64,000 nt of DNA from Malania oleifera (taxonomy: Eukaryota > Streptophyta > Magnoliopsida > Santalales > Ximeniaceae). How positions within the stretch are numbered: position 1 is the stretch's first letter; each line of letters starts with the position of its first letter. This document shows positions 1 through 64,000 of the stretch, one piece after another. A program made the position numbers and the translations under genes. A model generated the notes under the pieces. The model worked only from the letters and a program-made list of their open reading frames with translations. It did no database searches and was not told where the DNA came from. The stretch is from positions 42,162,390 to 42,226,389 of the forward strand of contig NC_080425.1 of the NCBI RefSeq assembly GCF_029873635.1. The letters are read 5' to 3'.

Positions 1-962
1 GTTTCCGCTAGAGAATTCCTCTCTATGGCATTAGTTGTTAAAAGTATGGATTAGAAAAGAATGAGTGGGACTAATTTGATAGATGTTCTTCAAAGAGTCC
101 GTGGAAAGCTATCTCTCAAAGTTATTCCCTTTTCATTCCCTATATTAAACTCCTGATGGGAAGAGGTAGTAATATCCGTTTTTGGAAAGATCCTTGAGTA
201 GGGAATGCAGTTTTGTCCACGTCTTTCCACGCCCTTTTTAGTTAAGCCCAGGGCAAGATGGTTCCATTTCTTATTTTGTTGTTGATCTACGTGGTCCTTT
301 ACTTTCTTGGGATTTCCACTTTCGTAGATTGGTCTTTGGATCCTTCAAGGGTTTACTCTTGCAAATCTTTTTTTGATTTTCTAAATAGGTCTGATTTACA
401 TTATCCTCTCTATAGATCCATTTGGAAGGCCAAAGTCCCCTTTTAAATCAAGGCTTTTATCTGGTTGGTTGTGCTTGATAGAATTAATACCTATAACTTG
501 CTGAAGGTTAGGAGACCTTTGAAAGCTCTATTTCCAGACATCTGTGTTCTTTGTTTTAATTTTTCAGAATCTGCATCACATTTGTTCATTCATTGTGTTT
601 ATGCTTGGAGGGTATGGAATAAGTTACTTGGTATTTTAGCAAATGTTGGGCGAGTAAAGAGGCAGTGGAGGACTTTTTGGTAGTTTCTTTTTGTTGGTTA
701 TGGCAGGAAAAAGAAAGGGCCACCGCTCTGGAAATGTGGTTTTTTTTTTTTTTTTGCTGTCTTTTGGGTTTTGTGGATGGATGGGCAGGGGAAGTTTAAG
801 GGGGTAAGCTTTTCTGATATACAACGTGATTGGCATTGTGTTGAAGTGTTGGTTTTTTCTCTCTTGTATTTTAGTTTTCAGGTTGTTTCATTGTGTTAAG
901 AAGTCCTGGCTATATATTCTTATTCTATTAATGAAATTCTTCTTTTACTATTAAAAAAAAAA
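1..962 (+). mobile_element. L1-type LINE, 3' fragment with zf-RVT domain
   Basis: In one frame, positions 258-683 encode a typical plant LINE C-terminal zinc-binding domain (zf-RVT): a WKAKVP-like segment, then CVLC followed by H and C in the spacing CxxC...HxxxxC, ending near WRVWNKLLG. An in-frame stop at about 444-446 interrupts it, so this copy is dead. Downstream is a T-rich 3' untranslated region and a short A-run near 951-962, as expected for the 3' end of a plus-strand L1. The 5' part lies left of the window. It probably sits in an intron of the gene whose last exon is at 2175-2322, but that is inference. Confidence 0.8.
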
Positions 963-1375
963 GTAAAATAGAACAAGAACATTAACTACTTCAATTTCAA
1001 AGCTACCTTCAATTTTTACTGTTTTGTTTCTCCCCTTTGCTGCCCGTTTTCTTTTGTTGTAGTTCTCACTGTGGCTGAGAAAAGTATGTCAACACCTATA
1101 AATTCATATTTTTTGTGGTTAATTTCATGACACATCACATGTCATCTCTGTATGTGTGTGTGTGTGTGTGTATTCCCTTTTATGGCTTCTTTAAAATTTT
1201 TTAGAGGAATTTTATTGTGTTGTCTGAAAATTTCTCCCATGTCTTTGTTTTATCTTTGCTTTTGGTTAAATGTTTTAAGATCAGTTGATTTTGTCATATG
1301 TTGTATATATGTGCTTAGTATGCATTCTTGTAACTCAGTGAATATGTGACTCTGTCTATGTGTGCGTAGTTTGGT
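963..1375. other. Non-coding stretch with (TG)n microsatellite
   Basis: No gene is recognised. A TG dinucleotide run lies at about 1151-1171. The small open frame across it is low-complexity. If the exon at 2175 belongs to a plus-strand gene, this is intron. Confidence 0.5.
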
Positions 1376-1380
1376 CTTTG

Positions 1381-1735
1381 TGTTAAAGCTTGGTATACAT
1401 TTTTGGCCCACAACCTAATAGTTTAAACTTTTAGATAAAGTGGTAATCTAACATGGTATCAGAGTTGATTTACCAAGAGGTTCTAGGTTCTAGTCTTGTT
1501 GCCTGCGTTTATTGTGTGTTATTTAAAAAATTATTGTATCCCTATTGTCCCACTACTAGTGGGACTTAAGACTTGGTTTTTTTGTTGTTTTATTCTTATT
1601 ATGGGTGATCTTGTCGTGTTTCTATCTCTCCACGTGCTGTCGGGCTGCACATGCAGGGGAGTGTTTAAAGCTTGATATACATTGTTGGCCTACAACCTAA
1701 TAGTTTAAGCTTTTAGGTAAAATGGTAATCTAACA
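1381..1735 (+). mobile_element. TRIM-like miniature LTR retrotransposon, complete copy
   Basis: Two direct terminal repeats of 73-74 bp (1381-1453 and 1662-1735) begin TGTT and end TAACA. The left repeat is followed at once by a primer-binding site starting TGGTATCAGAG (1454). The right one is preceded by a purine tract (ATGCAGGGGAG, 1651-1661). The element is flanked by the 5-bp target duplication CTTTG (1376-1380 and 1736-1740). It is only 355 bp and has no coding capacity, which fits a TRIM. The LTRs differ at roughly one position in ten, so the insertion is old. Related copies lie near 33.3, 36.8, 42.5 and 57.5 kb. Confidence 0.85.
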
Positions 1736-1740
1736 CTTTG

Positions 1741-2174
1741 CATATGGTTGAAAGCTCTTTTAATGAAAATAAAGATATAAGGAACTATCTTCAAGGTTTG
1801 GCCTAGCCTGTGTAATTTTTTTACCTATGGAAATCTTGCTGTTGTGTTTTTCTTTTCCCCGTTTGTTTGCAGCATTATTTTATCATTCAATTTTTTTCTT
1901 GAATTTGGTCATGTGCTCCATTGATTAGTTCTCCAGCAAACTATTCATCCATGTTAAAGAAAAAGTGTTTGTTGGCAAATAGGGTATTTTCCAGTTATGC
2001 CAGCATCTGACATTCCTTTAACTTAATTGCTTTATTAATCAAAATGCTGCAAGATCCTTCCTGCCTCCTTTAGATTCTATTGAATGTATCTTCAATTTGA
2101 GAAATTGAGAATTAGTTTTTTGCATTTAATTAATTTGTTTTTTCGTTTTTTGTTTTCTTTGTTTACTTACACAG
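1741..2174. other. Probable intron before the terminal exon
   Basis: AT-rich with pyrimidine runs and no recognisable element. It ends in a T-rich tract and TTACTTACACAG, a good 3' splice site. Confidence 0.45.
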
Positions 2175-2322
2175 ATTTGTACAGTCATGGCTGCACAATG
2201 ATGCTGCAAACGGGCTGATTTTCCCCATTGCAGCCGTAATGGAAGTTAAAAAAAACGGCTACATTGGGCTCAACGGTCACCAAAATATACAAGGAGTGAA
2301 TGGATTTTGCCATTTAATATAG
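2175..2322 (+). CDS. Terminal exon of an unrecognised host gene
   Basis: After an acceptor ending ACACAG the sequence stays open for 48 codons from 2176 and stops with TAG at 2320-2322. The peptide starts FVQSWLHNDAANGLIFPIAA and contains MEVKKNGYIGLN. It reads like protein rather than random sequence: balanced composition, W, several G/N turns, and an ending G-F-C-H-L-I. I do not recognise the family. The first codon is completed from an upstream exon that I could not find in 1-2174, so the gene probably starts left of the window and the LINE and TRIM upstream are intronic. A T-rich 3' untranslated region would follow. The exon could also be a relic; no start codon, promoter or second exon was seen. 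Confidence 0.45.
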
Positions 2323-3975
2323 CAACATTTATTGGAACTTGTCAATGATTTCTTGAAGAAAGCTGTGATATAAATTACGGATCGTTGCAGTGTATAAGCT
2401 TAATTTTGTAGTTGTTATGATGCAGATAAAAAGTTATAAGTTGTGTGAAATGCATTTTTACCCCACAGCATAGTGCAGGCATGTTGTCTAGCATATTACT
2501 GCACAACCTGAGGAATAAGCTATCAGATTATTCAATATCAGTAGCTTCTACATTGGACGAACAATAATAACTTCTCTTGGTTTGGAATCCCCTGCTGAGT
2601 TCTTATAGTGCTTTAAATATCTGCATTAATAATTATATGTCTTGCAACTCTATCTACCTGTTTCATATGTGGCAAATTTTTTCACTTGGGTGAAGTTTTT
2701 CTTCACATGTTTCTGTGCTACATTGTTGATTGCTTTCAAGATATAAAGAACAATTTCGTTTTCAGTTCCTTTATCTGCTTGAAATTAAGTGAAAAATTCT
2801 GAATTTTCAAATATATATTCCGTATTTCTTCAAAATATTGGAAGATTAAAACTGGTTTAACTTGCCAAGATTGTGTACTGGCTTACAATAATCATTAGGG
2901 TTTGAAATGTAACACTAATGAAATTTAGAATGTTTGTTTTGCCCTGGATCTTGTGTTGAAATTTCAACCCTTAATTTTACTCTTGTCCTGTTGAAATTGA
3001 AACCCTTTGTTCCTGTTGGTTCTACTGATATTTTTTTGAATGCTGCTCGCTGAAATGCCCTGTGGTATTGGCCATTCTAAGATCTACCAAGAGTCGACTC
3101 CCTTGAATGCAGGATTGGAATGGTTTTCTTAAATATTTTGGTCATGGGCATATGGTCATAGATTTTGTAGCAAAGTATGGTTGATTACCTTTGCTGCTAC
3201 ACAATGCTGGCAGCAATGCCCTCCTACTTATTAGCCCACATCCCTCCAGCTTACCAACGCAAAGGAAAAAGTTATAACGAACCATTTTACAAACTAATTT
3301 TTTTGCGTGCGCTTTTGGTACTGGCTTGATGACGCTCCTGTATGTGTAAGAACCGCTGGCTACCAGGGCCTCACTTCGTATAGTAATGCAGGGATGTTCC
3401 CTAATCTTAGGAGCCAGCTTAAAAATCAGAATCACCTGCCACTGAACCACATCCCTCCTTTTACCTCAGCCAGCAAATTAGATAAACGACTTGCCTTATT
3501 TTGTTCACCTCCTTTCTTCCTCATGCTAAGCCTTTAAACATTGCTGGGAGGAGGAAATTATTTAAGTGAAGGGCCTGATCATGATGGAAATCGTCCGCAT
3601 GTTCTTAGCTCTCTGTACCTTCTTCCATGTAGAATGCCCCAGCATGGGCACGATGTACCATAACTTAGCTAATCATACACCACTGTGGTTATGGTACATA
3701 AGCTGAGATAATCGGAAGGGGTGCTTGCTCTGCCGCTAACTGTTGTGTGGTGTAAGTCCACTAAGAGTGGCTTCTATTGAAGACAGCTGGTTGGTTGATA
3801 TTTCACATGGATCATGTTTTTCCCCTATGTATTTTATTTTAGTTTTGTTTATGAGGTCATCATAGAAACTGCAACGACTCATTCTGCTCCCTCCTGTCGA
3901 AGGCAGGATTTCAAATTAGAGGAACATGTGGCAACCACAATCACCGATGAAGTTAACTGGTGAACGTCCCAATGG
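2323..3975. other. 3' untranslated/intergenic stretch
   Basis: No coding similarity is recognised on either strand. It contains a short perfect inverted repeat (arms 3653-3664 and 3688-3699) and otherwise unstructured AT-rich sequence running up to the ferredoxin promoter. Confidence 0.4.
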
Positions 3976-3981
3976 TAACAA

Positions 3982-4017
3982 AGAGATAACAGAACCACAA
4001 AATGCTGCCACGTGGCA
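3982..4017 (+). promoter_or_regulatory. Ferredoxin promoter: palindromic G-box plus I-box-like site
   Basis: A 12-bp perfect palindrome TGCCACGTGGCA (4006-4017) contains the CACGTG G-box core. A GATAAC I-box-like motif lies just upstream (about 3985-3990). The pair sits about 170-195 bp before the ferredoxin start codon. G-box plus I-box is a known arrangement in light-responsive promoters of photosynthesis genes, bound by bZIP/bHLH (HY5, PIF) and MYB-like factors. No clear TATA box was seen between the G-box and the ATG. Light regulation here is inference. Confidence 0.6.
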
Positions 4018-4179
4018 GATAGGGTTCCATGCCACTTCATCTCTCCACCCTTCCTGACACACTATTTCCACAAGCCTTCTCCGCAATTAACACCAGCATA
4101 CTGCTTGGAGTACGAGCCACATCCTCTGGTTCTCTCTCAAACTCTAGCCTCTCGTTGCTTTACACTAAGGGGAAAATAA

Positions 4180-4620
4180 ATGGCAACGTCAGCCACGCTC
4201 TCCGGTGCCGTCATGAGCACCTCCTTTGCCCGTAGGCAGCCGGTGGCAACGAGCCTCCGGTCACTTCCCAATGTGGGTCAGGCTCTGTTCGGTGTGAAGG
4301 TGGGTCGGGGCCGCGTAACGGCAATGGCTGTTCACAAGGTCAAGCTACTCACGCCAGAGGGACCAAAAGAGTTCGATTGCTCAGATGACGTTTACATCCT
4401 CGACCAGGCGGAGGAGGAAGGCCTCGACCTCCCTTACTCGTGCCGTGCGGGTTCTTGCTCTTCCTGTGCTGGGAAAATCGTGGGAGGCAGTGTTGATCAA
4501 TCAGATGGGAGCTTCCTGGACGATGAGCAGATGGCTGAAGGATGGGTTCTCACTTGCGTTGCTTATCCAACTTCCGGTGTTGTTATTGAGACCCACAAGG
4601 AGGAGGAGCTCACTGCCTGA
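4180..4620 (+). CDS. petF: Chloroplast [2Fe-2S] ferredoxin precursor
   Basis: An intronless reading frame of 146 aa encodes a plant-type ferredoxin. Residues 1 to about 49 form a Ser/Thr/Arg-rich chloroplast transit peptide starting [10 protein letters not shown]. The mature protein begins near Ala50 ([16 protein letters not shown]) and is about 97 aa, the normal length. The cluster ligands are Cys88, Cys93, Cys96 and Cys126, in the pattern CX4CX2CX29C, with the expected [13 protein letters not shown] and LTCVAYP contexts. The acidic C-terminal end (KEEELTA) is also typical. Stromal ferredoxin takes electrons from photosystem I and passes them to FNR, thioredoxin reductase, nitrite reductase and sulfite reductase. 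The start at 4180 gives the complete transit peptide. The acidic mature part suggests a leaf-type isoform (inference). It is transcribed towards the MLO gene, and the stop codons are about 570 bp apart. Confidence 0.97.
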
Positions 4621-5187
4621 TTTCACCGCATGCAGCGCCTGCTTCTTGAACGTTTTCAGTGATGAGTAATATTGCACGTTTGAATGAATGATTAGTACAA
4701 TGTTTTTTGTTTCTTGTAATCAGAAATGATATTATTGTACTTATCTAATTTATTTATGGATATTCATGCTTGCAAGATCTTTTTTTATTTTTTCCTCTTT
4801 TCCATGCTCTTCGCTCTTCCAGTCTTCCATGCTCTCTCTCTCTCTCTCTAAGAGAGAAAAGGAATAGAAAAGTATCAATTGAATTAAAAAAAATTGAAGA
4901 GCACCTACAAAAATGCCCTAGCAAGGCACAAAATCCTTGAACCGCGTGCAAGCAAGCTTCTTGTTCTTGGCTACTAGTGTGCTAGCAAGGCCCAAAATCC
5001 TATTTCCTATTTCCTAAATTGTGGACAAAAATTGCCAATTGAGCGACAAGCCGAATGCTCAGGAGTGCTTTATGACATACTTGTAACTAACGTACAAAAT
5101 TGATTTCATATTAATAATGATGCTTTAATTGATCCCAGATTGCAAAGGCTGTCCGAGTGGAACTGAACTCCATAGAGATTAAATATC
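4621..5187. other. Convergent 3' region between ferredoxin and MLO
   Basis: It holds the ferredoxin 3' untranslated region (AATGAATG-type elements near 4680 and a T-rich stretch to about 4740), a TC microsatellite (about 4832-4850), and the 3' untranslated region of the minus-strand MLO gene. A segment reading CTAGCAAGGC occurs twice (near 4918 and 4981). The minus-strand frame across the TC run is low-complexity and not a gene. Confidence 0.5.
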
Positions 5188-5625
5188 TCATGTCTTCTGA
5201 AACAACTGGCGAAGAGTTTCAACTTTGCCTTCCTCTTCCTCTTCCTCTTCGGCATTATTTGCTGCACCATTTTCAGGGGTTTGTGAAGTACGCCCTGTTA
5301 ATTGAGATGAATATTCTGAAATGCAGAGTGAATATTCATGCTGGGGTGGGTTGGAAATATTGAACATGGCTTCTGCCTGCTCGGTTGATGTCACGGTTAC
5401 ATTCAGTGAGCCTGCAGAAGAGCACCTGGACAGTGTACCGGACACAACCGTGAGAATTTCATCCCTCTCATCTATTGTTGATTCAAGTGAGCAGGTTGAT
5501 GTCGTTGTTCCAGTACGAGAGAGAAATGAATCACGTTTAGACTTCTCCTTCACTCTCTTACACCAATTGTGAAGGGATTCTCTGATATTCTCAGCAATCA
5601 AGGCTTTCTTACTCCGAGATCCCAT
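5188..5625 (-). CDS. MLO: MLO last exon (calmodulin-binding domain and tail)
   Basis: The acceptor is GGCTGCAG just before ATGGGATCT. The exon encodes 145 aa starting [20 protein letters not shown], followed by W and KRVKEKSK; this is the MLO calmodulin-binding helix, with L18 and W21 of the exon forming the LxxW pair. Ser/Thr-rich segments, a run of seven Glu and the end [10 protein letters not shown] follow. Extending the frame upstream of the acceptor adds seven codons that are intron. Confidence 0.93.
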   Translation of the reverse strand: MGSRSKKALIAENIRESLHNWCKRVKEKSKRDSFLSRTGTTTSTCSLESTIDERDEILTVVSGTLSRCSSAGSLNVTVTSTEQAEAMFNISNPPQHEYSLCISEYSSQLTGRTSQTPENGAANNAEEEEEEEGKVETLRQLFQKT

Positions 5626-8600
5626 CTGCAGCCACCACAGATCCAAGTATTATCAGCATAGCTACAAAACAAGTGCATAAAGTTTTCCTCTGCAGAATCT
5701 ATTTATGTGAATGCCCCGCTAGTATGTTGAATGTGAAGAAAATACTTCTCAGGGACTTGCAGCTAACCATAAAAGAAAAACAGTGATAGCGATAAAATCT
5801 TAACTCCATTCAAATAAAATTATGTTCTGTAAAAATTTTGAGCTTATTTAAAATTCCAAGTGTTAAGTGAAGATTAAAAAAGAGGCTAGCTATTTTATTG
5901 GTAAATTTCTTTAGTGCTATTTTATTGGTAAATTTCTTTAGTGCCACTTAAAATGTAGAACGCATTCCTCCTAATCTGCAAAGCATAGTGAAAACCATAA
6001 TAGCATGTATTCTCCATTTACTATACACAATTCAGCTGTCAGACCTGATTTGGGTGAAACACTTTTAATCTCTACAATCACTCTAAACAAATACTTCTCC
6101 CCAATTCAATTTAATCAAGGGCCATATCCTCCTTTCAATCAAAGTTGATTATCAGTTTTTAGTCACTCCTAAATCCAATTTCTTTTAGCCTTTTCGTTTG
6201 AAATTCTCAAAAAAAAAAACAAAACCATTCCTGTTACTGCAGCTAAATGCTTTGATGTTCATAACCACTCTCCTATGTTTAAAGACTTTTCATCAACTGA
6301 AGCTACATTCTTTTCCGCATTCTGTTTCAGCTTCTGTCTATTGACATTTACACGTATATTTCTGCTATGGCTGCCAATTTCCACCATTTCCTGACTTCTA
6401 ATCCACATAATCTTATAGTTAAATCCTAAATGTTGTCTTCTCATGCCCAACTAAACCTTCAGATTCTGAAGATCTTTTCATTATTTTGGTTTGGCAACCA
6501 AAGATATGCTTTCTTCAAACAAGATATGGAAGTGACAATTAATGTGCCTAGTGTTGAGGCGATTAGAACCAGGGCTTAGGATCAACAGCCCAGAATGCTT
6601 CCAATAGCCCAGCCATGCACTGCCATGGCTTCAATCAAGTTACCTAGCGACTGACGTGGTGCAGGGCTGTGCTTGAGCAGCAGTGCCTAGCAAGTAATCC
6701 ATCACAAATACAGAGTATTAGGACTAAGAAGTCAGCTTGAAGAATGCCCAATGCAATTGGATTTACTTGTTGCTGTTCTTCAACCGTTCTCTATATTTTC
6801 TGACCCTTCATCAGGAAGCCTAGAAAATGGATCATGTTTCTGCTGATTCTTGTCGTAGTTTCTAGGTTACTAATTACACCTGAAGATGGAAATCCTGTTG
6901 CTAAGGTATTATCCCTCTTTTACCCTAGTATTTTGTGACAGTGAACTTTCATGGCTCTTGTATGCTTTGTATGGCCAATATTTCAACACTCAACGAAATA
7001 AAGTACAACAATTTGATACATCTATTCCTGCTAATGTGCATATACACGTTTTACTCATTCTAGTTCATCTCTAAGGATGGCCAAATGCATGGTTGCTGAT
7101 TCAGAAAAACATTCACCACCATTATGTAGAAGTGGAGCATTTCGGTACAGGGGAATGAGATGCAGTATGGCATGTGTTCTAAAATGCAGTACATTTGGGG
7201 TGTGCTTCTAGACATAAGGCGAAAATGTATATGGCCCTCGTATATTTAAGAGAACATCTCAGGTTTTTTCTCAATTTTGATAGAGATTTTCTTAGTGAAG
7301 TAGATTGACAATGACTAAAAAGAAAATTGTAATGTTAAAAGCTCAACTTTTACTAGCAAAAATGTCACCAGAAAAATATTGAATTAACACTTTGGATCAG
7401 GTTTTGTAAAGTTTGTACTGATTCAAACTTCATTAGGCATTATTTTTTACTCATAACAATGGCATTCACTTGTTTTCCGACCTCGTCTAGCCCTTCCCAA
7501 TAAGGGATGATACTTACTAGTTGGGCTAAAGGAATTGGGTATCTAAAACATTCTCAAACTCATAATGATCTGCAGTATACAATAGATTGAAGGTTTGCTC
7601 ATACTGAGATGGACCGAAATATACCCGTTCTGCACATATATGACAAAGCAACATTTCCTTTCTCCAATGCAAAGAGGAAATTTTCCAACATGAAGCAAAT
7701 AGATGGGGTTTATATCCTCATTTAATTAGTGTACATAACTGCAGAGCATTAATAAGAGAGATATACAAGTAATTTGAAAACTAACCCCCGTCAGAAGATT
7801 CAGAACATGGAATATGACAAACTAAGGTGAAAGAATACATATATGGCTACTATTAGACCAACATAAGATGTATATGACCATTTAATAAAATCCAGACTAT
7901 GATGGAAATTTTAAAAATTTATTTTCACGGCAATAACCATAGCTGGATTTAATAACCAAAAAATTAAAAAAAATACTAAATATGTGATGTCTATCCCAAA
8001 CCGATGTGCTAGGGTTTGTCAAAGTGAGTTGAGGATGCCACTAGAGGAGGCAAATTTGAAATACCCTGATTACTGTGCGTGTACGTTATTTCTACATAGA
8101 ATAAACTACTGGTTTGATGCGAGAAAACTACACATTTTGGGCCATCAAAATGTCAGAATTAAATTAACCACACATCCTAGAAGCAAACCTGTGTGACAAT
8201 TACATTCAGAGGCACTGTGCTATAGCTACACCAGAATTGAACAAGGAGCCTGCACATACAAAAGAAAAAAAAATGTAAGATGCTTACTACCTACAAAACT
8301 TTCATGTTTTATCCCTGTGAATACTTAATAATAATAAATTTGCAGCACAAAGAATTAAGGACTTAACAAACTCATTTGGCTGGCTGACTTGATTTTTCAA
8401 CCTCAAGGCTTAGCACTTTTAAATGAGAATGCTTGCTTGCATTTTGCTCAAACTGAAGAACTATGCAGCACATGATTAGCCATAGTAGTATATATACAAA
8501 AGCAATTAATGATCCAAAGCTCAATAGATACTTCATAGCAAATTCAGTAAGTTTTGGTCCAATAAACAATAAAAGTAAACCAATTTACAACTCCCACACC

Positions 8601-11600
8601 ATATCGAGGTGTTTGGGGAGGTGACAACTACATAGCTTTACCTCCACATTTGTAGAGGCTATTTCCATGACAAAAGCCTCTTACCTTTAGGTTTGAGTGT
8701 GCATATGCTTGAAAGTGCTGTTTACCCTAGATCATGAACTTGACCCACATTGAAGTTGCATGCACACAATTTCTTTTTCTTTTTTTCAAATAGAAAACTT
8801 GTCCTCTGACAATTATGAACTAATTGTAATTCCTATGGAGGTAAGAAGAAGAGAAGAAAAGCAGAAGAAAAAAGAGGCAGCAGTTTCCTGGAGCACACAT
8901 ACAGCTCCAGGTCTGCCCCTTACATATTAATAAAAGAAAAGACATAAAAGACAAAAATGCCCCCACTCAAACCACATAATTAAAATAGTACATTCTACTC
9001 TAATGCTCCCCTCTAGTTGGAGGTGTATACATATCACCTAACCCAAGTTGTCACAACCATTAGACAAGGTATGCTTAAATAAAGCTTTCATGAGAACAAT
9101 GCCTAATTGATTTGTTCACAAATGGAGTCCTCACAAACTTTTTCAAAACAATATGCCCTACAAAATGACAGTTAACTTCAATGTGTTTCATCCTCCAATG
9201 AAACACTAGGTTGCTAGCAATATAACAGCAACTTGATTCTCATAAAAAAATATCTGGGTTTTGAAACCAAGAATCCAACATTTGACATAAGAGACTTCTA
9301 CCACATAAGCTCATGCATAGCATGAGCCATAGCTCAATATTCTACTTTAAATCTTGCTACAGTAGTTGTTTCTTGCTATGCCAAGTAATGAGATTACAAA
9401 TGTGAAGTATCCAGCAGTACATCAAAGCTAGCCCGATCTGCATTAGAGTAGCCCATGATCTCACAGTTTCTATTACATTTATACACCAAACGTCAACCAA
9501 GAGAGCATTTGAGATACCACAAAATCTTACAAACAGAATCCTAGTGTGGTTGTTTGGGATTTTCTATAAACTGACTCACCACCCCCCACAAAAAGAATAT
9601 GTTAGGTCAAGTGATCGTCAAATAGATCAACTTGCCAACCAATTATCTATATCAATGTTTGTCTTTGAAGTCTAGTCCAACATCCCTAGACAACTTCATG
9701 TTGGGATCCTTAGGACTATCAGTTGGTTTAGTCCCAACATTCCAGCCTCATTTAGCAACCCAAGTATATTTTTTTCTATGACAAATTCAACCCTTTTTAC
9801 GTCGTACAATCTCAATACCAATAAAGTAATGAAAAGTACCCAAGTCCTTGATTTGAAGAGTTTCTTGAAGCCATCACGGCATCACTATCAATGATGATTA
9901 TATCATCGACATTAACTACTAGAAGTACCACACCAGCCTCCTTTTTGTGGGCAAAGATAAATGATCAATGTAGCATTAGATAAACCATATGTAGTCCAAG
10001 TACATTTTTGCTATGACAAATTCAACCCTTTTTATATTGTACAATCTCAACGCCCATAAGCAATGAAAAGTACCCAAGCCCTTGATTTGATGTGTAACTT
10101 TAAGCCACTACTTCACATCTGCAATCATGCTCTTATCACTGCCAATGGTGATCATATCATCAACATATCCTAGGAGTACCACAACTGTCTCCTTTTTAAG
10201 GACAAAGATTAAATGATTAGTGTAGCGTTAGATAAAACCAAATGTAGAGACCATCATACTGAATTTGTCAAACCAAGCTCAGGTAGATCGTCTAAGACCA
10301 TAGATGACCTTACGCAACCTATATACCTTATCGTCCTCCTCTTGAACAACATAACCACAAGGTTGGTCCATGTGGACCTCTTCTTGAAAATCTTCATAAG
10401 GAAAGCTATTTTCACATCCAACTCGTAACGGCCAATCAAAGTTAACTACCGACGAGATCAATACAAAATTGTTGGGGATGTGGCTCATATTCAGAGCGGA
10501 TCACATGTACCGGAGAGAGCTACTGAAGCAAGGGACAATTGCATGAGAAGAGGTTTCGGCAGTATGCAGGAGGACCTTTGCTCAGCACAAAACTGTCGAC
10601 GGTTTTCGTCAGCACAGATCATGTAAATTCAAATCGGGGACTTGTAGATTAGGCTTATCTAGAGGATTTTACTCTGGGGGATTGCTACAAATGTAATTTA
10701 GTTATACTAAAACACTTTTGTACGCATTAGATGTTATATAAACATCATTACATAACCCTATTGGGGTGAGAGACATTGATTATAGTGAAAACCCAAATGT
10801 TGCTCTCGTGGACGTAGGCTATTGCCGAACTACGTAAATCTTGTGTGTTCTAGAAGTGGTTTTGATTCTTCTTATCATTGTTTGATTGCTTCTTGAGTAT
10901 ATTTCATCGTCGAGTGCTTGCATTAGGTTGTTGATTGATTTGTGTGATTGTGTGCTTCCACAGCACGTGTTCAAGTTGAACGAACATCAACAAGTGGTAT
11001 CAGAGCTATTGGTTCTATGATGGCTGGGGTCTCTTCGATTAAGTTCGATGTGAAAAATTTTGATGGAACTAGTAATTTCAGGCTTTGACAACGAAGGGTG
11101 AAGGACTTGCTAGTGCAGCAAGGGATGGTGAAGGTGTTATACGAAAAGAAGTCAGACGACATGAACAACGCAAGTTGGAAGGAACTTGAAGAAAAGGTGG
11201 TTTCCACGATCAGGTTATGTCTGGCCAATGACATGCTGTATCACATCATGGATGAGGACTTGCCGGCAGCGGTTTGGCTGAAACTAGATCGCCGATACAT
11301 GTCCAAGTCTATTTCGAACAAGTTGTATCTTAAACAAAAACTTTATTTGCTTGAGATGGAGGTGGGTTCGGACTTGACTCAGCACATCAACACATTTAAT
11401 CAGATCATTAGTAATCTAAGGCGAGCTAATGTGAAGTTTGAAAAGGAGGACAAAGCACTGATGTTGCTGAATTCCCTACCTACGTTTCCTATATACGAGA
11501 ATCTAGTTACAATGCTGACTTGGGGGAAAGAAACCCTTATTGGAGGACATCACGAATGCATTGCTGGGGTTCCATCAAAGGAAGAAGGGCAGCGATGAGG

Positions 11601-14600
11601 GTTCACATGGTGAAGGGCTCGTGGCAAAGTCTAATCAAGATCGTGGGAGAGGCAAGTCCTGGAACGGATCGAGTGATAATAAAACTCAGTTTAGGAGGAA
11701 GAAGGATGTTCGTTGTTTTAAGTGCGGGAAATAAGGGCACATAAAACTGGAATGTTCGGAGTGGGAGAAGGGAAAGGCAAAGCCTTAAGAGGTTTCATCA
11801 AAATCCTTGAATGTAGTTGAAGAAGGGGACTCAGAGAGCAATGATGGTGATATGTTTACTGTTTCATCAGGTTCAGAACGCCTCACGGGTTCTTGGATCC
11901 TAGACTCGGGATGTTCTTTTCACATGGTGAAACAGTGCAATTTGCAAAGTTATCGGAATGGGGGATATCAGGATCAAGATGTATGATGGTGTGTTAAGGA
12001 CGTTCTGTGGGGTAAGGCATGTACCCAATCTACGGAAGAACGTGATATCATTGGGTGCTTTGGATTGTGATGGGTATAGCTACAAGTCCAAAGGAGAGAC
12101 AATGATGGTGTATTGATGGTGATCAAGGGACAGAGGATAGTAGGGAATCTCTATGCACTGCAAGGTAACACTGTTGTAGGTGGAGCTACAACTAAGAGTT
12201 CTGAGTCAGAAAATACTATTTTGTGTAATGTAACCACACACAAAACGGTGGGTATTATTAACTACATAGTTGTGGATGTTTGGGGACAGGTGAGGGCAGC
12301 ATCACTGGTTGGACATGGGTATTTCGTGAGGTTATCATGAAAGGTCTGGGGATATCTCATGCAGCATAAGTTGGAGATGTTTGCCAAGTGTAACTTGTGG
12401 GTGAGGTGGAGTACCAGACCAGGAGAGAGTTCCTCGGGTCAGATATTGTTGCTAAGTACGCTGGCGTTCAAGGAGTTTTGTGAGTAGGGCATGGTGTATG
12501 AAGGGCTTGTAAGGGACTTCTTGGTGAAGTTAGTGAGTATGGCGTGTTTCGCAGTTGATCGATCGCCAAAGGTATCACTAGATGGGAGAGTTGCAGGAGA
12601 GGCTTGGACTGGTTATGCGGTAGACTTTGGAGGTCCACCTCTGCACGTTTCTAGTGAGATGGGATCTAGGCTTTGTGTTATGTACGGACAATGCATCTTC
12701 CTGGTATATCATAAAGATGGGTTCAAGCAGGGTGGCGATTGGTGGAGACATGGTTTTAGGTGTTGAAGCCATGGGACAACGTACTCAAGTAGATGAAGAG
12801 AAAAGGGTGCCAGAAAGCTACAGTGGCAACAATGAGCATGTTGTGCACGTGGAGTTGGAGACTCAGGATAGGACTGCAGGGAGTTCTAACTTAGGAGACT
12901 TACAGTATTAGAGGATAAACTGGAACAAAAAAGAGATTGTGATGCAGGTGGAGTTTCAGACTCAGTGCGGAAATACGTTCAAACTCAGGAGACCAACAGG
13001 TTCACAATTGGCTCAGAGGCGCTATCGGGCCACTGCCAGGTGTGATATGATGTCTTATGCAACCATTACTACCAGGAAGGATCTTACTACCTTTCAGGAA
13101 GCAGTACACGACCAAGAGAAGAGTAGGTGGATAGGTGTCATGGTGGAGGAAATGGAGGTATTGTATGAGAATCAAACAAGGGGGTTGGTGGTGCTCCCAG
13201 AGGGGGAAAGGGAGATAGGTTGCAAATGGGCAATAATTCTATTGTTTTGTGTGAGTGACATGCATATTGCTAGAAAGGTTCCAATTGAGGTAAATCAATC
13301 GAGAACTCTATTGAGAAAGGAAGTTGACATAAAGGTGTTGAGTGCTACCAAGAGTGTTCTTAGGTTGGAGATTCGCAAGGTTAAAGTTACAGAGAAATTG
13401 GAATTATCTCAGGGTGACTTTGTAGCAACGTGGAGACTGGTGTTATCTTAGGGTGACTGTGTGGACAAAACTACATGAAGATTGTGGTTATCTCAGGGTG
13501 GTTTTGGGGACCAGGTGTTGGTGAGGTTTAGCATGGTTAGTGTTAAACCGATCACCAGTACACCGTTAGCGAATCTAAGTAAATAGTCTACCGCTCAGTA
13601 CTTGAGGACGAATGGGGATGTTCAGGTTGTGTTAGGGTTCCTACGCCAGTGCAATTGGGTACTTTGGCGGGCCACAGAGGGTTCTGTCAGTTGTGAGGTT
13701 CGTAGATGGAGACTACACAAGGGGCTTGGATGATAGGAGGCTTGCAACGGGGTACGTTGTGGGAATGCGTAATTGTTGGAAGTCTAGGGTACAGTCTCAG
13801 GGTGCATTGGTTACAACTGGATCGGAGTTCTTGGCAAAGGCTGAGGCTACCAAGGTAGCATTGTGGTTCAAAAGATCATTCAAGGAGCTGGGTGTTCAGT
13901 TAGGTGAAGTTCCTGTTACCATGGTCAAGTTCAAGCGTGGCTCGGACTTAGTTTATGTCTCCAGGTGTTAGAGGGGAGGCGAGTCCCAATCTACAAGGCC
14001 TGGGTGAAGCAGCGGTTATGCTTTCAGATTTCCAAGGTGGTAAATTTTCACTAAGGTGGAGATTATTAGAGACGTGGCTCATATTCAGAGCGGATCACAT
14101 GTACCGGAGAGAGCTACGTGAAGCGAGGGACAATTGCATGTGAAGAGGTTTCAGGCAGCATGCAGGAGGACCTTTGCTCAGCACAAACCGTCGACGGTTT
14201 CCGTCGGCGTAGATCACGTAAAGTCAAATAGGGGACTTGTAGATTAGGCTTATCTAAAGGATTTTCCTCTAGGGGATTGCTACAGATGTAGTTTAGCTAT
14301 ACTAGAACACTTTTGTATGCATTAGATGTTATATAAACATCATCATGTAACCTTATTGGGATGAGAGACATTGATCATAGTGAAAACCCAAGTGCTGCTC
14401 CCGTGGACATAGGCTATTGCCGAACTACGTAAATCTTGTGTGTTCTAGTTGTGGTTTTGATTCTTCTTATCATTGTTTGATTGCTTATTGAGTATATTTC
14501 ATCGTCGAGTGCTTGCATTAGGTTGTTGATTGATTCGTATGTGATTGTGTGCTTCTGCTACACGTGTTCAAGTTGAACGAACGTCAACAAAAATTTAGTC

Positions 14601-17600
14601 AAGCAATGAGAGAGAAAATCTGAAAATAATCAATACCACATGTTTGGGTGCACCCTTTAGTACCAATCCAGACTTACGCCACTTGATAGAGCCGTCAGGA
14701 AGATATATGATGGTGGTGTAGACCAACAATATCTGACCAAGTACTTAACAAGAGCAAGATCCAAGTCCCACGTCCCTTGAGTGGTCAAGCCATCCATTTC
14801 CACATCCATTGCATGCTTCCAACCAGGCATAGCAAGCACTTCAACATGTGAAGAAGGAAACATAATGAGCACTAGGATAAGCGACTAAAGACCATTAAGT
14901 ACATGTTCTAGTGCCTTTCAAGTGAGCAATTGGCAAATCTAAGTCATTCTAGGATCGATCTCTAGAATGAGAAGGTGAAATAGTTAATGGTAAAGAGGTG
15001 TTGCATGGTCATAGTGATGTCTATGTCGGCTTTCCGTCGTTTATAAACGCTTAATTGTTTCTCTTGGTTGTTAATTAATGGGTTTAGAAGACAAGTGGAA
15101 GCTTTAGAGGGTTAAGGCAAGGAACAAGAAGATCAATGCAGGGGAACTAGAAACCATTGATGTTCTCAAAATAGATGAGGGTCTAACACAAAAGAAATAA
15201 GATTTCCCCTAAAAATAAGATAATGTATGCACTAACAAATTTCCTATGAGTGGAGATCATTACATCTATATCCTTTCTAACTTCTCAAATACCCAACAAC
15301 GACTCATTTAACAACATGAGAGAACTTGTCAAGACCAATATATGGATAATGAATAAAACATTTACACCCACACAAGGCATCAGAGAACATGGATATTTCT
15401 GCAAACATTATAGAAAAGGGAATTTGTCCCCTTAGAACACTTAGAGGGTATCCTATTAAAAACAATGGATTTAGTCCAAACAGTTTTAGGAACAAAGCAT
15501 ATGAAAAAGTAAAGACTATGCAATGTCATGTAAATGTCTATTTTTTTGTACAACTACTCGATTAGGGTATGTACACATGATGCTTGACAAATAATATATT
15601 TGGTCCAACAAAAAATAATGAATCTTATTTTAAACAAATTCAAGTGCAATTTTTTTTCCCCCCGAGTAGAATTGAGTAAGTACATTAAAAAAGCCAAATT
15701 AACTCTTTTAATAGATAGACTCAGGTCATACATGAAAAATCATCCACAAAAGTCACATAATATTGATGACCAATCAATTGACTCTACATGGATCCTAAAT
15801 GTTTGAATGAATAAGAGAAATGCTTTACTACAAGACTCAACTCTATACAGAAAAGATGTCTTAACATGCTTCCTAGTTGACATATTGTAGAACACTCAAA
15901 ATGAGAAATAGATTTTAACATATGAAAAACTAGTTTCAGTTTTTGAAGGGATGGGTGACTTAAGCATGTTGCTGATGCAAAGAAACACCATGATTTGAAA
16001 TTAAAGAAAAAATATAACAAGAAATTGATCTACCACCACCACCATCGAAATAGTACAAGCCATCCTTCTAGCCCTCCAATCCTCTTCTTCAAAATCTTGA
16101 ATAACATAATGAGAAGGAAAGAAAGTGACAATATAGTTATGAGATTTAGTTAATTGACTAATTGATAAGATGTTTAAAGAAAATTTAGGCGCATATAACA
16201 CAAAATTTGAAAGCAATGAAAGAATATTGGCACAACCAGAAACTGGAATAACCAAATCATCAACAAAAGTAACCTTTGTGAAAAGCAGTGGGTTCAATGG
16301 CCAATATAATAGGACTACTTGTCATATTGGAGGAGGCACCCAAATCAATAACTCAAGGTGATGGGGATGAATAGGCAAGAAGCTCAATTGTATTTGAATG
16401 GGCCATAGTTGCACTAAATGCAGAAGAGTTTAAAGTTGTTGAACCATGTGGAATAGTTTGTTATACTCCTCTTTGGACACGATAGATGATGTGCGCAACT
16501 CCTTAGTGGATTGGCTAGGTGCACTTAGTGGTGAAGGAAGATGTAGGCCAAGAGTTGGTGCCTACAACCATTCAAATTGTGTTGAATGAGTACAAGGAGG
16601 TGATGTTAATAAGCTGCCTCACAACTGTTGGAAAGTTTCAAATTTCTGTTATAATGTAAATCTATTCTCCTTGATTATATGAGAAATTTCTGTAGTTATG
16701 TAAATAATGCTGCAGCATGCTGGCAGTGAACATGTGCCTGAAATTCTGGCAGCATGTTCCTGAATTTCTGACAGCATTTAGGTGCTGGGAACCTGCCTGA
16801 AAATATGGCAGCCACTATGTAAATCACTTGTATATAATGATAGTAAACCCTATGGAAGGTGTATTCAGACCATAAACTGACATGGTATCAGAGCCAGCTG
16901 CTGCTTCTTTGCTGTTTCACTCTGGTTTTTAGTTCAACAACAGAGTATTTTTTCCATCTTTCTGTTCAGCCTTCATTGCTGAAAATTCTTAGAAGCAGTT
17001 TCAGTTCTTTTCTTTCAGCAGTCATAACCCCTAAAACCTCGGCCTCACTGCTTTAACTCTGTTCAGCCTCCAGTATGTCTGAAATGTCCAAAACTTCCAC
17101 CATGGCCAGACCTGAAGCTGTGATCAACACCAAAACTGAAACCAAGTTAGCCCATACCAAACCCCATTCAGTCCAAATCACAAATATCCATCTCAATGAA
17201 GCCAACTTCTTGAGATGGTCTCAGTCAGTTCGAATGTATATCCATGGGAGAGGTAAGATTGGCTACCTTACTGGTGAAACCAAGGCCCCTGACAGAGCAG
17301 ACCCATCATATGCTATATGGGATGCTGAAAATTCCATGATTATGGCTTGGCTTGTGAATGCAATGGATGAAGATATTAGTGCTAATTACATGTGTTATCT
17401 TATTGCAAAAGAACTCTGGGATAATGTTAGTCAGATGTATTCTGACCTTGGAAATTATTCCCAGATTTATGAATTGCAGCAAAAAATTGGCAAGGCCCAA
17501 CAAGGGGAAGATAGTGTGACTAAGTGTTTCAATGTCCTTAAGGGACTGAGGCAGGACTTGGATCTATTCAATGATTATGAATGGAAGAGCCCTGATGATT

Positions 17601-20600
17601 GCAACAACAACAAGAAGATGGTGGAGAATGCAAGAATTTTTAAATTCTTGGCAGGACTCAATGATAAGTTTGATGAGGTCAGGGGGAGGATTCTTGGTAG
17701 ACAGCCTTAGCCTCCAATCGGAGAGGTATTTTCTGAAGTGAGACGTGAAGATTGTCGCCGGAATGTTATGCTAAAGAAAAAAGGAGCTGATGGAACAGTT
17801 TAGAACTCGGCTTTGGCTGCTGCGAATTCCTCTGTACAGCAGTCATATTCCAAGCAAAAATCTCGAGTATGGTGCGACTATTGTAATAAGCCACGCCATA
17901 CCCGAGAAACGTGCTGGAAACTACATGGAAAACCAGAAAATTGGAAAAGCAGCAAACCTGGACCTGGAAACAATCAAGTGATTCCTAGAGCAAATGAAGC
18001 CCAGACCAATGTTCTAAGTTCAGAGCAGATGGATCAGCTTCTTCAACAGCTGAAATCCAATCTAATATCCGGTACTTCTTTTGGTTCCTTGGCCCAAACA
18101 GGTAATATGTCAAGTGCTTATTCCAGCTCTTTATCCTCTGCACCATGGATTATTAATTTAGGTGCATCCGCCCATATGACTATCTCAATTGTTTCAACCT
18201 TATTATCCTTGTCCGGGTAATAAAAAGGTTGATTGCAGATGGGAGTCTTTCATCCATTGCAGGAACAGGTTCAATTAGAATTTCTGGGAAAATTGAATTA
18301 AAATCTGTCCTTCATATTCCTAAACATACTTGCTATCTTCTGTCTGTCAGTAGATTATCCCTTGATTCTAACTGTCGTAACATATTCTTTGATTCTCACT
18401 GTGAATTTCAGGACCAGAACTCGGGGGCGATGATTGGCAGTGCTAGGATGATCGATGACCTTTATTATTTTGATGATACCCTATTCAGCAATAAACAAGC
18501 TCAGGGCTTGAGCGGTAGTACTAGTTCAATCCTTGTGCATGATCAAATAATGCTTTGGCATCTTAGATTAGGGCATCCTAGTTTTTCTTATTTAAAATAC
18601 TTGCTGCCTAATCTGTTTAGAAATTTGAATTGTTCTTCTCTTCATTGTGACGTGTCATTTATCAAAAAATCATTGAGTTCCTTATATTTCAAAAGGCTAC
18701 TGTGCATCAAAACCTTTTTATTTGATTCATTGTGATGTTTGGGGTCCCTCTAAGGTTACTACCTGATCTGGAAAAAAGTAATTTGTGACTTTTATAGATG
18801 ATCATACTTGGATTTGTTGGGTATATTTGATGAATGAAAAATTTGAAGTTGAAATATTATTCAAGAATTTTTATAGTATGATCGAAAACCAATTTCACAC
18901 AAAAATAGGCATACTTCGTAGATAATGGTACAAAATATTTCAACCAAGTTTTGGGAAATTTTTGAAAGAAAGAGGGATTCAACATCAATCCACTTGTTGT
19001 GACACCCCACAATAAAATGGTATCGCTGAAAGAAAAAATCGTCATTTACTTGAGGTTGCACGAGCTATAATGTTTTCAATGCATATTCCAAAATATTTGT
19101 GGGGGCATGTGATTCTAACTACTTGTTACCTTATTAATAGAATGCCTACCCATGTGCTGCAGTATACCACTCCTCTGGCATGCCTAAAAAAATCCTTTCC
19201 TGATAATAGGATAATTTCTGATTTGCCTCTAAAAAGTATTTGGATGCCCTGTTTTTGTTCATATTCCAGCTCACCTTAGATCTAAACTTGATCCTAGGGC
19301 TGAAAAATGTGTGTTTCTAGGGTATGCTCCCAATAAGAAAGGGTATAAATGTTTTAATCCAAAAGCAAAAAAAATTCACATCAGTATGGATGTCGTTTTT
19401 ATTGAAAATCAGTCATACTTTAACCAAACTAATCTTTAGGGGGAGAAAGAGAGTAGTGAAGATCAGTTTTGGCAAACTTCTATACCAATGCCTAATGTTT
19501 TCCTTGACATTGACATCCCTATAAAAAACATTCAAGGAACTGAAATTTTAAATAGTGAAAAAACTGGAATTACCAATCTGCCTGTACAAAGCATAAGGGA
19601 ATCACAAACAAGGGGAGAATTGCTACAGAATAATCCCTCTTCTAAGCTTCGTGTTTATACAAGAGGCAGGTATCGTTCTAATACTAAGGATCATCCCACA
19701 ATTTCAGAGCAGAATCAATCATCACCTCCAAAAACTGGTCATTTGGAAATCCCAAGTAATCCCTCTACTACAGTTCCAGTTGATCAATCTACTGACCTTG
19801 ATGTACCTATAGCCATTAGGAAAGGAGTTAGAACCAGTACCACACACCCTATTGCCAAATATTTATCATACAATAGACTCTCTCATAATCATAAGGCCTT
19901 TACATCCAAAATTTCTCACCTATTTGTTCCAAAGACCATTCAGGAAGCTATGGATCATCCAGACTGGAAGTTAGCAGTTCTTGAAGAGATGAATGCACTA
20001 CGAAACAATAGTACTTGGGAAATTGTTGATTTGCCGAAGGAAAAGAAAATTGTAGGTTGCAAGTGGGTGTTTACAATTAAATGCAAGGCCGACGGCAATA
20101 TAGAGAGAAATAAGGAAAGACTCATTGCAAAAGGGTTTACACAAACGTATGGAATCGACTATCAAGAAACTTTTGCTCCAGCAGCCAAGATAAACTCAAT
20201 CCGAGTGCTACTCTCCTTAGTTGTACATTCTAACTAGCCCTTACACCAGTTGGATGTAAAGAATGTCCTTCTAAATGGAGATCTAGAGGATGAAGTATTT
20301 ATGGAATTACCACCAGGTTTTGAAGGTAATCATGGCAGAGATAAGGTATGTAAATTGAAAAAATCATTGTATGGGCTCAAGCAATCTCCAAGAGCTTGGT
20401 TTGAATGCTTTGGGAAGGCTGTAAAGGGTCCTGGTTACAGCCAAGGTCAAGCTGATCACACCATGTTCTATAAGCACTCAAGTGAAGGGAAGGTTGCTAT
20501 TGTAATTGTCTATGTTAACGATATTATTTTGACAGGTAATGACAGCAAGGAACTTGAGAAATTAAAAAAGATACTTGCTAATGAATTTGAGATTAAAGAC

Positions 20601-23600
20601 TTGGGTGACTTGAAGTATTTTCTTGGTATGGAATATGCAAGGTCAAGAAAAGGTATTTTTGTTTCACAAAGAAAATATGTGCTCGACTTGCTTGGAGAAA
20701 CATGTTTACTAGGGTGTAAAGCAGCTGAGACACCTATAGAGCCTAATCTTAAACTACAACCTGCCAATACCAAAGATTGGTTGGAAGGCTTCTTTATCTA
20801 TCACATACACGTCCTAACATAGCCTTTGCTGTCAGTATGGTATGCCAATTCATGCACTCACCAGGGCCTAACCACTTTGATGTAGCTTATAGAATCCTGA
20901 GATATTTAAAAGGAACTCCAGGAAAAGGTCTATTGTTTGAAGACCATAGACATCTACAAGTTGAGGTATACACTGATGCAGATTGGGCTAGGAGTATAAC
21001 TGATTGAAGATCAGCTCCTGGTTATTGTGCCTTTTTTGGTGGAAATTTGGTTACATGGCGAAGTAAAAAACAAAATGTGGTAGCTAGGAGTAGTGCAGAG
21101 ACAGAATTTAGAGCAGTTGGTCATGGAGTTAGTGAAGTGTTGTGGATTAAAATATTATTGGAAGAATTGAAAGTCACTAATCTACTTCCTATGAGACTGT
21201 CTTGCTATAACAAATCTGCCATAATCATTGCTCACAATCCAGTGCTACATGATAGAACATAACATGTTGAGGTCGACAAGCATTTTATAGAGGAGAAGCT
21301 GGACAGTGGACTAATTTGTTTACCCTATATCTCTACTACTGAACGAGTAGCAAATATACTAACAAAAGGATTACCAAAGAAGCAATTTGAAAATTTGATC
21401 GGCAAGCTAGGTATGGAAGACATCTTCAAACCAGCTTAAGGGGGAGCATTGGAAAGTTTCAAATTTCTGTTATTATGTAAATTTACTCTCCTTGATTATA
21501 GGAGAAATGTTGGCCTCACAAGGCTTAAAATCTTATTTTGATGATAACAAATCAAAGGGACTTAACATATTTGGTTAAGTGAAGTTTCTGGGCTCAAGTG
21601 TGTTGGTAAAATATCAAGATCAAATGCTTGAAAAGTCTATTGAAAGCTTGTACTTAAAGCTAGAAGAACTTGGTGAAGTATGTACTTAAGTCAATGAGCT
21701 ATGAAGGAAGTCAAAGCAAATACATTAAGACATTAAAAGCAAAGAAAATACATGAAGACATTGAGAGCAAAGCAAATACATGAAGACTTAGTGATTAGAA
21801 AGTCATAGTCCTTAAGAATGTAAGTACTTCAAATAATTCAATATTGATGCGTGAAGCTCTTAGGAGTTAATATTGACTTAGAGACCTATGTTTGAAAACC
21901 TCGGAAATTTTTTTCAAAAGTCTCAATTCAATATGACAAGTATAAAAGCTAGAAAGAGTTTTGGAAACAAAGTTTTTAAAAGCATATGTTTTGCACAATC
22001 AGGCGACTGATGCTTCACCATCAGGCGACTGACATTTTATGCTAATGAAAATTTAACAAACAGAATAGGGTCAGATGACTGACCTCTCAGAATTAGGCGA
22101 CTGACCCCATTCTATGTTTGAAAATATACTGTACTTAAAAGGTACAGACGATTGACTTCGATATTTTAGTCGACTGACCTTCGTGATTTAAAATTTATAA
22201 CAACGAGGGAAAGTTTCCAAATTTGATTGCTTGGCCCCCAAACTTTCAGAAAACTTGGAAAATACTCCAAGTAACTTGGGCAACACGAAAATTTACTTTA
22301 TTACTCTATAAATACATGTTTTTCACATGAATTAATAACAACTAGCAAGCACATACGAATTGAAAATTTAGAATTCTACTACTAAAATTCTGCTAAAGCA
22401 TTGCTGTGCTATTGCTGACAAAGCCACAGTTTTTCTGATTGTTTTCTACGGAGGAATTCAAAATTAAATCAAAATTGCGGTAACAATCATCTGAGCTTCA
22501 TCTTTCTATATTGATTATTGATTGAAGTATATTGTTCTTAAATTGTGCTAATCTGATCTTGTTGAGAGTGTTACTTGTACACAAGTTTTTTCTTCTTATC
22601 ATTTGACGATTCATGGTTATTGGATCGTTGCCTAACGAGAAGGGGTATTCTTGTTAGAGAAGGACTTGTTATTTGACGATCCAAGGTTATTGGATCGTTG
22701 GCTAACGAGAAGGGGTATTCTTGTTAGAGAAGGACTTGTTATTTGACGATCCAAGGTTATTGGATCGTTGGCTAACGAGAAGGGGTATTCTTGTTAGAGA
22801 GGGATCTCCACCTGCTAAGGAGAGGTTGTAACTTTGTCCAGTAAGAAAGTGGGAAAGGAAAATCCTTTGAGCGGTTGCTTGGGGCAAGGACGTAGGCCGC
22901 TGACCGAACCTTGTAAAAAATACGGTCTTCAGCTCTTCTCCCTACTCTCTTTAATTTACTGCAAGGATATAACCTACGTGTATGATTATTTAACACTTGC
23001 TGAACATTGGGAGTCACTAAATTTTTTGAACCATATTTGATATCAACAAAACTATTTTGTTTAGTTGTTGATTGGTTATTGAGAGCTTACCAAAATCCTA
23101 ATCTTAATTGGTATTTGAATCAAGGAATTAATTGATTGGTAATATTCTAAATATTGAAGTTCTTGAAATATAACTAAGACATATCTTGAGAATCTGAATA
23201 TCTCATTGAAGTTATATTACAGGGAAATTGAGATCAATCTTTGTTTAATACGCAGCTGATAGAAATCTTATGTGATTACTTCATCTATTTTACAAGACAC
23301 TTCAAATTGGTTTATTGGGACTATTCATTGAAGTTATTATTGTTGAGAAGAAAAATTGATTCTGAAATTTGGTTATGTATTGAAGTATTGGATTTAAATA
23401 CTAAATTGCTGAGTATCATAACTAAGTTTAATCTTGTGAAATAAACTATTCTGTTAAAGCAAAATTGCAGAGTTCTTGAGATAAAATTCTGAAACAAATA
23501 ATGTCTTTGATATATATTAAAAGGAAAATCTGATCTAAAATTTTTATCCATTGAAGAACTAAAAGTTGTATAAGCAACATTATCTTTTGTTGGTTAATAT

Positions 23601-26600
23601 AAATAAAGTGGTTGATAAGAATTCAGTTGTTGATTTGAAAGTGTGATTGCAATTAACTTAAGTTGAAAAAGGGCTATATTTAAAGAGTTCATAATTCCCC
23701 CCCCCCCCCCCCGCCCTTTTTCTTGGGAGTACACTGTACTTTTCAAGAAATTTCTGTAATTATGTAAATAATGCTGCAGCATGCCGGCAGTGAACATGTG
23801 CCTGAAATTCTGGTAGCATGTTCCTAAATTTCTGACAGCATTTAGGTGCTGGGAACCTGCCTGAAAATATGGTAGCCACTATGTAAACCCACTATGTAAA
23901 TTACTTGTATATAATGATAGTAAACCCTATGGAAGGTGTATTCAGACCAAAAACTGACAACAACTTGCCTCCACGATAGGGGGTGAAGCATGAGATCGAG
24001 TTATACCTAGGAATGAAGCCACCTGCTAAAGGGCCATATCATATCAGATGGCGCCTCCAGAGCTAGAAGTGTTGAGCAAACAACTTGATGATTTATTGGA
24101 AGTGAGATATATTTGTCCTTCCAAGGCACCGTTCGGAGCACTAGTGTAATAACCTGAACCAAACAAAAAAAATCTTGGAGGAGATATTTTTAGATTACTT
24201 AAGGGCTAAGTTATGTTTATTATATAACTCTCTCTCTCTCTAAACCGCGAATTCACTCTCTCTCTCTCTAAGATCTCGGGCGGCTCGTTGCCCGAATTAA
24301 TGATCCAACGTTACTACGTGGATCAGCGGGTGAATCTCTACAAGTCCTACAGAGTAGAATCTCGATTTGAGGATTTTCGGGCTTTTACCCCGAAGTTAAG
24401 GTAAGGGTCGAAACGAGCCTAGTGACTTGTAGATCTATACTAAATAGGGTGATGTTGACGTATGGTCTTTCGGTTTTAGGATTTGGGAATCCGTGTGGCT
24501 GTTTCGAGCCGTTTGGAGTCGTGTTTCGGTATTCGGGAATAGGTAAGGGGATTTGTTTATGTCAATTATTTTTAAAATCTGATCCGGTAGAACTGTAGGT
24601 TGTGTTTATACGGATGTTTTGGTTACTTGTTTGGAAAATTTTACTGGGGGAGATTTCTGATTTTTCAGGTGTACGATTTTCAGGAAAATTAGGGTTTCAG
24701 GTATTGTCTCCGTTTCTTTTGGAAAATCGTTTATTTGAATAAAACTAAAGTATAGAGATGACCGTACCTTTATTTTATGTAAAACTATATTTCCAGATCA
24801 ATTATCATATAATTGTTTAATTATCAAAATAGGTGTGGCAGGAGAGGATATTTTGTGATGATTGAGTTATGATGTGTTTGAAATGAAATATAGGAACTGA
24901 AGTTACAAATTATTTTCAGGAATGTAAGGAATAGGTAGATTGAGATATGGGTAGAGTAGGTCGAGGGTTGTCTTGCAGCTAAACAAGGATTCATTGACGG
25001 TGTTCTGTATTTTTCTTGAAATGACGATTTCAGTAAAACAACGGCAAACCATTGATGGTTTCGTGTCGGTGCAGTGAGGCAGACCTGGACCCGAGAGTTT
25101 AGATGTTAACATGAATATTTTACTAGGATTGTGTTAATTGTGGTATGACATAGGAATACTAATCTATTCTTATCCTATTTTCGGAATGGAGCCCAAGGAT
25201 AACAACTTGGACGGTAGCTTGGAGGAGACTTCGAGCGATGGGTCTCCTGCCGTGCCTCGAGGCTTGACTGTGCAGGTCTTGCGGGAGATTGGGCGGAGTG
25301 TTAGGGGACGCTAATGTCCACTTACTACTGCGGGTTGCTCTATCAAAAAATTTACCCACATGCATTCGTCGACGTTCACTAGAGGGTCTGACCCAATAGT
25401 GGCCGAGAACTGGGTGCAGAAGACACAGAAAATACTGAAAGTTCTGCATTGCACAAACGAACAGAGGGTTCTCTATGCTACATTTTAGCTAGCAGGTGAA
25501 GCTGAAAGATGGTGGACAGCTGTGAGTTTGCTGGGGGAGCAGAGGACCGGGCCATCAGAGATGACGTGGAGCCATTTCAAGGAGGTATTCTTCGAGCGAT
25601 AATTCCCGGCTTCCATCCGAGACGCGCAAGGGGATGAGTTCTCAAGTCTAACCCAGGAAACCTTGATGGTGCAGAGATATGCGGCCAGGTACATTGAGCT
25701 ATCTTGTTTTGCTCCGTGCCTGATATCGAACGAGTATGAGAAGACTCGAAGGTTCAAGAAGGATCTGAGGAAGGATATCCGTGAGCAGGTGGCAGTACTA
25801 CAGATTCGGGAATTCGCTATACTGGTGGATAAAGCCACCATGGCTGAAGCTAGTCTTCAGGAGGAAGTGGTAGTCCAGGATCAGAAGAAGAGGCTAGCGC
25901 CTTCTGGTGCTCGTCAGGGGCAGTGGAAGAAGAATAACTACGGTGCTAGTAAACGACAAGAGGTGGAACCACGGGGTCCACGGGGGGATTCATCTCGTGC
26001 ATGGTGTCTCAGGTGCCATAGGTGGCATAAGGGTGAGTGCCGACCGTTCACGGGTAATTGTCACTGTTGCGGCGAACAAGGCCACGTGGCACAAGTCTGT
26101 TGTGCGCCGATGAGTGCTACGCCTGCACTGAATCAGTACGGGGGAGGTAACCAAGCGCCCTGGGAAAATTTGCAGAGAAACACGGCTCAATCGAGAGTTT
26201 ACTCGCTTACCCCTGCCGATGCGGAGAACACGAGCGACGTGGTAACAGGTACCATGTTATTGCTTTCAAATAAAGCCGTTGTCTTATTTGATTAGGGAGC
26301 AACCCACTCCTTTATATCTGCAAATTTTGTGAAATTATGTGGGGTTGAAACCCAAATAATGGATGTGGAATTGTCCGTGGCGACACCATCGGGGAGTATG
26401 GTGATATGTAGGAAGAAGTTGGAGGATTATCCTATAGAAATTCAGGGAAGGACGCTACTGGTGAATCAAGTGGTATTCGACATGTACGGGTTTGATGTTA
26501 TTCTGGGGATGGACTAGTTATCCTCCAGTTTTGCTATCATCGACTGTAACCTGAAAGAGGTAGTGTTCATACCTCCAGATGGACAGGAGTATAAGTTCAT

Positions 26601-29600
26601 GGGATCGTGTGTGCGCTCAGCACCATAGATTCTATCGGCAATACAGGCAAAAAGGTTACTTTTGGACGGGTGTCAAGGGTACCTAGCATGTGTAAAGGAG
26701 CCACCGCAGGATGAGTTAAAGCTCGAGGATATCCAAGTGGTTAATGAATTCCCAGAAGTATTCCCGGAAGACTTACCCGGTTTACCTTCTAATCGTGATG
26801 TGGAGCTCACTATTGAATTGCTTCCAAGAAAGGTACTGATTTCTAAAGCTCCATACCGGATGGCTTCGGCAGAACTTAAAGAGTTGAAGGAGCAGTTACA
26901 GGAACTACTAGATAAAGGCTTTATCAGACTTGGTATTTCGCCTTGGGGAGCTCTAGTGTTGCTCATGAAAAAGAAAGATGAACCAATGAAGATGTGCATT
27001 GACTACCATGAGATTAACAAGGTAACAATTAAGAACAGATACTCGTTGCCTCGTATAGATGATCTGTTTGACCAGTTGCAGGGAACGCAGGTCTTCCCTA
27101 AGATCGATCGACGGTCAGGGTATCATTAGGTGAAGGTTAAGTCTAAGGATGTGGTAAAGACTGCTTTTCGAACTAGATATGGCTACTACGAGTTTCTAGT
27201 CATGCCATTCGGGTTGACTAACGCTCTGGCGGTATTTATGGACCTAATGAACAAGGCTTTCTATGAATACCTAGACCAATTCGTGGTGGTGTTTATTGAC
27301 GATATTCTGGTATGCTCAAGGAGTCCAGAAGAGCATGAAAACCATATGAAATTGGTGCTTCAGGTACTACAGGAAAGGAAGTTGTATGCTAAGCTGAAGA
27401 AATGCGAGTTCTGGTTGGAACAGGTTGCATTTCTGGGTCATGTCATGTTGAGGGGTAGTATCTCAGTTGATCTAGGTAAGATTGAAGCAGTGGTTGACTA
27501 GGTGAAACCGAAGAGCGTGCAGGAGGTTTGGAATTTTCTAGGACTAGCAAGGTATTATCGTCGGTTCGTGGAGGGATTCTCTAAGTTATCTGACCCTCTG
27601 ACACGATTAACGAGGAAGTATGAGAAATTTGACTAGACCAATGAGTGCGAGCAAAGCTTCCAGGAGTTTAAACACCGACTGGTCACTGCTCTAGTTTTGA
27701 CCATCCCATTTGGGGATGGTGGTTTTGTATTTATATAGCAACGCATCTTTGAACGGTTTGGGATGTGTGCTGATGCAACAGGGGAAAGTGATTGCTAATG
27801 CTTCTCGCCAACTCAAGAAGTACGAGAAGACTTACCCTACAAATAATCTGGAGTTGGCGGTAGTGGTGTATGCGCTGAAGATTTTGAAGACACTACCTAT
27901 ATAACGAAAAGTGTGAGATCTTCACGGACCATAAGGGCCTCAAATATTTTTTCACGCAGAAGGAGTTGAATATAAGGCAGAGGAGCTGGCTTGAGCTGAT
28001 CAAGGACTACAATTGCACCATCAGTTATCACCCAGGAAGGGCTAATGTGGTAGCTGATGCGTTGAGTCAGAAGTCAGAACATGCGTCAATATCTGCGGTG
28101 GTAGATCAAACATCATATCAGAATGGATCTAGAAAGTCTCGGTATAGAATTGGTGGGTGGTAATCACCAGGCATTCATTGCTAGCTTGGTGATTCAACCG
28201 ACATTAGTTGAGAGAATTAAAGCCGCGCAGGCCAATGATGAGGAGTTAGTGAAGGTTGTAAAGAAAGTACAGAAGGGGTTGGCTGCAGATTTTAACATCT
28301 CTAATGATGGTGTATTGAGGTTTGGTACCAGGTTGTGTGTTCCAAACAACGAGGAGATAAAGAGGACAATTCTAGAGAGAGTCAGTCCGGTGGCGTACAA
28401 GATAGCATTACCCCCAGCACTATCTAGGATTCACGACGTGTTCCACGTGTCCATGCTTAGGAGTTATGTTCCTGATCCTTTGCATGTGATCAACTACGAG
28501 TCCTTGGAGCTCGGGGACACTTTAGCATATGAAGAAATACCAATTTAGATTCTAGACTGTAAGGAACGGAAGCTACGTACTAAGAAGATTCCGCTTGTGA
28601 AGGTACTTTGACGTAATCATGCAGTCAAGGAAGCTTCATGAGAGTTAGAGTTAGAGATAAGTCAGAAGTATCCTCAATTATTCAGAGATGCTCAGAGTTA
28701 GACAGGTAAGCAGAGTGGTACGTAAGTGGTTTGTTTGGTCTCCAAAAGAGCTTGTATTTGTAATCTCCCGAGACGTTATGTGTAACCACGGTATTCCTCC
28801 GCATTACGTGAGAGCAGGTAATAAATTTGGGACGGGGCTGCTATTTGGGTGGCCACCAGCTCTTCCTAAAGGCAGAGCAGTTAGAGTACGATGTGATAGA
28901 AACAGCTAGCAAATTTCACGGACGAAATTTTATAAGAAAGGGAGATTGTAGTAACCCGAACAAAAAAAATCTTGGAGGAGATATTTTTAGATATATATAT
29001 ATATATAAATATCTTAAAGGAGATATTTTAGATTACTTAAGGGCTAAGTTATGTTTATTATATAACTCTCTCTCTCTCTAAACTGTGAATTCACTCTCTC
29101 TCTCTCTCTCTCTCTCTCTAAGATCTCGGGCGGCTCGTTGTCCAAATAAACGATCCAACGTTACTACATGGATCAGCGGGTGAATCTCTACAATTCCTAT
29201 GGAGAAGAATCTTGATTTGAGGATTTTCGGGCTTTTACCCCAAAGTTGAGGTAAGGGTCGAAACGAGCCTAGTGACTTGTAGATCTGTACTAAATAGGGA
29301 GATGTTGACGCATGGTCTTTCGGTTTTAGGATTTGGGAATCCGTGTGGTTGTTTCGAGCCGTTTGGAGTGGTATTCGGGAACAGGTAAAGGGATTTGTTA
29401 ATATCAGTTATTTTTAAAATCTGATCCGATAGAATTGTAGGTTATGTTTATCGGATGTTTTGGTTACTTGTTTGGAAAATTTTATCAGGTGAGATTGCTG
29501 GCTTTTCGGGTGTATGGATTTCGAGAAAATTAGGATTTCGGGTATCGTCTCTATTTCTTTTTGAAAATTGTTTATTTGAATAAAACTAAAGTATAGAGAT

Positions 29601-32600
29601 GACCGTACCTTTATTTTTTGTTAAACTGTATTTTCGGATCAATTATCATATGATTGTTTAATTATCCAAATAGGTATGGCAAGAGAGGATATTTTGTAAT
29701 GATTGAGTTGTGATGTGTTTGAAATGAAATATAGGAACTGAAGTTCCAAACTGTTTTTAGGAATGGTGGTTACTGACATGCCAGTTTCATTACCACAGGG
29801 TCAATAATGACATGCTGATTTGATTCCGTGGGGTCAAGACATTCCGCATTAATACCATAGGGTCGTAAGACATGCCGGGTTAATATCGATGGTCGTAAAT
29901 TTCCGGTTTATGCCGAAGTGTGTGAAAACACTAGATTTGTGACGGTTCAATACCGTGGGTCAATAATGACATGCTGATTTTCCGGATTATGGTTACTAAA
30001 ACGCTAGTTCAATACTGTGGGGTCAATAATGACATGCCAGTTTGTCGGATTATCGTTACAAAAACGTCGGTTTAATACGGTGGGGTCAACAATGACATGC
30101 CGGTTTGCCGAATAATATCGAGAGTTGTGCAATGCCGGTTCAATACCGTGGGTCAATAATGACACTCCGGTTTTCTGAATTATGGTTACTAAAATGACAG
30201 TCCAATACCGTGGGGTCAATAATGACATGCCGGTTTGCTGGATAAGGGTTGTGGAATGCATGTTCAATATCGTGGGTCAACAATGACATGTCAGTTTGCC
30301 GGATTATACCGATGATTGTGAAATATACTGGAACTATTTGTGAAAATACTGAAAATGCGAAATGCTTTGTTTCTTATTGGAATAAAACTCATGTACCCAC
30401 ACACTGATATAACCTGATTCTCTCTTACTAAGAGGGATCTCACCCCAATCATATAAATCTGTTTCAGGTCCTTCAGGTAGCTGGACCTAGCGTTCTAGAG
30501 GGTTCTGGAGGGTATCCGCAAGCCCTATCAGGTAGGACCCTTATATTTATTGGTATCATGGATGTTTGTATGATACAGATACAGGTTAGGTTCTCAGATC
30601 ATAGCCTGGGGCCCACTTTCGGGGTTCAGGCCATGACAACTTGTGTTGTTTCAAACATGATAGAAGCATGTAGACGTGTGTAGACTACCGTGCACTCAAC
30701 AAGGTGACAATGCACAACAAGTACCTTATTCTGTTGATTGCTGATCTGCTTGATTAGCTGAGTGATGCCAAGTACTTCACTAAATTTGATTTGAGGTCAG
30801 GCTACTATCAAGTGAGAATTGCTGATGGGGATAAGCCGAAGACAACTTGGGCAACGCAGTATGGAGCATATGAGTTCTTGGTGATGTCATTCGGGTTAAC
30901 ATATGAGCCAGTGACGTTTTGTACCTTGATGAACCAGGTATTTCATGAGTACCTCAACAAGTTTGTCATGGTGTATCTGGATGATATTGTTGTCTATAGT
31001 TCTACTCTAGAGGAATATAAAGAGCATCTACAGAAGGTGTTCGATAGGCTGAAGGAGAACAGATATATGTGAAGAAATAGAAGTGCTATTTTGCTCAGCA
31101 AAACATCAAATTCCTTGCTCATGTGATTCATACTAGGATGGATATGGAGAAGGTGAGAGCTATTCAAGAATGGAAGATCCTAATGACAGTAAAGGAGCTG
31201 CATTCCTTTTTTGGTTTTTCCAACTATTATAAGAAGTTCGTAGAGGGGTACTTGAGGAGAACTACTCCTTGGACAGAACTACTGAATAAGGGTCAAGGGT
31301 GGAACTGGATAGAGAAGTGTCAAGGAGCCTTTGATGACTAGAAGGATGCCATGATGAGAGATCCGGTATTTCTCTTCAAAACATCATGAAACCCTTCGAG
31401 GTACACACAAATGCATCGGACTACGCTCTTGCAGGAGTCTTATTACAAGAGGGGCATCCTAGTAAGTACGAGAGTCGTAAGCTTAGTGAAGCAGAACAGG
31501 AGTACTCAGCTCACGAGAAGGAGATGCTAGCACTGATCCATTATCTTCACATGTGGAGGCATTATCTACTTGGGTCAAGGTTCGTAGTGAAAACAAATAA
31601 CTCGGGTGTTAGCCACTTCTTCACATAGCCGAAGTTGTCACCCAAAGCAAGGCCAATGGCAATAATTCTTGGCAAAATTTGATTTCTCATTTAAGCACAA
31701 GGTGGGAAGGATGAACCAAGTTGCTAATACACTGAGCAGGAAGGCCGAGCTGGCAACCATATCGATGGTAAGACACTTAACGCTGAGTACAGTAACAATG
31801 ACGATGCAGGAGCGCATTAAGGAGAATTTAGCCAAAGATCCAGCTGTGCAAGACCTTATGAAGCTGACAAAAGCGGGGAAAGCACGTCAATTTTGGATGG
31901 AAGATGGATTATTGATGATCCATAGCAGCTGGCTCTTTGTTCCATGAGTTGGAGATCAGAGGAAAACACTACTGATAGAGGGTCATGATACCATGTGGAC
32001 CAGACATCCACGATGGTAGCGCACTTTGGCATTACTGAAGCAAAGGTATTATTAGCCACACATGCGTTAGGATGTGGTTGATTATATCCGAACTTGTCTC
32101 ACCTACCAACAAGACAAGGTGGAGCAGTAGAAGATTGTAGGGCTGTTAGAGTCCCTACCAGTACCATCCAAACCGTGGGAAAGTGTCTCACTGAACTTTA
32201 TCACCAACCTGCCCAGAGTGGGAGATGCAGGGTCTACATTTGTGGTTATAGACGGGTTTTCAAAGTACGATACATTTGAACGCACACCAAAGTACTATTC
32301 GACAGAGGAGACGACACAACTATTCTTTAAGAATATTATGAAGTATTGGGGAACTCCCTAAGATATCATCAGTGACCAAGACTCAAGATTCACCAAAAAT
32401 TTCTAGACAGAACTTTTCAAAATCCTCGGTTCACAACTTGACATCTCTTTGAGCTACCATCCACAAACAGACGGATAGACAGAGAGATTCAACGGGCTAC
32501 TAGAAGAGTACTTGAGCTATTTTGTCAACCCCAACTAGAAAAATTGGGTGCAACTACTTGATGTGGTTTGATTCTATTTCAATGCCCAAAAGAGCTCAAC

Positions 32601-35600
32601 AACCAACATAGGTCATTTTGAGTTGGTTATAGGCCAACAGCCGTTGTTGCCTCACATAGTGGACAAGCCGTACGTAGGAAAGAGTCCCAAAGCATTCATC
32701 ATCGCCAAAGAATGGAGACAGAATGCAGAGATTGCCCAAGCCTACCTAGAGAAAGCTTCTAAATGGATGAAGAAGTGGGCAGATCATGGGAGAAGACCGC
32801 AACACTTCAACTCAAGTGACTTGGTGCTTGTTAAGCTCAATCTTGAATAGATTAGGTCACTACAAGGATGAGATAGGAGACTATTTCATAAATATGAAAG
32901 ACCAGTCCCCATCTTGGCCAAAGTTAGGAAGGCCTCTTATAGAATTTACTCTCCGGCTTGGATGAAAGTGCATCCCATGTTTCATGTCAACCGCCTTAAG
33001 TCGTTCAATGTCAACACCAAAGATCCAAGCAGAAGACAATTAACCAAAGTAGAATTAAAGATAGTGCCGCCCGACAAACGAGAAGTTGAAGATAGCCTTG
33101 CAGACAGAGAGTTCACATCCTCAAGAGAGAAGCGACAGCAGTTCTTAGTAAAGTAGAAAGGCCTTGGCGACGAAGAAATTAGTTGGGTTTCTGCGGAAGA
33201 TATGCAACCATTCATGGAAAAAGTTTAAGTGTACCTAGTGTCAAAGTCTACGAGGACATGGAGAGATAAAGAAATGGTAAGTGACTCCCATTACATTTAA
33301 TTCAATAATTTTTAAACACTAAAAATAAACGTAGACAACAAGACTAGAACCTAGGACCTCTTGGTAACTTGGCTCTGATAGCATGCTAGTTTACTACTTC
33401 ACGTAAAAGCTTAGGTTGTTATGTTGTGGGCCAACAATGTATAAAGCTTTAGAAGTTAGCAGCTAATTTTGATTAGCCCTTATACCAATTAGATCTAAAC
33501 AATTCCTTCTTATATAGGGATTAGCATGACGAGGTATACATGGAGCAACCCCACAGGTATGTTGCTCAAGAGGAGAGTGGCAAGGTATGTTGCTCATTTA
33601 TGGCCTTAATTCAGTTTCATAGAATACTTCAACAAATTAATGTGGAGGTTTTCATTTTTGGCTTTGCATATTGCTACTTTGATCACTCGTATCTTTGTTA
33701 GCAAAAAGGAGACAAGTGGGGGTACTTCTAGTGGTTTATGTGGATGATATAGTTAGGACTGCAAACAAGTTGAGCTTTAACATGTTCAAGCTCAGCTTGG
33801 TAAACTAACGGCTCAGCTTGGGCTTGGGCTCAAATTGGAATGAGCTAAAAAATTTTGAGCTTGACCTCGGCTTAAATATTAACCTCTAAGCTCGGGCTCA
33901 AGCTCGCTTTTTTTATTTGGTTACAAAATATTTAATTTTTATTAACAAAAATATAATTGGTCCATTAGTAACAGTACAAGGTGCCGTTTTATAGGAAGGA
34001 ATAGGCTCTCACACATTTAGTGTAGTTGATTTGGGATGATAGAACCATAGAGAGGAAGAATCTGCTTTCTCTGAGTAGAAATATAACTTGTAGAATTGGC
34101 CTTCACATGAGTTTTCGAGGGAGTAGAAAATATAACTTGCAGAATTGGCCTTGGAATGAGTTTTCAAAGGAGCAGACTCAAGAATGGTAGACTTCAAGAA
34201 GTGAGTCATGAAGCATTTTCCATGTTGGGGAGCTTTTCTGCATTTGATTTCTTTCCATCCACTGGCTTGGATTATTGACATGTTGTTTAGGTCACCATTG
34301 GAGGCTTGAGAAAAGTCTCAATGATTTTGATGCTTTCTATCAACAGGTGCTTGATTACCACCTTGATACCTGGAGGGCCAAACAAGAAGACGAAGACACA
34401 AGAGATTGCAAATCCATCCCCGTCGCCCTCAATCTGAGCATCCATACCGATGGCAGAATCTTCACAGAACTTGGATAAAATTTGCCAATGTTCAGATGAG
34501 AAATTAAACCGTCAATGGCATGGTTTGCTCACAGGCTTTCCTTAAAACGCTACAATCAATCCTGGATAATGAGAATCCAAATCCATCGTAACTATTTATC
34601 GAAATGATAATGAAGAAGAAACGTGAATTAATGTCTAGAGCTTAATTCCAAAAAGAAAAACAGAGTTGAAGTAACTATTTTTGCTCTTTTTTTCTATTAA
34701 TAATTTAAGCTAATTAGAAAAGTCCACGAACAAGCTTAATCCAAGCTAATTACCAACCCTCCAACCGAGCTGCTTATGAGCCAAAATGAGTCAAGCCTGT
34801 TTGTGTTCAAGCTGAAAACTGGACTTGGTAATTGCTCATTTTTATAATAAACGAGCTCTTACCGAGCTGAGCACTCAAAAGTGGCTTGGTTTGTTTGCAG
34901 CCCTAGATAAAATTATCATATGACCTTAGTGGGGTTGCATATGTAAAGTGTTGTCTTTGAAAGGATTTTAAAATTAAGGACCTCAACACACTTTTTTTGA
35001 ACCCCATATTGAGGTTGTATGGAGCAAGAAAGGTTTGAAACCATCTTAATGAAACTATGCCAGGGCTTTCTAAATGAGGTTGGTATTTTGGGAGCTAAAC
35101 CATCTAATACTCCTAGTGATCCCAATGTGAAGCTGTATTGAGATGTTGGACCTAACTTTGAAGACAAGCATCGGTATGAAAAATTGGTTGGCGAGCTGAT
35201 TGTTTGACTACCACTAGACCTATATCCAATGTTGTGGGTTGGTGAGTTAACTTATGCAGAATCCCAAGCAGACAGGGATGCTGTTTGTGGGATTCTTTGG
35301 TATCTCAAGAGTTCTCCCAGCCATGGTTTTATATTTCAACAAAATTGTCGAAATTTCCGATTTCCGTCACCCTCAAAATTGAAATGGCAGTCAATTTCCT
35401 TCTTGCATAATTTCCGTCGAAATCTCAATGAATCATCCAAAATTTATCGAAATCTTGATATTTTAGTGAAACTTGTCGAAAATTTAGCTATACAATGAAA
35501 TTTCCTCGGAATTCAAATGAAGGATTTAGAAGTGAAGTGAAATTTCTCTCTTAATTTATTTATCAAAACAAAAGATTATTACAAGTACTTTTGAAATTAT

Positions 35601-38600
35601 ATGAAAAAATAAATTTACAGCAACATTTTATTTAACCATTCATGTCTAAATTATTATCATTCGTATAATAAATAATATTTAAATGATTTATGAATTTCAT
35701 TTGTATTAACAAAATATGTTTAATGTACATTATCTTACAAATATCTTTGATGCACATACTACTATATTACAACTTTTCCACCTCGCACACAACATAGATG
35801 TATTTAATTTGTAATATATTAGTCCTAAAACTTATATTGTTATGTTTGTTAACCATTTCTAAAGTTTCACAAAATATTCCATGCTTTACTACTGATTTCT
35901 GTTATTTTTTCAAATCAAAATCAAAATTTCTGTCGAAATTTCTGCACTTTAAGTTCAAAATTTGAGTCAAAATCAAAACTTAAGACCTTGCTCGCAGCAA
36001 AGATTTGGTAGTTAAATGTAACAAAAATGTGACTAGATATTGTACATTTGAGAGTAGTAATCTTGCTATCTAGTGGGAACAAAAGACACGCTAGCAAAGA
36101 AAGATCCAGTGCTCAAGCAGGTATAATGCTATTTGAGTTAGTGCAGTCTCTTATGTCAGAGATGAATTTCTTGGTAACAAAGCATATGGATAAGTTTTGT
36201 GATAATCAGGTTTCATTGCTTGCAATCTTGCACTTCACTAGAGGGCAAAGCAGTGTCATTTTGTGAGGTATATTGTGATGAAAAAAGGTTTAGACAGTTC
36301 TATTTGTGAAGTATATAGAATATAGATATGCTAAGAGATGTGTTAGAAAAAAGCTTTGTTTAATTCTACCTTGTCTTATTGTTGTGACAAGCAGTGTTAG
36401 GCCATATCTCACCTCCGAGGGGCACTTTTGAGAGGCATGGGTTAATTTGTGCCTATTGTGCAAGTGTGGGGTATTTTTTAATATGGATTTAATTAATCAT
36501 ATAGGGTTGAGTCTAGAAAGAAAACAAAACATACAGTTCTCTCTACTCCTTTCTCTTTTCTCTTGCCTTAAAACCCCAAGTTCGTTATTTCTTCTTTAAT
36601 ATATTTAGATTCTTTTAGATTTAGAACTTCGTGTCAGAGCTTGGGTTCCCAAAGGTCTATGGTTCAAGCCCTATTATTTGCATATTCACCTATCTGCACC
36701 TGTTATGCATGTTAATATGTTAAGAGTACCCTGTTATGTTTATATTTGTGCGCCTGTTCAAGTTCATCTGTTTGCCTCCTCGCTTGCAAGTTAGGGTCAC
36801 ATGCAGGGGGGGGAGGGGGGGTATAGTGGAGTGTTGAATAGCTTGATTTAGATTATTGACCCTCAACCTAAAAACTTAAGTTTTTAGGCAAAAGGGTTGT
36901 CTAACAAATTCATTTCATTTTTATTATATTTTACAAAAGTCCTCCTCATTGAGACACTGTTAAACCCCTTCTTTCAGTTGACATTAATTAATATCTACAG
37001 CATTCAAGCCATCAATTTCTTCAAGGGTGCTTGAGTGAGCAGTAAAAAATTAATCAACAAAGAGAAGGAACAAGCCACTCTTTATGAATGATGGAAATAT
37101 AAATACAACCATCTATGAATAAGAGAGTGCAAGATGATAGAGAGTCATATTTTGTTGATGAGCACAAATCCTACACTTTATATTAGGTGACCATATGTGG
37201 TTTTGGTTCAATAGAGGGTAATCGAAGATTGGTCCAAAAATCATGAAGTACAATGCAGAAATTTATCCGCTTGAAATTGTATGTGTTTTTACTAAACATA
37301 ATTATGTGTTGATGCTTCAAAAAGACCATGCCATGACATTATGAACTTTGTGGGCTACTAGCTAGATACAGAATTAAAATGCATTTTCAAGAGCAGTTGC
37401 TGAGCTAGAAATTGATTTATTTGGAAATTTGAATGAAAGATTGTATGCAAGAGAAGAACATACCCACAAGCCAACCGAATGATTATCATAACATGATTCT
37501 TCATGAAACATGATTGTTGCTTTAATCCCCACTAAACAAATAAAAAATAAAAACATTATCAAGTGTGCCATAATTGAAAATAAATGCATTTAAAACAAGA
37601 ACAGCTAATCAAAAATTTATTTAATGCATATTTCGTCATAACTATCAATAGGAAAAAGAAATTTTTTCTGTTTAAGTTCTTCAAAGGGCTCAAACAGTCC
37701 TATCTAACTTCCCTGGATGGGTTTAGATTGAATCAGAACATATACTCCATATAACATTAAATAGAAATGGAATTTTTTCCTATTTTGTTGTCTTTCCCGG
37801 AAAATTGTAATAACAAGAAAATATTTAACTAAGGTACCATCGCTTGTAGCAAATGGACTATGACATGACTCATAATCTTAATTCCACTATAGTTATTACA
37901 AATTATTAATATTGTCTTTGCTTTTGTGTAAAGGTATTAACGCGTTTTTACTCCATTCCTTTGGCATTTTCTTAGTTTTCATAATAGTGTTACATAGATT
38001 ATTTAACCATGTACTTTCTTTTAACCCCTAAGCATTTCCAAACTTCTATTGGTATGTTATCTAGTCCTATAGATTTCCCACTTTTCATTATTTTTAAAGT
38101 CATCTTTACTTCAAGGACTCCAATTTTGCGAATAAATCCCTTATTTATAGTATTTTCCTCATTTGTCACTTCCAAGTTCAAGCGTTTAGTTTGGTTTTCA
38201 TTAACCAACCTAGCAAAGTATCTACGCCATCTCTCTTTTAACTCTTCATCTTTAGTTATGGAAGTGTCATTCTCATCCTTTAAACATTTTACATTATCTG
38301 ACTCTCTGTATTTTCTTTCTCTAGTTCTAGCAAATTTATAAATGTCTCTTTCTCCATTTTTATCTAGTATAGCATATAAAGTATCATAAGCTTTATGTTT
38401 TGCTTCACCAATGACCTTTTTTGCATTTTTTGCCTCTTTATAAGGTTTTATACATTTCGACATCTTTGCCATGTTTTATACTAGTTTCTTTTGGTCCTAA
38501 TATCTTTTTGTACTTCTTGATCCCACCACCAACTTTCTTTACTAACCAAGTATCTTCCTTTGGACTAACCTAAAATCTCTTTTACTATCTCTGTAATAGA

Positions 38601-40824
38601 GTTAGCCATTCTCTTACAAACAATATTTGCATCCACCTTATCCCCTATTGTCCAATCACGCTCTTTGATCATTTTATCTTTAAATTCTACTATATTTTCT
38701 CCCTTCAAGCTCTAGCACCTAGTCCTCTCGTGTTGATTTATGTTACTCTTTCTCTTCCATTTTTTAGTATATATATCTAATACTATGACTCTATATTGTG
38801 TAGCCACACTTTCACCTAAGATAGCCCCACTCAGGTAATTATAATTTTAATAGTAATTATAAAAAAAATTAAGGACAAAAATAACTCCACTCACACAACC
38901 TAAGTACTAAAATAACATAGTCTTTTTTTTTAATAATAAAATAAGGTATATTAGATCAAGAAAGAGAAGTTACAAACTGAGGGGACAAGAAGTCCACCTG
39001 AAAAAATAAGAAAACATAAAAAGAAAAAAAGAAAGGATAGAAAAAATAAAGCAAAACATAGAATGTCAATAATCAGAAAGGACAATTAACCAAGGAAACC
39101 CCTTTTCAAACCCTTCCCTTCATAATTCACCCAGCACTTTAGATTTGCTAGCTCTGACGCTTCTTTGCTTCGAATTTACCCCAATAAATCACAATTCTGT
39201 TCCTCCAACATCACTCATTTTCAAATCCAATTAATCCAATATCTCTTGGCCTTCTAAATCCTTTCTAGAAATCACCACGTCTGGTGTAGGTAAAATACCA
39301 TCATTGCACTGCATTTTGTTCTCCAATCCCTTATTAAAACAGAAATCCCCTCCATCCTTCCAACGGTACTGGATGAACATATGAAATTGCCCAAGTTCAT
39401 CACATGATTCAAACACATAACTATTGTTCCCAAATTTCATCCAACAGCAAACCCGCATCACACAGGAACTCACTAAATTCATTACTGTCATCACCTGAAA
39501 AATCTCCCCATTTCTTTACCTCATTTTCTTTGCTAGTTCCATTGCTTCCAATTTCCTTCATCTTAACAAGTGCATCTTCCACAATACTCAAATTTCCTGC
39601 AGGATCTCTTAAAATATTTGGCCTTATCTCACCAGAATACTCTTCCTTCGCATCATATACTTTCCTCATTTCTGAACCCAAAAGAGCAGCCTTCCGAAGA
39701 GCATATACCTTTGGGCCATTGGATTTTTCAGATTTAAAACTTAAAGAAAGATGTTGTACCCAAACCAGCTTCTTTTTTTTTCATTGCTCTAGGATATACC
39801 AGCCACCCTTCTGCAAAACTAAAATCACTAACCAATCAGACACTTTTATAAATATCATCATTTTCTTCCTAAATGGTTTTCGAAACCAAGCTAAAGTCTT
39901 CTTGATAACACACTGAATGTTCATCAACTCTAAAGATGTAATTATTCACATCTTGAGATATCTCAAAGGTGCAATCAGGAGAGGTCTTTTATATTAGGAT
40001 TGAGGTCACATTTACATTCAGGGATATATAAATGCAGATTGAGATGGATCACCTTTCGGCAGAAGATCCATGACTAGGTATTGTATCTTTATTGGGGATA
40101 ATTTGGTTTCTTGGAAGAGTAAGAAAAAAGTTGTAGTGGCTAGGTCAAGTGTTGAGGCAGGGTATACGGCCATGGCTCACACTATAGGTGAACTTGTTTG
40201 GTTAAAGAACATGTTGGAGGCACATTCTTGATCTATGGAGTTGGTGTGTGATAACCAAGCTGCCATTCATGTTGATTTGAAACCATCTTCCATGAGCAAC
40301 CAAACACATTTAAGTTGACTGTCACTTTGTTTAGAAGAAACTTGTGCAAAAGCTCATTACAACCATTCATATGAAGTCTGAGATGCAACTTGCTGATTTA
40401 CTCACTAAAGCCTTGGGACGTGCTTGTGTTAAATTCATTTGTAACAAGCCTGGAGCATATGATATCTATCCAGCTTGAGGGTGAGTGTTAATGATTATTT
40501 TGGTCATTTATCATCATTAATATGTGATACAGTTCTCTTAGTTAGCGTGAGTTAGTAAGGGTATTATAGTCATCGGTATGTTTGATAAATATTATAAATA
40601 GAGGGAGAGACCAATCATTGAGATCAGGTCTCCATTTTTACCCAATTATTAACACTCTTCTAACAATTTTATTGAACAGAACCAATTAACAGACCAACAG
40701 CCTTAACCTAAGGGCACTCATTAAAAATAAAGAATATTTCTTCGAAGAGGTGCAGTTTGACAACTTCTATGATATTTGAATGGAAGTGTGAGAACTATTA
40801 TCTTATATTAAGACTCAAACATTC

Positions 40825-40863
<39 letters not shown>

Positions 40864-43800
40864 GTTCTCACCAAATACCAAATAAATGTTGCCATCTCAA
40901 AGGCATTCTGCTTCACACCCCCCCAACACACACCAAAAAAAAGAAGTCAAACATGGATTCATGGATTTGCATTAAGCTCATAAACGAGATATCAGATATG
41001 AATCCAAACTCATCACCTGGAATGAGATAAATTGAAGCAACCGCAGCAATATATCTGGTTTTCCAAACCAAAATAGATCATCACGTGGCTTCACTTGAGT
41101 TCCAATTGATGGAATTTTTGGTTCCACAATTTCGAGCGCTAACGAGGAGACAACATGTTGGAGTTTTGTTCCAACCATCATTACAAGCTTGGGCAAGTGC
41201 AAAAATTAAACAAGAATATATTAATCAAGAACAATAATTTATTTTTAACATATAGCACCAGATTCAGAATACTTACAATAGCTGGGATAAAAGAAAGCCA
41301 GAAGTAAATGTTCAGACCTGCAGCATTGTGAGAACTTGGAACTCTTCAAAAACTATATTTAGTAAATAAAGAAATAGTATGAGCTTAGTTTTATTCCAGA
41401 AAATTACCATGAATATTTATGAAGATGCATAATATGGCATAGCCCCACAGTGGCCAACTGCATATCAGAATGGTAATTGTAAGAATACATAAAATGCAAA
41501 AATATGAAGTGAATAAAATTTAAAATATGCATTAAGCCCACACTCAAGTCTTGATTCTAAACAAAACAAGTACATCCATGTGGATGGCCAACCAAATGAG
41601 GGCCACATGTGAGGGCGGTGTGAGAATGCATAAAATATTAAAATAAGAATTATGAAATTACTTACTATACATAATTATAGGCATATGAGATTGGCAGTGA
41701 TTTTCAGTAATTTAGTCCAATTTACTTCCATTTTCTGGTGAGCCCAAGCTCAGGAAATTGTTTATGTGAGAAACATATTTTTGTCAGAAATTGAGCTAAT
41801 TCATGGGAAGGCTAAGAGCCTTATTGTAATCGAAATGGAAAAAACTTCCATTTTTGAATTCATTGATAGGATCCAAATTCAATGGCTTCATTGTTCAGTA
41901 ATTTTTATTTTTTATTTTAATTATTATTTTTTTGGTTTTGTAACTTCTCTTTCTCAATCTAATATACCTTCTTTTATTATCTGGAAAAAAAAAAAAATCA
42001 ATGGCTAACAAACCAGACTATCCTTTCCAAGAAAGATCAGATAAATGATTGTAAGTTGCTCAGCAACGACTTTTGTTTCGCTGCTCAAAGCCATTGCTAT
42101 CATAAAACAAGCTGCCCCCTAGACTAGGTTTTCTCTATGAGGTGCATTGATGATGGCAGTACCCCTTTCACAAAGACACATAGCTACTAAAGTACCATTG
42201 ACAGAGTAGAAGATTACACTTGCTTTTGTAGTATAGCGGGTAGTAATTTTCTCACATGACCAAAACAAATGCCAATAATAGAGAAAGAATTTTTACTTTG
42301 TCTGCATTTGAAGCCCTGGGATAAGTTAAATGTGAACTCTGAAAACAGAAAAAATATTGTGAATCTCAGGGTTATTGAAACTTGTTAGATTAGCGCTTTA
42401 CCTAAAAGCTTAAGCTGTTAGGTTGTAGGCCAACAATGTATATCAAGCCTTAAAACTCCCTGCATGTGCAGCCCTACAGCACATGGGAAGATAAACACAC
42501 CACAAATAAAACCCACACTACAGGGAATTTGATAATTTTTTTAAACACCACGAAATAAATGCAGGCAACTAGACTACAACCCAAGACCTCCTGTTACCCT
42601 GGCTCTAATGCCATGTTAGATTACCACTTTACCTAAAAGCATAAACTGTTAGGTTGTGGACCAACAATGTATATCAAGTCTTAACAAAACCAATTCCATT
42701 GTGCTTAATAGGAGGGTCAAACCATTTATAATAGCTTGAGAACGTACAAACTAGTTAGGCCTTCCATTCTATTTATAATATGCATCAAGTGCATCAAATG
42801 ACAATAATAAACTTGGTAACACGGTAACTTGTTACTCTCCCACTCAAGCTAGGGCATACATGCCATGTTCTCCTAGCTCATTATGAGTGAACTGAACCCA
42901 GACAGCACCCCCCCCCCCCCTTCTCCAAGGGCTTTGTTAAAAAAAACAAAAAAGAATTGGGACCAAAGGAGTACATTCATAGAGCAACAAATTGAAATCA
43001 ACTGCCCAACACAATACACTTTCTTCCTAATGTAAGATCAGAGATGTTAAAAATAGCAAAGACAAATTCCACCTTAAATATTAGCAATCATAATTTCAAT
43101 AATAAGTGGCCTGGAAATGAATCCATTATGCAATGCTAGTCAATGGCATGTGTTGCCTGTGCTAATGAAATGTAGATGGGTTACTCATGAGAAGTCAATG
43201 ATAGTTAAAAAGAAAAAAAGAAAGAGATAGAGGAGAGAGAGAGAAAGAGAGAAGGGAATGGTGCTCAAGATGGAATACAGTGAGCTGTTGTTGGAAGCAT
43301 AAGATTTATTCCATATTATACTTGAATTACCTTTTTGTTCTTTTATGCCCTTTTTTTTAATTGCATACAATTTTAAGTTGATGTTGAATTGGACTTCTTT
43401 TTTTTGTGTGAGAAAATTTTTTTACAAAATATGAACATTGAAACTACATGAAAGTCCTAATTAGTTGTATAGATTTCAAGGATCATACCTCAAGCAATTT
43501 AAAAAAGGCATTGCATAAAGTTTTTAAATTATTGAACATCTTAATTGACCTGGCAGCCCATGCTATAAGTTAAAAATTTCCCCCCTTAACCTAGCTATTA
43601 GGAAAGAGTTTGACAAAATCTTTCACAGACAGATCAAAGCTCCCTGTAAGTTTCAGCCAATGTGCAATTGACTTGGACTAGCAAAAAAATTTAAACCATT
43701 TGTGTGTGTCATCTTAAATATACATGCTCCAAGTTTGCTCCTTCTTGTTAAATTTCCAATATGGGACTGGTAGGAACCAACAGTCACATGTATCATTTTA

Positions 43801-45008
43801 GAATTTTTATTAAAGAAAATTAAGTCATGGCCAATAGATTCGAAATGTTTGCATTTCCAGCATTGGAAAATTCAGAAACAACTTAAAAATTTAGGAGTTT
43901 TGGAAGCCAGAGAAGGAATAAGCTTTTGGTTTATGAACATTTAAATATTTCAATCTTTGTTCCTATACCTCTAAACCAATGTTTTTGTTAGAAGAAAATA
44001 TGTTATTTAAAAATTAGGTTCGGTGCTTGGGGATATTTTTGTCTTTAATCTTTTTTGTTCTTATCAAATATTATATATCATTTTGGAAGCTCAAGATACC
44101 ATGTGTAACATGCCAGATTTTTCTCTTTTTTCATATTTTAACATTAATTTCATATTTTCTAAACTAAATTAAAGATTATAAACTTGAAGTAACATACTAT
44201 CCTATAAATTGTAATAACTTTTCTCTATTCCCGATTCTCGTAGGCATGACTTTTCGATTTTCATCAGTCATTAAATTTTTATGGAAATTACATCTAATAA
44301 ATATTTTGTATTATTATAATTATTAGGTATTTTTATGATTTATTATTAATTTTTATTATATATATATTTATATATATACATATTTAAAAATTTTAAAATA
44401 ATGATGTACTTTTTTGCATTATGATGATATCAAATTGGTTGATTTAAAGCAATTGGATTGGATAGACTAGTTAATTTAAGAATCAATTAAATTTTTGAGT
44501 CACTTAGTTTTCAAGGCATTATGTTGACCAATTTTTCCAGTTTAATTTATTAAATACGTGTCATTTTAAAGATATCATTTTATTATGACTAAATTATTAT
44601 TATTTTTTTTCATATACACAACGGTTGACTAACGGTCAACTAATGGAAGGTTTCAATTTGTCAATAATATTAAACCTCAAGGGTTCATTGGTAGTTTATG
44701 AAATCACAGGGAGTGGAGTGTCATTTTTAGGAAACTCAAGGGGTGTTGCTGAATTTTACCCCTTCAAAAATTGTTTTGCTCATACATATAGCATTATTGC
44801 ATTTCAAATGGAAATTTTATGTTTTCGAAAAATAGTGTTTATGTTTTCATAAGATACTTAAATGCATAATTTTAGAAATATTTTCACGCATTCCAAATGG
44901 ATATTTTACGTCTTCCAAAAGAGACTTTGTGGTCATTGATATATTTACATAAAGTTATATACAAATATGTATACTTATGGAATGATAGAATTTATTGCTA
45001 TCATAAAT

Positions 45009-45046
<38 letters not shown>

Positions 45047-48000
45047 TGTGTTATTAATGAGATTTCTTTGATGGGAAGAAATCTATTAAGTTTCTCATGC
45101 ATAATTAATAGGATGCCTAATCCTACAATTACATGGAGGCCAGTGTAAGGGTCATAAGGAACCTTAAGAATTAGTTGATATCAATTTTCATCACTTCTCA
45201 ATCCGGTAGCTATTTGTTTGAACAGCAAATGGCTGGAGGTAATTATGATAATTCCGTCATATATATATATATATTAGGGTATACAACATGTGATAATTTG
45301 TTGGTTTAATATTTGTCTGCTTTCATTTCACCTTTCATATAGTGGTTTATTAACTTTGTGTATTAAGTGTTTTACTAAGAGAAATTGATATTTTAGAAAT
45401 ATGAATATGTGTATCATGTGTCTGAAAAACCTGCGTGCTGCGCAGATCATTACGCTAGTTAATATATAAAAGGGTAGACCTGAAGCTGTATGTAAGGCTC
45501 AAGAAAAACTGCCAACTGGTTTTTTGTTGGTTTAATATTTGTTTGCTTTCATTTCACCTTTTATATAGTGATTTATTAATTTTGTGTATTAAGTGTTTGA
45601 TTAAGAGAAATTGATATTTTAGAAATATGAATATGTGTATCATGTGTCTGAAAAACCTGCGCACTGCACAGATCATTACACTACTCGAATCCCCATGAAA
45701 GAAACAGCTCTATTTTGCTCAGAGCTCAACCAAAAAAGACAAGGGAAAATGCATTATCAGCCAAGGGCCCTTCCAAAAATGGATCCAAGAGCCCCTCCCC
45801 ACCTCAAATTTAGTGCGATGGATGAAAGAAGGATAAATCTAAGAAATGGACCTTTACAGACTACCCAGAGAACATCTTAAACTAACATTGGTATCCCACC
45901 CATTCTCTATGCCAAAGGGACAATTCTTCTAGAGGGAAACGCCATAGCCATTTAGCTAAAAGAGCCATGTTTTTAGACACCAACTTCCCTAGGTCTAACC
46001 CTCCCCCCTTTTTCGACCTACAAATCTCACCCCAGCAAACTATGTGGTGCCTGTGATCCCCCTACCAGACCGCAAAAAGTCTCTCATGATTCTCTCTAGT
46101 TTGCTACGCATTCCCTGTCGGAATCTTAAATACAAACACTAAATATAACGGAATTCGAGAAAGACAAGCCTGGATCAAGGTTATTCTACCCCCTAAAGAG
46201 AAAAGAGCCCCCTTCCAGCCATTTAACTTGTCATTCACCCTTTCTACTACTGGATTTCAAAATTCCACTACTCTAGGATTACCCCCCAAGGGTGACAGGT
46301 CAATCCAAAATGCCACACCCCACTTTTATGGCCCTTTTCATCACTCGCTTGAAACATTCAAAGCTGCTAATCCATCTTTCCCCATATTAATTTGAAGGCC
46401 CAACACCCTCTCAAAAATTTAAAGAATACCCAAAATTCTGCTAAAGGAAGGGTTATGATCAGCAAGGAAGAAAATGGTGTCTTCATCAAACTAAAGATGA
46501 GAAACCACCACTCTCTCTCTCTCTCCCTACTTCTAGACCTTTAACCTACCCCCACCATCCTACTCATAAAAAGGGGGATAAAGGATCACCTTGTCTAATG
46601 CCCCTAGAAGCTCTAAACCAAAAGTATAGCATCCACTATTTGCCTCCCTCCCCCCCCACCCCCCCTACCCCAAAAACATTATTCGGGCAGTAGAAATGGT
46701 ATCAACAAGCACCTTACTCATCCTATTAGCTAAGACTTTAGTGATAATTTTATATACACTAGAAACAAGGCTAATAGGTCTAAAATCACCAACCTTAATA
46801 GATCTAGACTTCTTAGGCACTTGAGCAATAAAAGAGCAGTTGATGCTTTTGCTCAAAATTTCATTCCCAAAGAATTCAGTAAAAACTTTCAGCGAATCGC
46901 CACAACCTCTCAACAATCTTGGAAAAAAGCTACGGCAGCACCTCCTTCCTATCTCTGTGATCTCCCTCTTGAAGACCCCATGAGCATAAGCAGCAAGCCA
47001 GAAATGAGCAAAAGGGGGGAAATAAGAAAGCTAGTTATGTATTTACTTAAAATATCCCTTCCCCTCATCTATTTTTGAGATTGCCCCTCCTTAAATCCCA
47101 AATCCCTATTAACTTCTCCCGTTTACCACATTCTTTAATCCAAGTAATTTGTAAGTTTAGTAACTAAATAAAATTAAAGAAATTTACTACTTATTAGCTA
47201 ATTATAAATAATTTCATTTATTTGAATAATTTAGTTTCTATAATTTATTAGTAATTTTTTAAATTATCATTAATTTCATAAATTTAATTTAATGTTTGTC
47301 TTATTCATTAATTTTATTTTAATTTAGTGTCTACACAATTTTCCTTTAAAATTGTTGGTAAATTTAACACCTAAACATGCCTTCAAGAAAGTAAAATTAT
47401 CTACAAAAATGTACGAAGGAAGAAAACAAGATCCAACATGGGAACATGAGTACCCAATGCCCAATGTAAAAGAATGGATTTATATGCAAATATTGCGGAA
47501 TACAAATGAAGAGTGGTGGAGCAACTTGATTAAAGATGCACTTCGCAAACTATGATCCGCAGCATAATATAAAATTTTGTGATAAAGATGCACTTAGCAA
47601 ATTATGATCCTCAGCATCTGGAACAGGGCTTTACTTACTAAAGCTTTGTGGAATATCCATGCCAAAAAGGATTCCCTCTGGTCTAGGTGGGTTAACCAAG
47701 TGTACTTAAAGGGAAGAAGCATGTGGGAAGCTTATGCCAAACATGAGGACTCTCCTCTCCTCAAGAAAATTTTCGAGATTAAAGATCATATCCTGCAAGC
47801 TGTTAGTTCCAGCAGGGAAGCTGAAGAATTACTTAGAGGCTGGTTGGTTGGTGATCAGTTCTGCTGTGCATTGGCTTACCAGTTCTGGAGATTTAAAAGT
47901 CAAAAAGTGGCCTGGCACTCTGTGATCTGGAAAAGTGGTAATACCCTGAAACATGCCTTTGTTCTGTGGCTTTGCACTAGAAATAAAATTCTTACAGCAG

Positions 48001-51000
48001 ATAAGCTGCCTGTTGAAGGTGCAGACAAGCTTTGTTGCCTGTGTTCTGCTGAATCTGAATCCATGAGCCACTTGTTTTTCAATTGTTGTGTCTCATTGAC
48101 AGTTTGGAAACATCTTCAAGCCTGGCTGGGCCTCACTAGAAGAATGTCAACGATTAATGCTGCCCTCAAATGGCTTCACGAAGAAGCAAAGGGTACTGGT
48201 ATACAAGCCATTGCCAAAAGAGTCTGCTTTACCTCAATGGTCTATTTTATTTGGCATTTCAGAAACAAAAGGAGGTTAGTGTTACCTCATCGGCCACAAT
48301 GATTAGAGTAATTCAAAGTCACACCTACATAATTTTATTTGGCAAATTTCCTCAGTTCATGAAGTCCTGGGTGGAAATTACTTAGTTGTACTTCTTTTTT
48401 TGTGATAGGAGTGTTTTGCCCTCGTGGCCCTGGGAATGCCCAGGATTGTTTTGTGGCTTTTTAGAGTTGCTTTCTGTTTCTCTTGGCCGGCTGGCCCTAG
48501 GTATGCCCAGTTCTGTCTTTGATTGATTGGTGTTTGCTTGGGAGCTTTTGCTTCCTTTCTCAGGGTAAGCCCACATATTGTACATATCCTTTTTGATCCA
48601 TACAATTTACTTTAACTGATTAAAAAAAAATGAGAATCATTTTAGAAAGAAAAACAGCAAGTAAAGCAAAGTAGAATCGAAGAAAAAAAAAAATGAATTG
48701 CGAGGAAATTTGATGCAGCCACAAGAAATTGATGAATAGGATGATGCTGATGATATTGTATACCCATCTAACATTTCTCCCTATGAGAGGTATGCATACC
48801 ATTGAGCACTTTAAAACTAGGGCTGCAAACAAGCCGAACTTTTATGCGTTCAGGCTCAACTTGATAGACTACAGGCTCATCTCAGGCTCGGGCTTGAATC
48901 AAAGAGAGCTCAAAAATCTGGGCTTGATCTCGATTCGAAAACAAAACTCTAAGCTCGGGCTCCCAGCTCGGGCTCCCAGCTCAGGCTTGGCTCACTTCAC
49001 CTTCCCATGAGCCCAATTTTCAGGAATTCATTTTTTATGAGTTTAAAAAAAATCTTCTTTAAAAACTAAAATATATTTAGTACAAAATGAACTTTAAAAG
49101 CAAGCCCATTCTACCATTTGAGATAAAGCCCCGACCCGCTGTCCATAAACTTGTCTGTTTAGTAGAACAAGGTCACATTTTATAAGGAAAAAGGTGGGCG
49201 CTTAAACTTTTGAGGTAGGTAATGTGGGACAAGCCTCTCATATCCCCTCCATCTCAGCGATCAATGACGGATGAGCCTAGGTAGCCCCTTCAGCAGCATT
49301 TGCAGAATCATGGCGGCATGCTGCCCATATCCATCACCATTCCTGATCAGTGACGCCATGTTCCATGCTTGAATTATTATTAATCATGTCGCTGGAATAT
49401 TCCATTTCGCACAACATAACACAACAGTAGCTAGAAACAATTGTCATCCGGCGATAGGAGATGCTAGGTTCAGCACTGGTTTCCACCACCCCTGAGAAAC
49501 CCATTATCAAAGATTCTAGCACTCTGACTGGGAAGGCAGGCCCAAGACTATCACCAAGAAGAGAGCTGCCGCTGCCACTACCACTGTGATAACTAGATGA
49601 TGGGCAATCTTGAGTTGTATGGCCTGAAGCTTTTAATTTGATTTTGTGCTTGAGAGTTTGAACAAGAAAAGTGATTAACATTATGCGGATTAGAGGATTT
49701 TTTTTGGGGGGGGGGGGGTGTATAGAGGAAAAGTAGAGAAGATAAAAATGAGAGGGAAGGAAGGAAGGAAGCAATGCCTCAGCATCTTCAAGCTTCCCAC
49801 ATGAACAAAGAGACTTAACAACTAAAGTTGTCGCAGCCTGCAACTTTCTCTTGATTAAGCCCTGCGTTTTATGCTGAATGAAGGAAATTTATTATCTTTT
49901 CTGCTGAATGAAGCAAATGTATTTTTGTTTTGTCAATTTGCAGCTAAATTATTTAATCTTGCTCTACTAAATTAAGCTCATTTATTATTATGGACTCAAA
50001 ATATAAAGCTAGGGTTGAGCATGAACAAGCCCAATCCAAGCTTATTATCGAGTCTAACCGAGCCTTTACTCAGTTGCTCACGAGCTAAAACAAGCCAAGC
50101 CCATCTGTGCTTAGGCTAAAACTAGGCTCGATAATTGCACATTTATATAATAAACAAGCCTTAACGAGCTCTTACCGAGCCAAGATCTCGAGCTGCTCAC
50201 AAGCGGCTTGGTTAGTCTGCAGCCCTACTGAAAACAGACGGAATGGGAAAGAGACCAATCTCGTAGGTTTGCAGATTGCTAACAAGTAGGCAAATCTGGG
50301 GCTGGTAGCAATGGAGAGCGACCAGCCATGAGTTGATCACGAAGCGTGAGAGAACCAAAAGCAAAGCCATATATTTCAAAGCCTCCTTAGTATACAAGCA
50401 AAAAAACTTTCAAAATTTATTCAAAGGAGGTAAAATAAAAGAAGAAATTATAGGTTGATTTTAAAAGTTCTTCATATATAATAATGTTCCACCTAAGGAG
50501 GCATAATCACCTCACTTTAAAAACATAGTGTTGGGTTGTTATGCAGCTGGAATGGGAGTCAATTCACTAACACCCTATCAGAGTAGAACAAAATACCTTG
50601 ACTTAGGTAAAAGAAATGGAAGGCCACGTAAAAGAAGTGAAGAACAAGTGAGCCACATATGACTGCACTGTAATGTCTAATGAATGGATAGGCCTTACAA
50701 AATTATCTATCATAAATTTCATGGTTTACTCCAAAGGGAGTAAATTTTTTCTTAAGTCGATAGATGCGACAAAATAAAAGACCATGAATACATATACAGC
50801 TTATTAAAACATGTTGTGCAAGAGGTAAGAAAGAAACTCGTTGTTTAGGTGGTGATAGATAATGGCAATGCATATAAGAAAGCAAGTCTAAAATTAAAGA
50901 AAAAATTCAACTTGTACTAGACTCCATACACTGCTCATTGCATTTGTCTCATTTTTTAGGAGATCAAAATAAGAGAGGCAATAAGCACAGTGATCTCGCA

Positions 51001-54000
51001 AGGGAGACAAATCACTAATTTTATTTATAACCATGGATGGTTGCTTGCTAAAATGAGGGAGCACTATCGAGGGGATATTGTGTGTATAGGGGCTACACAA
51101 CATGCTACAAACTATATTGCCTTTGATAGCCTACAAAAGAAAAAAGTAGGCCTATAATCTCTATTCAAATTTGATGAATGGGCTAAGCATTCTCTTAGAC
51201 AAAATTTGGTAGAGAAATTGAAAGCACAATTTAGAGTGGCTTTACGAGCCCACATATCAAGTATTGCACATAGTTGACAGTGAAGTGTGACCGACATTAG
51301 GAGTTGTGTTTGAAGCAATAAGGGTGATGAAGGAGGCCATTAAGTAGGGGTAAGAACTGCAAGATGGGTTCTCAAAGAAATCAGTGAATGGTGGGAGAGA
51401 ACCTTGATCATCCTCTTCATGCAGAAGGTACTAAAATTTAATATTTATAAATTTCAAAATTCTTGTATCAAATTACTTATTAAATTTTTCTTTAATTGAT
51501 TGACAACTTATTTTCTAAATTCAAAATTTCAATACAAAGAAGTTGTCAAGGAAGATCCTTATCTACTAGAAGCAGTTCATAATGTTTTTATGACCCTTGA
51601 GCCACATTCCTCTAGGCTGAATCAAACTAAAAATGAGGTATATTTTCAAAATAAAATTTGAACAAAATAAGTCTTAATCCATGTTTATTCATTTAATAAC
51701 AAAATTTTTTTTCTAAATTATTTTATTTAAAGATGCAAAAACAAGCTTTGTAGAAGCAGCTACTCAGGCAGCTAGGGCAACGATGGCACCTAGTAAGTGT
51801 TTATGCATAAATGCATAATACAAAGTTACAAACTTCAATTACAATTCTACTAAATAATAACTTATGCTCTTAAAATATCTTGCATGGTTGATTTGTGGAT
51901 GATGTACGGATTAAGTGCTCCAACCCTAAAGAAGCTAGCATTGTGCATTTTGTCACAAACTACACCTTCATGAACTTGTGAATAGAATTGGAGCACATCT
52001 GCACTCATTCATAAGGAGCAAAGAAATAGGCTAACCTACATTAGAATTCAACAACTTGGTTTTTGTTATTACAACATGAAGTTTCGAATAGGAGATATGG
52101 AGGTTGAAATGAACAAAGTTTCTAAACAAGATCTCCCGGACCTTCTTGACATATCAGTTGAATTGGGTGATGATGATGAGTATCCATTTTTCCAGTGGAT
52201 TAGACCATCTCATCTTTATGAACGAGATAGAAGTCTCCGCCCACAAATAGCCAAAGGATGAGTATCCACTTTTTTTAGTGGATTAGACCATCTCATCTTT
52301 ATGAACGAAAAAAGAAGTCCCCACCCAAAAAAGGCCAAGCACACACAACATGAGTTTGGCATTGATATTAATCAAATAATGGTAGAAGAAGAGATATCTA
52401 GCAGTGATGATTCACTAATGAATCTTGGGTCTAGATATGGAACTTCATTCACTATGCCCTCTGGTGATAATGATGACGACAATGCTGGTGGTGATGAATC
52501 TAACACCAGTGGTAGTAGTGGGCAAGGTGGTGATGGTGGGGACTGGGGACTATGGAGGAAATGAGGGATGGAAAGACTATAGACCAATAGTGGACTATAC
52601 ATGTTCTCCCCAACTAGAAGATGAGGATCTACAAAGAGAAACATATCTAGTTGACAGGCAATATAGTCGTAGAAAGGGAAAGGGGAGGATGCATCAATTA
52701 GAAGAGGAGACCTTTCCCTTAGTTTAGAATCTTTGAATATAGGTAAATAGCATCACTCCAGTAGTTATAGTGGTTATCAGTCTACCCAAGAAAGTTTCTC
52801 ATAGTCAACATATGGCCAACCATTTCCATATGCATATGAGTAGGCACGACAATATGGAAACTGGCAACCACATACCTATGGTATGGACAAACAAGCCAAG
52901 AATATGGGTATGCAAATGCAGGGCAATCCTATAGACATACACAACAAGTAGAACATGCAAGAAAAGATCATGGTAAAAGACGATCTTCTAGCCAAGCATC
53001 ATAAACTACCATCAATCAAATGACTATGGAGGAGAATGAACAACACATGTACACCTATACTTAATATTTGGGAAATTATATGACATGGAATGATTATTGA
53101 AAGCAATATATGTCATATCAAGATCCCAATGATAGGGATAGGAGAGATGACTTTGAGCCACCACGAAACTACATGTGGCATTAGATCATTAAATGTATAA
53201 TATTTATTGACAATGTATTTATTTAAAATAATAAATTTTTTGGCTTAAATCATCAAATGAATAACTCGAGAACTTTATAATCATCTAAATGTTCTTCACT
53301 TCATAGCTTACTTCACGATGTGCAGTTTATTGCCCTAAACACTAAAAACTTGTCATATATGCATTTTATAAATGTATTTTGATGCCATATTAAGTACAAT
53401 AATCTATTTTAATATTTTCTAAAGTTTGATTGCAAATTTCCATCATTTACTATAAATTCTCGTAATTTCTTTAAACAAAAATTCAAATCGAAATTGAAAC
53501 TTCTGTTGAAATTTCCATAAATTGAGAGCATCAAATTTCCATCGAAATTGAAATTTTTGTCTTTGATGACCCACACTAACTTTGATATCTTATTCCCCTA
53601 TGTTTTGGGTTTTGGACCTTATAGTGTCTGACCCAACCTTATCACATCTTTTCTTCCTCCCAAAGGACCTCCCAATAAATTTAGAAGCTTCCCTTGCAAC
53701 CTGACCAATTTATCGCATGGTGTTGGGATACCTACTAGGACAAAACCCCCTCCCCTCCTTTATCCCTTTAGTTGCAAATGAAAGCCATTTTTGGATCAGA
53801 ACTAGCCACCAAAACTCCTTTGGTAACATTGGCAAAGGAAAGTCTCTGGAACATGCTCTTACTTTTGTCCTCTAGTCTAACATTTGAAGAGCCACATTCT
53901 AAGCATCTCTAGTTGCCCTTGTTGGCTCTGGAGGACTTGTCCAAGGATGACGAGAATTCCAACAGCCCAATAAGACCCTCCACCATTTTTTTTATCATCC

Positions 54001-55993
54001 TCGGGATTACGAACATCAAGGAGGCACTTGCTACTGTCCTTTTCCATGCAAACAAACTTGCCTCTTCCATTTTCAAGAACCTTCAAACTCACATGTTCCC
54101 ATCCATTGTGAATTTGGCACCAAGACAACTAGCAATAGTCCAATCATTGGCCTCACAGAGCACATGTAGAATCTTAGGACCCACACGAGTTCCTCCTTGT
54201 CCAACGCGATGTATAAGACACGTCTTCCTGCATAGTCCATGATAGTACATTGCTAAGACCAAACGTATGACTGAGATCACTTTTCTTTTAGTTTGGAATG
54301 CAGTGAGCTCTCCCATCCCTGTGTCAAGTACGGGCAAGACGAAGAAGATAGGCCAAAAAGTCAAAAGAACACTGGGTTAAGAGATTGAGGCACAGCGAAG
54401 CAATGGAGGAATCAGCAAACTTTTTGGTTCAGAAAGATCGGAATCGAGTCTAAGGGTCTCGAAGCTGAAGAACCTAAGAATCGAATGACTTCTCTCGAGT
54501 GACTATTGTAGCAAAAGCCTCAATGAACGACTTAAGAATCCTTATGGTATCACCAAAGAGGAGAGCATTGCACGCCTTTTAACTAGCATATTCAAAATTG
54601 CACTTTTTCTTCTTTTTCTTCCTCTTCTCTTCTTCTTTTCATCTGTAACCCTAAGTGTTATATTTTCTTCAAATTTATATTAGTTTTAAAAGGCAAGAGC
54701 GTAAGGTGAGGCATTTTAACCTCTAAGAGGCAAGCCGTAATTCTTTTGAGAATTTTATTTTTAGATAAAAATACGTAAACATATAATATATCTTTAAAAA
54801 AATATAGAAAAATTAAGAAAATTACAATAAAATATGTATACATGCATACACACACACACATGTACATATATAATTTGTAAACTACTTGTTGGGCATTCAA
54901 AAAATACTATCTTGAATTCATTAAGTAAACCATTCCAAGAGATAGCCTATGCCTTAGTGTGAAGTGTTGGCCGTTTTGGGATTTGGTAGTTTAAATTGAG
55001 CCTCAGGTCATTTTAGGCATGTCTCATCTTAAGGCAAGTCTCAATTAAGTCTTCTAAAACATTACTCTTGACCAAAAAAAGTTGCTTAAAATAAAATTTA
55101 TATGCTTAAAGTAAGATTAGTTTAATTGTTTAAAATCATACGAATTCAGTTTCTTCAAAATAGTTTCATGAATAATTTGGGTGTCAATGCCTTTTAATAT
55201 TAAAATAGATATCCTTCAACAAATCTATCAAGGGAAAGAGAGATGTATCTTAAATTTATTTCATTGATGCATGATTTAAATTGAATCATGAGTTTTCCTG
55301 AATGTCCTTCACATATCTCCTTTTTCCAAGTATATTTCATATTAGTTGAGTTCATGAAGAGGGTCTTGTGGGCCTATAGATAAACCCATTAGCATTGTCA
55401 CTCCATAAAATTCTTATTTCATTCCAAACCTAAAGAGTTTTTTTCTCTAAGAAAGTAAAATTTCTAGTGGGGATTTGGACTCTTCCATTCGTTCAAAATT
55501 GGTGTGTCATGATTCAATTGGACTGCTGTATCCTAAGAGAGTCAAGAGGTGATATACCCAAGCCACAAAGAGCTTGAATCACATTAAAGCGAGCGAGATT
55601 CCACATCTCAGCCTAGTGGATTAGTGCTTCTAATCAACTATCTGTGTCACTTTTTTTCATAAATTTGTATATATTTCATACCAATGTGCAATTTCCAATT
55701 TGTTAAGGCAAATAGTCCTGCAAATTTATCTCCATGAAGATGCTGATTCTAGTGCACTTTTCAAATGACTATGTGAAGCCATCGGCAACACCAACCACCA
55801 AACATTAATGTCATTCACTTTAAAGATAATGGGAATCAAAGGGGAAAAAAAAAAAACAAACAAATGGAAACTCTAGAATAATAAAAAAAAATATTCAGAG
55901 TGCATACCTGATCCCCACAATTCCATGAAATTCATCTTCCATGCTTCGAACCATGTACTGATGAAAATTATAAGAAAGTGGGAGCTTGTGGTT
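5188..55993 (-). CDS. MLO: MLO family protein (clade I, MLO4/11/14-like), C-terminal 316 residues over eight exons; 5' end outside window
   Basis: Eight minus-strand exons, each bounded by AG and GT and matching in phase, encode 316 residues of a seven-transmembrane MLO protein. Visible segments are the third cytoplasmic loop end ([11 protein letters not shown], about 14-24), hydrophobic spans at about 30-65, 102-130 and 143-170, the VGTKLQHV and [12 protein letters not shown] motifs, and a C-terminal calmodulin-binding helix (about 177-197) with the conserved LxxW pair (L189, W192). The tail has CSLEST, DERDE and SLN motifs, a poly-Glu stretch and the ending QLFQKT, which resemble MLO4/11/14. 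Known family roles: plasma-membrane proteins with calmodulin control, implicated as Ca2+ channels; MLO4 and MLO11 shape root touch responses. The family is about 570 aa, so roughly 250 N-terminal residues should lie right of the window. The gene body here is over 98% intron. Open exons and clean splice sites argue for a functional gene. Confidence 0.92.
5626..8188 (-). other. MLO intron, 2.56 kb
   Basis: AT-rich and without any recognised transposon. A 27-bp tandem duplication lies at about 5889-5942. Several small open frames (for example near 6259-6450 and 6886-7074) have no family features. Confidence 0.6.
8189..8249 (-). CDS. MLO: MLO exon (seventh transmembrane region)
   Basis: A 61-bp exon with acceptor GTATGTGCAG and donor GTTTGC encodes [20 protein letters not shown] after completing a Gly codon. 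This is the conserved MLO segment directly before the MGS of the last exon. It is too short to show as an open frame by length alone; it was found by its family motif and by phase. Confidence 0.93.
10470..10992 (+). repeat. 5' LTR of Copia 2
   Basis: It begins TGTTGGGGATG and ends CATCAACA. It carries a TATA-like ATGTTATATAAACAT segment, suggesting the former promoter, and is followed by the primer-binding site. Confidence 0.85.
14064..14589 (+). repeat. 3' LTR of Copia 2
   Basis: Matches 10470-10992 along its length with about 8% difference by eye. It ends ACGTCAACA directly before the target duplication AAAAT. Confidence 0.85.
16626..16882 (+). repeat. 5' LTR of Copia 3
   Basis: A 257-bp repeat starting TGTTGGAAAG and ending ACTGACA. 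It matches the two parts of the right LTR (21447-21507 and 23746-23959). Confidence 0.88.
21508..23745 (+). mobile_element. Solo LTR (about 2.2 kb) inside the 3' LTR of Copia 3
   Basis: The sequence begins TGTTGGCCTCACAAGGC and ends ACTTTTCA, and is flanked by AGAAA on both sides (21503-21507, 23746-23750). It has no coding domains, primer site or purine tract. It contains AATCTTATTTTGATGATAACA near the start and a poly-C run near the end, as in LTRs of SIRE/Maximus-type Copia elements. The simplest reading is a solo LTR left by recombination between two LTRs. It is the youngest visible layer of this nest. Confidence 0.75.
22601..22810 (+). repeat. 70-bp tandem repeat, three units
   Basis: Units start at 22601, 22671 and 22741 with ATTTGACGAT and contain GGTTATTGGATCGTTG and AGAAGGGGTATTC. 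The second and third units are nearly identical and the first differs slightly. They lie within the solo LTR. Confidence 0.9.
24145..30638 (+). mobile_element. Tekay-like Gypsy fossil (Gypsy B) nested in Gypsy A
   Basis: The left LTR starts at 24145 (TGTAATAACC) and the right LTR spans 28947-30638 (TGTAGTAACC to CATGACA). The two are of unequal length. The flanks ACTAG (24140-24144) and ACTTG (30639-30643) are a near-perfect 5-bp duplication. A purine tract AAAGGGAGAT precedes the right LTR. Parts: gag with a CCHC knuckle (25180-26120), protease (about 26280-26520), RT (26660-27500), RNase H (27640-28110), then an integrase C-terminal/chromodomain-like end (28380-28620). The gag layout and chromodomain fit the Tekay/Del chromoviruses. 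Broken in roughly ten or more places; LTR divergence is several percent by eye. Confidence 0.85.
28947..30638 (+). repeat. 3' LTR of Gypsy B with internal tandem array
   Basis: A 1.69-kb LTR. It carries an AT/CT microsatellite (29000-29120) and, at about 29760-30300, an array of diverged units of roughly 55-65 bp sharing GTGGGGTCAATAATGACATG and CCGGTTT. A related array (GCCATGTCTCGGCTAAATACCG) occurs in the LTR at the right edge of the window. Confidence 0.8.
33290..33457 (-). mobile_element. TRIM-like relic, partial
   Basis: On the minus strand an LTR-like segment (about 33388-33457) is followed by GCTATCAGAGCC (primer-site-like) and the family's internal CAAGTTACCAAGAGGTCCTA segment. The second LTR is missing. 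Same family as 1381-1735. Confidence 0.65.
33754..34905. mobile_element. Non-autonomous hAT element, 1.15 kb
   Basis: The ends are inverted: TAGGACTGCAAACAAG at the left and TTTGTTTGCAGCCCTA at the right (the reverse complement begins TAGGGCTGCAAACAAA). Subterminal regions are rich in AGCTCGGGCTCAAGCTCG-type motifs. The flanks GATATAGT (33746-33753) and GATAAAAT (34906-34913) match at six of eight bases, fitting a decayed 8-bp hAT duplication. It interrupts a Copia RT. No transposase is present; the interior has a short tandem duplication (about 34072-34170). The same family occurs at 48818-50227. Confidence 0.78.
35340..36000. repeat. AT-rich repeat with TCGAAATTTC motifs
   Basis: Both ends are dense in GAAATTTC/CGAAATTT motifs (35350-35510 and 35930-35990). 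The middle is AT-rich and non-coding. It interrupts the Copia 4 relic. Its right end resembles 53420-53570, downstream of the hAT transposase relic, so it may be a non-autonomous DNA transposon of that family. Exact ends and target duplication were not resolved. Confidence 0.45.
36630..36906 (+). mobile_element. TRIM-like relic, partial
   Basis: A primer-site-like TGTCAGAGCTTGGG (about 36633) and the internal segment are followed by a purine tract with a long G-run (36803-36820) and a 75-bp LTR (36832-36906, TGTTGAATAGC to GTCTAACA). The left LTR is not recognised. Diverged member of the 1381-1735 family. Confidence 0.55.
36907..37463. other. Intronic stretch without recognised features
   Basis: AT-rich MLO intron sequence between the last transposon relic and the exon at 37464. 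Nothing recognisable on either strand. Confidence 0.5.
37464..37531 (-). CDS. MLO: MLO exon (loop before the seventh transmembrane span)
   Basis: A 68-bp exon with acceptor TTGTTTAG and donor GTATGT. It encodes [20 protein letters not shown] then AC and the first two bases of a Gly codon. The [10 protein letters not shown] motif is characteristic of the clade I MLO loop. A longer open frame overlaps it in another phase and should be ignored. Confidence 0.92.
37840..38830 (-). mobile_element. RTE-type LINE fragment
   Basis: The minus strand encodes the endonuclease-to-RT region of a plant RTE element. Recognisable pieces are WWWDQEVQ (about 38510-38540), the frame 37999-38472 with [15 protein letters not shown] and [16 protein letters not shown] (the RTE 'IPIEVWK' block), and remnants of the following RT block down to about 37840. 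Both ends are missing and stops interrupt the upstream part. It lies in the 3.34-kb MLO intron, in the same strand sense as MLO. Confidence 0.8.
38925..39920 (-). mobile_element. Probable L1-derived fragment with 3' tail
   Basis: On the minus strand, weak ORF1-like open segments (39421-39681, 39231-39494) are followed by a 3' end reading TTGTAACTTCTCTTTCTTGA, then CTAATATACC and a run of A (T-run at 38921-38930 on the plus strand). A nearly identical 3' end occurs at 41940-41997 on the plus strand. No RT is seen, so this is probably an internally shortened copy. Moderate to low certainty. Confidence 0.5.
39960..40665 (+). mobile_element. Copia RNase H to 3' LTR fragment (Copia 5)
   Basis: The plus strand carries the end of a Copia polyprotein: RNase H with YINADWDGS and [15 protein letters not shown]-like motifs (40000-40480), a purine tract (CTTGAGGGTGAG), then an LTR of about 180 bp (40486-40665, TGTTAATGATT to TCTAACA). 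It is truncated on the left and broken. It lies in the MLO intron, antisense to MLO. Confidence 0.72.
40826..40861. repeat. (GA)n microsatellite
   Basis: About 17 GA units. On the MLO (minus) strand it is a (TC)n tract starting about nine bases after the donor of the 36-bp exon. Confidence 0.95.
40872..40907 (-). CDS. MLO: MLO 36-bp exon
   Basis: Acceptor TGTGAAGCAG, donor GTGAGA. It encodes [12 protein letters not shown], the conserved start of an MLO transmembrane span (family form [13 protein letters not shown]). Both boundaries are in phase 0. It was found by motif; it is too short to stand out as an open frame. Confidence 0.93.
41017..41187 (-). CDS. MLO: MLO exon with VGTKLQHV and FWFGKP motifs
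   Basis: A 171-bp exon with acceptor CTTGCCCAAG and donor GTGATG. It encodes 57 aa from [13 protein letters not shown] to [11 protein letters not shown], including [16 protein letters not shown]. These are hallmark MLO motifs in the cytoplasmic loop and the next membrane span. Both ends are in phase 0. Confidence 0.95.
41277..41317 (-). CDS. MLO: MLO 41-bp exon
   Basis: Acceptor AATGCTGCAG, donor GTAAGT. After completing a Gly codon it encodes [13 protein letters not shown], the MLO membrane span before VGTKL. Confidence 0.93.
41408..41457 (-). CDS. MLO: MLO 50-bp exon
   Basis: Acceptor TGATATGCAG, donor GTAATT. It completes a Ser codon, encodes [16 protein letters not shown] and ends one base into a Gly codon. 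It matches the MLO span usually written SWPLWVYAI...NVHG. Confidence 0.93.
41885..41997 (+). mobile_element. L1 3' tail, severely 5'-truncated
   Basis: TTTTGTAACTTCTCTTTCTC, then AATCTAATATACC and a 13-base A-run. It matches the 3' end of the minus-strand fragment at 38925, suggesting a very short LINE insertion. The left limit is uncertain. Confidence 0.5.
42383..42686 (-). mobile_element. TRIM-like element with both LTRs
   Basis: LTRs of 73 bp at 42383-42455 and 42614-42686 on the minus strand flank an internal part with a CAT/GGCATTAGAGCC primer-site-like sequence and a TGCAGGGAG purine tract. The flanks AAACT and AAACC differ at one of five bases, fitting a decayed duplication. Second nearly complete copy of the 1381-1735 family. 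Confidence 0.75.
42690..42960 (-). mobile_element. Possible Copia 3' end relic
   Basis: On the minus strand a CTAGCTTGAGTGGGAGAG purine-tract-like sequence is followed by an LTR-like stretch (CAAGTTTATTATTGTCATTT, then a TATAAATAG motif), similar in plan to the Copia end at 40450-40665. A poly-C run lies at 42908-42920. Weak evidence. Confidence 0.35.
42961..45299. other. AT-rich intron sequence with microsatellites
   Basis: No gene recognised. It contains a purine-rich GA stretch (43208-43255), AT-rich low-complexity sequence (44330-44400), a (TG)n tract (about 45016-45044) and an (AT)n tract (about 45259-45274). Small open frames at 44625-44852 and 44897-45148 look random. Confidence 0.5.
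45300..45683 (+). repeat. Direct repeat pair, about 158 bp
   Basis: Segments 45300-45457 and 45526-45683 both start GTTGGTTTAATATTTGT and end with CAGATCATTACRCTA. They are more than 90% alike by eye, with 68 bp between them. An L1 remnant begins directly after the second copy. Confidence 0.85.
45685..47090 (-). mobile_element. L1-type LINE fragment (RT region)
   Basis: On the minus strand, 46665-46916 encodes the L1 RT block [15 protein letters not shown] with KVLANRM. Downstream pieces include an RQGDPLSP-region remnant (about 46560-46620), a degraded catalytic box ([10 protein letters not shown] instead of the usual FADD, near 46470-46490), and the [11 protein letters not shown]-type thumb region (about 46160-46210). 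Stops and deletions interrupt it, and it lacks its 5' part and zf-RVT end. Dead copy inside the MLO intron. Confidence 0.75.
47340..47600 (+). pseudogene. hAT transposase relic, N-terminal BED zinc finger
   Basis: The frame from 47352 has [20 protein letters not shown]. In the neighbouring frame CKYCG follows (about 47486), the start of a BED-type zinc finger as in plant hAT transposases with DUF659. The two parts are in different frames and a stop follows, so it is broken. The rest of the gene appears at 50540-53200, after an L1 fragment and a hAT miniature. A 33-bp segment (GATGCACTTCGCAAAC...) is repeated at 47535 and 47587. Confidence 0.5.
47605..48632 (+). mobile_element. L1-type LINE, 5'-truncated, with zf-RVT domain
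   Basis: A frame of 232 codons (47604-48302) encodes a LINE C-terminus: [20 protein letters not shown] and VYLKGRSMW, a LVWKSG-like block ([18 protein letters not shown]), then [18 protein letters not shown], the CxxC...H...C zf-RVT knuckle. A 3' untranslated region and an A-run (48621-48629) follow. Truncated on the left. Better preserved than the other L1 pieces and sitting within the hAT relic, so probably a later insertion. Confidence 0.85.
48818..50227. mobile_element. Non-autonomous hAT element, 1.41 kb, possible captured sequence
   Basis: The left end TAGGGCTGCAAACAAGCCGA and the right end AGTCTGCAGCCCTA form terminal inverted repeats. Subterminal CTCGGGCTC / CGAGCTCTTACCGAG motifs match the copy at 33754-34905. 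The flanks TTTAAAAC (48810-48817) and CTGAAAAC (50228-50235) match at six of eight bases, fitting an 8-bp hAT duplication. The interior holds a minus-strand frame of 169 codons (49334-49843) with [10 protein letters not shown] and [16 protein letters not shown] segments. It is not a transposase and may be captured host sequence. Confidence 0.75.
50540..53200 (+). pseudogene. hAT transposase relic, DUF659 and hATC dimerisation regions
   Basis: Plus-strand segments, interrupted by stops and by probable introns (51430-51540, 51650-51730, 51790-51890), follow the order of a plant hAT transposase. A DUF659 block with [14 protein letters not shown] and [13 protein letters not shown] lies at about 50640-50900. 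Then come [16 protein letters not shown] (about 51010-51070) and a hATC block with [15 protein letters not shown] (about 51910-51960), NWS and KEQRNRL (about 51985-52030). The tail at 52076-52260 reads [20 protein letters not shown], then [11 protein letters not shown]; a near-copy of its last 60 bases follows (52258-52320). An acidic Gly/Ser-rich end runs to about 52730. Dead, but still easy to recognise. Confidence 0.78.
53201..53585. repeat. AT-rich 3' flank of the hAT relic with GAAATTTC motifs
   Basis: At 53420-53570 the sequence is rich in CATCGAAATTGAAATTT-type motifs, like the right end of the repeat at 35340-36000. It probably represents the subterminal end of the hAT element. Confidence 0.4.
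53590..54370 (-). pseudogene. Unidentified degenerate coding remnant
   Basis: The minus strand has overlapping open segments (54089-54364 and 53877-54128) that look like one broken reading frame, with [20 protein letters not shown] and [12 protein letters not shown]. The composition is protein-like and may be an L1 ORF1 remnant, but no domain is certain. Confidence 0.3.
54371..55907. other. Intronic sequence without recognised genes
   Basis: Contains a TTCTTC-rich stretch (54610-54640), an (AC)n tract (about 54847-54860) and AT-rich sequence. Nothing else identifiable. Confidence 0.45.
55908..55993 (-). CDS. MLO: MLO exon, most upstream one in the window
   Basis: An 86-bp exon with acceptor ATTACCAG and donor GTATGC. 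It encodes [20 protein letters not shown] followed by EFHGIVGI and two bases of a Ser codon completed by the 50-bp exon 14.45 kb away. The YNFHxYMVRxMEDEF motif is specific to MLO proteins. Upstream exons (HASHPWS and earlier) were not found between here and 64000. Confidence 0.94.
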
Positions 55994-57380
55994 CTGGTAA
56001 TCATGACACCAACTTAAAATGCAATAATACAATAAAAGTATATACTACAACTAATCAATCAAACAGTGTAGATAACAAATCAATTTACATAGTAAAGAAA
56101 AACTGTAACAGTTAATAGCCTTAAAACAATTTAGCTATTCCACGTTAATATTAAATATTAATAATTAATTACCATCTACTGCATGTGACCGTCAAGAGTT
56201 ACAAATGCTACCAAGAGAAAAAATTAGCAAATATAAGGAGGTTTGATGGTTGATATCCGAACTCCTTGATGTGTAGTTCCTAACATGTGGCACAGAAGCA
56301 TCTGCAAGAGGTAATGGTTATTTGCTATGGAACCTGACATTGCACTGACACAACAGCAACATCTAAGTCATCTCAAATATGGCAAAAATTAGCAAATATA
56401 AGGAGGTTTGATGGTTGATATCGAACTCCTTGATGTGTAGTTCCTAACATGTGGCACAGAGGCATCTGCAAGGGGTAAAGATTATTTGCTATGGTACCAG
56501 ACATTACAGGCATCACTGACACAACAGCAACATCTAAGTCATCTCAAATATGGCAGCAGTGCCTAATGTATCTGAAATGTCAGTCACTGGTGTATCAAAT
56601 ATATGTCACATATCAGCAGCATCTGACACGAGTCATGTGTATTTGTCATGCTAAGAAACCTGACACACAAAACAAGCTAAGGGCTCTCCAACATGTGGAC
56701 AGCACAGGGAATGCAATTGCAATAAATCACACCAACAATTCCAGTCAAACACCAATAGGCTTTGAGTAAACATGGCCAGATCCAGTCTAATACGAGTTGG
56801 CAATGTGCCAAAAATGGCATCAACAAGCAATCTGAGATGCGCCACAGACTGCTGCAAGTTGAAAGTGGACCCCAACTGTGCTATACAGTGGAGGGGAGTG
56901 GTTTGGAGCCATGAAACAACACTGAATACCTGAAGCAGCAAGTTGCAATACTACTCCCCACTAGCTGAACTAGTAAGAGAGGAATTTGTGTTGGCTACAT
57001 TGGCGATATGTGGCAGGTTTACCATGAAGATTCCAACACTTTCCAACAATGACTACACTTGTGTAAGGGGCCTTTACCATGTTCATACCTTGCTCCATAA
57101 TAACTCAAACAAACCCAAGAAGTTCCCCTACTACACAACTCATAGCTAGAACTACCTTGTTTAACAAATGCAGTCATCTCAGAACTAGAGGTCATTGGAA
57201 CTAGGAGTTGAGGAATGGGTGCTAGAGGAGGCATGAAGTGGCTATGGTGTTGGTTTTGCAAAATCTCAAGGGGATTTTATGTTTCTGAAGATCTAGCATT
57301 CTCTAGGAATTTCTTGGCAATTGTAGTGTTTTCCAAATGCTACTGGGTTGGTTTTAACCCTGCAGTGGGCCTGACAACTC
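55994..57380. other. Presumed MLO intron with a tandem duplication
   Basis: Units 56219-56383 and 56384-56554 both start AAAAATTAGCAAATATAAGG and end near TCATCTCAAATATGGCA, with small differences. Open frames at 56491-56769 and 56651-56941 lie over this repeat and its flank and show no domain. Confidence 0.6.
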
Positions 57381-57389
57381 TCCTATGGT

Positions 57390-57600
57390 GGTAAACATGC
57401 AGAGAAGTGTGGACCAACAATTTATATCAAGCCTTAACACACCCCAACATGTGCAGCCCAATTGCAAGCAGAGATATAAGCAAACAATAAATAACACCCA
57501 CTACATGGAATAAGACAATTTTTAACAACAAATGCGAGCAACAGGAGCATAACAGAAGACCTTCTGGCAACCATGGCTCTATTATTATGTTAACATGGTC
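57390..57600 (-). mobile_element. TRIM-like relic, strongly diverged
   Basis: The minus strand has TTAAGGCTTGATATAAATTG followed by TTGGTCC (an LTR piece), a CTGCACATGTTGGGG purine-tract-like part, and CATAATAATAGAGCCATGGTTGCC (primer site and internal start). Fifth member of the 1381-1735 family, with fuzzy ends. Confidence 0.5.
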
Positions 57601-57943
57601 TAGTAAATTGGAAAACCTAATCACAGCGGAAGGTCTTCTCTATTTACAATAAATGTTAAGTACATCATAATGACCATAATATCCTCACTGACTCATGCTT
57701 ACTAACATAATTACATAAGTAATAATACTAAACCAATAACGTCCTTGTTGCACACAATTCAGCAATACCCAATTATTTTGTTCTCTCTTTCTTATTTTTC
57801 CATTTAGAGTGACAGTTTTTGCCGGAAATCAAAGGTAATAAGTCACATTATTCTAGCCAGGCACTGCCAAAATTTGCAGGGTTTTTCCAGAGGGGCACAT
57901 ATTAGCAAAATTGATTGTCTTTGATAAAGTACACAGTGAATCA
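57601..57943. other. Non-coding stretch
   Basis: AT-rich, with a TTCTTATTTTTCC-type tract. No gene or element recognised. Confidence 0.4.
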
Positions 57944-58766
57944 TGTACAACAACAACAATAGCAAGCGTTAAGTCCCATGGGGTCAGCTACACAAATCCC
58001 TTTTTTCCAATTCACTCGATCTAGAGCATTTTTCTCTATTAGAATAAGGGCTATTAAATCCTTCCTACTACCTCATTCCAAGTAATTTTAGGCCTACCCC
58101 TACCCCTACCACTTTTTTATGCCAAAAACCATAACTAACTCACTCCTCCTCATAGGTGCTCTATTAGGCCTGCGTTTTAAATGCCCAAACCATCTAAGTC
58201 GCCCCTCCCTTATCTTGTTTTCAACTGGTGCTATGCCTAAATTTTTATCGATATGTTCATTTCTTACTTTATCTTGTAATGTTAAATCATCCACCTTAGC
58301 ATACATATCTTAGCAACTTTCATTCTTTGTATATGTTGTTTCTTAGTTGTCAGCATTATGAACCATAAAAAATAGCTGGCCTTATAGCCTTCTTATTAAA
58401 CTTTCCTTTGTAATTTTAAGGGTATTTTACAATCACACAACACATCTTACGCACTCCTCCATTTTACCCAACCAGTCTTAATTCTATGTACTACATCTTC
58501 TTCAATGTCCCCTTCACCTTGCATAATAGATCCGAGATATCTAAATCTATCAATGCTATTAATATCTTGATTATCCCGTTTAATCTTCTCTATGTTGTTA
58601 CTCCTTACATTACTGAAATTGCATTTCATATATTCAGTCTTATTCCTACTTATCCTAAACCCTTTAGACTTTAATGTGGCTCTCCAAAGTTCTAGCATAG
58701 ATTTCACTCTGCTCCAACAATCATCAATCAACACGATATCATTTGCAAACAACATACACCAAGGGA
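57944..58766 (-). mobile_element. RTE-type LINE, 3' half
   Basis: The minus strand encodes the RT catalytic block MLFANDIVLID (58720-58755; the usual form is FADD), RISRNKTEYMKCNF and RFRYLGSIMQ. The typical RTE tail DKVRNEHIDKNLGIAPVENK with RLRWFGHLKRRP follows (58106-58306). The 3' end is the usual GTTGTTGTTGTA-type repeat (57946-57960 on the plus strand). Stops separate the parts. On its 5' side the RT is cut off at 58766, where an Athila-like LTR begins. Confidence 0.87.
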
Positions 58767-60892
58767 TGATTATGCATCAAAAATGCGTAATTAGGCATTT
58801 AAATTCATGCATTAAAGATCATAATCTTAATTAAATGCCCGATTTTGTCTAATATTTTAATCATTAAGCTCGCCCAATAATTTTAAGATAATTACCCTAT
58901 TTGTTGCCAAACATTTATGGACACTTGTGTTTTATTATTACAAGATAATTTTTGAACATTAAATCCGAGATTAGAATGTTCGCGGGTCGTGAGCATTAAG
59001 AGGTGTCGTGTACGTGAGGTAGAGTCCAAATCAAGACCATGAGCATCCGGATTTTTCATGAACATTTAAAGGATAATTTTCGGAAGCTGAGCCCTGCACA
59101 CAAAGAGAGGCCATTTTTGACACTGCTTAGTAATCTATGTGTAACTCTCTCATTCGACCTCCGATTCAAATCATTCAAAATAATATAAAAAGCTAAGAGA
59201 ACCCTCTACAACTTTCATGTTTTGCGTTTTGAGAAATACTGACTACATCAAGGTCGAAATCGGACATGAAGTTATCATACGCTGTTTTATGGACTATTTT
59301 GACATTACTTTGTAATCTGGGCGTAACTTTCTCGTCCGAGCTCCGATCGAGATAATTCAAAATACTGTGGAAAGTTGAGGAATTTCTCTACAATTTTTGT
59401 GTTTTGAGCTTTGAGAGTTACAAACTGTAGAAAGGTCAAAATTGGGCTCGTGCGCTGAAAAAAAAAAAAGAAGAAACAAGAAAAGAAAAAATAAATAAAA
59501 AATAAAAGATGATTTGACCCGGCCATGCAGCCAGGTCCTCTTGGTGGGCATGCGCTGGAGACATACAGAGGAAACACAAAGAAAAAGAAAGAAAAGAAAA
59601 AAGAAAGGAAAGAAAGGAAAGGATTTGGAAAAGTCAAAGAAATGAGAATTATCCTAGGGCTTCTTGGGGAGGCCGCACCACACACGGAGAGGATTATAAT
59701 AATTTTTTTTTTGGGAGACACAAGGAGGCCGAACTGGGGAGCAGCTGCAGCTCTAGGGAGGCATTATTTTTGGGACACACGCATAGGAGGCCGAGAGGAG
59801 CAGCTGGGAGGTTTTCTTTTGGGGTGCTGCGCAGACACAACACACAACCACAAAGCGTGGTTGGCGGTACGCTGAAAAGTTTAGATCTTTTCGGGAATCG
59901 GAAAGCAGCGAACAACGGCCGTGCTCGGGGTGTTTGCGGCACGCAACGGCGGTGCTGTGGGTGCTGTTTTGTCTTCTACTCTCCAAATAAAAGAAAGCAT
60001 GGTGAAGTCGTTTATGTTTGATTTAATTTTCGGCATGAACTAATTTTTTGTATTCTAGAAAAATGATGTAGCCCAGTTTTAAACTGTACTTGCTCTTCGA
60101 TGCTAATCTAAAGTAGCTTTCTTTAATGTTTGTCTAAGTTATTCTGCGCTTAATGCTTTTAATTAACTGGCCATTAATTAGATGATATTGGTCTTGTGAT
60201 TTGCTACCGAAAGGGGGAATTATAGGCTAGATCTTGGATAATTCAACGTAGGTGAATATAGAGATGGAAAGATTTGTATGAACTTACATATTATTAAAAA
60301 ATCGAGGGTCTTATTGCGTTCTTGCGTTATTAATTTTCATATTTTTATGTTAAATAAACAAAAATAGGTTCTAATTGACTATCAAAAGAGACTTTTGGAA
60401 AAATTGAAGATTTGCTAACAAACAGAGAAAACAAAGTCGAATTAGCTAGATGAGTAAAGCATAGTGAAAAACTAAGTGAAATCGGTTTCCTAGAAGTTTT
60501 CACCTTAAATAATAAACAAGAATAGGTTCTAATAGACTATCGAAAGAGACTTTTGGAAAAATTGGAGATTTGCTAACAAAGAAAGAAAACGAAGTTGAAT
60601 TAGCTAGATGAGTACAGCATAGTGAAAAACTAGGTGAAATCGGTTTCCTAGAAGTTTTCATCCTCATTAATTTGATACGTGGCAACCAATTTTATTTTCC
60701 CTTGAATAGTTTATTTAAAGTAGCCTTATTTCAATTTCGCATTCTAAAATTATTAATCTTTCTAAATAAAATCAAGATTAGTACAATTTCGGTACTTAGT
60801 AAAATTAAGACATCAATCCCTGAGGACGATACTCTTCACATCACTATATTATAAAACTACAACACTGTGCACTTGCAGTTTTGCACCGATCA
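58767..60892 (+). repeat. 5' LTR of the Athila-like element
   Basis: It contains a direct repeat of about 140 bp (units about 60362-60502 and 60521-60661, each with AGACTTTTGGAAAAATTG and ATCGGTTTCCTAGAAGTTTT) and a purine-rich stretch (59458-59640) that yields spurious open frames on both strands. No coding function. Confidence 0.78.
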
Positions 60893-62784
60893 AGTTTTTG
60901 GCGCCATAGCCAGGGATTGAGTTTTTCTTATTTTTGCCAATATCGATACAAAGTAATTTTTGTTTTAATTTAGAATTTTATTTTTTATATTTTTATATTT
61001 TATTTTTTTTCTCTTTTATTTTATTTTATTTTCTTTTCTTTTCTTTTTATTCTTCTTTATTTCAGGTGTGTTTTTGATGTTGGATGCGCCGTGCTAGAAC
61101 CCGTGCCATTATTCCTTTTGATCCAGAGATTGAAAGAACACTCGGAGCACTAAGGAAAAAGAGAGTACCAGCTATGGATAACGGGCAACAAAATGTGCAA
61201 CCACGCGCCTTAAAGGATTATGTACGGCCAGTTGTGAATGACAACTATTCAGGTATCAGACGTTAGCCCATTAATGCCAACAATTTTGAGCTCAAACTTG
61301 CATTAATCAACATGGTGCAGTAGGCCCAATTCAGTGGATCACCACTTGATGATCCCAATATCCATCTGGCGATGTTTCTGGAGATTTGTGACACTATAAA
61401 GATCAATGGTGTTACTGAAGACACCATTAGACTGAGACCGTTCCCTTTTTCTTTGAGGGACAAGGCAAGAGGCCGGCTACAATCTTTACAACCGAGAAGT
61501 ATCACTAGTTGGCAGGATATGGTAGAAAAATTCCTAGCTAAATTCTTTCCACCTGCAAAAACAGTTCAACTCAAGAGTGAGATTGGTGAATTCAAGCAAC
61601 ATGATTTTGAGTCACTCTATGAAGCATGGGAAAGGTATAAGGATTTGAGTGGACGCTACCCTCAACATGGATTACCGGATTAGTTGCAAATTCAGATGTT
61701 TTTTAATGGGTTAAACGGACAAACTCGGACTTTAGTTGATGCTGCGTCTGGGGGAACTTTGATGTCAAAGACACCTAAGGGTGCTACTGCTTTTTTGGAA
61801 GAACTGGCCTCAAATAACTATCAATGGCCAACCGAAAGAACTATGGCTAAGAAAGTTGCTAGGATTCATGAATTGGAGCCGCTTGCTGCACTTTCAGCTC
61901 GAGTTGCTTTTCTGTCTCATCAGATTTCAGCTTTGACAACCCAAAGGATACCACAAAGTGCAGAATATGTGGCAGCTACAAGTAGGACAAATCCGAGCAA
62001 TGAAGCGAGTCAAGAACAAGTTCAATACATCAACAATCGGAACAACAATTATCGTGGTGATCCTTTGCCACAATATTACCATCCAGGACTTCGAAATCAT
62101 GAGAATTTGTCTTATGGAAATACAAGGAATGTGCTGCAACCTCCTCCAGAACTTGAAAGTCAACAAAGCGAGAAGAAGATGTCACTTGAGGAAGCCATGG
62201 TATCATTTGTTGAGGAGACAAAAGCAAGGTTTAAAAAGACTGATTCACGATTGGATAACATTGAGACTCATTGCAGCAATATGGTAGCCACTAAAGAATC
62301 TTGAAAAGCAAATCGGGCAACTGGCCACGACCATAAATTCCCAACAAAGAGGAACTTTTCCTAGCAACACAAAGGAGAACCCAAAGGAACAATGCAAGAC
62401 CATCACACTTAGGAGTGGAAGAGAAATTGAGAAGTTACCAGCAAAGGAACCCATGTCCACTCCTACAACTGAAAATGATGGCCGAAGCAAAAATAAAGGG
62501 GAAGAAGAGGAGATTGTGGATGATACACCAAGAGAAACTGACACGCCACTAGAAATTTCATTTCCTAACAATCCTCCTATTCTCTCTACTCCACTTCCTT
62601 ATCATCAATGTTTTCAAAAACAAAAATTAGATAAGCAATTTTCTAAGTTCTTGGAAATTTTTAAGAAAATTCACATAAACATTCCTTTTGCAGATGCCTT
62701 GGAACAAATGGCAAACTATGTCAAATTCCTTAAGGACATCATTTCAAAGAAAAGAAAATTGGAGGAGTTTGAAACAGTGAAGCC
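58767..62784 (+). mobile_element. Athila-like Gypsy fossil, 5' part, inserted in the RTE LINE
   Basis: A 2.1-kb LTR (58767-60892, TGATTATGCATC to ACCGATCA) is followed by TGGCGCCATAGCCAGGGA (60899-60916), the primer-binding site typical of Athila elements. The LTR end has the familiar CCCTGAGGACGATACTC segment. Gag follows (61084-62785) with a retrotransposon-gag domain and the Athila-type end (ADALEQMANYVKFLKDI). Gag is broken by a few breaks. The rest is displaced beyond the window by a Tekay-like LTR starting near 62785. Confidence 0.83.
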
Positions 62785-64000
62785 GTAAGAACCCAACCCG
62801 AGATAGGTGTGTTAAATAAATAAGAAAGAGAAAGAAAATTTAAAAAGGGGTAAAATCAATAGAGCTTGTCGACGAGGCTTGTTTTCTCGTCGACAAAGTC
62901 TCTTGTACAGCTTGAAAGTCTCTTGTACAACTTGGCGACGAGTCTCAGTGGTTCATCGACGAGGAGATACTGAGGGATTTTGGGAAATCCTGAAATCTTA
63001 GGCTCGTCGACAAGTCCACCTTGGCGTAGACGAACTCCCTTATGCGGCCCATCGACGAGGACGCCGTCTCATCGACGAGTTTGGCCGGGTCAAAGGTCTA
63101 CAAGTTGAATTTTCCATTACTTCATGGTTAAGAAATCAAAAACCTCTCTCTCTAGAACTCGAACACATACTCTCTCTCTCTAGGATTTCAGGCTGTCTAT
63201 TTCCGGAATCAACGATCCGACGTTGCTACGTGGATCAGGAGGAGAATCTCTACGTTTATAGCGAATCGGAATTTCGTTTCAAGGATTTTCGGGTTTTGAC
63301 CCAAAATCGTCCGATTTCGCTTCCGTTTCGGTAAATCTGTAGAAAATAGTATTGTAAGGAAGTATTGTTCTTCGTTGTTTAGTTTTTGGTACCTCGGTTC
63401 GCAGTTTTGGAGCCGTAGAGTTCGTGTTTTGGTTTTCGGGTTATGGTAAGGGGATTCTGTTTATATCAGTTATTTTTAAAATCAGAATCGGTAAACATGT
63501 AGTTTACGATTGTATGTATGATTTGGCTACTTATTTGGGAAAATCTATCAGGTGAAAATAAGGGATTTTCGGGTTACTATTTTGGGAAAATTTGAGGGTT
63601 TTGGGTATCATCTCTATTTTTGTTGAAAAATTGTATGTTGTATAAAACTGTAGTATTGAGATGTTCGTACCTATATTTGTATTAAACTGTATTCTCGAAT
63701 TGAAAACGATATGATTTGTTGTATATCAAATAAGTGTGGAATGAACTGTTGTATGTAAAATGTTCCAGATTTGTAAAATAGCTATGACAGCTAACTACCG
63801 TAAGTTGAGAGGTATAGGAACATGAGTTCCAAAATTGTTCCAGGTTTTGTGAAATTTGCCATGTCTCGGCTAATTACCGTGGGCAAACGCCATGTCTCGG
63901 CTAAATACCGTGTGTGAGAGTGTCCGGCTCTATATCCAAGGGTCTGAAATATCACCTGTTTGTTACGGTTGGTCACCGATGGGTGTGAGTTGACACCGTA
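62785..64000 (+). mobile_element. Tekay-like Gypsy LTR running off the right edge
   Basis: Starts GTAAGAACCCAACCCGAGA within the Athila gag and resembles the Gypsy B LTR: TCTCTCTCTCTAG microsatellite, a CCGACGTTGCTACGTGGATC block, GATTTTCGGG, TTATTTTTAAAATC, and a GCCATGTCTCGGCTAAATACCG array near the end. It may be the first LTR of a whole element or a solo LTR; the right side is outside the window. Confidence 0.72.

Follow-up and report, generated by a model that had tools for sequence, protein, structure and literature searches.

Eight exons of an MLO gene spread over 50.8 kb, and LTR retroelements within its introns, in Malania oleifera

Long MLO genes and enlarged introns in plants

In size and build, an already published MLO gene nearly equals the one described here. 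CsMLO5 of Cannabis sativa (clade VI) measures 49,009 bp in CBDRx and 49,673 bp in Jamaican Lion, with introns of 15.6, 7.9, 15.9 and 6.3 kb, and CsMLO10 (clade VII) measures 39,838 bp (PMC8475652). These long genes were mispredicted by software with the usual 10-kb intron limit, and manual curation was required. The clade I genes of the same plant, CsMLO2, CsMLO9 and CsMLO12, are 5,568, 6,542 and 3,999 bp long and comprise 15, 15 and 14 exons, respectively (PMC8475652, Table 1). Land-plant MLO proteins are predicted to have seven helices and a calmodulin-binding tail, and roles in root gravitropism and thigmomorphogenesis are described for MLO4 and MLO11 (PMC13360292).

Long introns have also been described on a broader scale. 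In Chloranthus, 876 of 2,184 orthologues exceed 20 kb, and introns of more than 20 kb are described for gymnosperms (PMC8626473, PMC9364684); the Chloranthus long-intron genes show higher expression, with a fall setting in only once intron length passes 40 kb (PMC8626473). In Arabidopsis, transcription through intronic retroelements needs repressive chromatin and IBM2/EDM2, which suppress early polyadenylation, and the loss of silencing leads to premature polyadenylation within the intronic elements (PMC10241880).

The locus analyzed here lies in a 64,000-nucleotide stretch of Malania oleifera DNA, referred to below as the window. Like CsMLO5 and CsMLO10 it is an MLO gene with a conserved exon plan enlarged by long introns, whereas those two genes belong to other clades and the longest intron reported for them in PMC8475652 is 15.9 kb, in comparison to 29.2 kb here. 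Words beginning with "transpos" occur 0 times in the main text of that paper, whereas retroelements were identified in the Malania MLO introns. The original expectation that automatic annotation would probably split or miss the Malania gene corresponds to what the paper reports for the long Cannabis genes. CsMLO2, CsMLO9 and CsMLO12 share the proposed clade, but the partial gene in the window is about 8 to 13 times as long as these. The long-intron genes of Chloranthus, magnoliids and gymnosperms likewise have introns enlarged by LTR retroelements, as described in genome-wide surveys (PMC8626473, PMC9364684). RPP7 and other IBM2/EDM2-dependent genes of Arabidopsis likewise contain an intronic retroelement that has to be transcribed through and spliced out; the mechanism was tested experimentally there (PMC10241880), and for the Malania MLO gene it is proposed by analogy only. 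The transposon-inflated MLO introns are a further example of a gene growth already known in plants.

The MLO exon chain, its family and its extent

Eight MLO exons were placed on the minus strand between 55993 and 5188. Each is bounded by splice sites and was matched by tblastn with an approximate MLO4-like query, which gave the values listed.

55908-55993, minus strand: exon A, the first in the window, 86 nt, E 5.5e-11
41408-41457, minus strand: exon B, 50 nt, E 9.7e-9 in a single alignment over exons B and C
41277-41317, minus strand: exon C, 41 nt, aligned jointly with exon B
41017-41187, minus strand: exon D, 171 nt, 82.4 bits, E 1.4e-21 jointly with exon E
40872-40907, minus strand: exon E, 36 nt, 30.8 bits, joint E value with exon D
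37464-37531, minus strand: exon F, 68 nt, E 2.2e-6, encodes QQSCFMKN
8189-8249, minus strand: exon G, 61 nt, E 9.9e-7
5188-5625, minus strand: last exon, 438 nt including the stop, predicted calmodulin-binding segment and acidic tail, E 1.7e-25

Joining of the exons gave 951 nt including the stop codon and 316 residues. Frame 0 contains the terminal stop only, while each of the other two frames contains 19 stops. GT...AG borders were found in 7/7 introns, the phases are compatible throughout, and the introns measure, from 5' to 3' along the gene, 14,450, 90, 89, 109, 3,340, 29,214 and 2,563 bp. The spliced product matched the Pfam family Mlo (PF03094) with 284.4 bits (cut-off 24) and E 1.7e-84, residues 2-209 corresponding without a break to positions 250-459 of the 483 in the profile. 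The eight-exon chain is therefore far beyond chance, and the original prediction of eight minus-strand MLO exons with canonical splice sites and matching phases was borne out, down to the exact junctions 8249/37464 and 41457/55908 and the two introns of 29.2 and 14.45 kb. The predicted coding length of 951 bp agrees with the exon sum, but it covers only the 3' half of the CDS, profile positions 1-249 being absent.

The window encodes only the C-terminal half of the protein, for which simple hydropathy scanning gave peaks at residues 24-42, 46-65 and 142-160. The loop cysteine encoded by exon F (QQSCFMKN) is aligned in 4/4 MLO sequences compared, the references being approximate. Twelve residues of the C-terminal tail align with ALTNWRNTAKEK of the approximate barley MLO sequence, with Leu and Trp kept, so that calmodulin binding is predicted. 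A search of the PDB gave no relative of the MLO part up to E 1, and no duplicate MLO exons stood out within the introns by tblastn with the approximate MLO4-like query.

Clade membership was assessed against AtMLO4-like, barley HvMLO (clade IV) and AtMLO2 (clade V) sequences, all of them approximate. The 316 residues are 60 % identical to the AtMLO4-like protein over 335 columns, in an alignment that runs through the last residue, in comparison to 42 % for HvMLO and 39 % for AtMLO2 over 195 columns each. These pairwise identities to three references favour membership in clade I (MLO4-type), and the clade I assignment made originally is supported to the extent of this resemblance.

The profile match starts at position 250, so that the upstream exons would be expected at higher coordinates; no 5' MLO exons were found between 56 and 64 kb by tblastn with three approximate MLO proteins, a search that a very short or divergent exon could escape. 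Outside exon A this region gave scattered matches of at most 23.5 bits, which lay on both strands, were not collinear and in several cases contained stops; they were rejected as candidates. The gene is thus either longer than 50.8 kb or a fragment: either its 5' half is absent or the intron upstream of 55993 exceeds 8 kb. The window holds the 3' half of an MLO gene, probably about the last eight of 14 or 15 exons, since the clade I genes of Cannabis have 14 or 15 (PMC8475652, Table 1). The proposal that an MLO gene extends across more than 50 kb holds for this 3' half; it does not describe the whole gene, whose 5' half was not found in the window and which would be longer still if complete.

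The large introns and the neighbouring sequences

The retroelements assigned within the 29.2-kb intron, the second largest intron and the gene adjoining the MLO exons are as follows.

8250-37463, minus strand: intron of 29,214 bp with splice sites, about 71 % assigned to LTR retroelements
10470-14589, plus strand: E1, Copia-type with gag, LTRs at about 10470-10992 and 14064-14589, 5-bp TSD AAAAT, LTR K2P 0.086
16626-23959, plus strand: E2, Copia (gag, RVT_2), 5-bp TSD ACAAC, 3' LTR split by an insert
21508-23745, no strand assigned: insert of 2,238 bp in the 3' LTR of E2, TG...CA ends, 5-bp TSD AGAAA
24145 to about 30638, plus strand: E3, Gypsy (RVP_2, RVT_1, RNase H), LTR K2P 0.092, outer ends putative
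30639-33153, plus strand: E4, an older Gypsy element represented by its 3' part (Pfam RVT_1, SH3_Tf2-1), with further pieces before 16621 and at 23965-24144
41458-55907, minus strand: intron of 14,450 bp with a LINE-type zf-RVT remnant and dispersed repeats, unassigned for the most part
4180-4620, plus strand: intact chloroplast ferredoxin gene

The assigned element intervals add up to 20,664 of the 29,214 bp (71 %), the right edge of E3 being taken as 30650. The LTRs of E2 differ by K2P 0.036 over 201 aligned sites, and the flanks of E3 (ACTAG/ACTTG) match at 4 of 5 bases. Judged by its TG...CA ends and 5-bp TSD, the insert in E2 belongs to the LTR type and may be a solo LTR; it carries a 70-bp tandem repeat in 2.9 copies. 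The pol region of E4 appears to be interrupted by both E2 and E3: its downstream part was identified by Pfam, and the flanks of E2 and E3, whose translations were judged by motif likeness, are presumably pol of this single element. The LTRs of E3 (24232-24791 and 29108-29679, plus strand) have a relative of about 70 % identity at 63144-63739 on the same strand, i.e. a related LTR lies upstream of the gene part.

Stop-to-stop frames of 85 aa or more numbered 89, and the Pfam scan covered 40 of them, 30 at E 0.001 and 10 at E 0.05. Matches were obtained in 15 of these 40 frames. One is the ferredoxin and the other 14 are retroelement pieces, a single one of which lies below the curated cut-off. 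Within the 14.45-kb intron 13 reading frames were scanned and two matched a retroelement family, with zf-RVT at 47598-48299 and RVT_1, below the Pfam cut-off, at 46668-47030. The description of the introns as filled with transposons is therefore apt for the 29.2-kb intron, with its share of about 71 %, but only partly so for the 14.45-kb one. Of the 13 retroelement pieces within the gene span, 12 are on the plus strand, antisense to MLO, and the weak one is on the minus strand; grouped as six elements, five are antisense and one is sense. This bias is not significant alone and is suggestive only. The frames 38002-38475 and 58450-58776, both on the minus strand and thus in the sense direction of MLO, gave no Pfam match; they look like the reverse transcriptase of plant RTE-type LINEs.

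The ferredoxin gene (Fer2 E 3.6e-22; best E 6.3e-49 among plant ferredoxins in the PDB) is convergent with MLO, the two stop codons being 567 bp apart. The Arabidopsis genes FD1 and MLO4 have the close locus numbers At1g10960 and At1g11000, so the ferredoxin-MLO pair may be a case of conserved synteny. No literature naming both loci was found.

Elsewhere in the window, the Rfam family snoR71 (RF00097) matched 61567-61673 on the minus strand with 50.4 bits (gathering threshold 40). On the other strand this place is occupied by a gag frame of Gypsy type (61324-61680; Retrotrans_gag, E 8.8e-15). Either the family model picks up antisense gag or a snoRNA-like stretch overlaps gag; a literature search on this gave no papers. 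By eye, positions 1-960 on the plus strand resemble the 3' terminus of a LINE that was truncated, its poly-A tail lying near 950. The window scan found no tRNA genes, and the window contains no N bases.

Functional state of the gene and alternative explanations

We consider it quite probable that the locus is the 3' half of a working MLO4-type gene that was enlarged by LTR retroelements and stands beside a convergent ferredoxin gene. The exon chain, the splice sites, the frame, the family and the intronic retroelements in this explanation are direct observations. LTR retroelements would have been inserted into pre-existing introns, mostly antisense to the gene, and later into one another, causing the gene to grow, while three introns would have remained at about 90-110 bp. 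Pol II would transcribe more than 50 kb, and the introns of 14 and 29 kb would be removed by the spliceosome. The encoded MLO protein would have seven helices, bind calmodulin and function in calcium signalling. As in Arabidopsis, early polyadenylation may be suppressed by factors of the IBM2/EDM2 type acting with heterochromatin that covers the intronic elements, which would allow full-length mRNA; the Arabidopsis introns of this type are smaller than those at the present locus. A further-reaching version, in which a working clade I MLO gene gives a primary transcript of more than 60 kb that crosses a three-level nest of retroelements within the 29-kb intron and depends on heterochromatin read-through factors, is put forward tentatively, the odds being somewhat against it. 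Such a transcript, if real, would exceed any MLO gene described in PMC8475652.

The open reading frame supports a working gene, which is plausible, without proving it. With the LTR pairs as a clock, simulations of 20,000 runs per setting followed the coding exons and 28 bases of the splice sites under neutral decay. At the age of E3, exons and splice sites stayed intact in 0.7 % of runs with the full LTR-calibrated rate, in 3.7 % with the transversion-calibrated rate, in 8.5 % at half rate and in 9.4 % when the transversion rate was combined with halved indels, the most lenient setting; at the younger age of E2, 14 % of simulations stayed intact. Methylation is usual for LTRs and their mutation rate exceeds that of exons, which is why the lenient figures matter. 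The low simulated survival supports continued selection without proof, weakly so at the lenient rates and at the E2 age.

The same simulated survival, up to 9.4 % at the E3 age and 14 % at the E2 age, leaves some room for a 3' gene fragment or a recent pseudogene, whose 5' half would have been lost or moved and whose open frame would be an undecayed relic. The failure of the three MLO queries to find a 5' exon between 56 and 64 kb points in the same direction, but an upstream intron of more than 8 kb would account for it too. Canonical sites and phase kept at 7/7 introns, the likeness to the approximate MLO4-like protein up to the C-terminus and the adjoining intact ferredoxin gene also argue against a relic, and this explanation is regarded as unlikely.

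Less likely again is a locus with genuine exons that seldom yields full-length transcripts, early polyadenylation within introns or internal initiation giving mostly truncated or chimeric transcripts. In the 14.45-kb intron, 28 sense-strand AATAAA motifs were counted in comparison to 16.3 expected from a first-order model (s.d. 4.5), an excess of 2.6 s.d. which, if the motifs are used, would favour early polyadenylation of the kind seen in intronic elements upon the loss of silencing (PMC10241880). The 29.2-kb intron, however, showed no such excess (21 vs 19.9 expected, s.d. 4.9), and the long-intron genes of Chloranthus, whose expression declines only beyond 40 kb (PMC8626473), also speak against this explanation. 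Finally, misplacement of retroelement sequence between the exons by the assembler, although repeats are present in the two largest introns, is very improbable, since the 5-bp TSDs, which are exact for E1, E2 and the insert within E2, fit a real insertion history, as do the differing LTR ages and the window free of N.

The working MLO4-type gene favoured here would be of modest practical weight. Breeders target MLO genes to obtain mildew resistance, and other roles of the family lie in roots and pollen, but the genes conferring resistance are those of clade V (dicots) and clade IV (monocots) (PMC13360292), and the present gene is placed by resemblance in clade I. Its seven visible introns, which range from 89 bp to 29 kb, illustrate how a 10-kb intron limit (PMC8475652) can lose genes from catalogues, and the locus is a dated record of the retroelement load within one gene.
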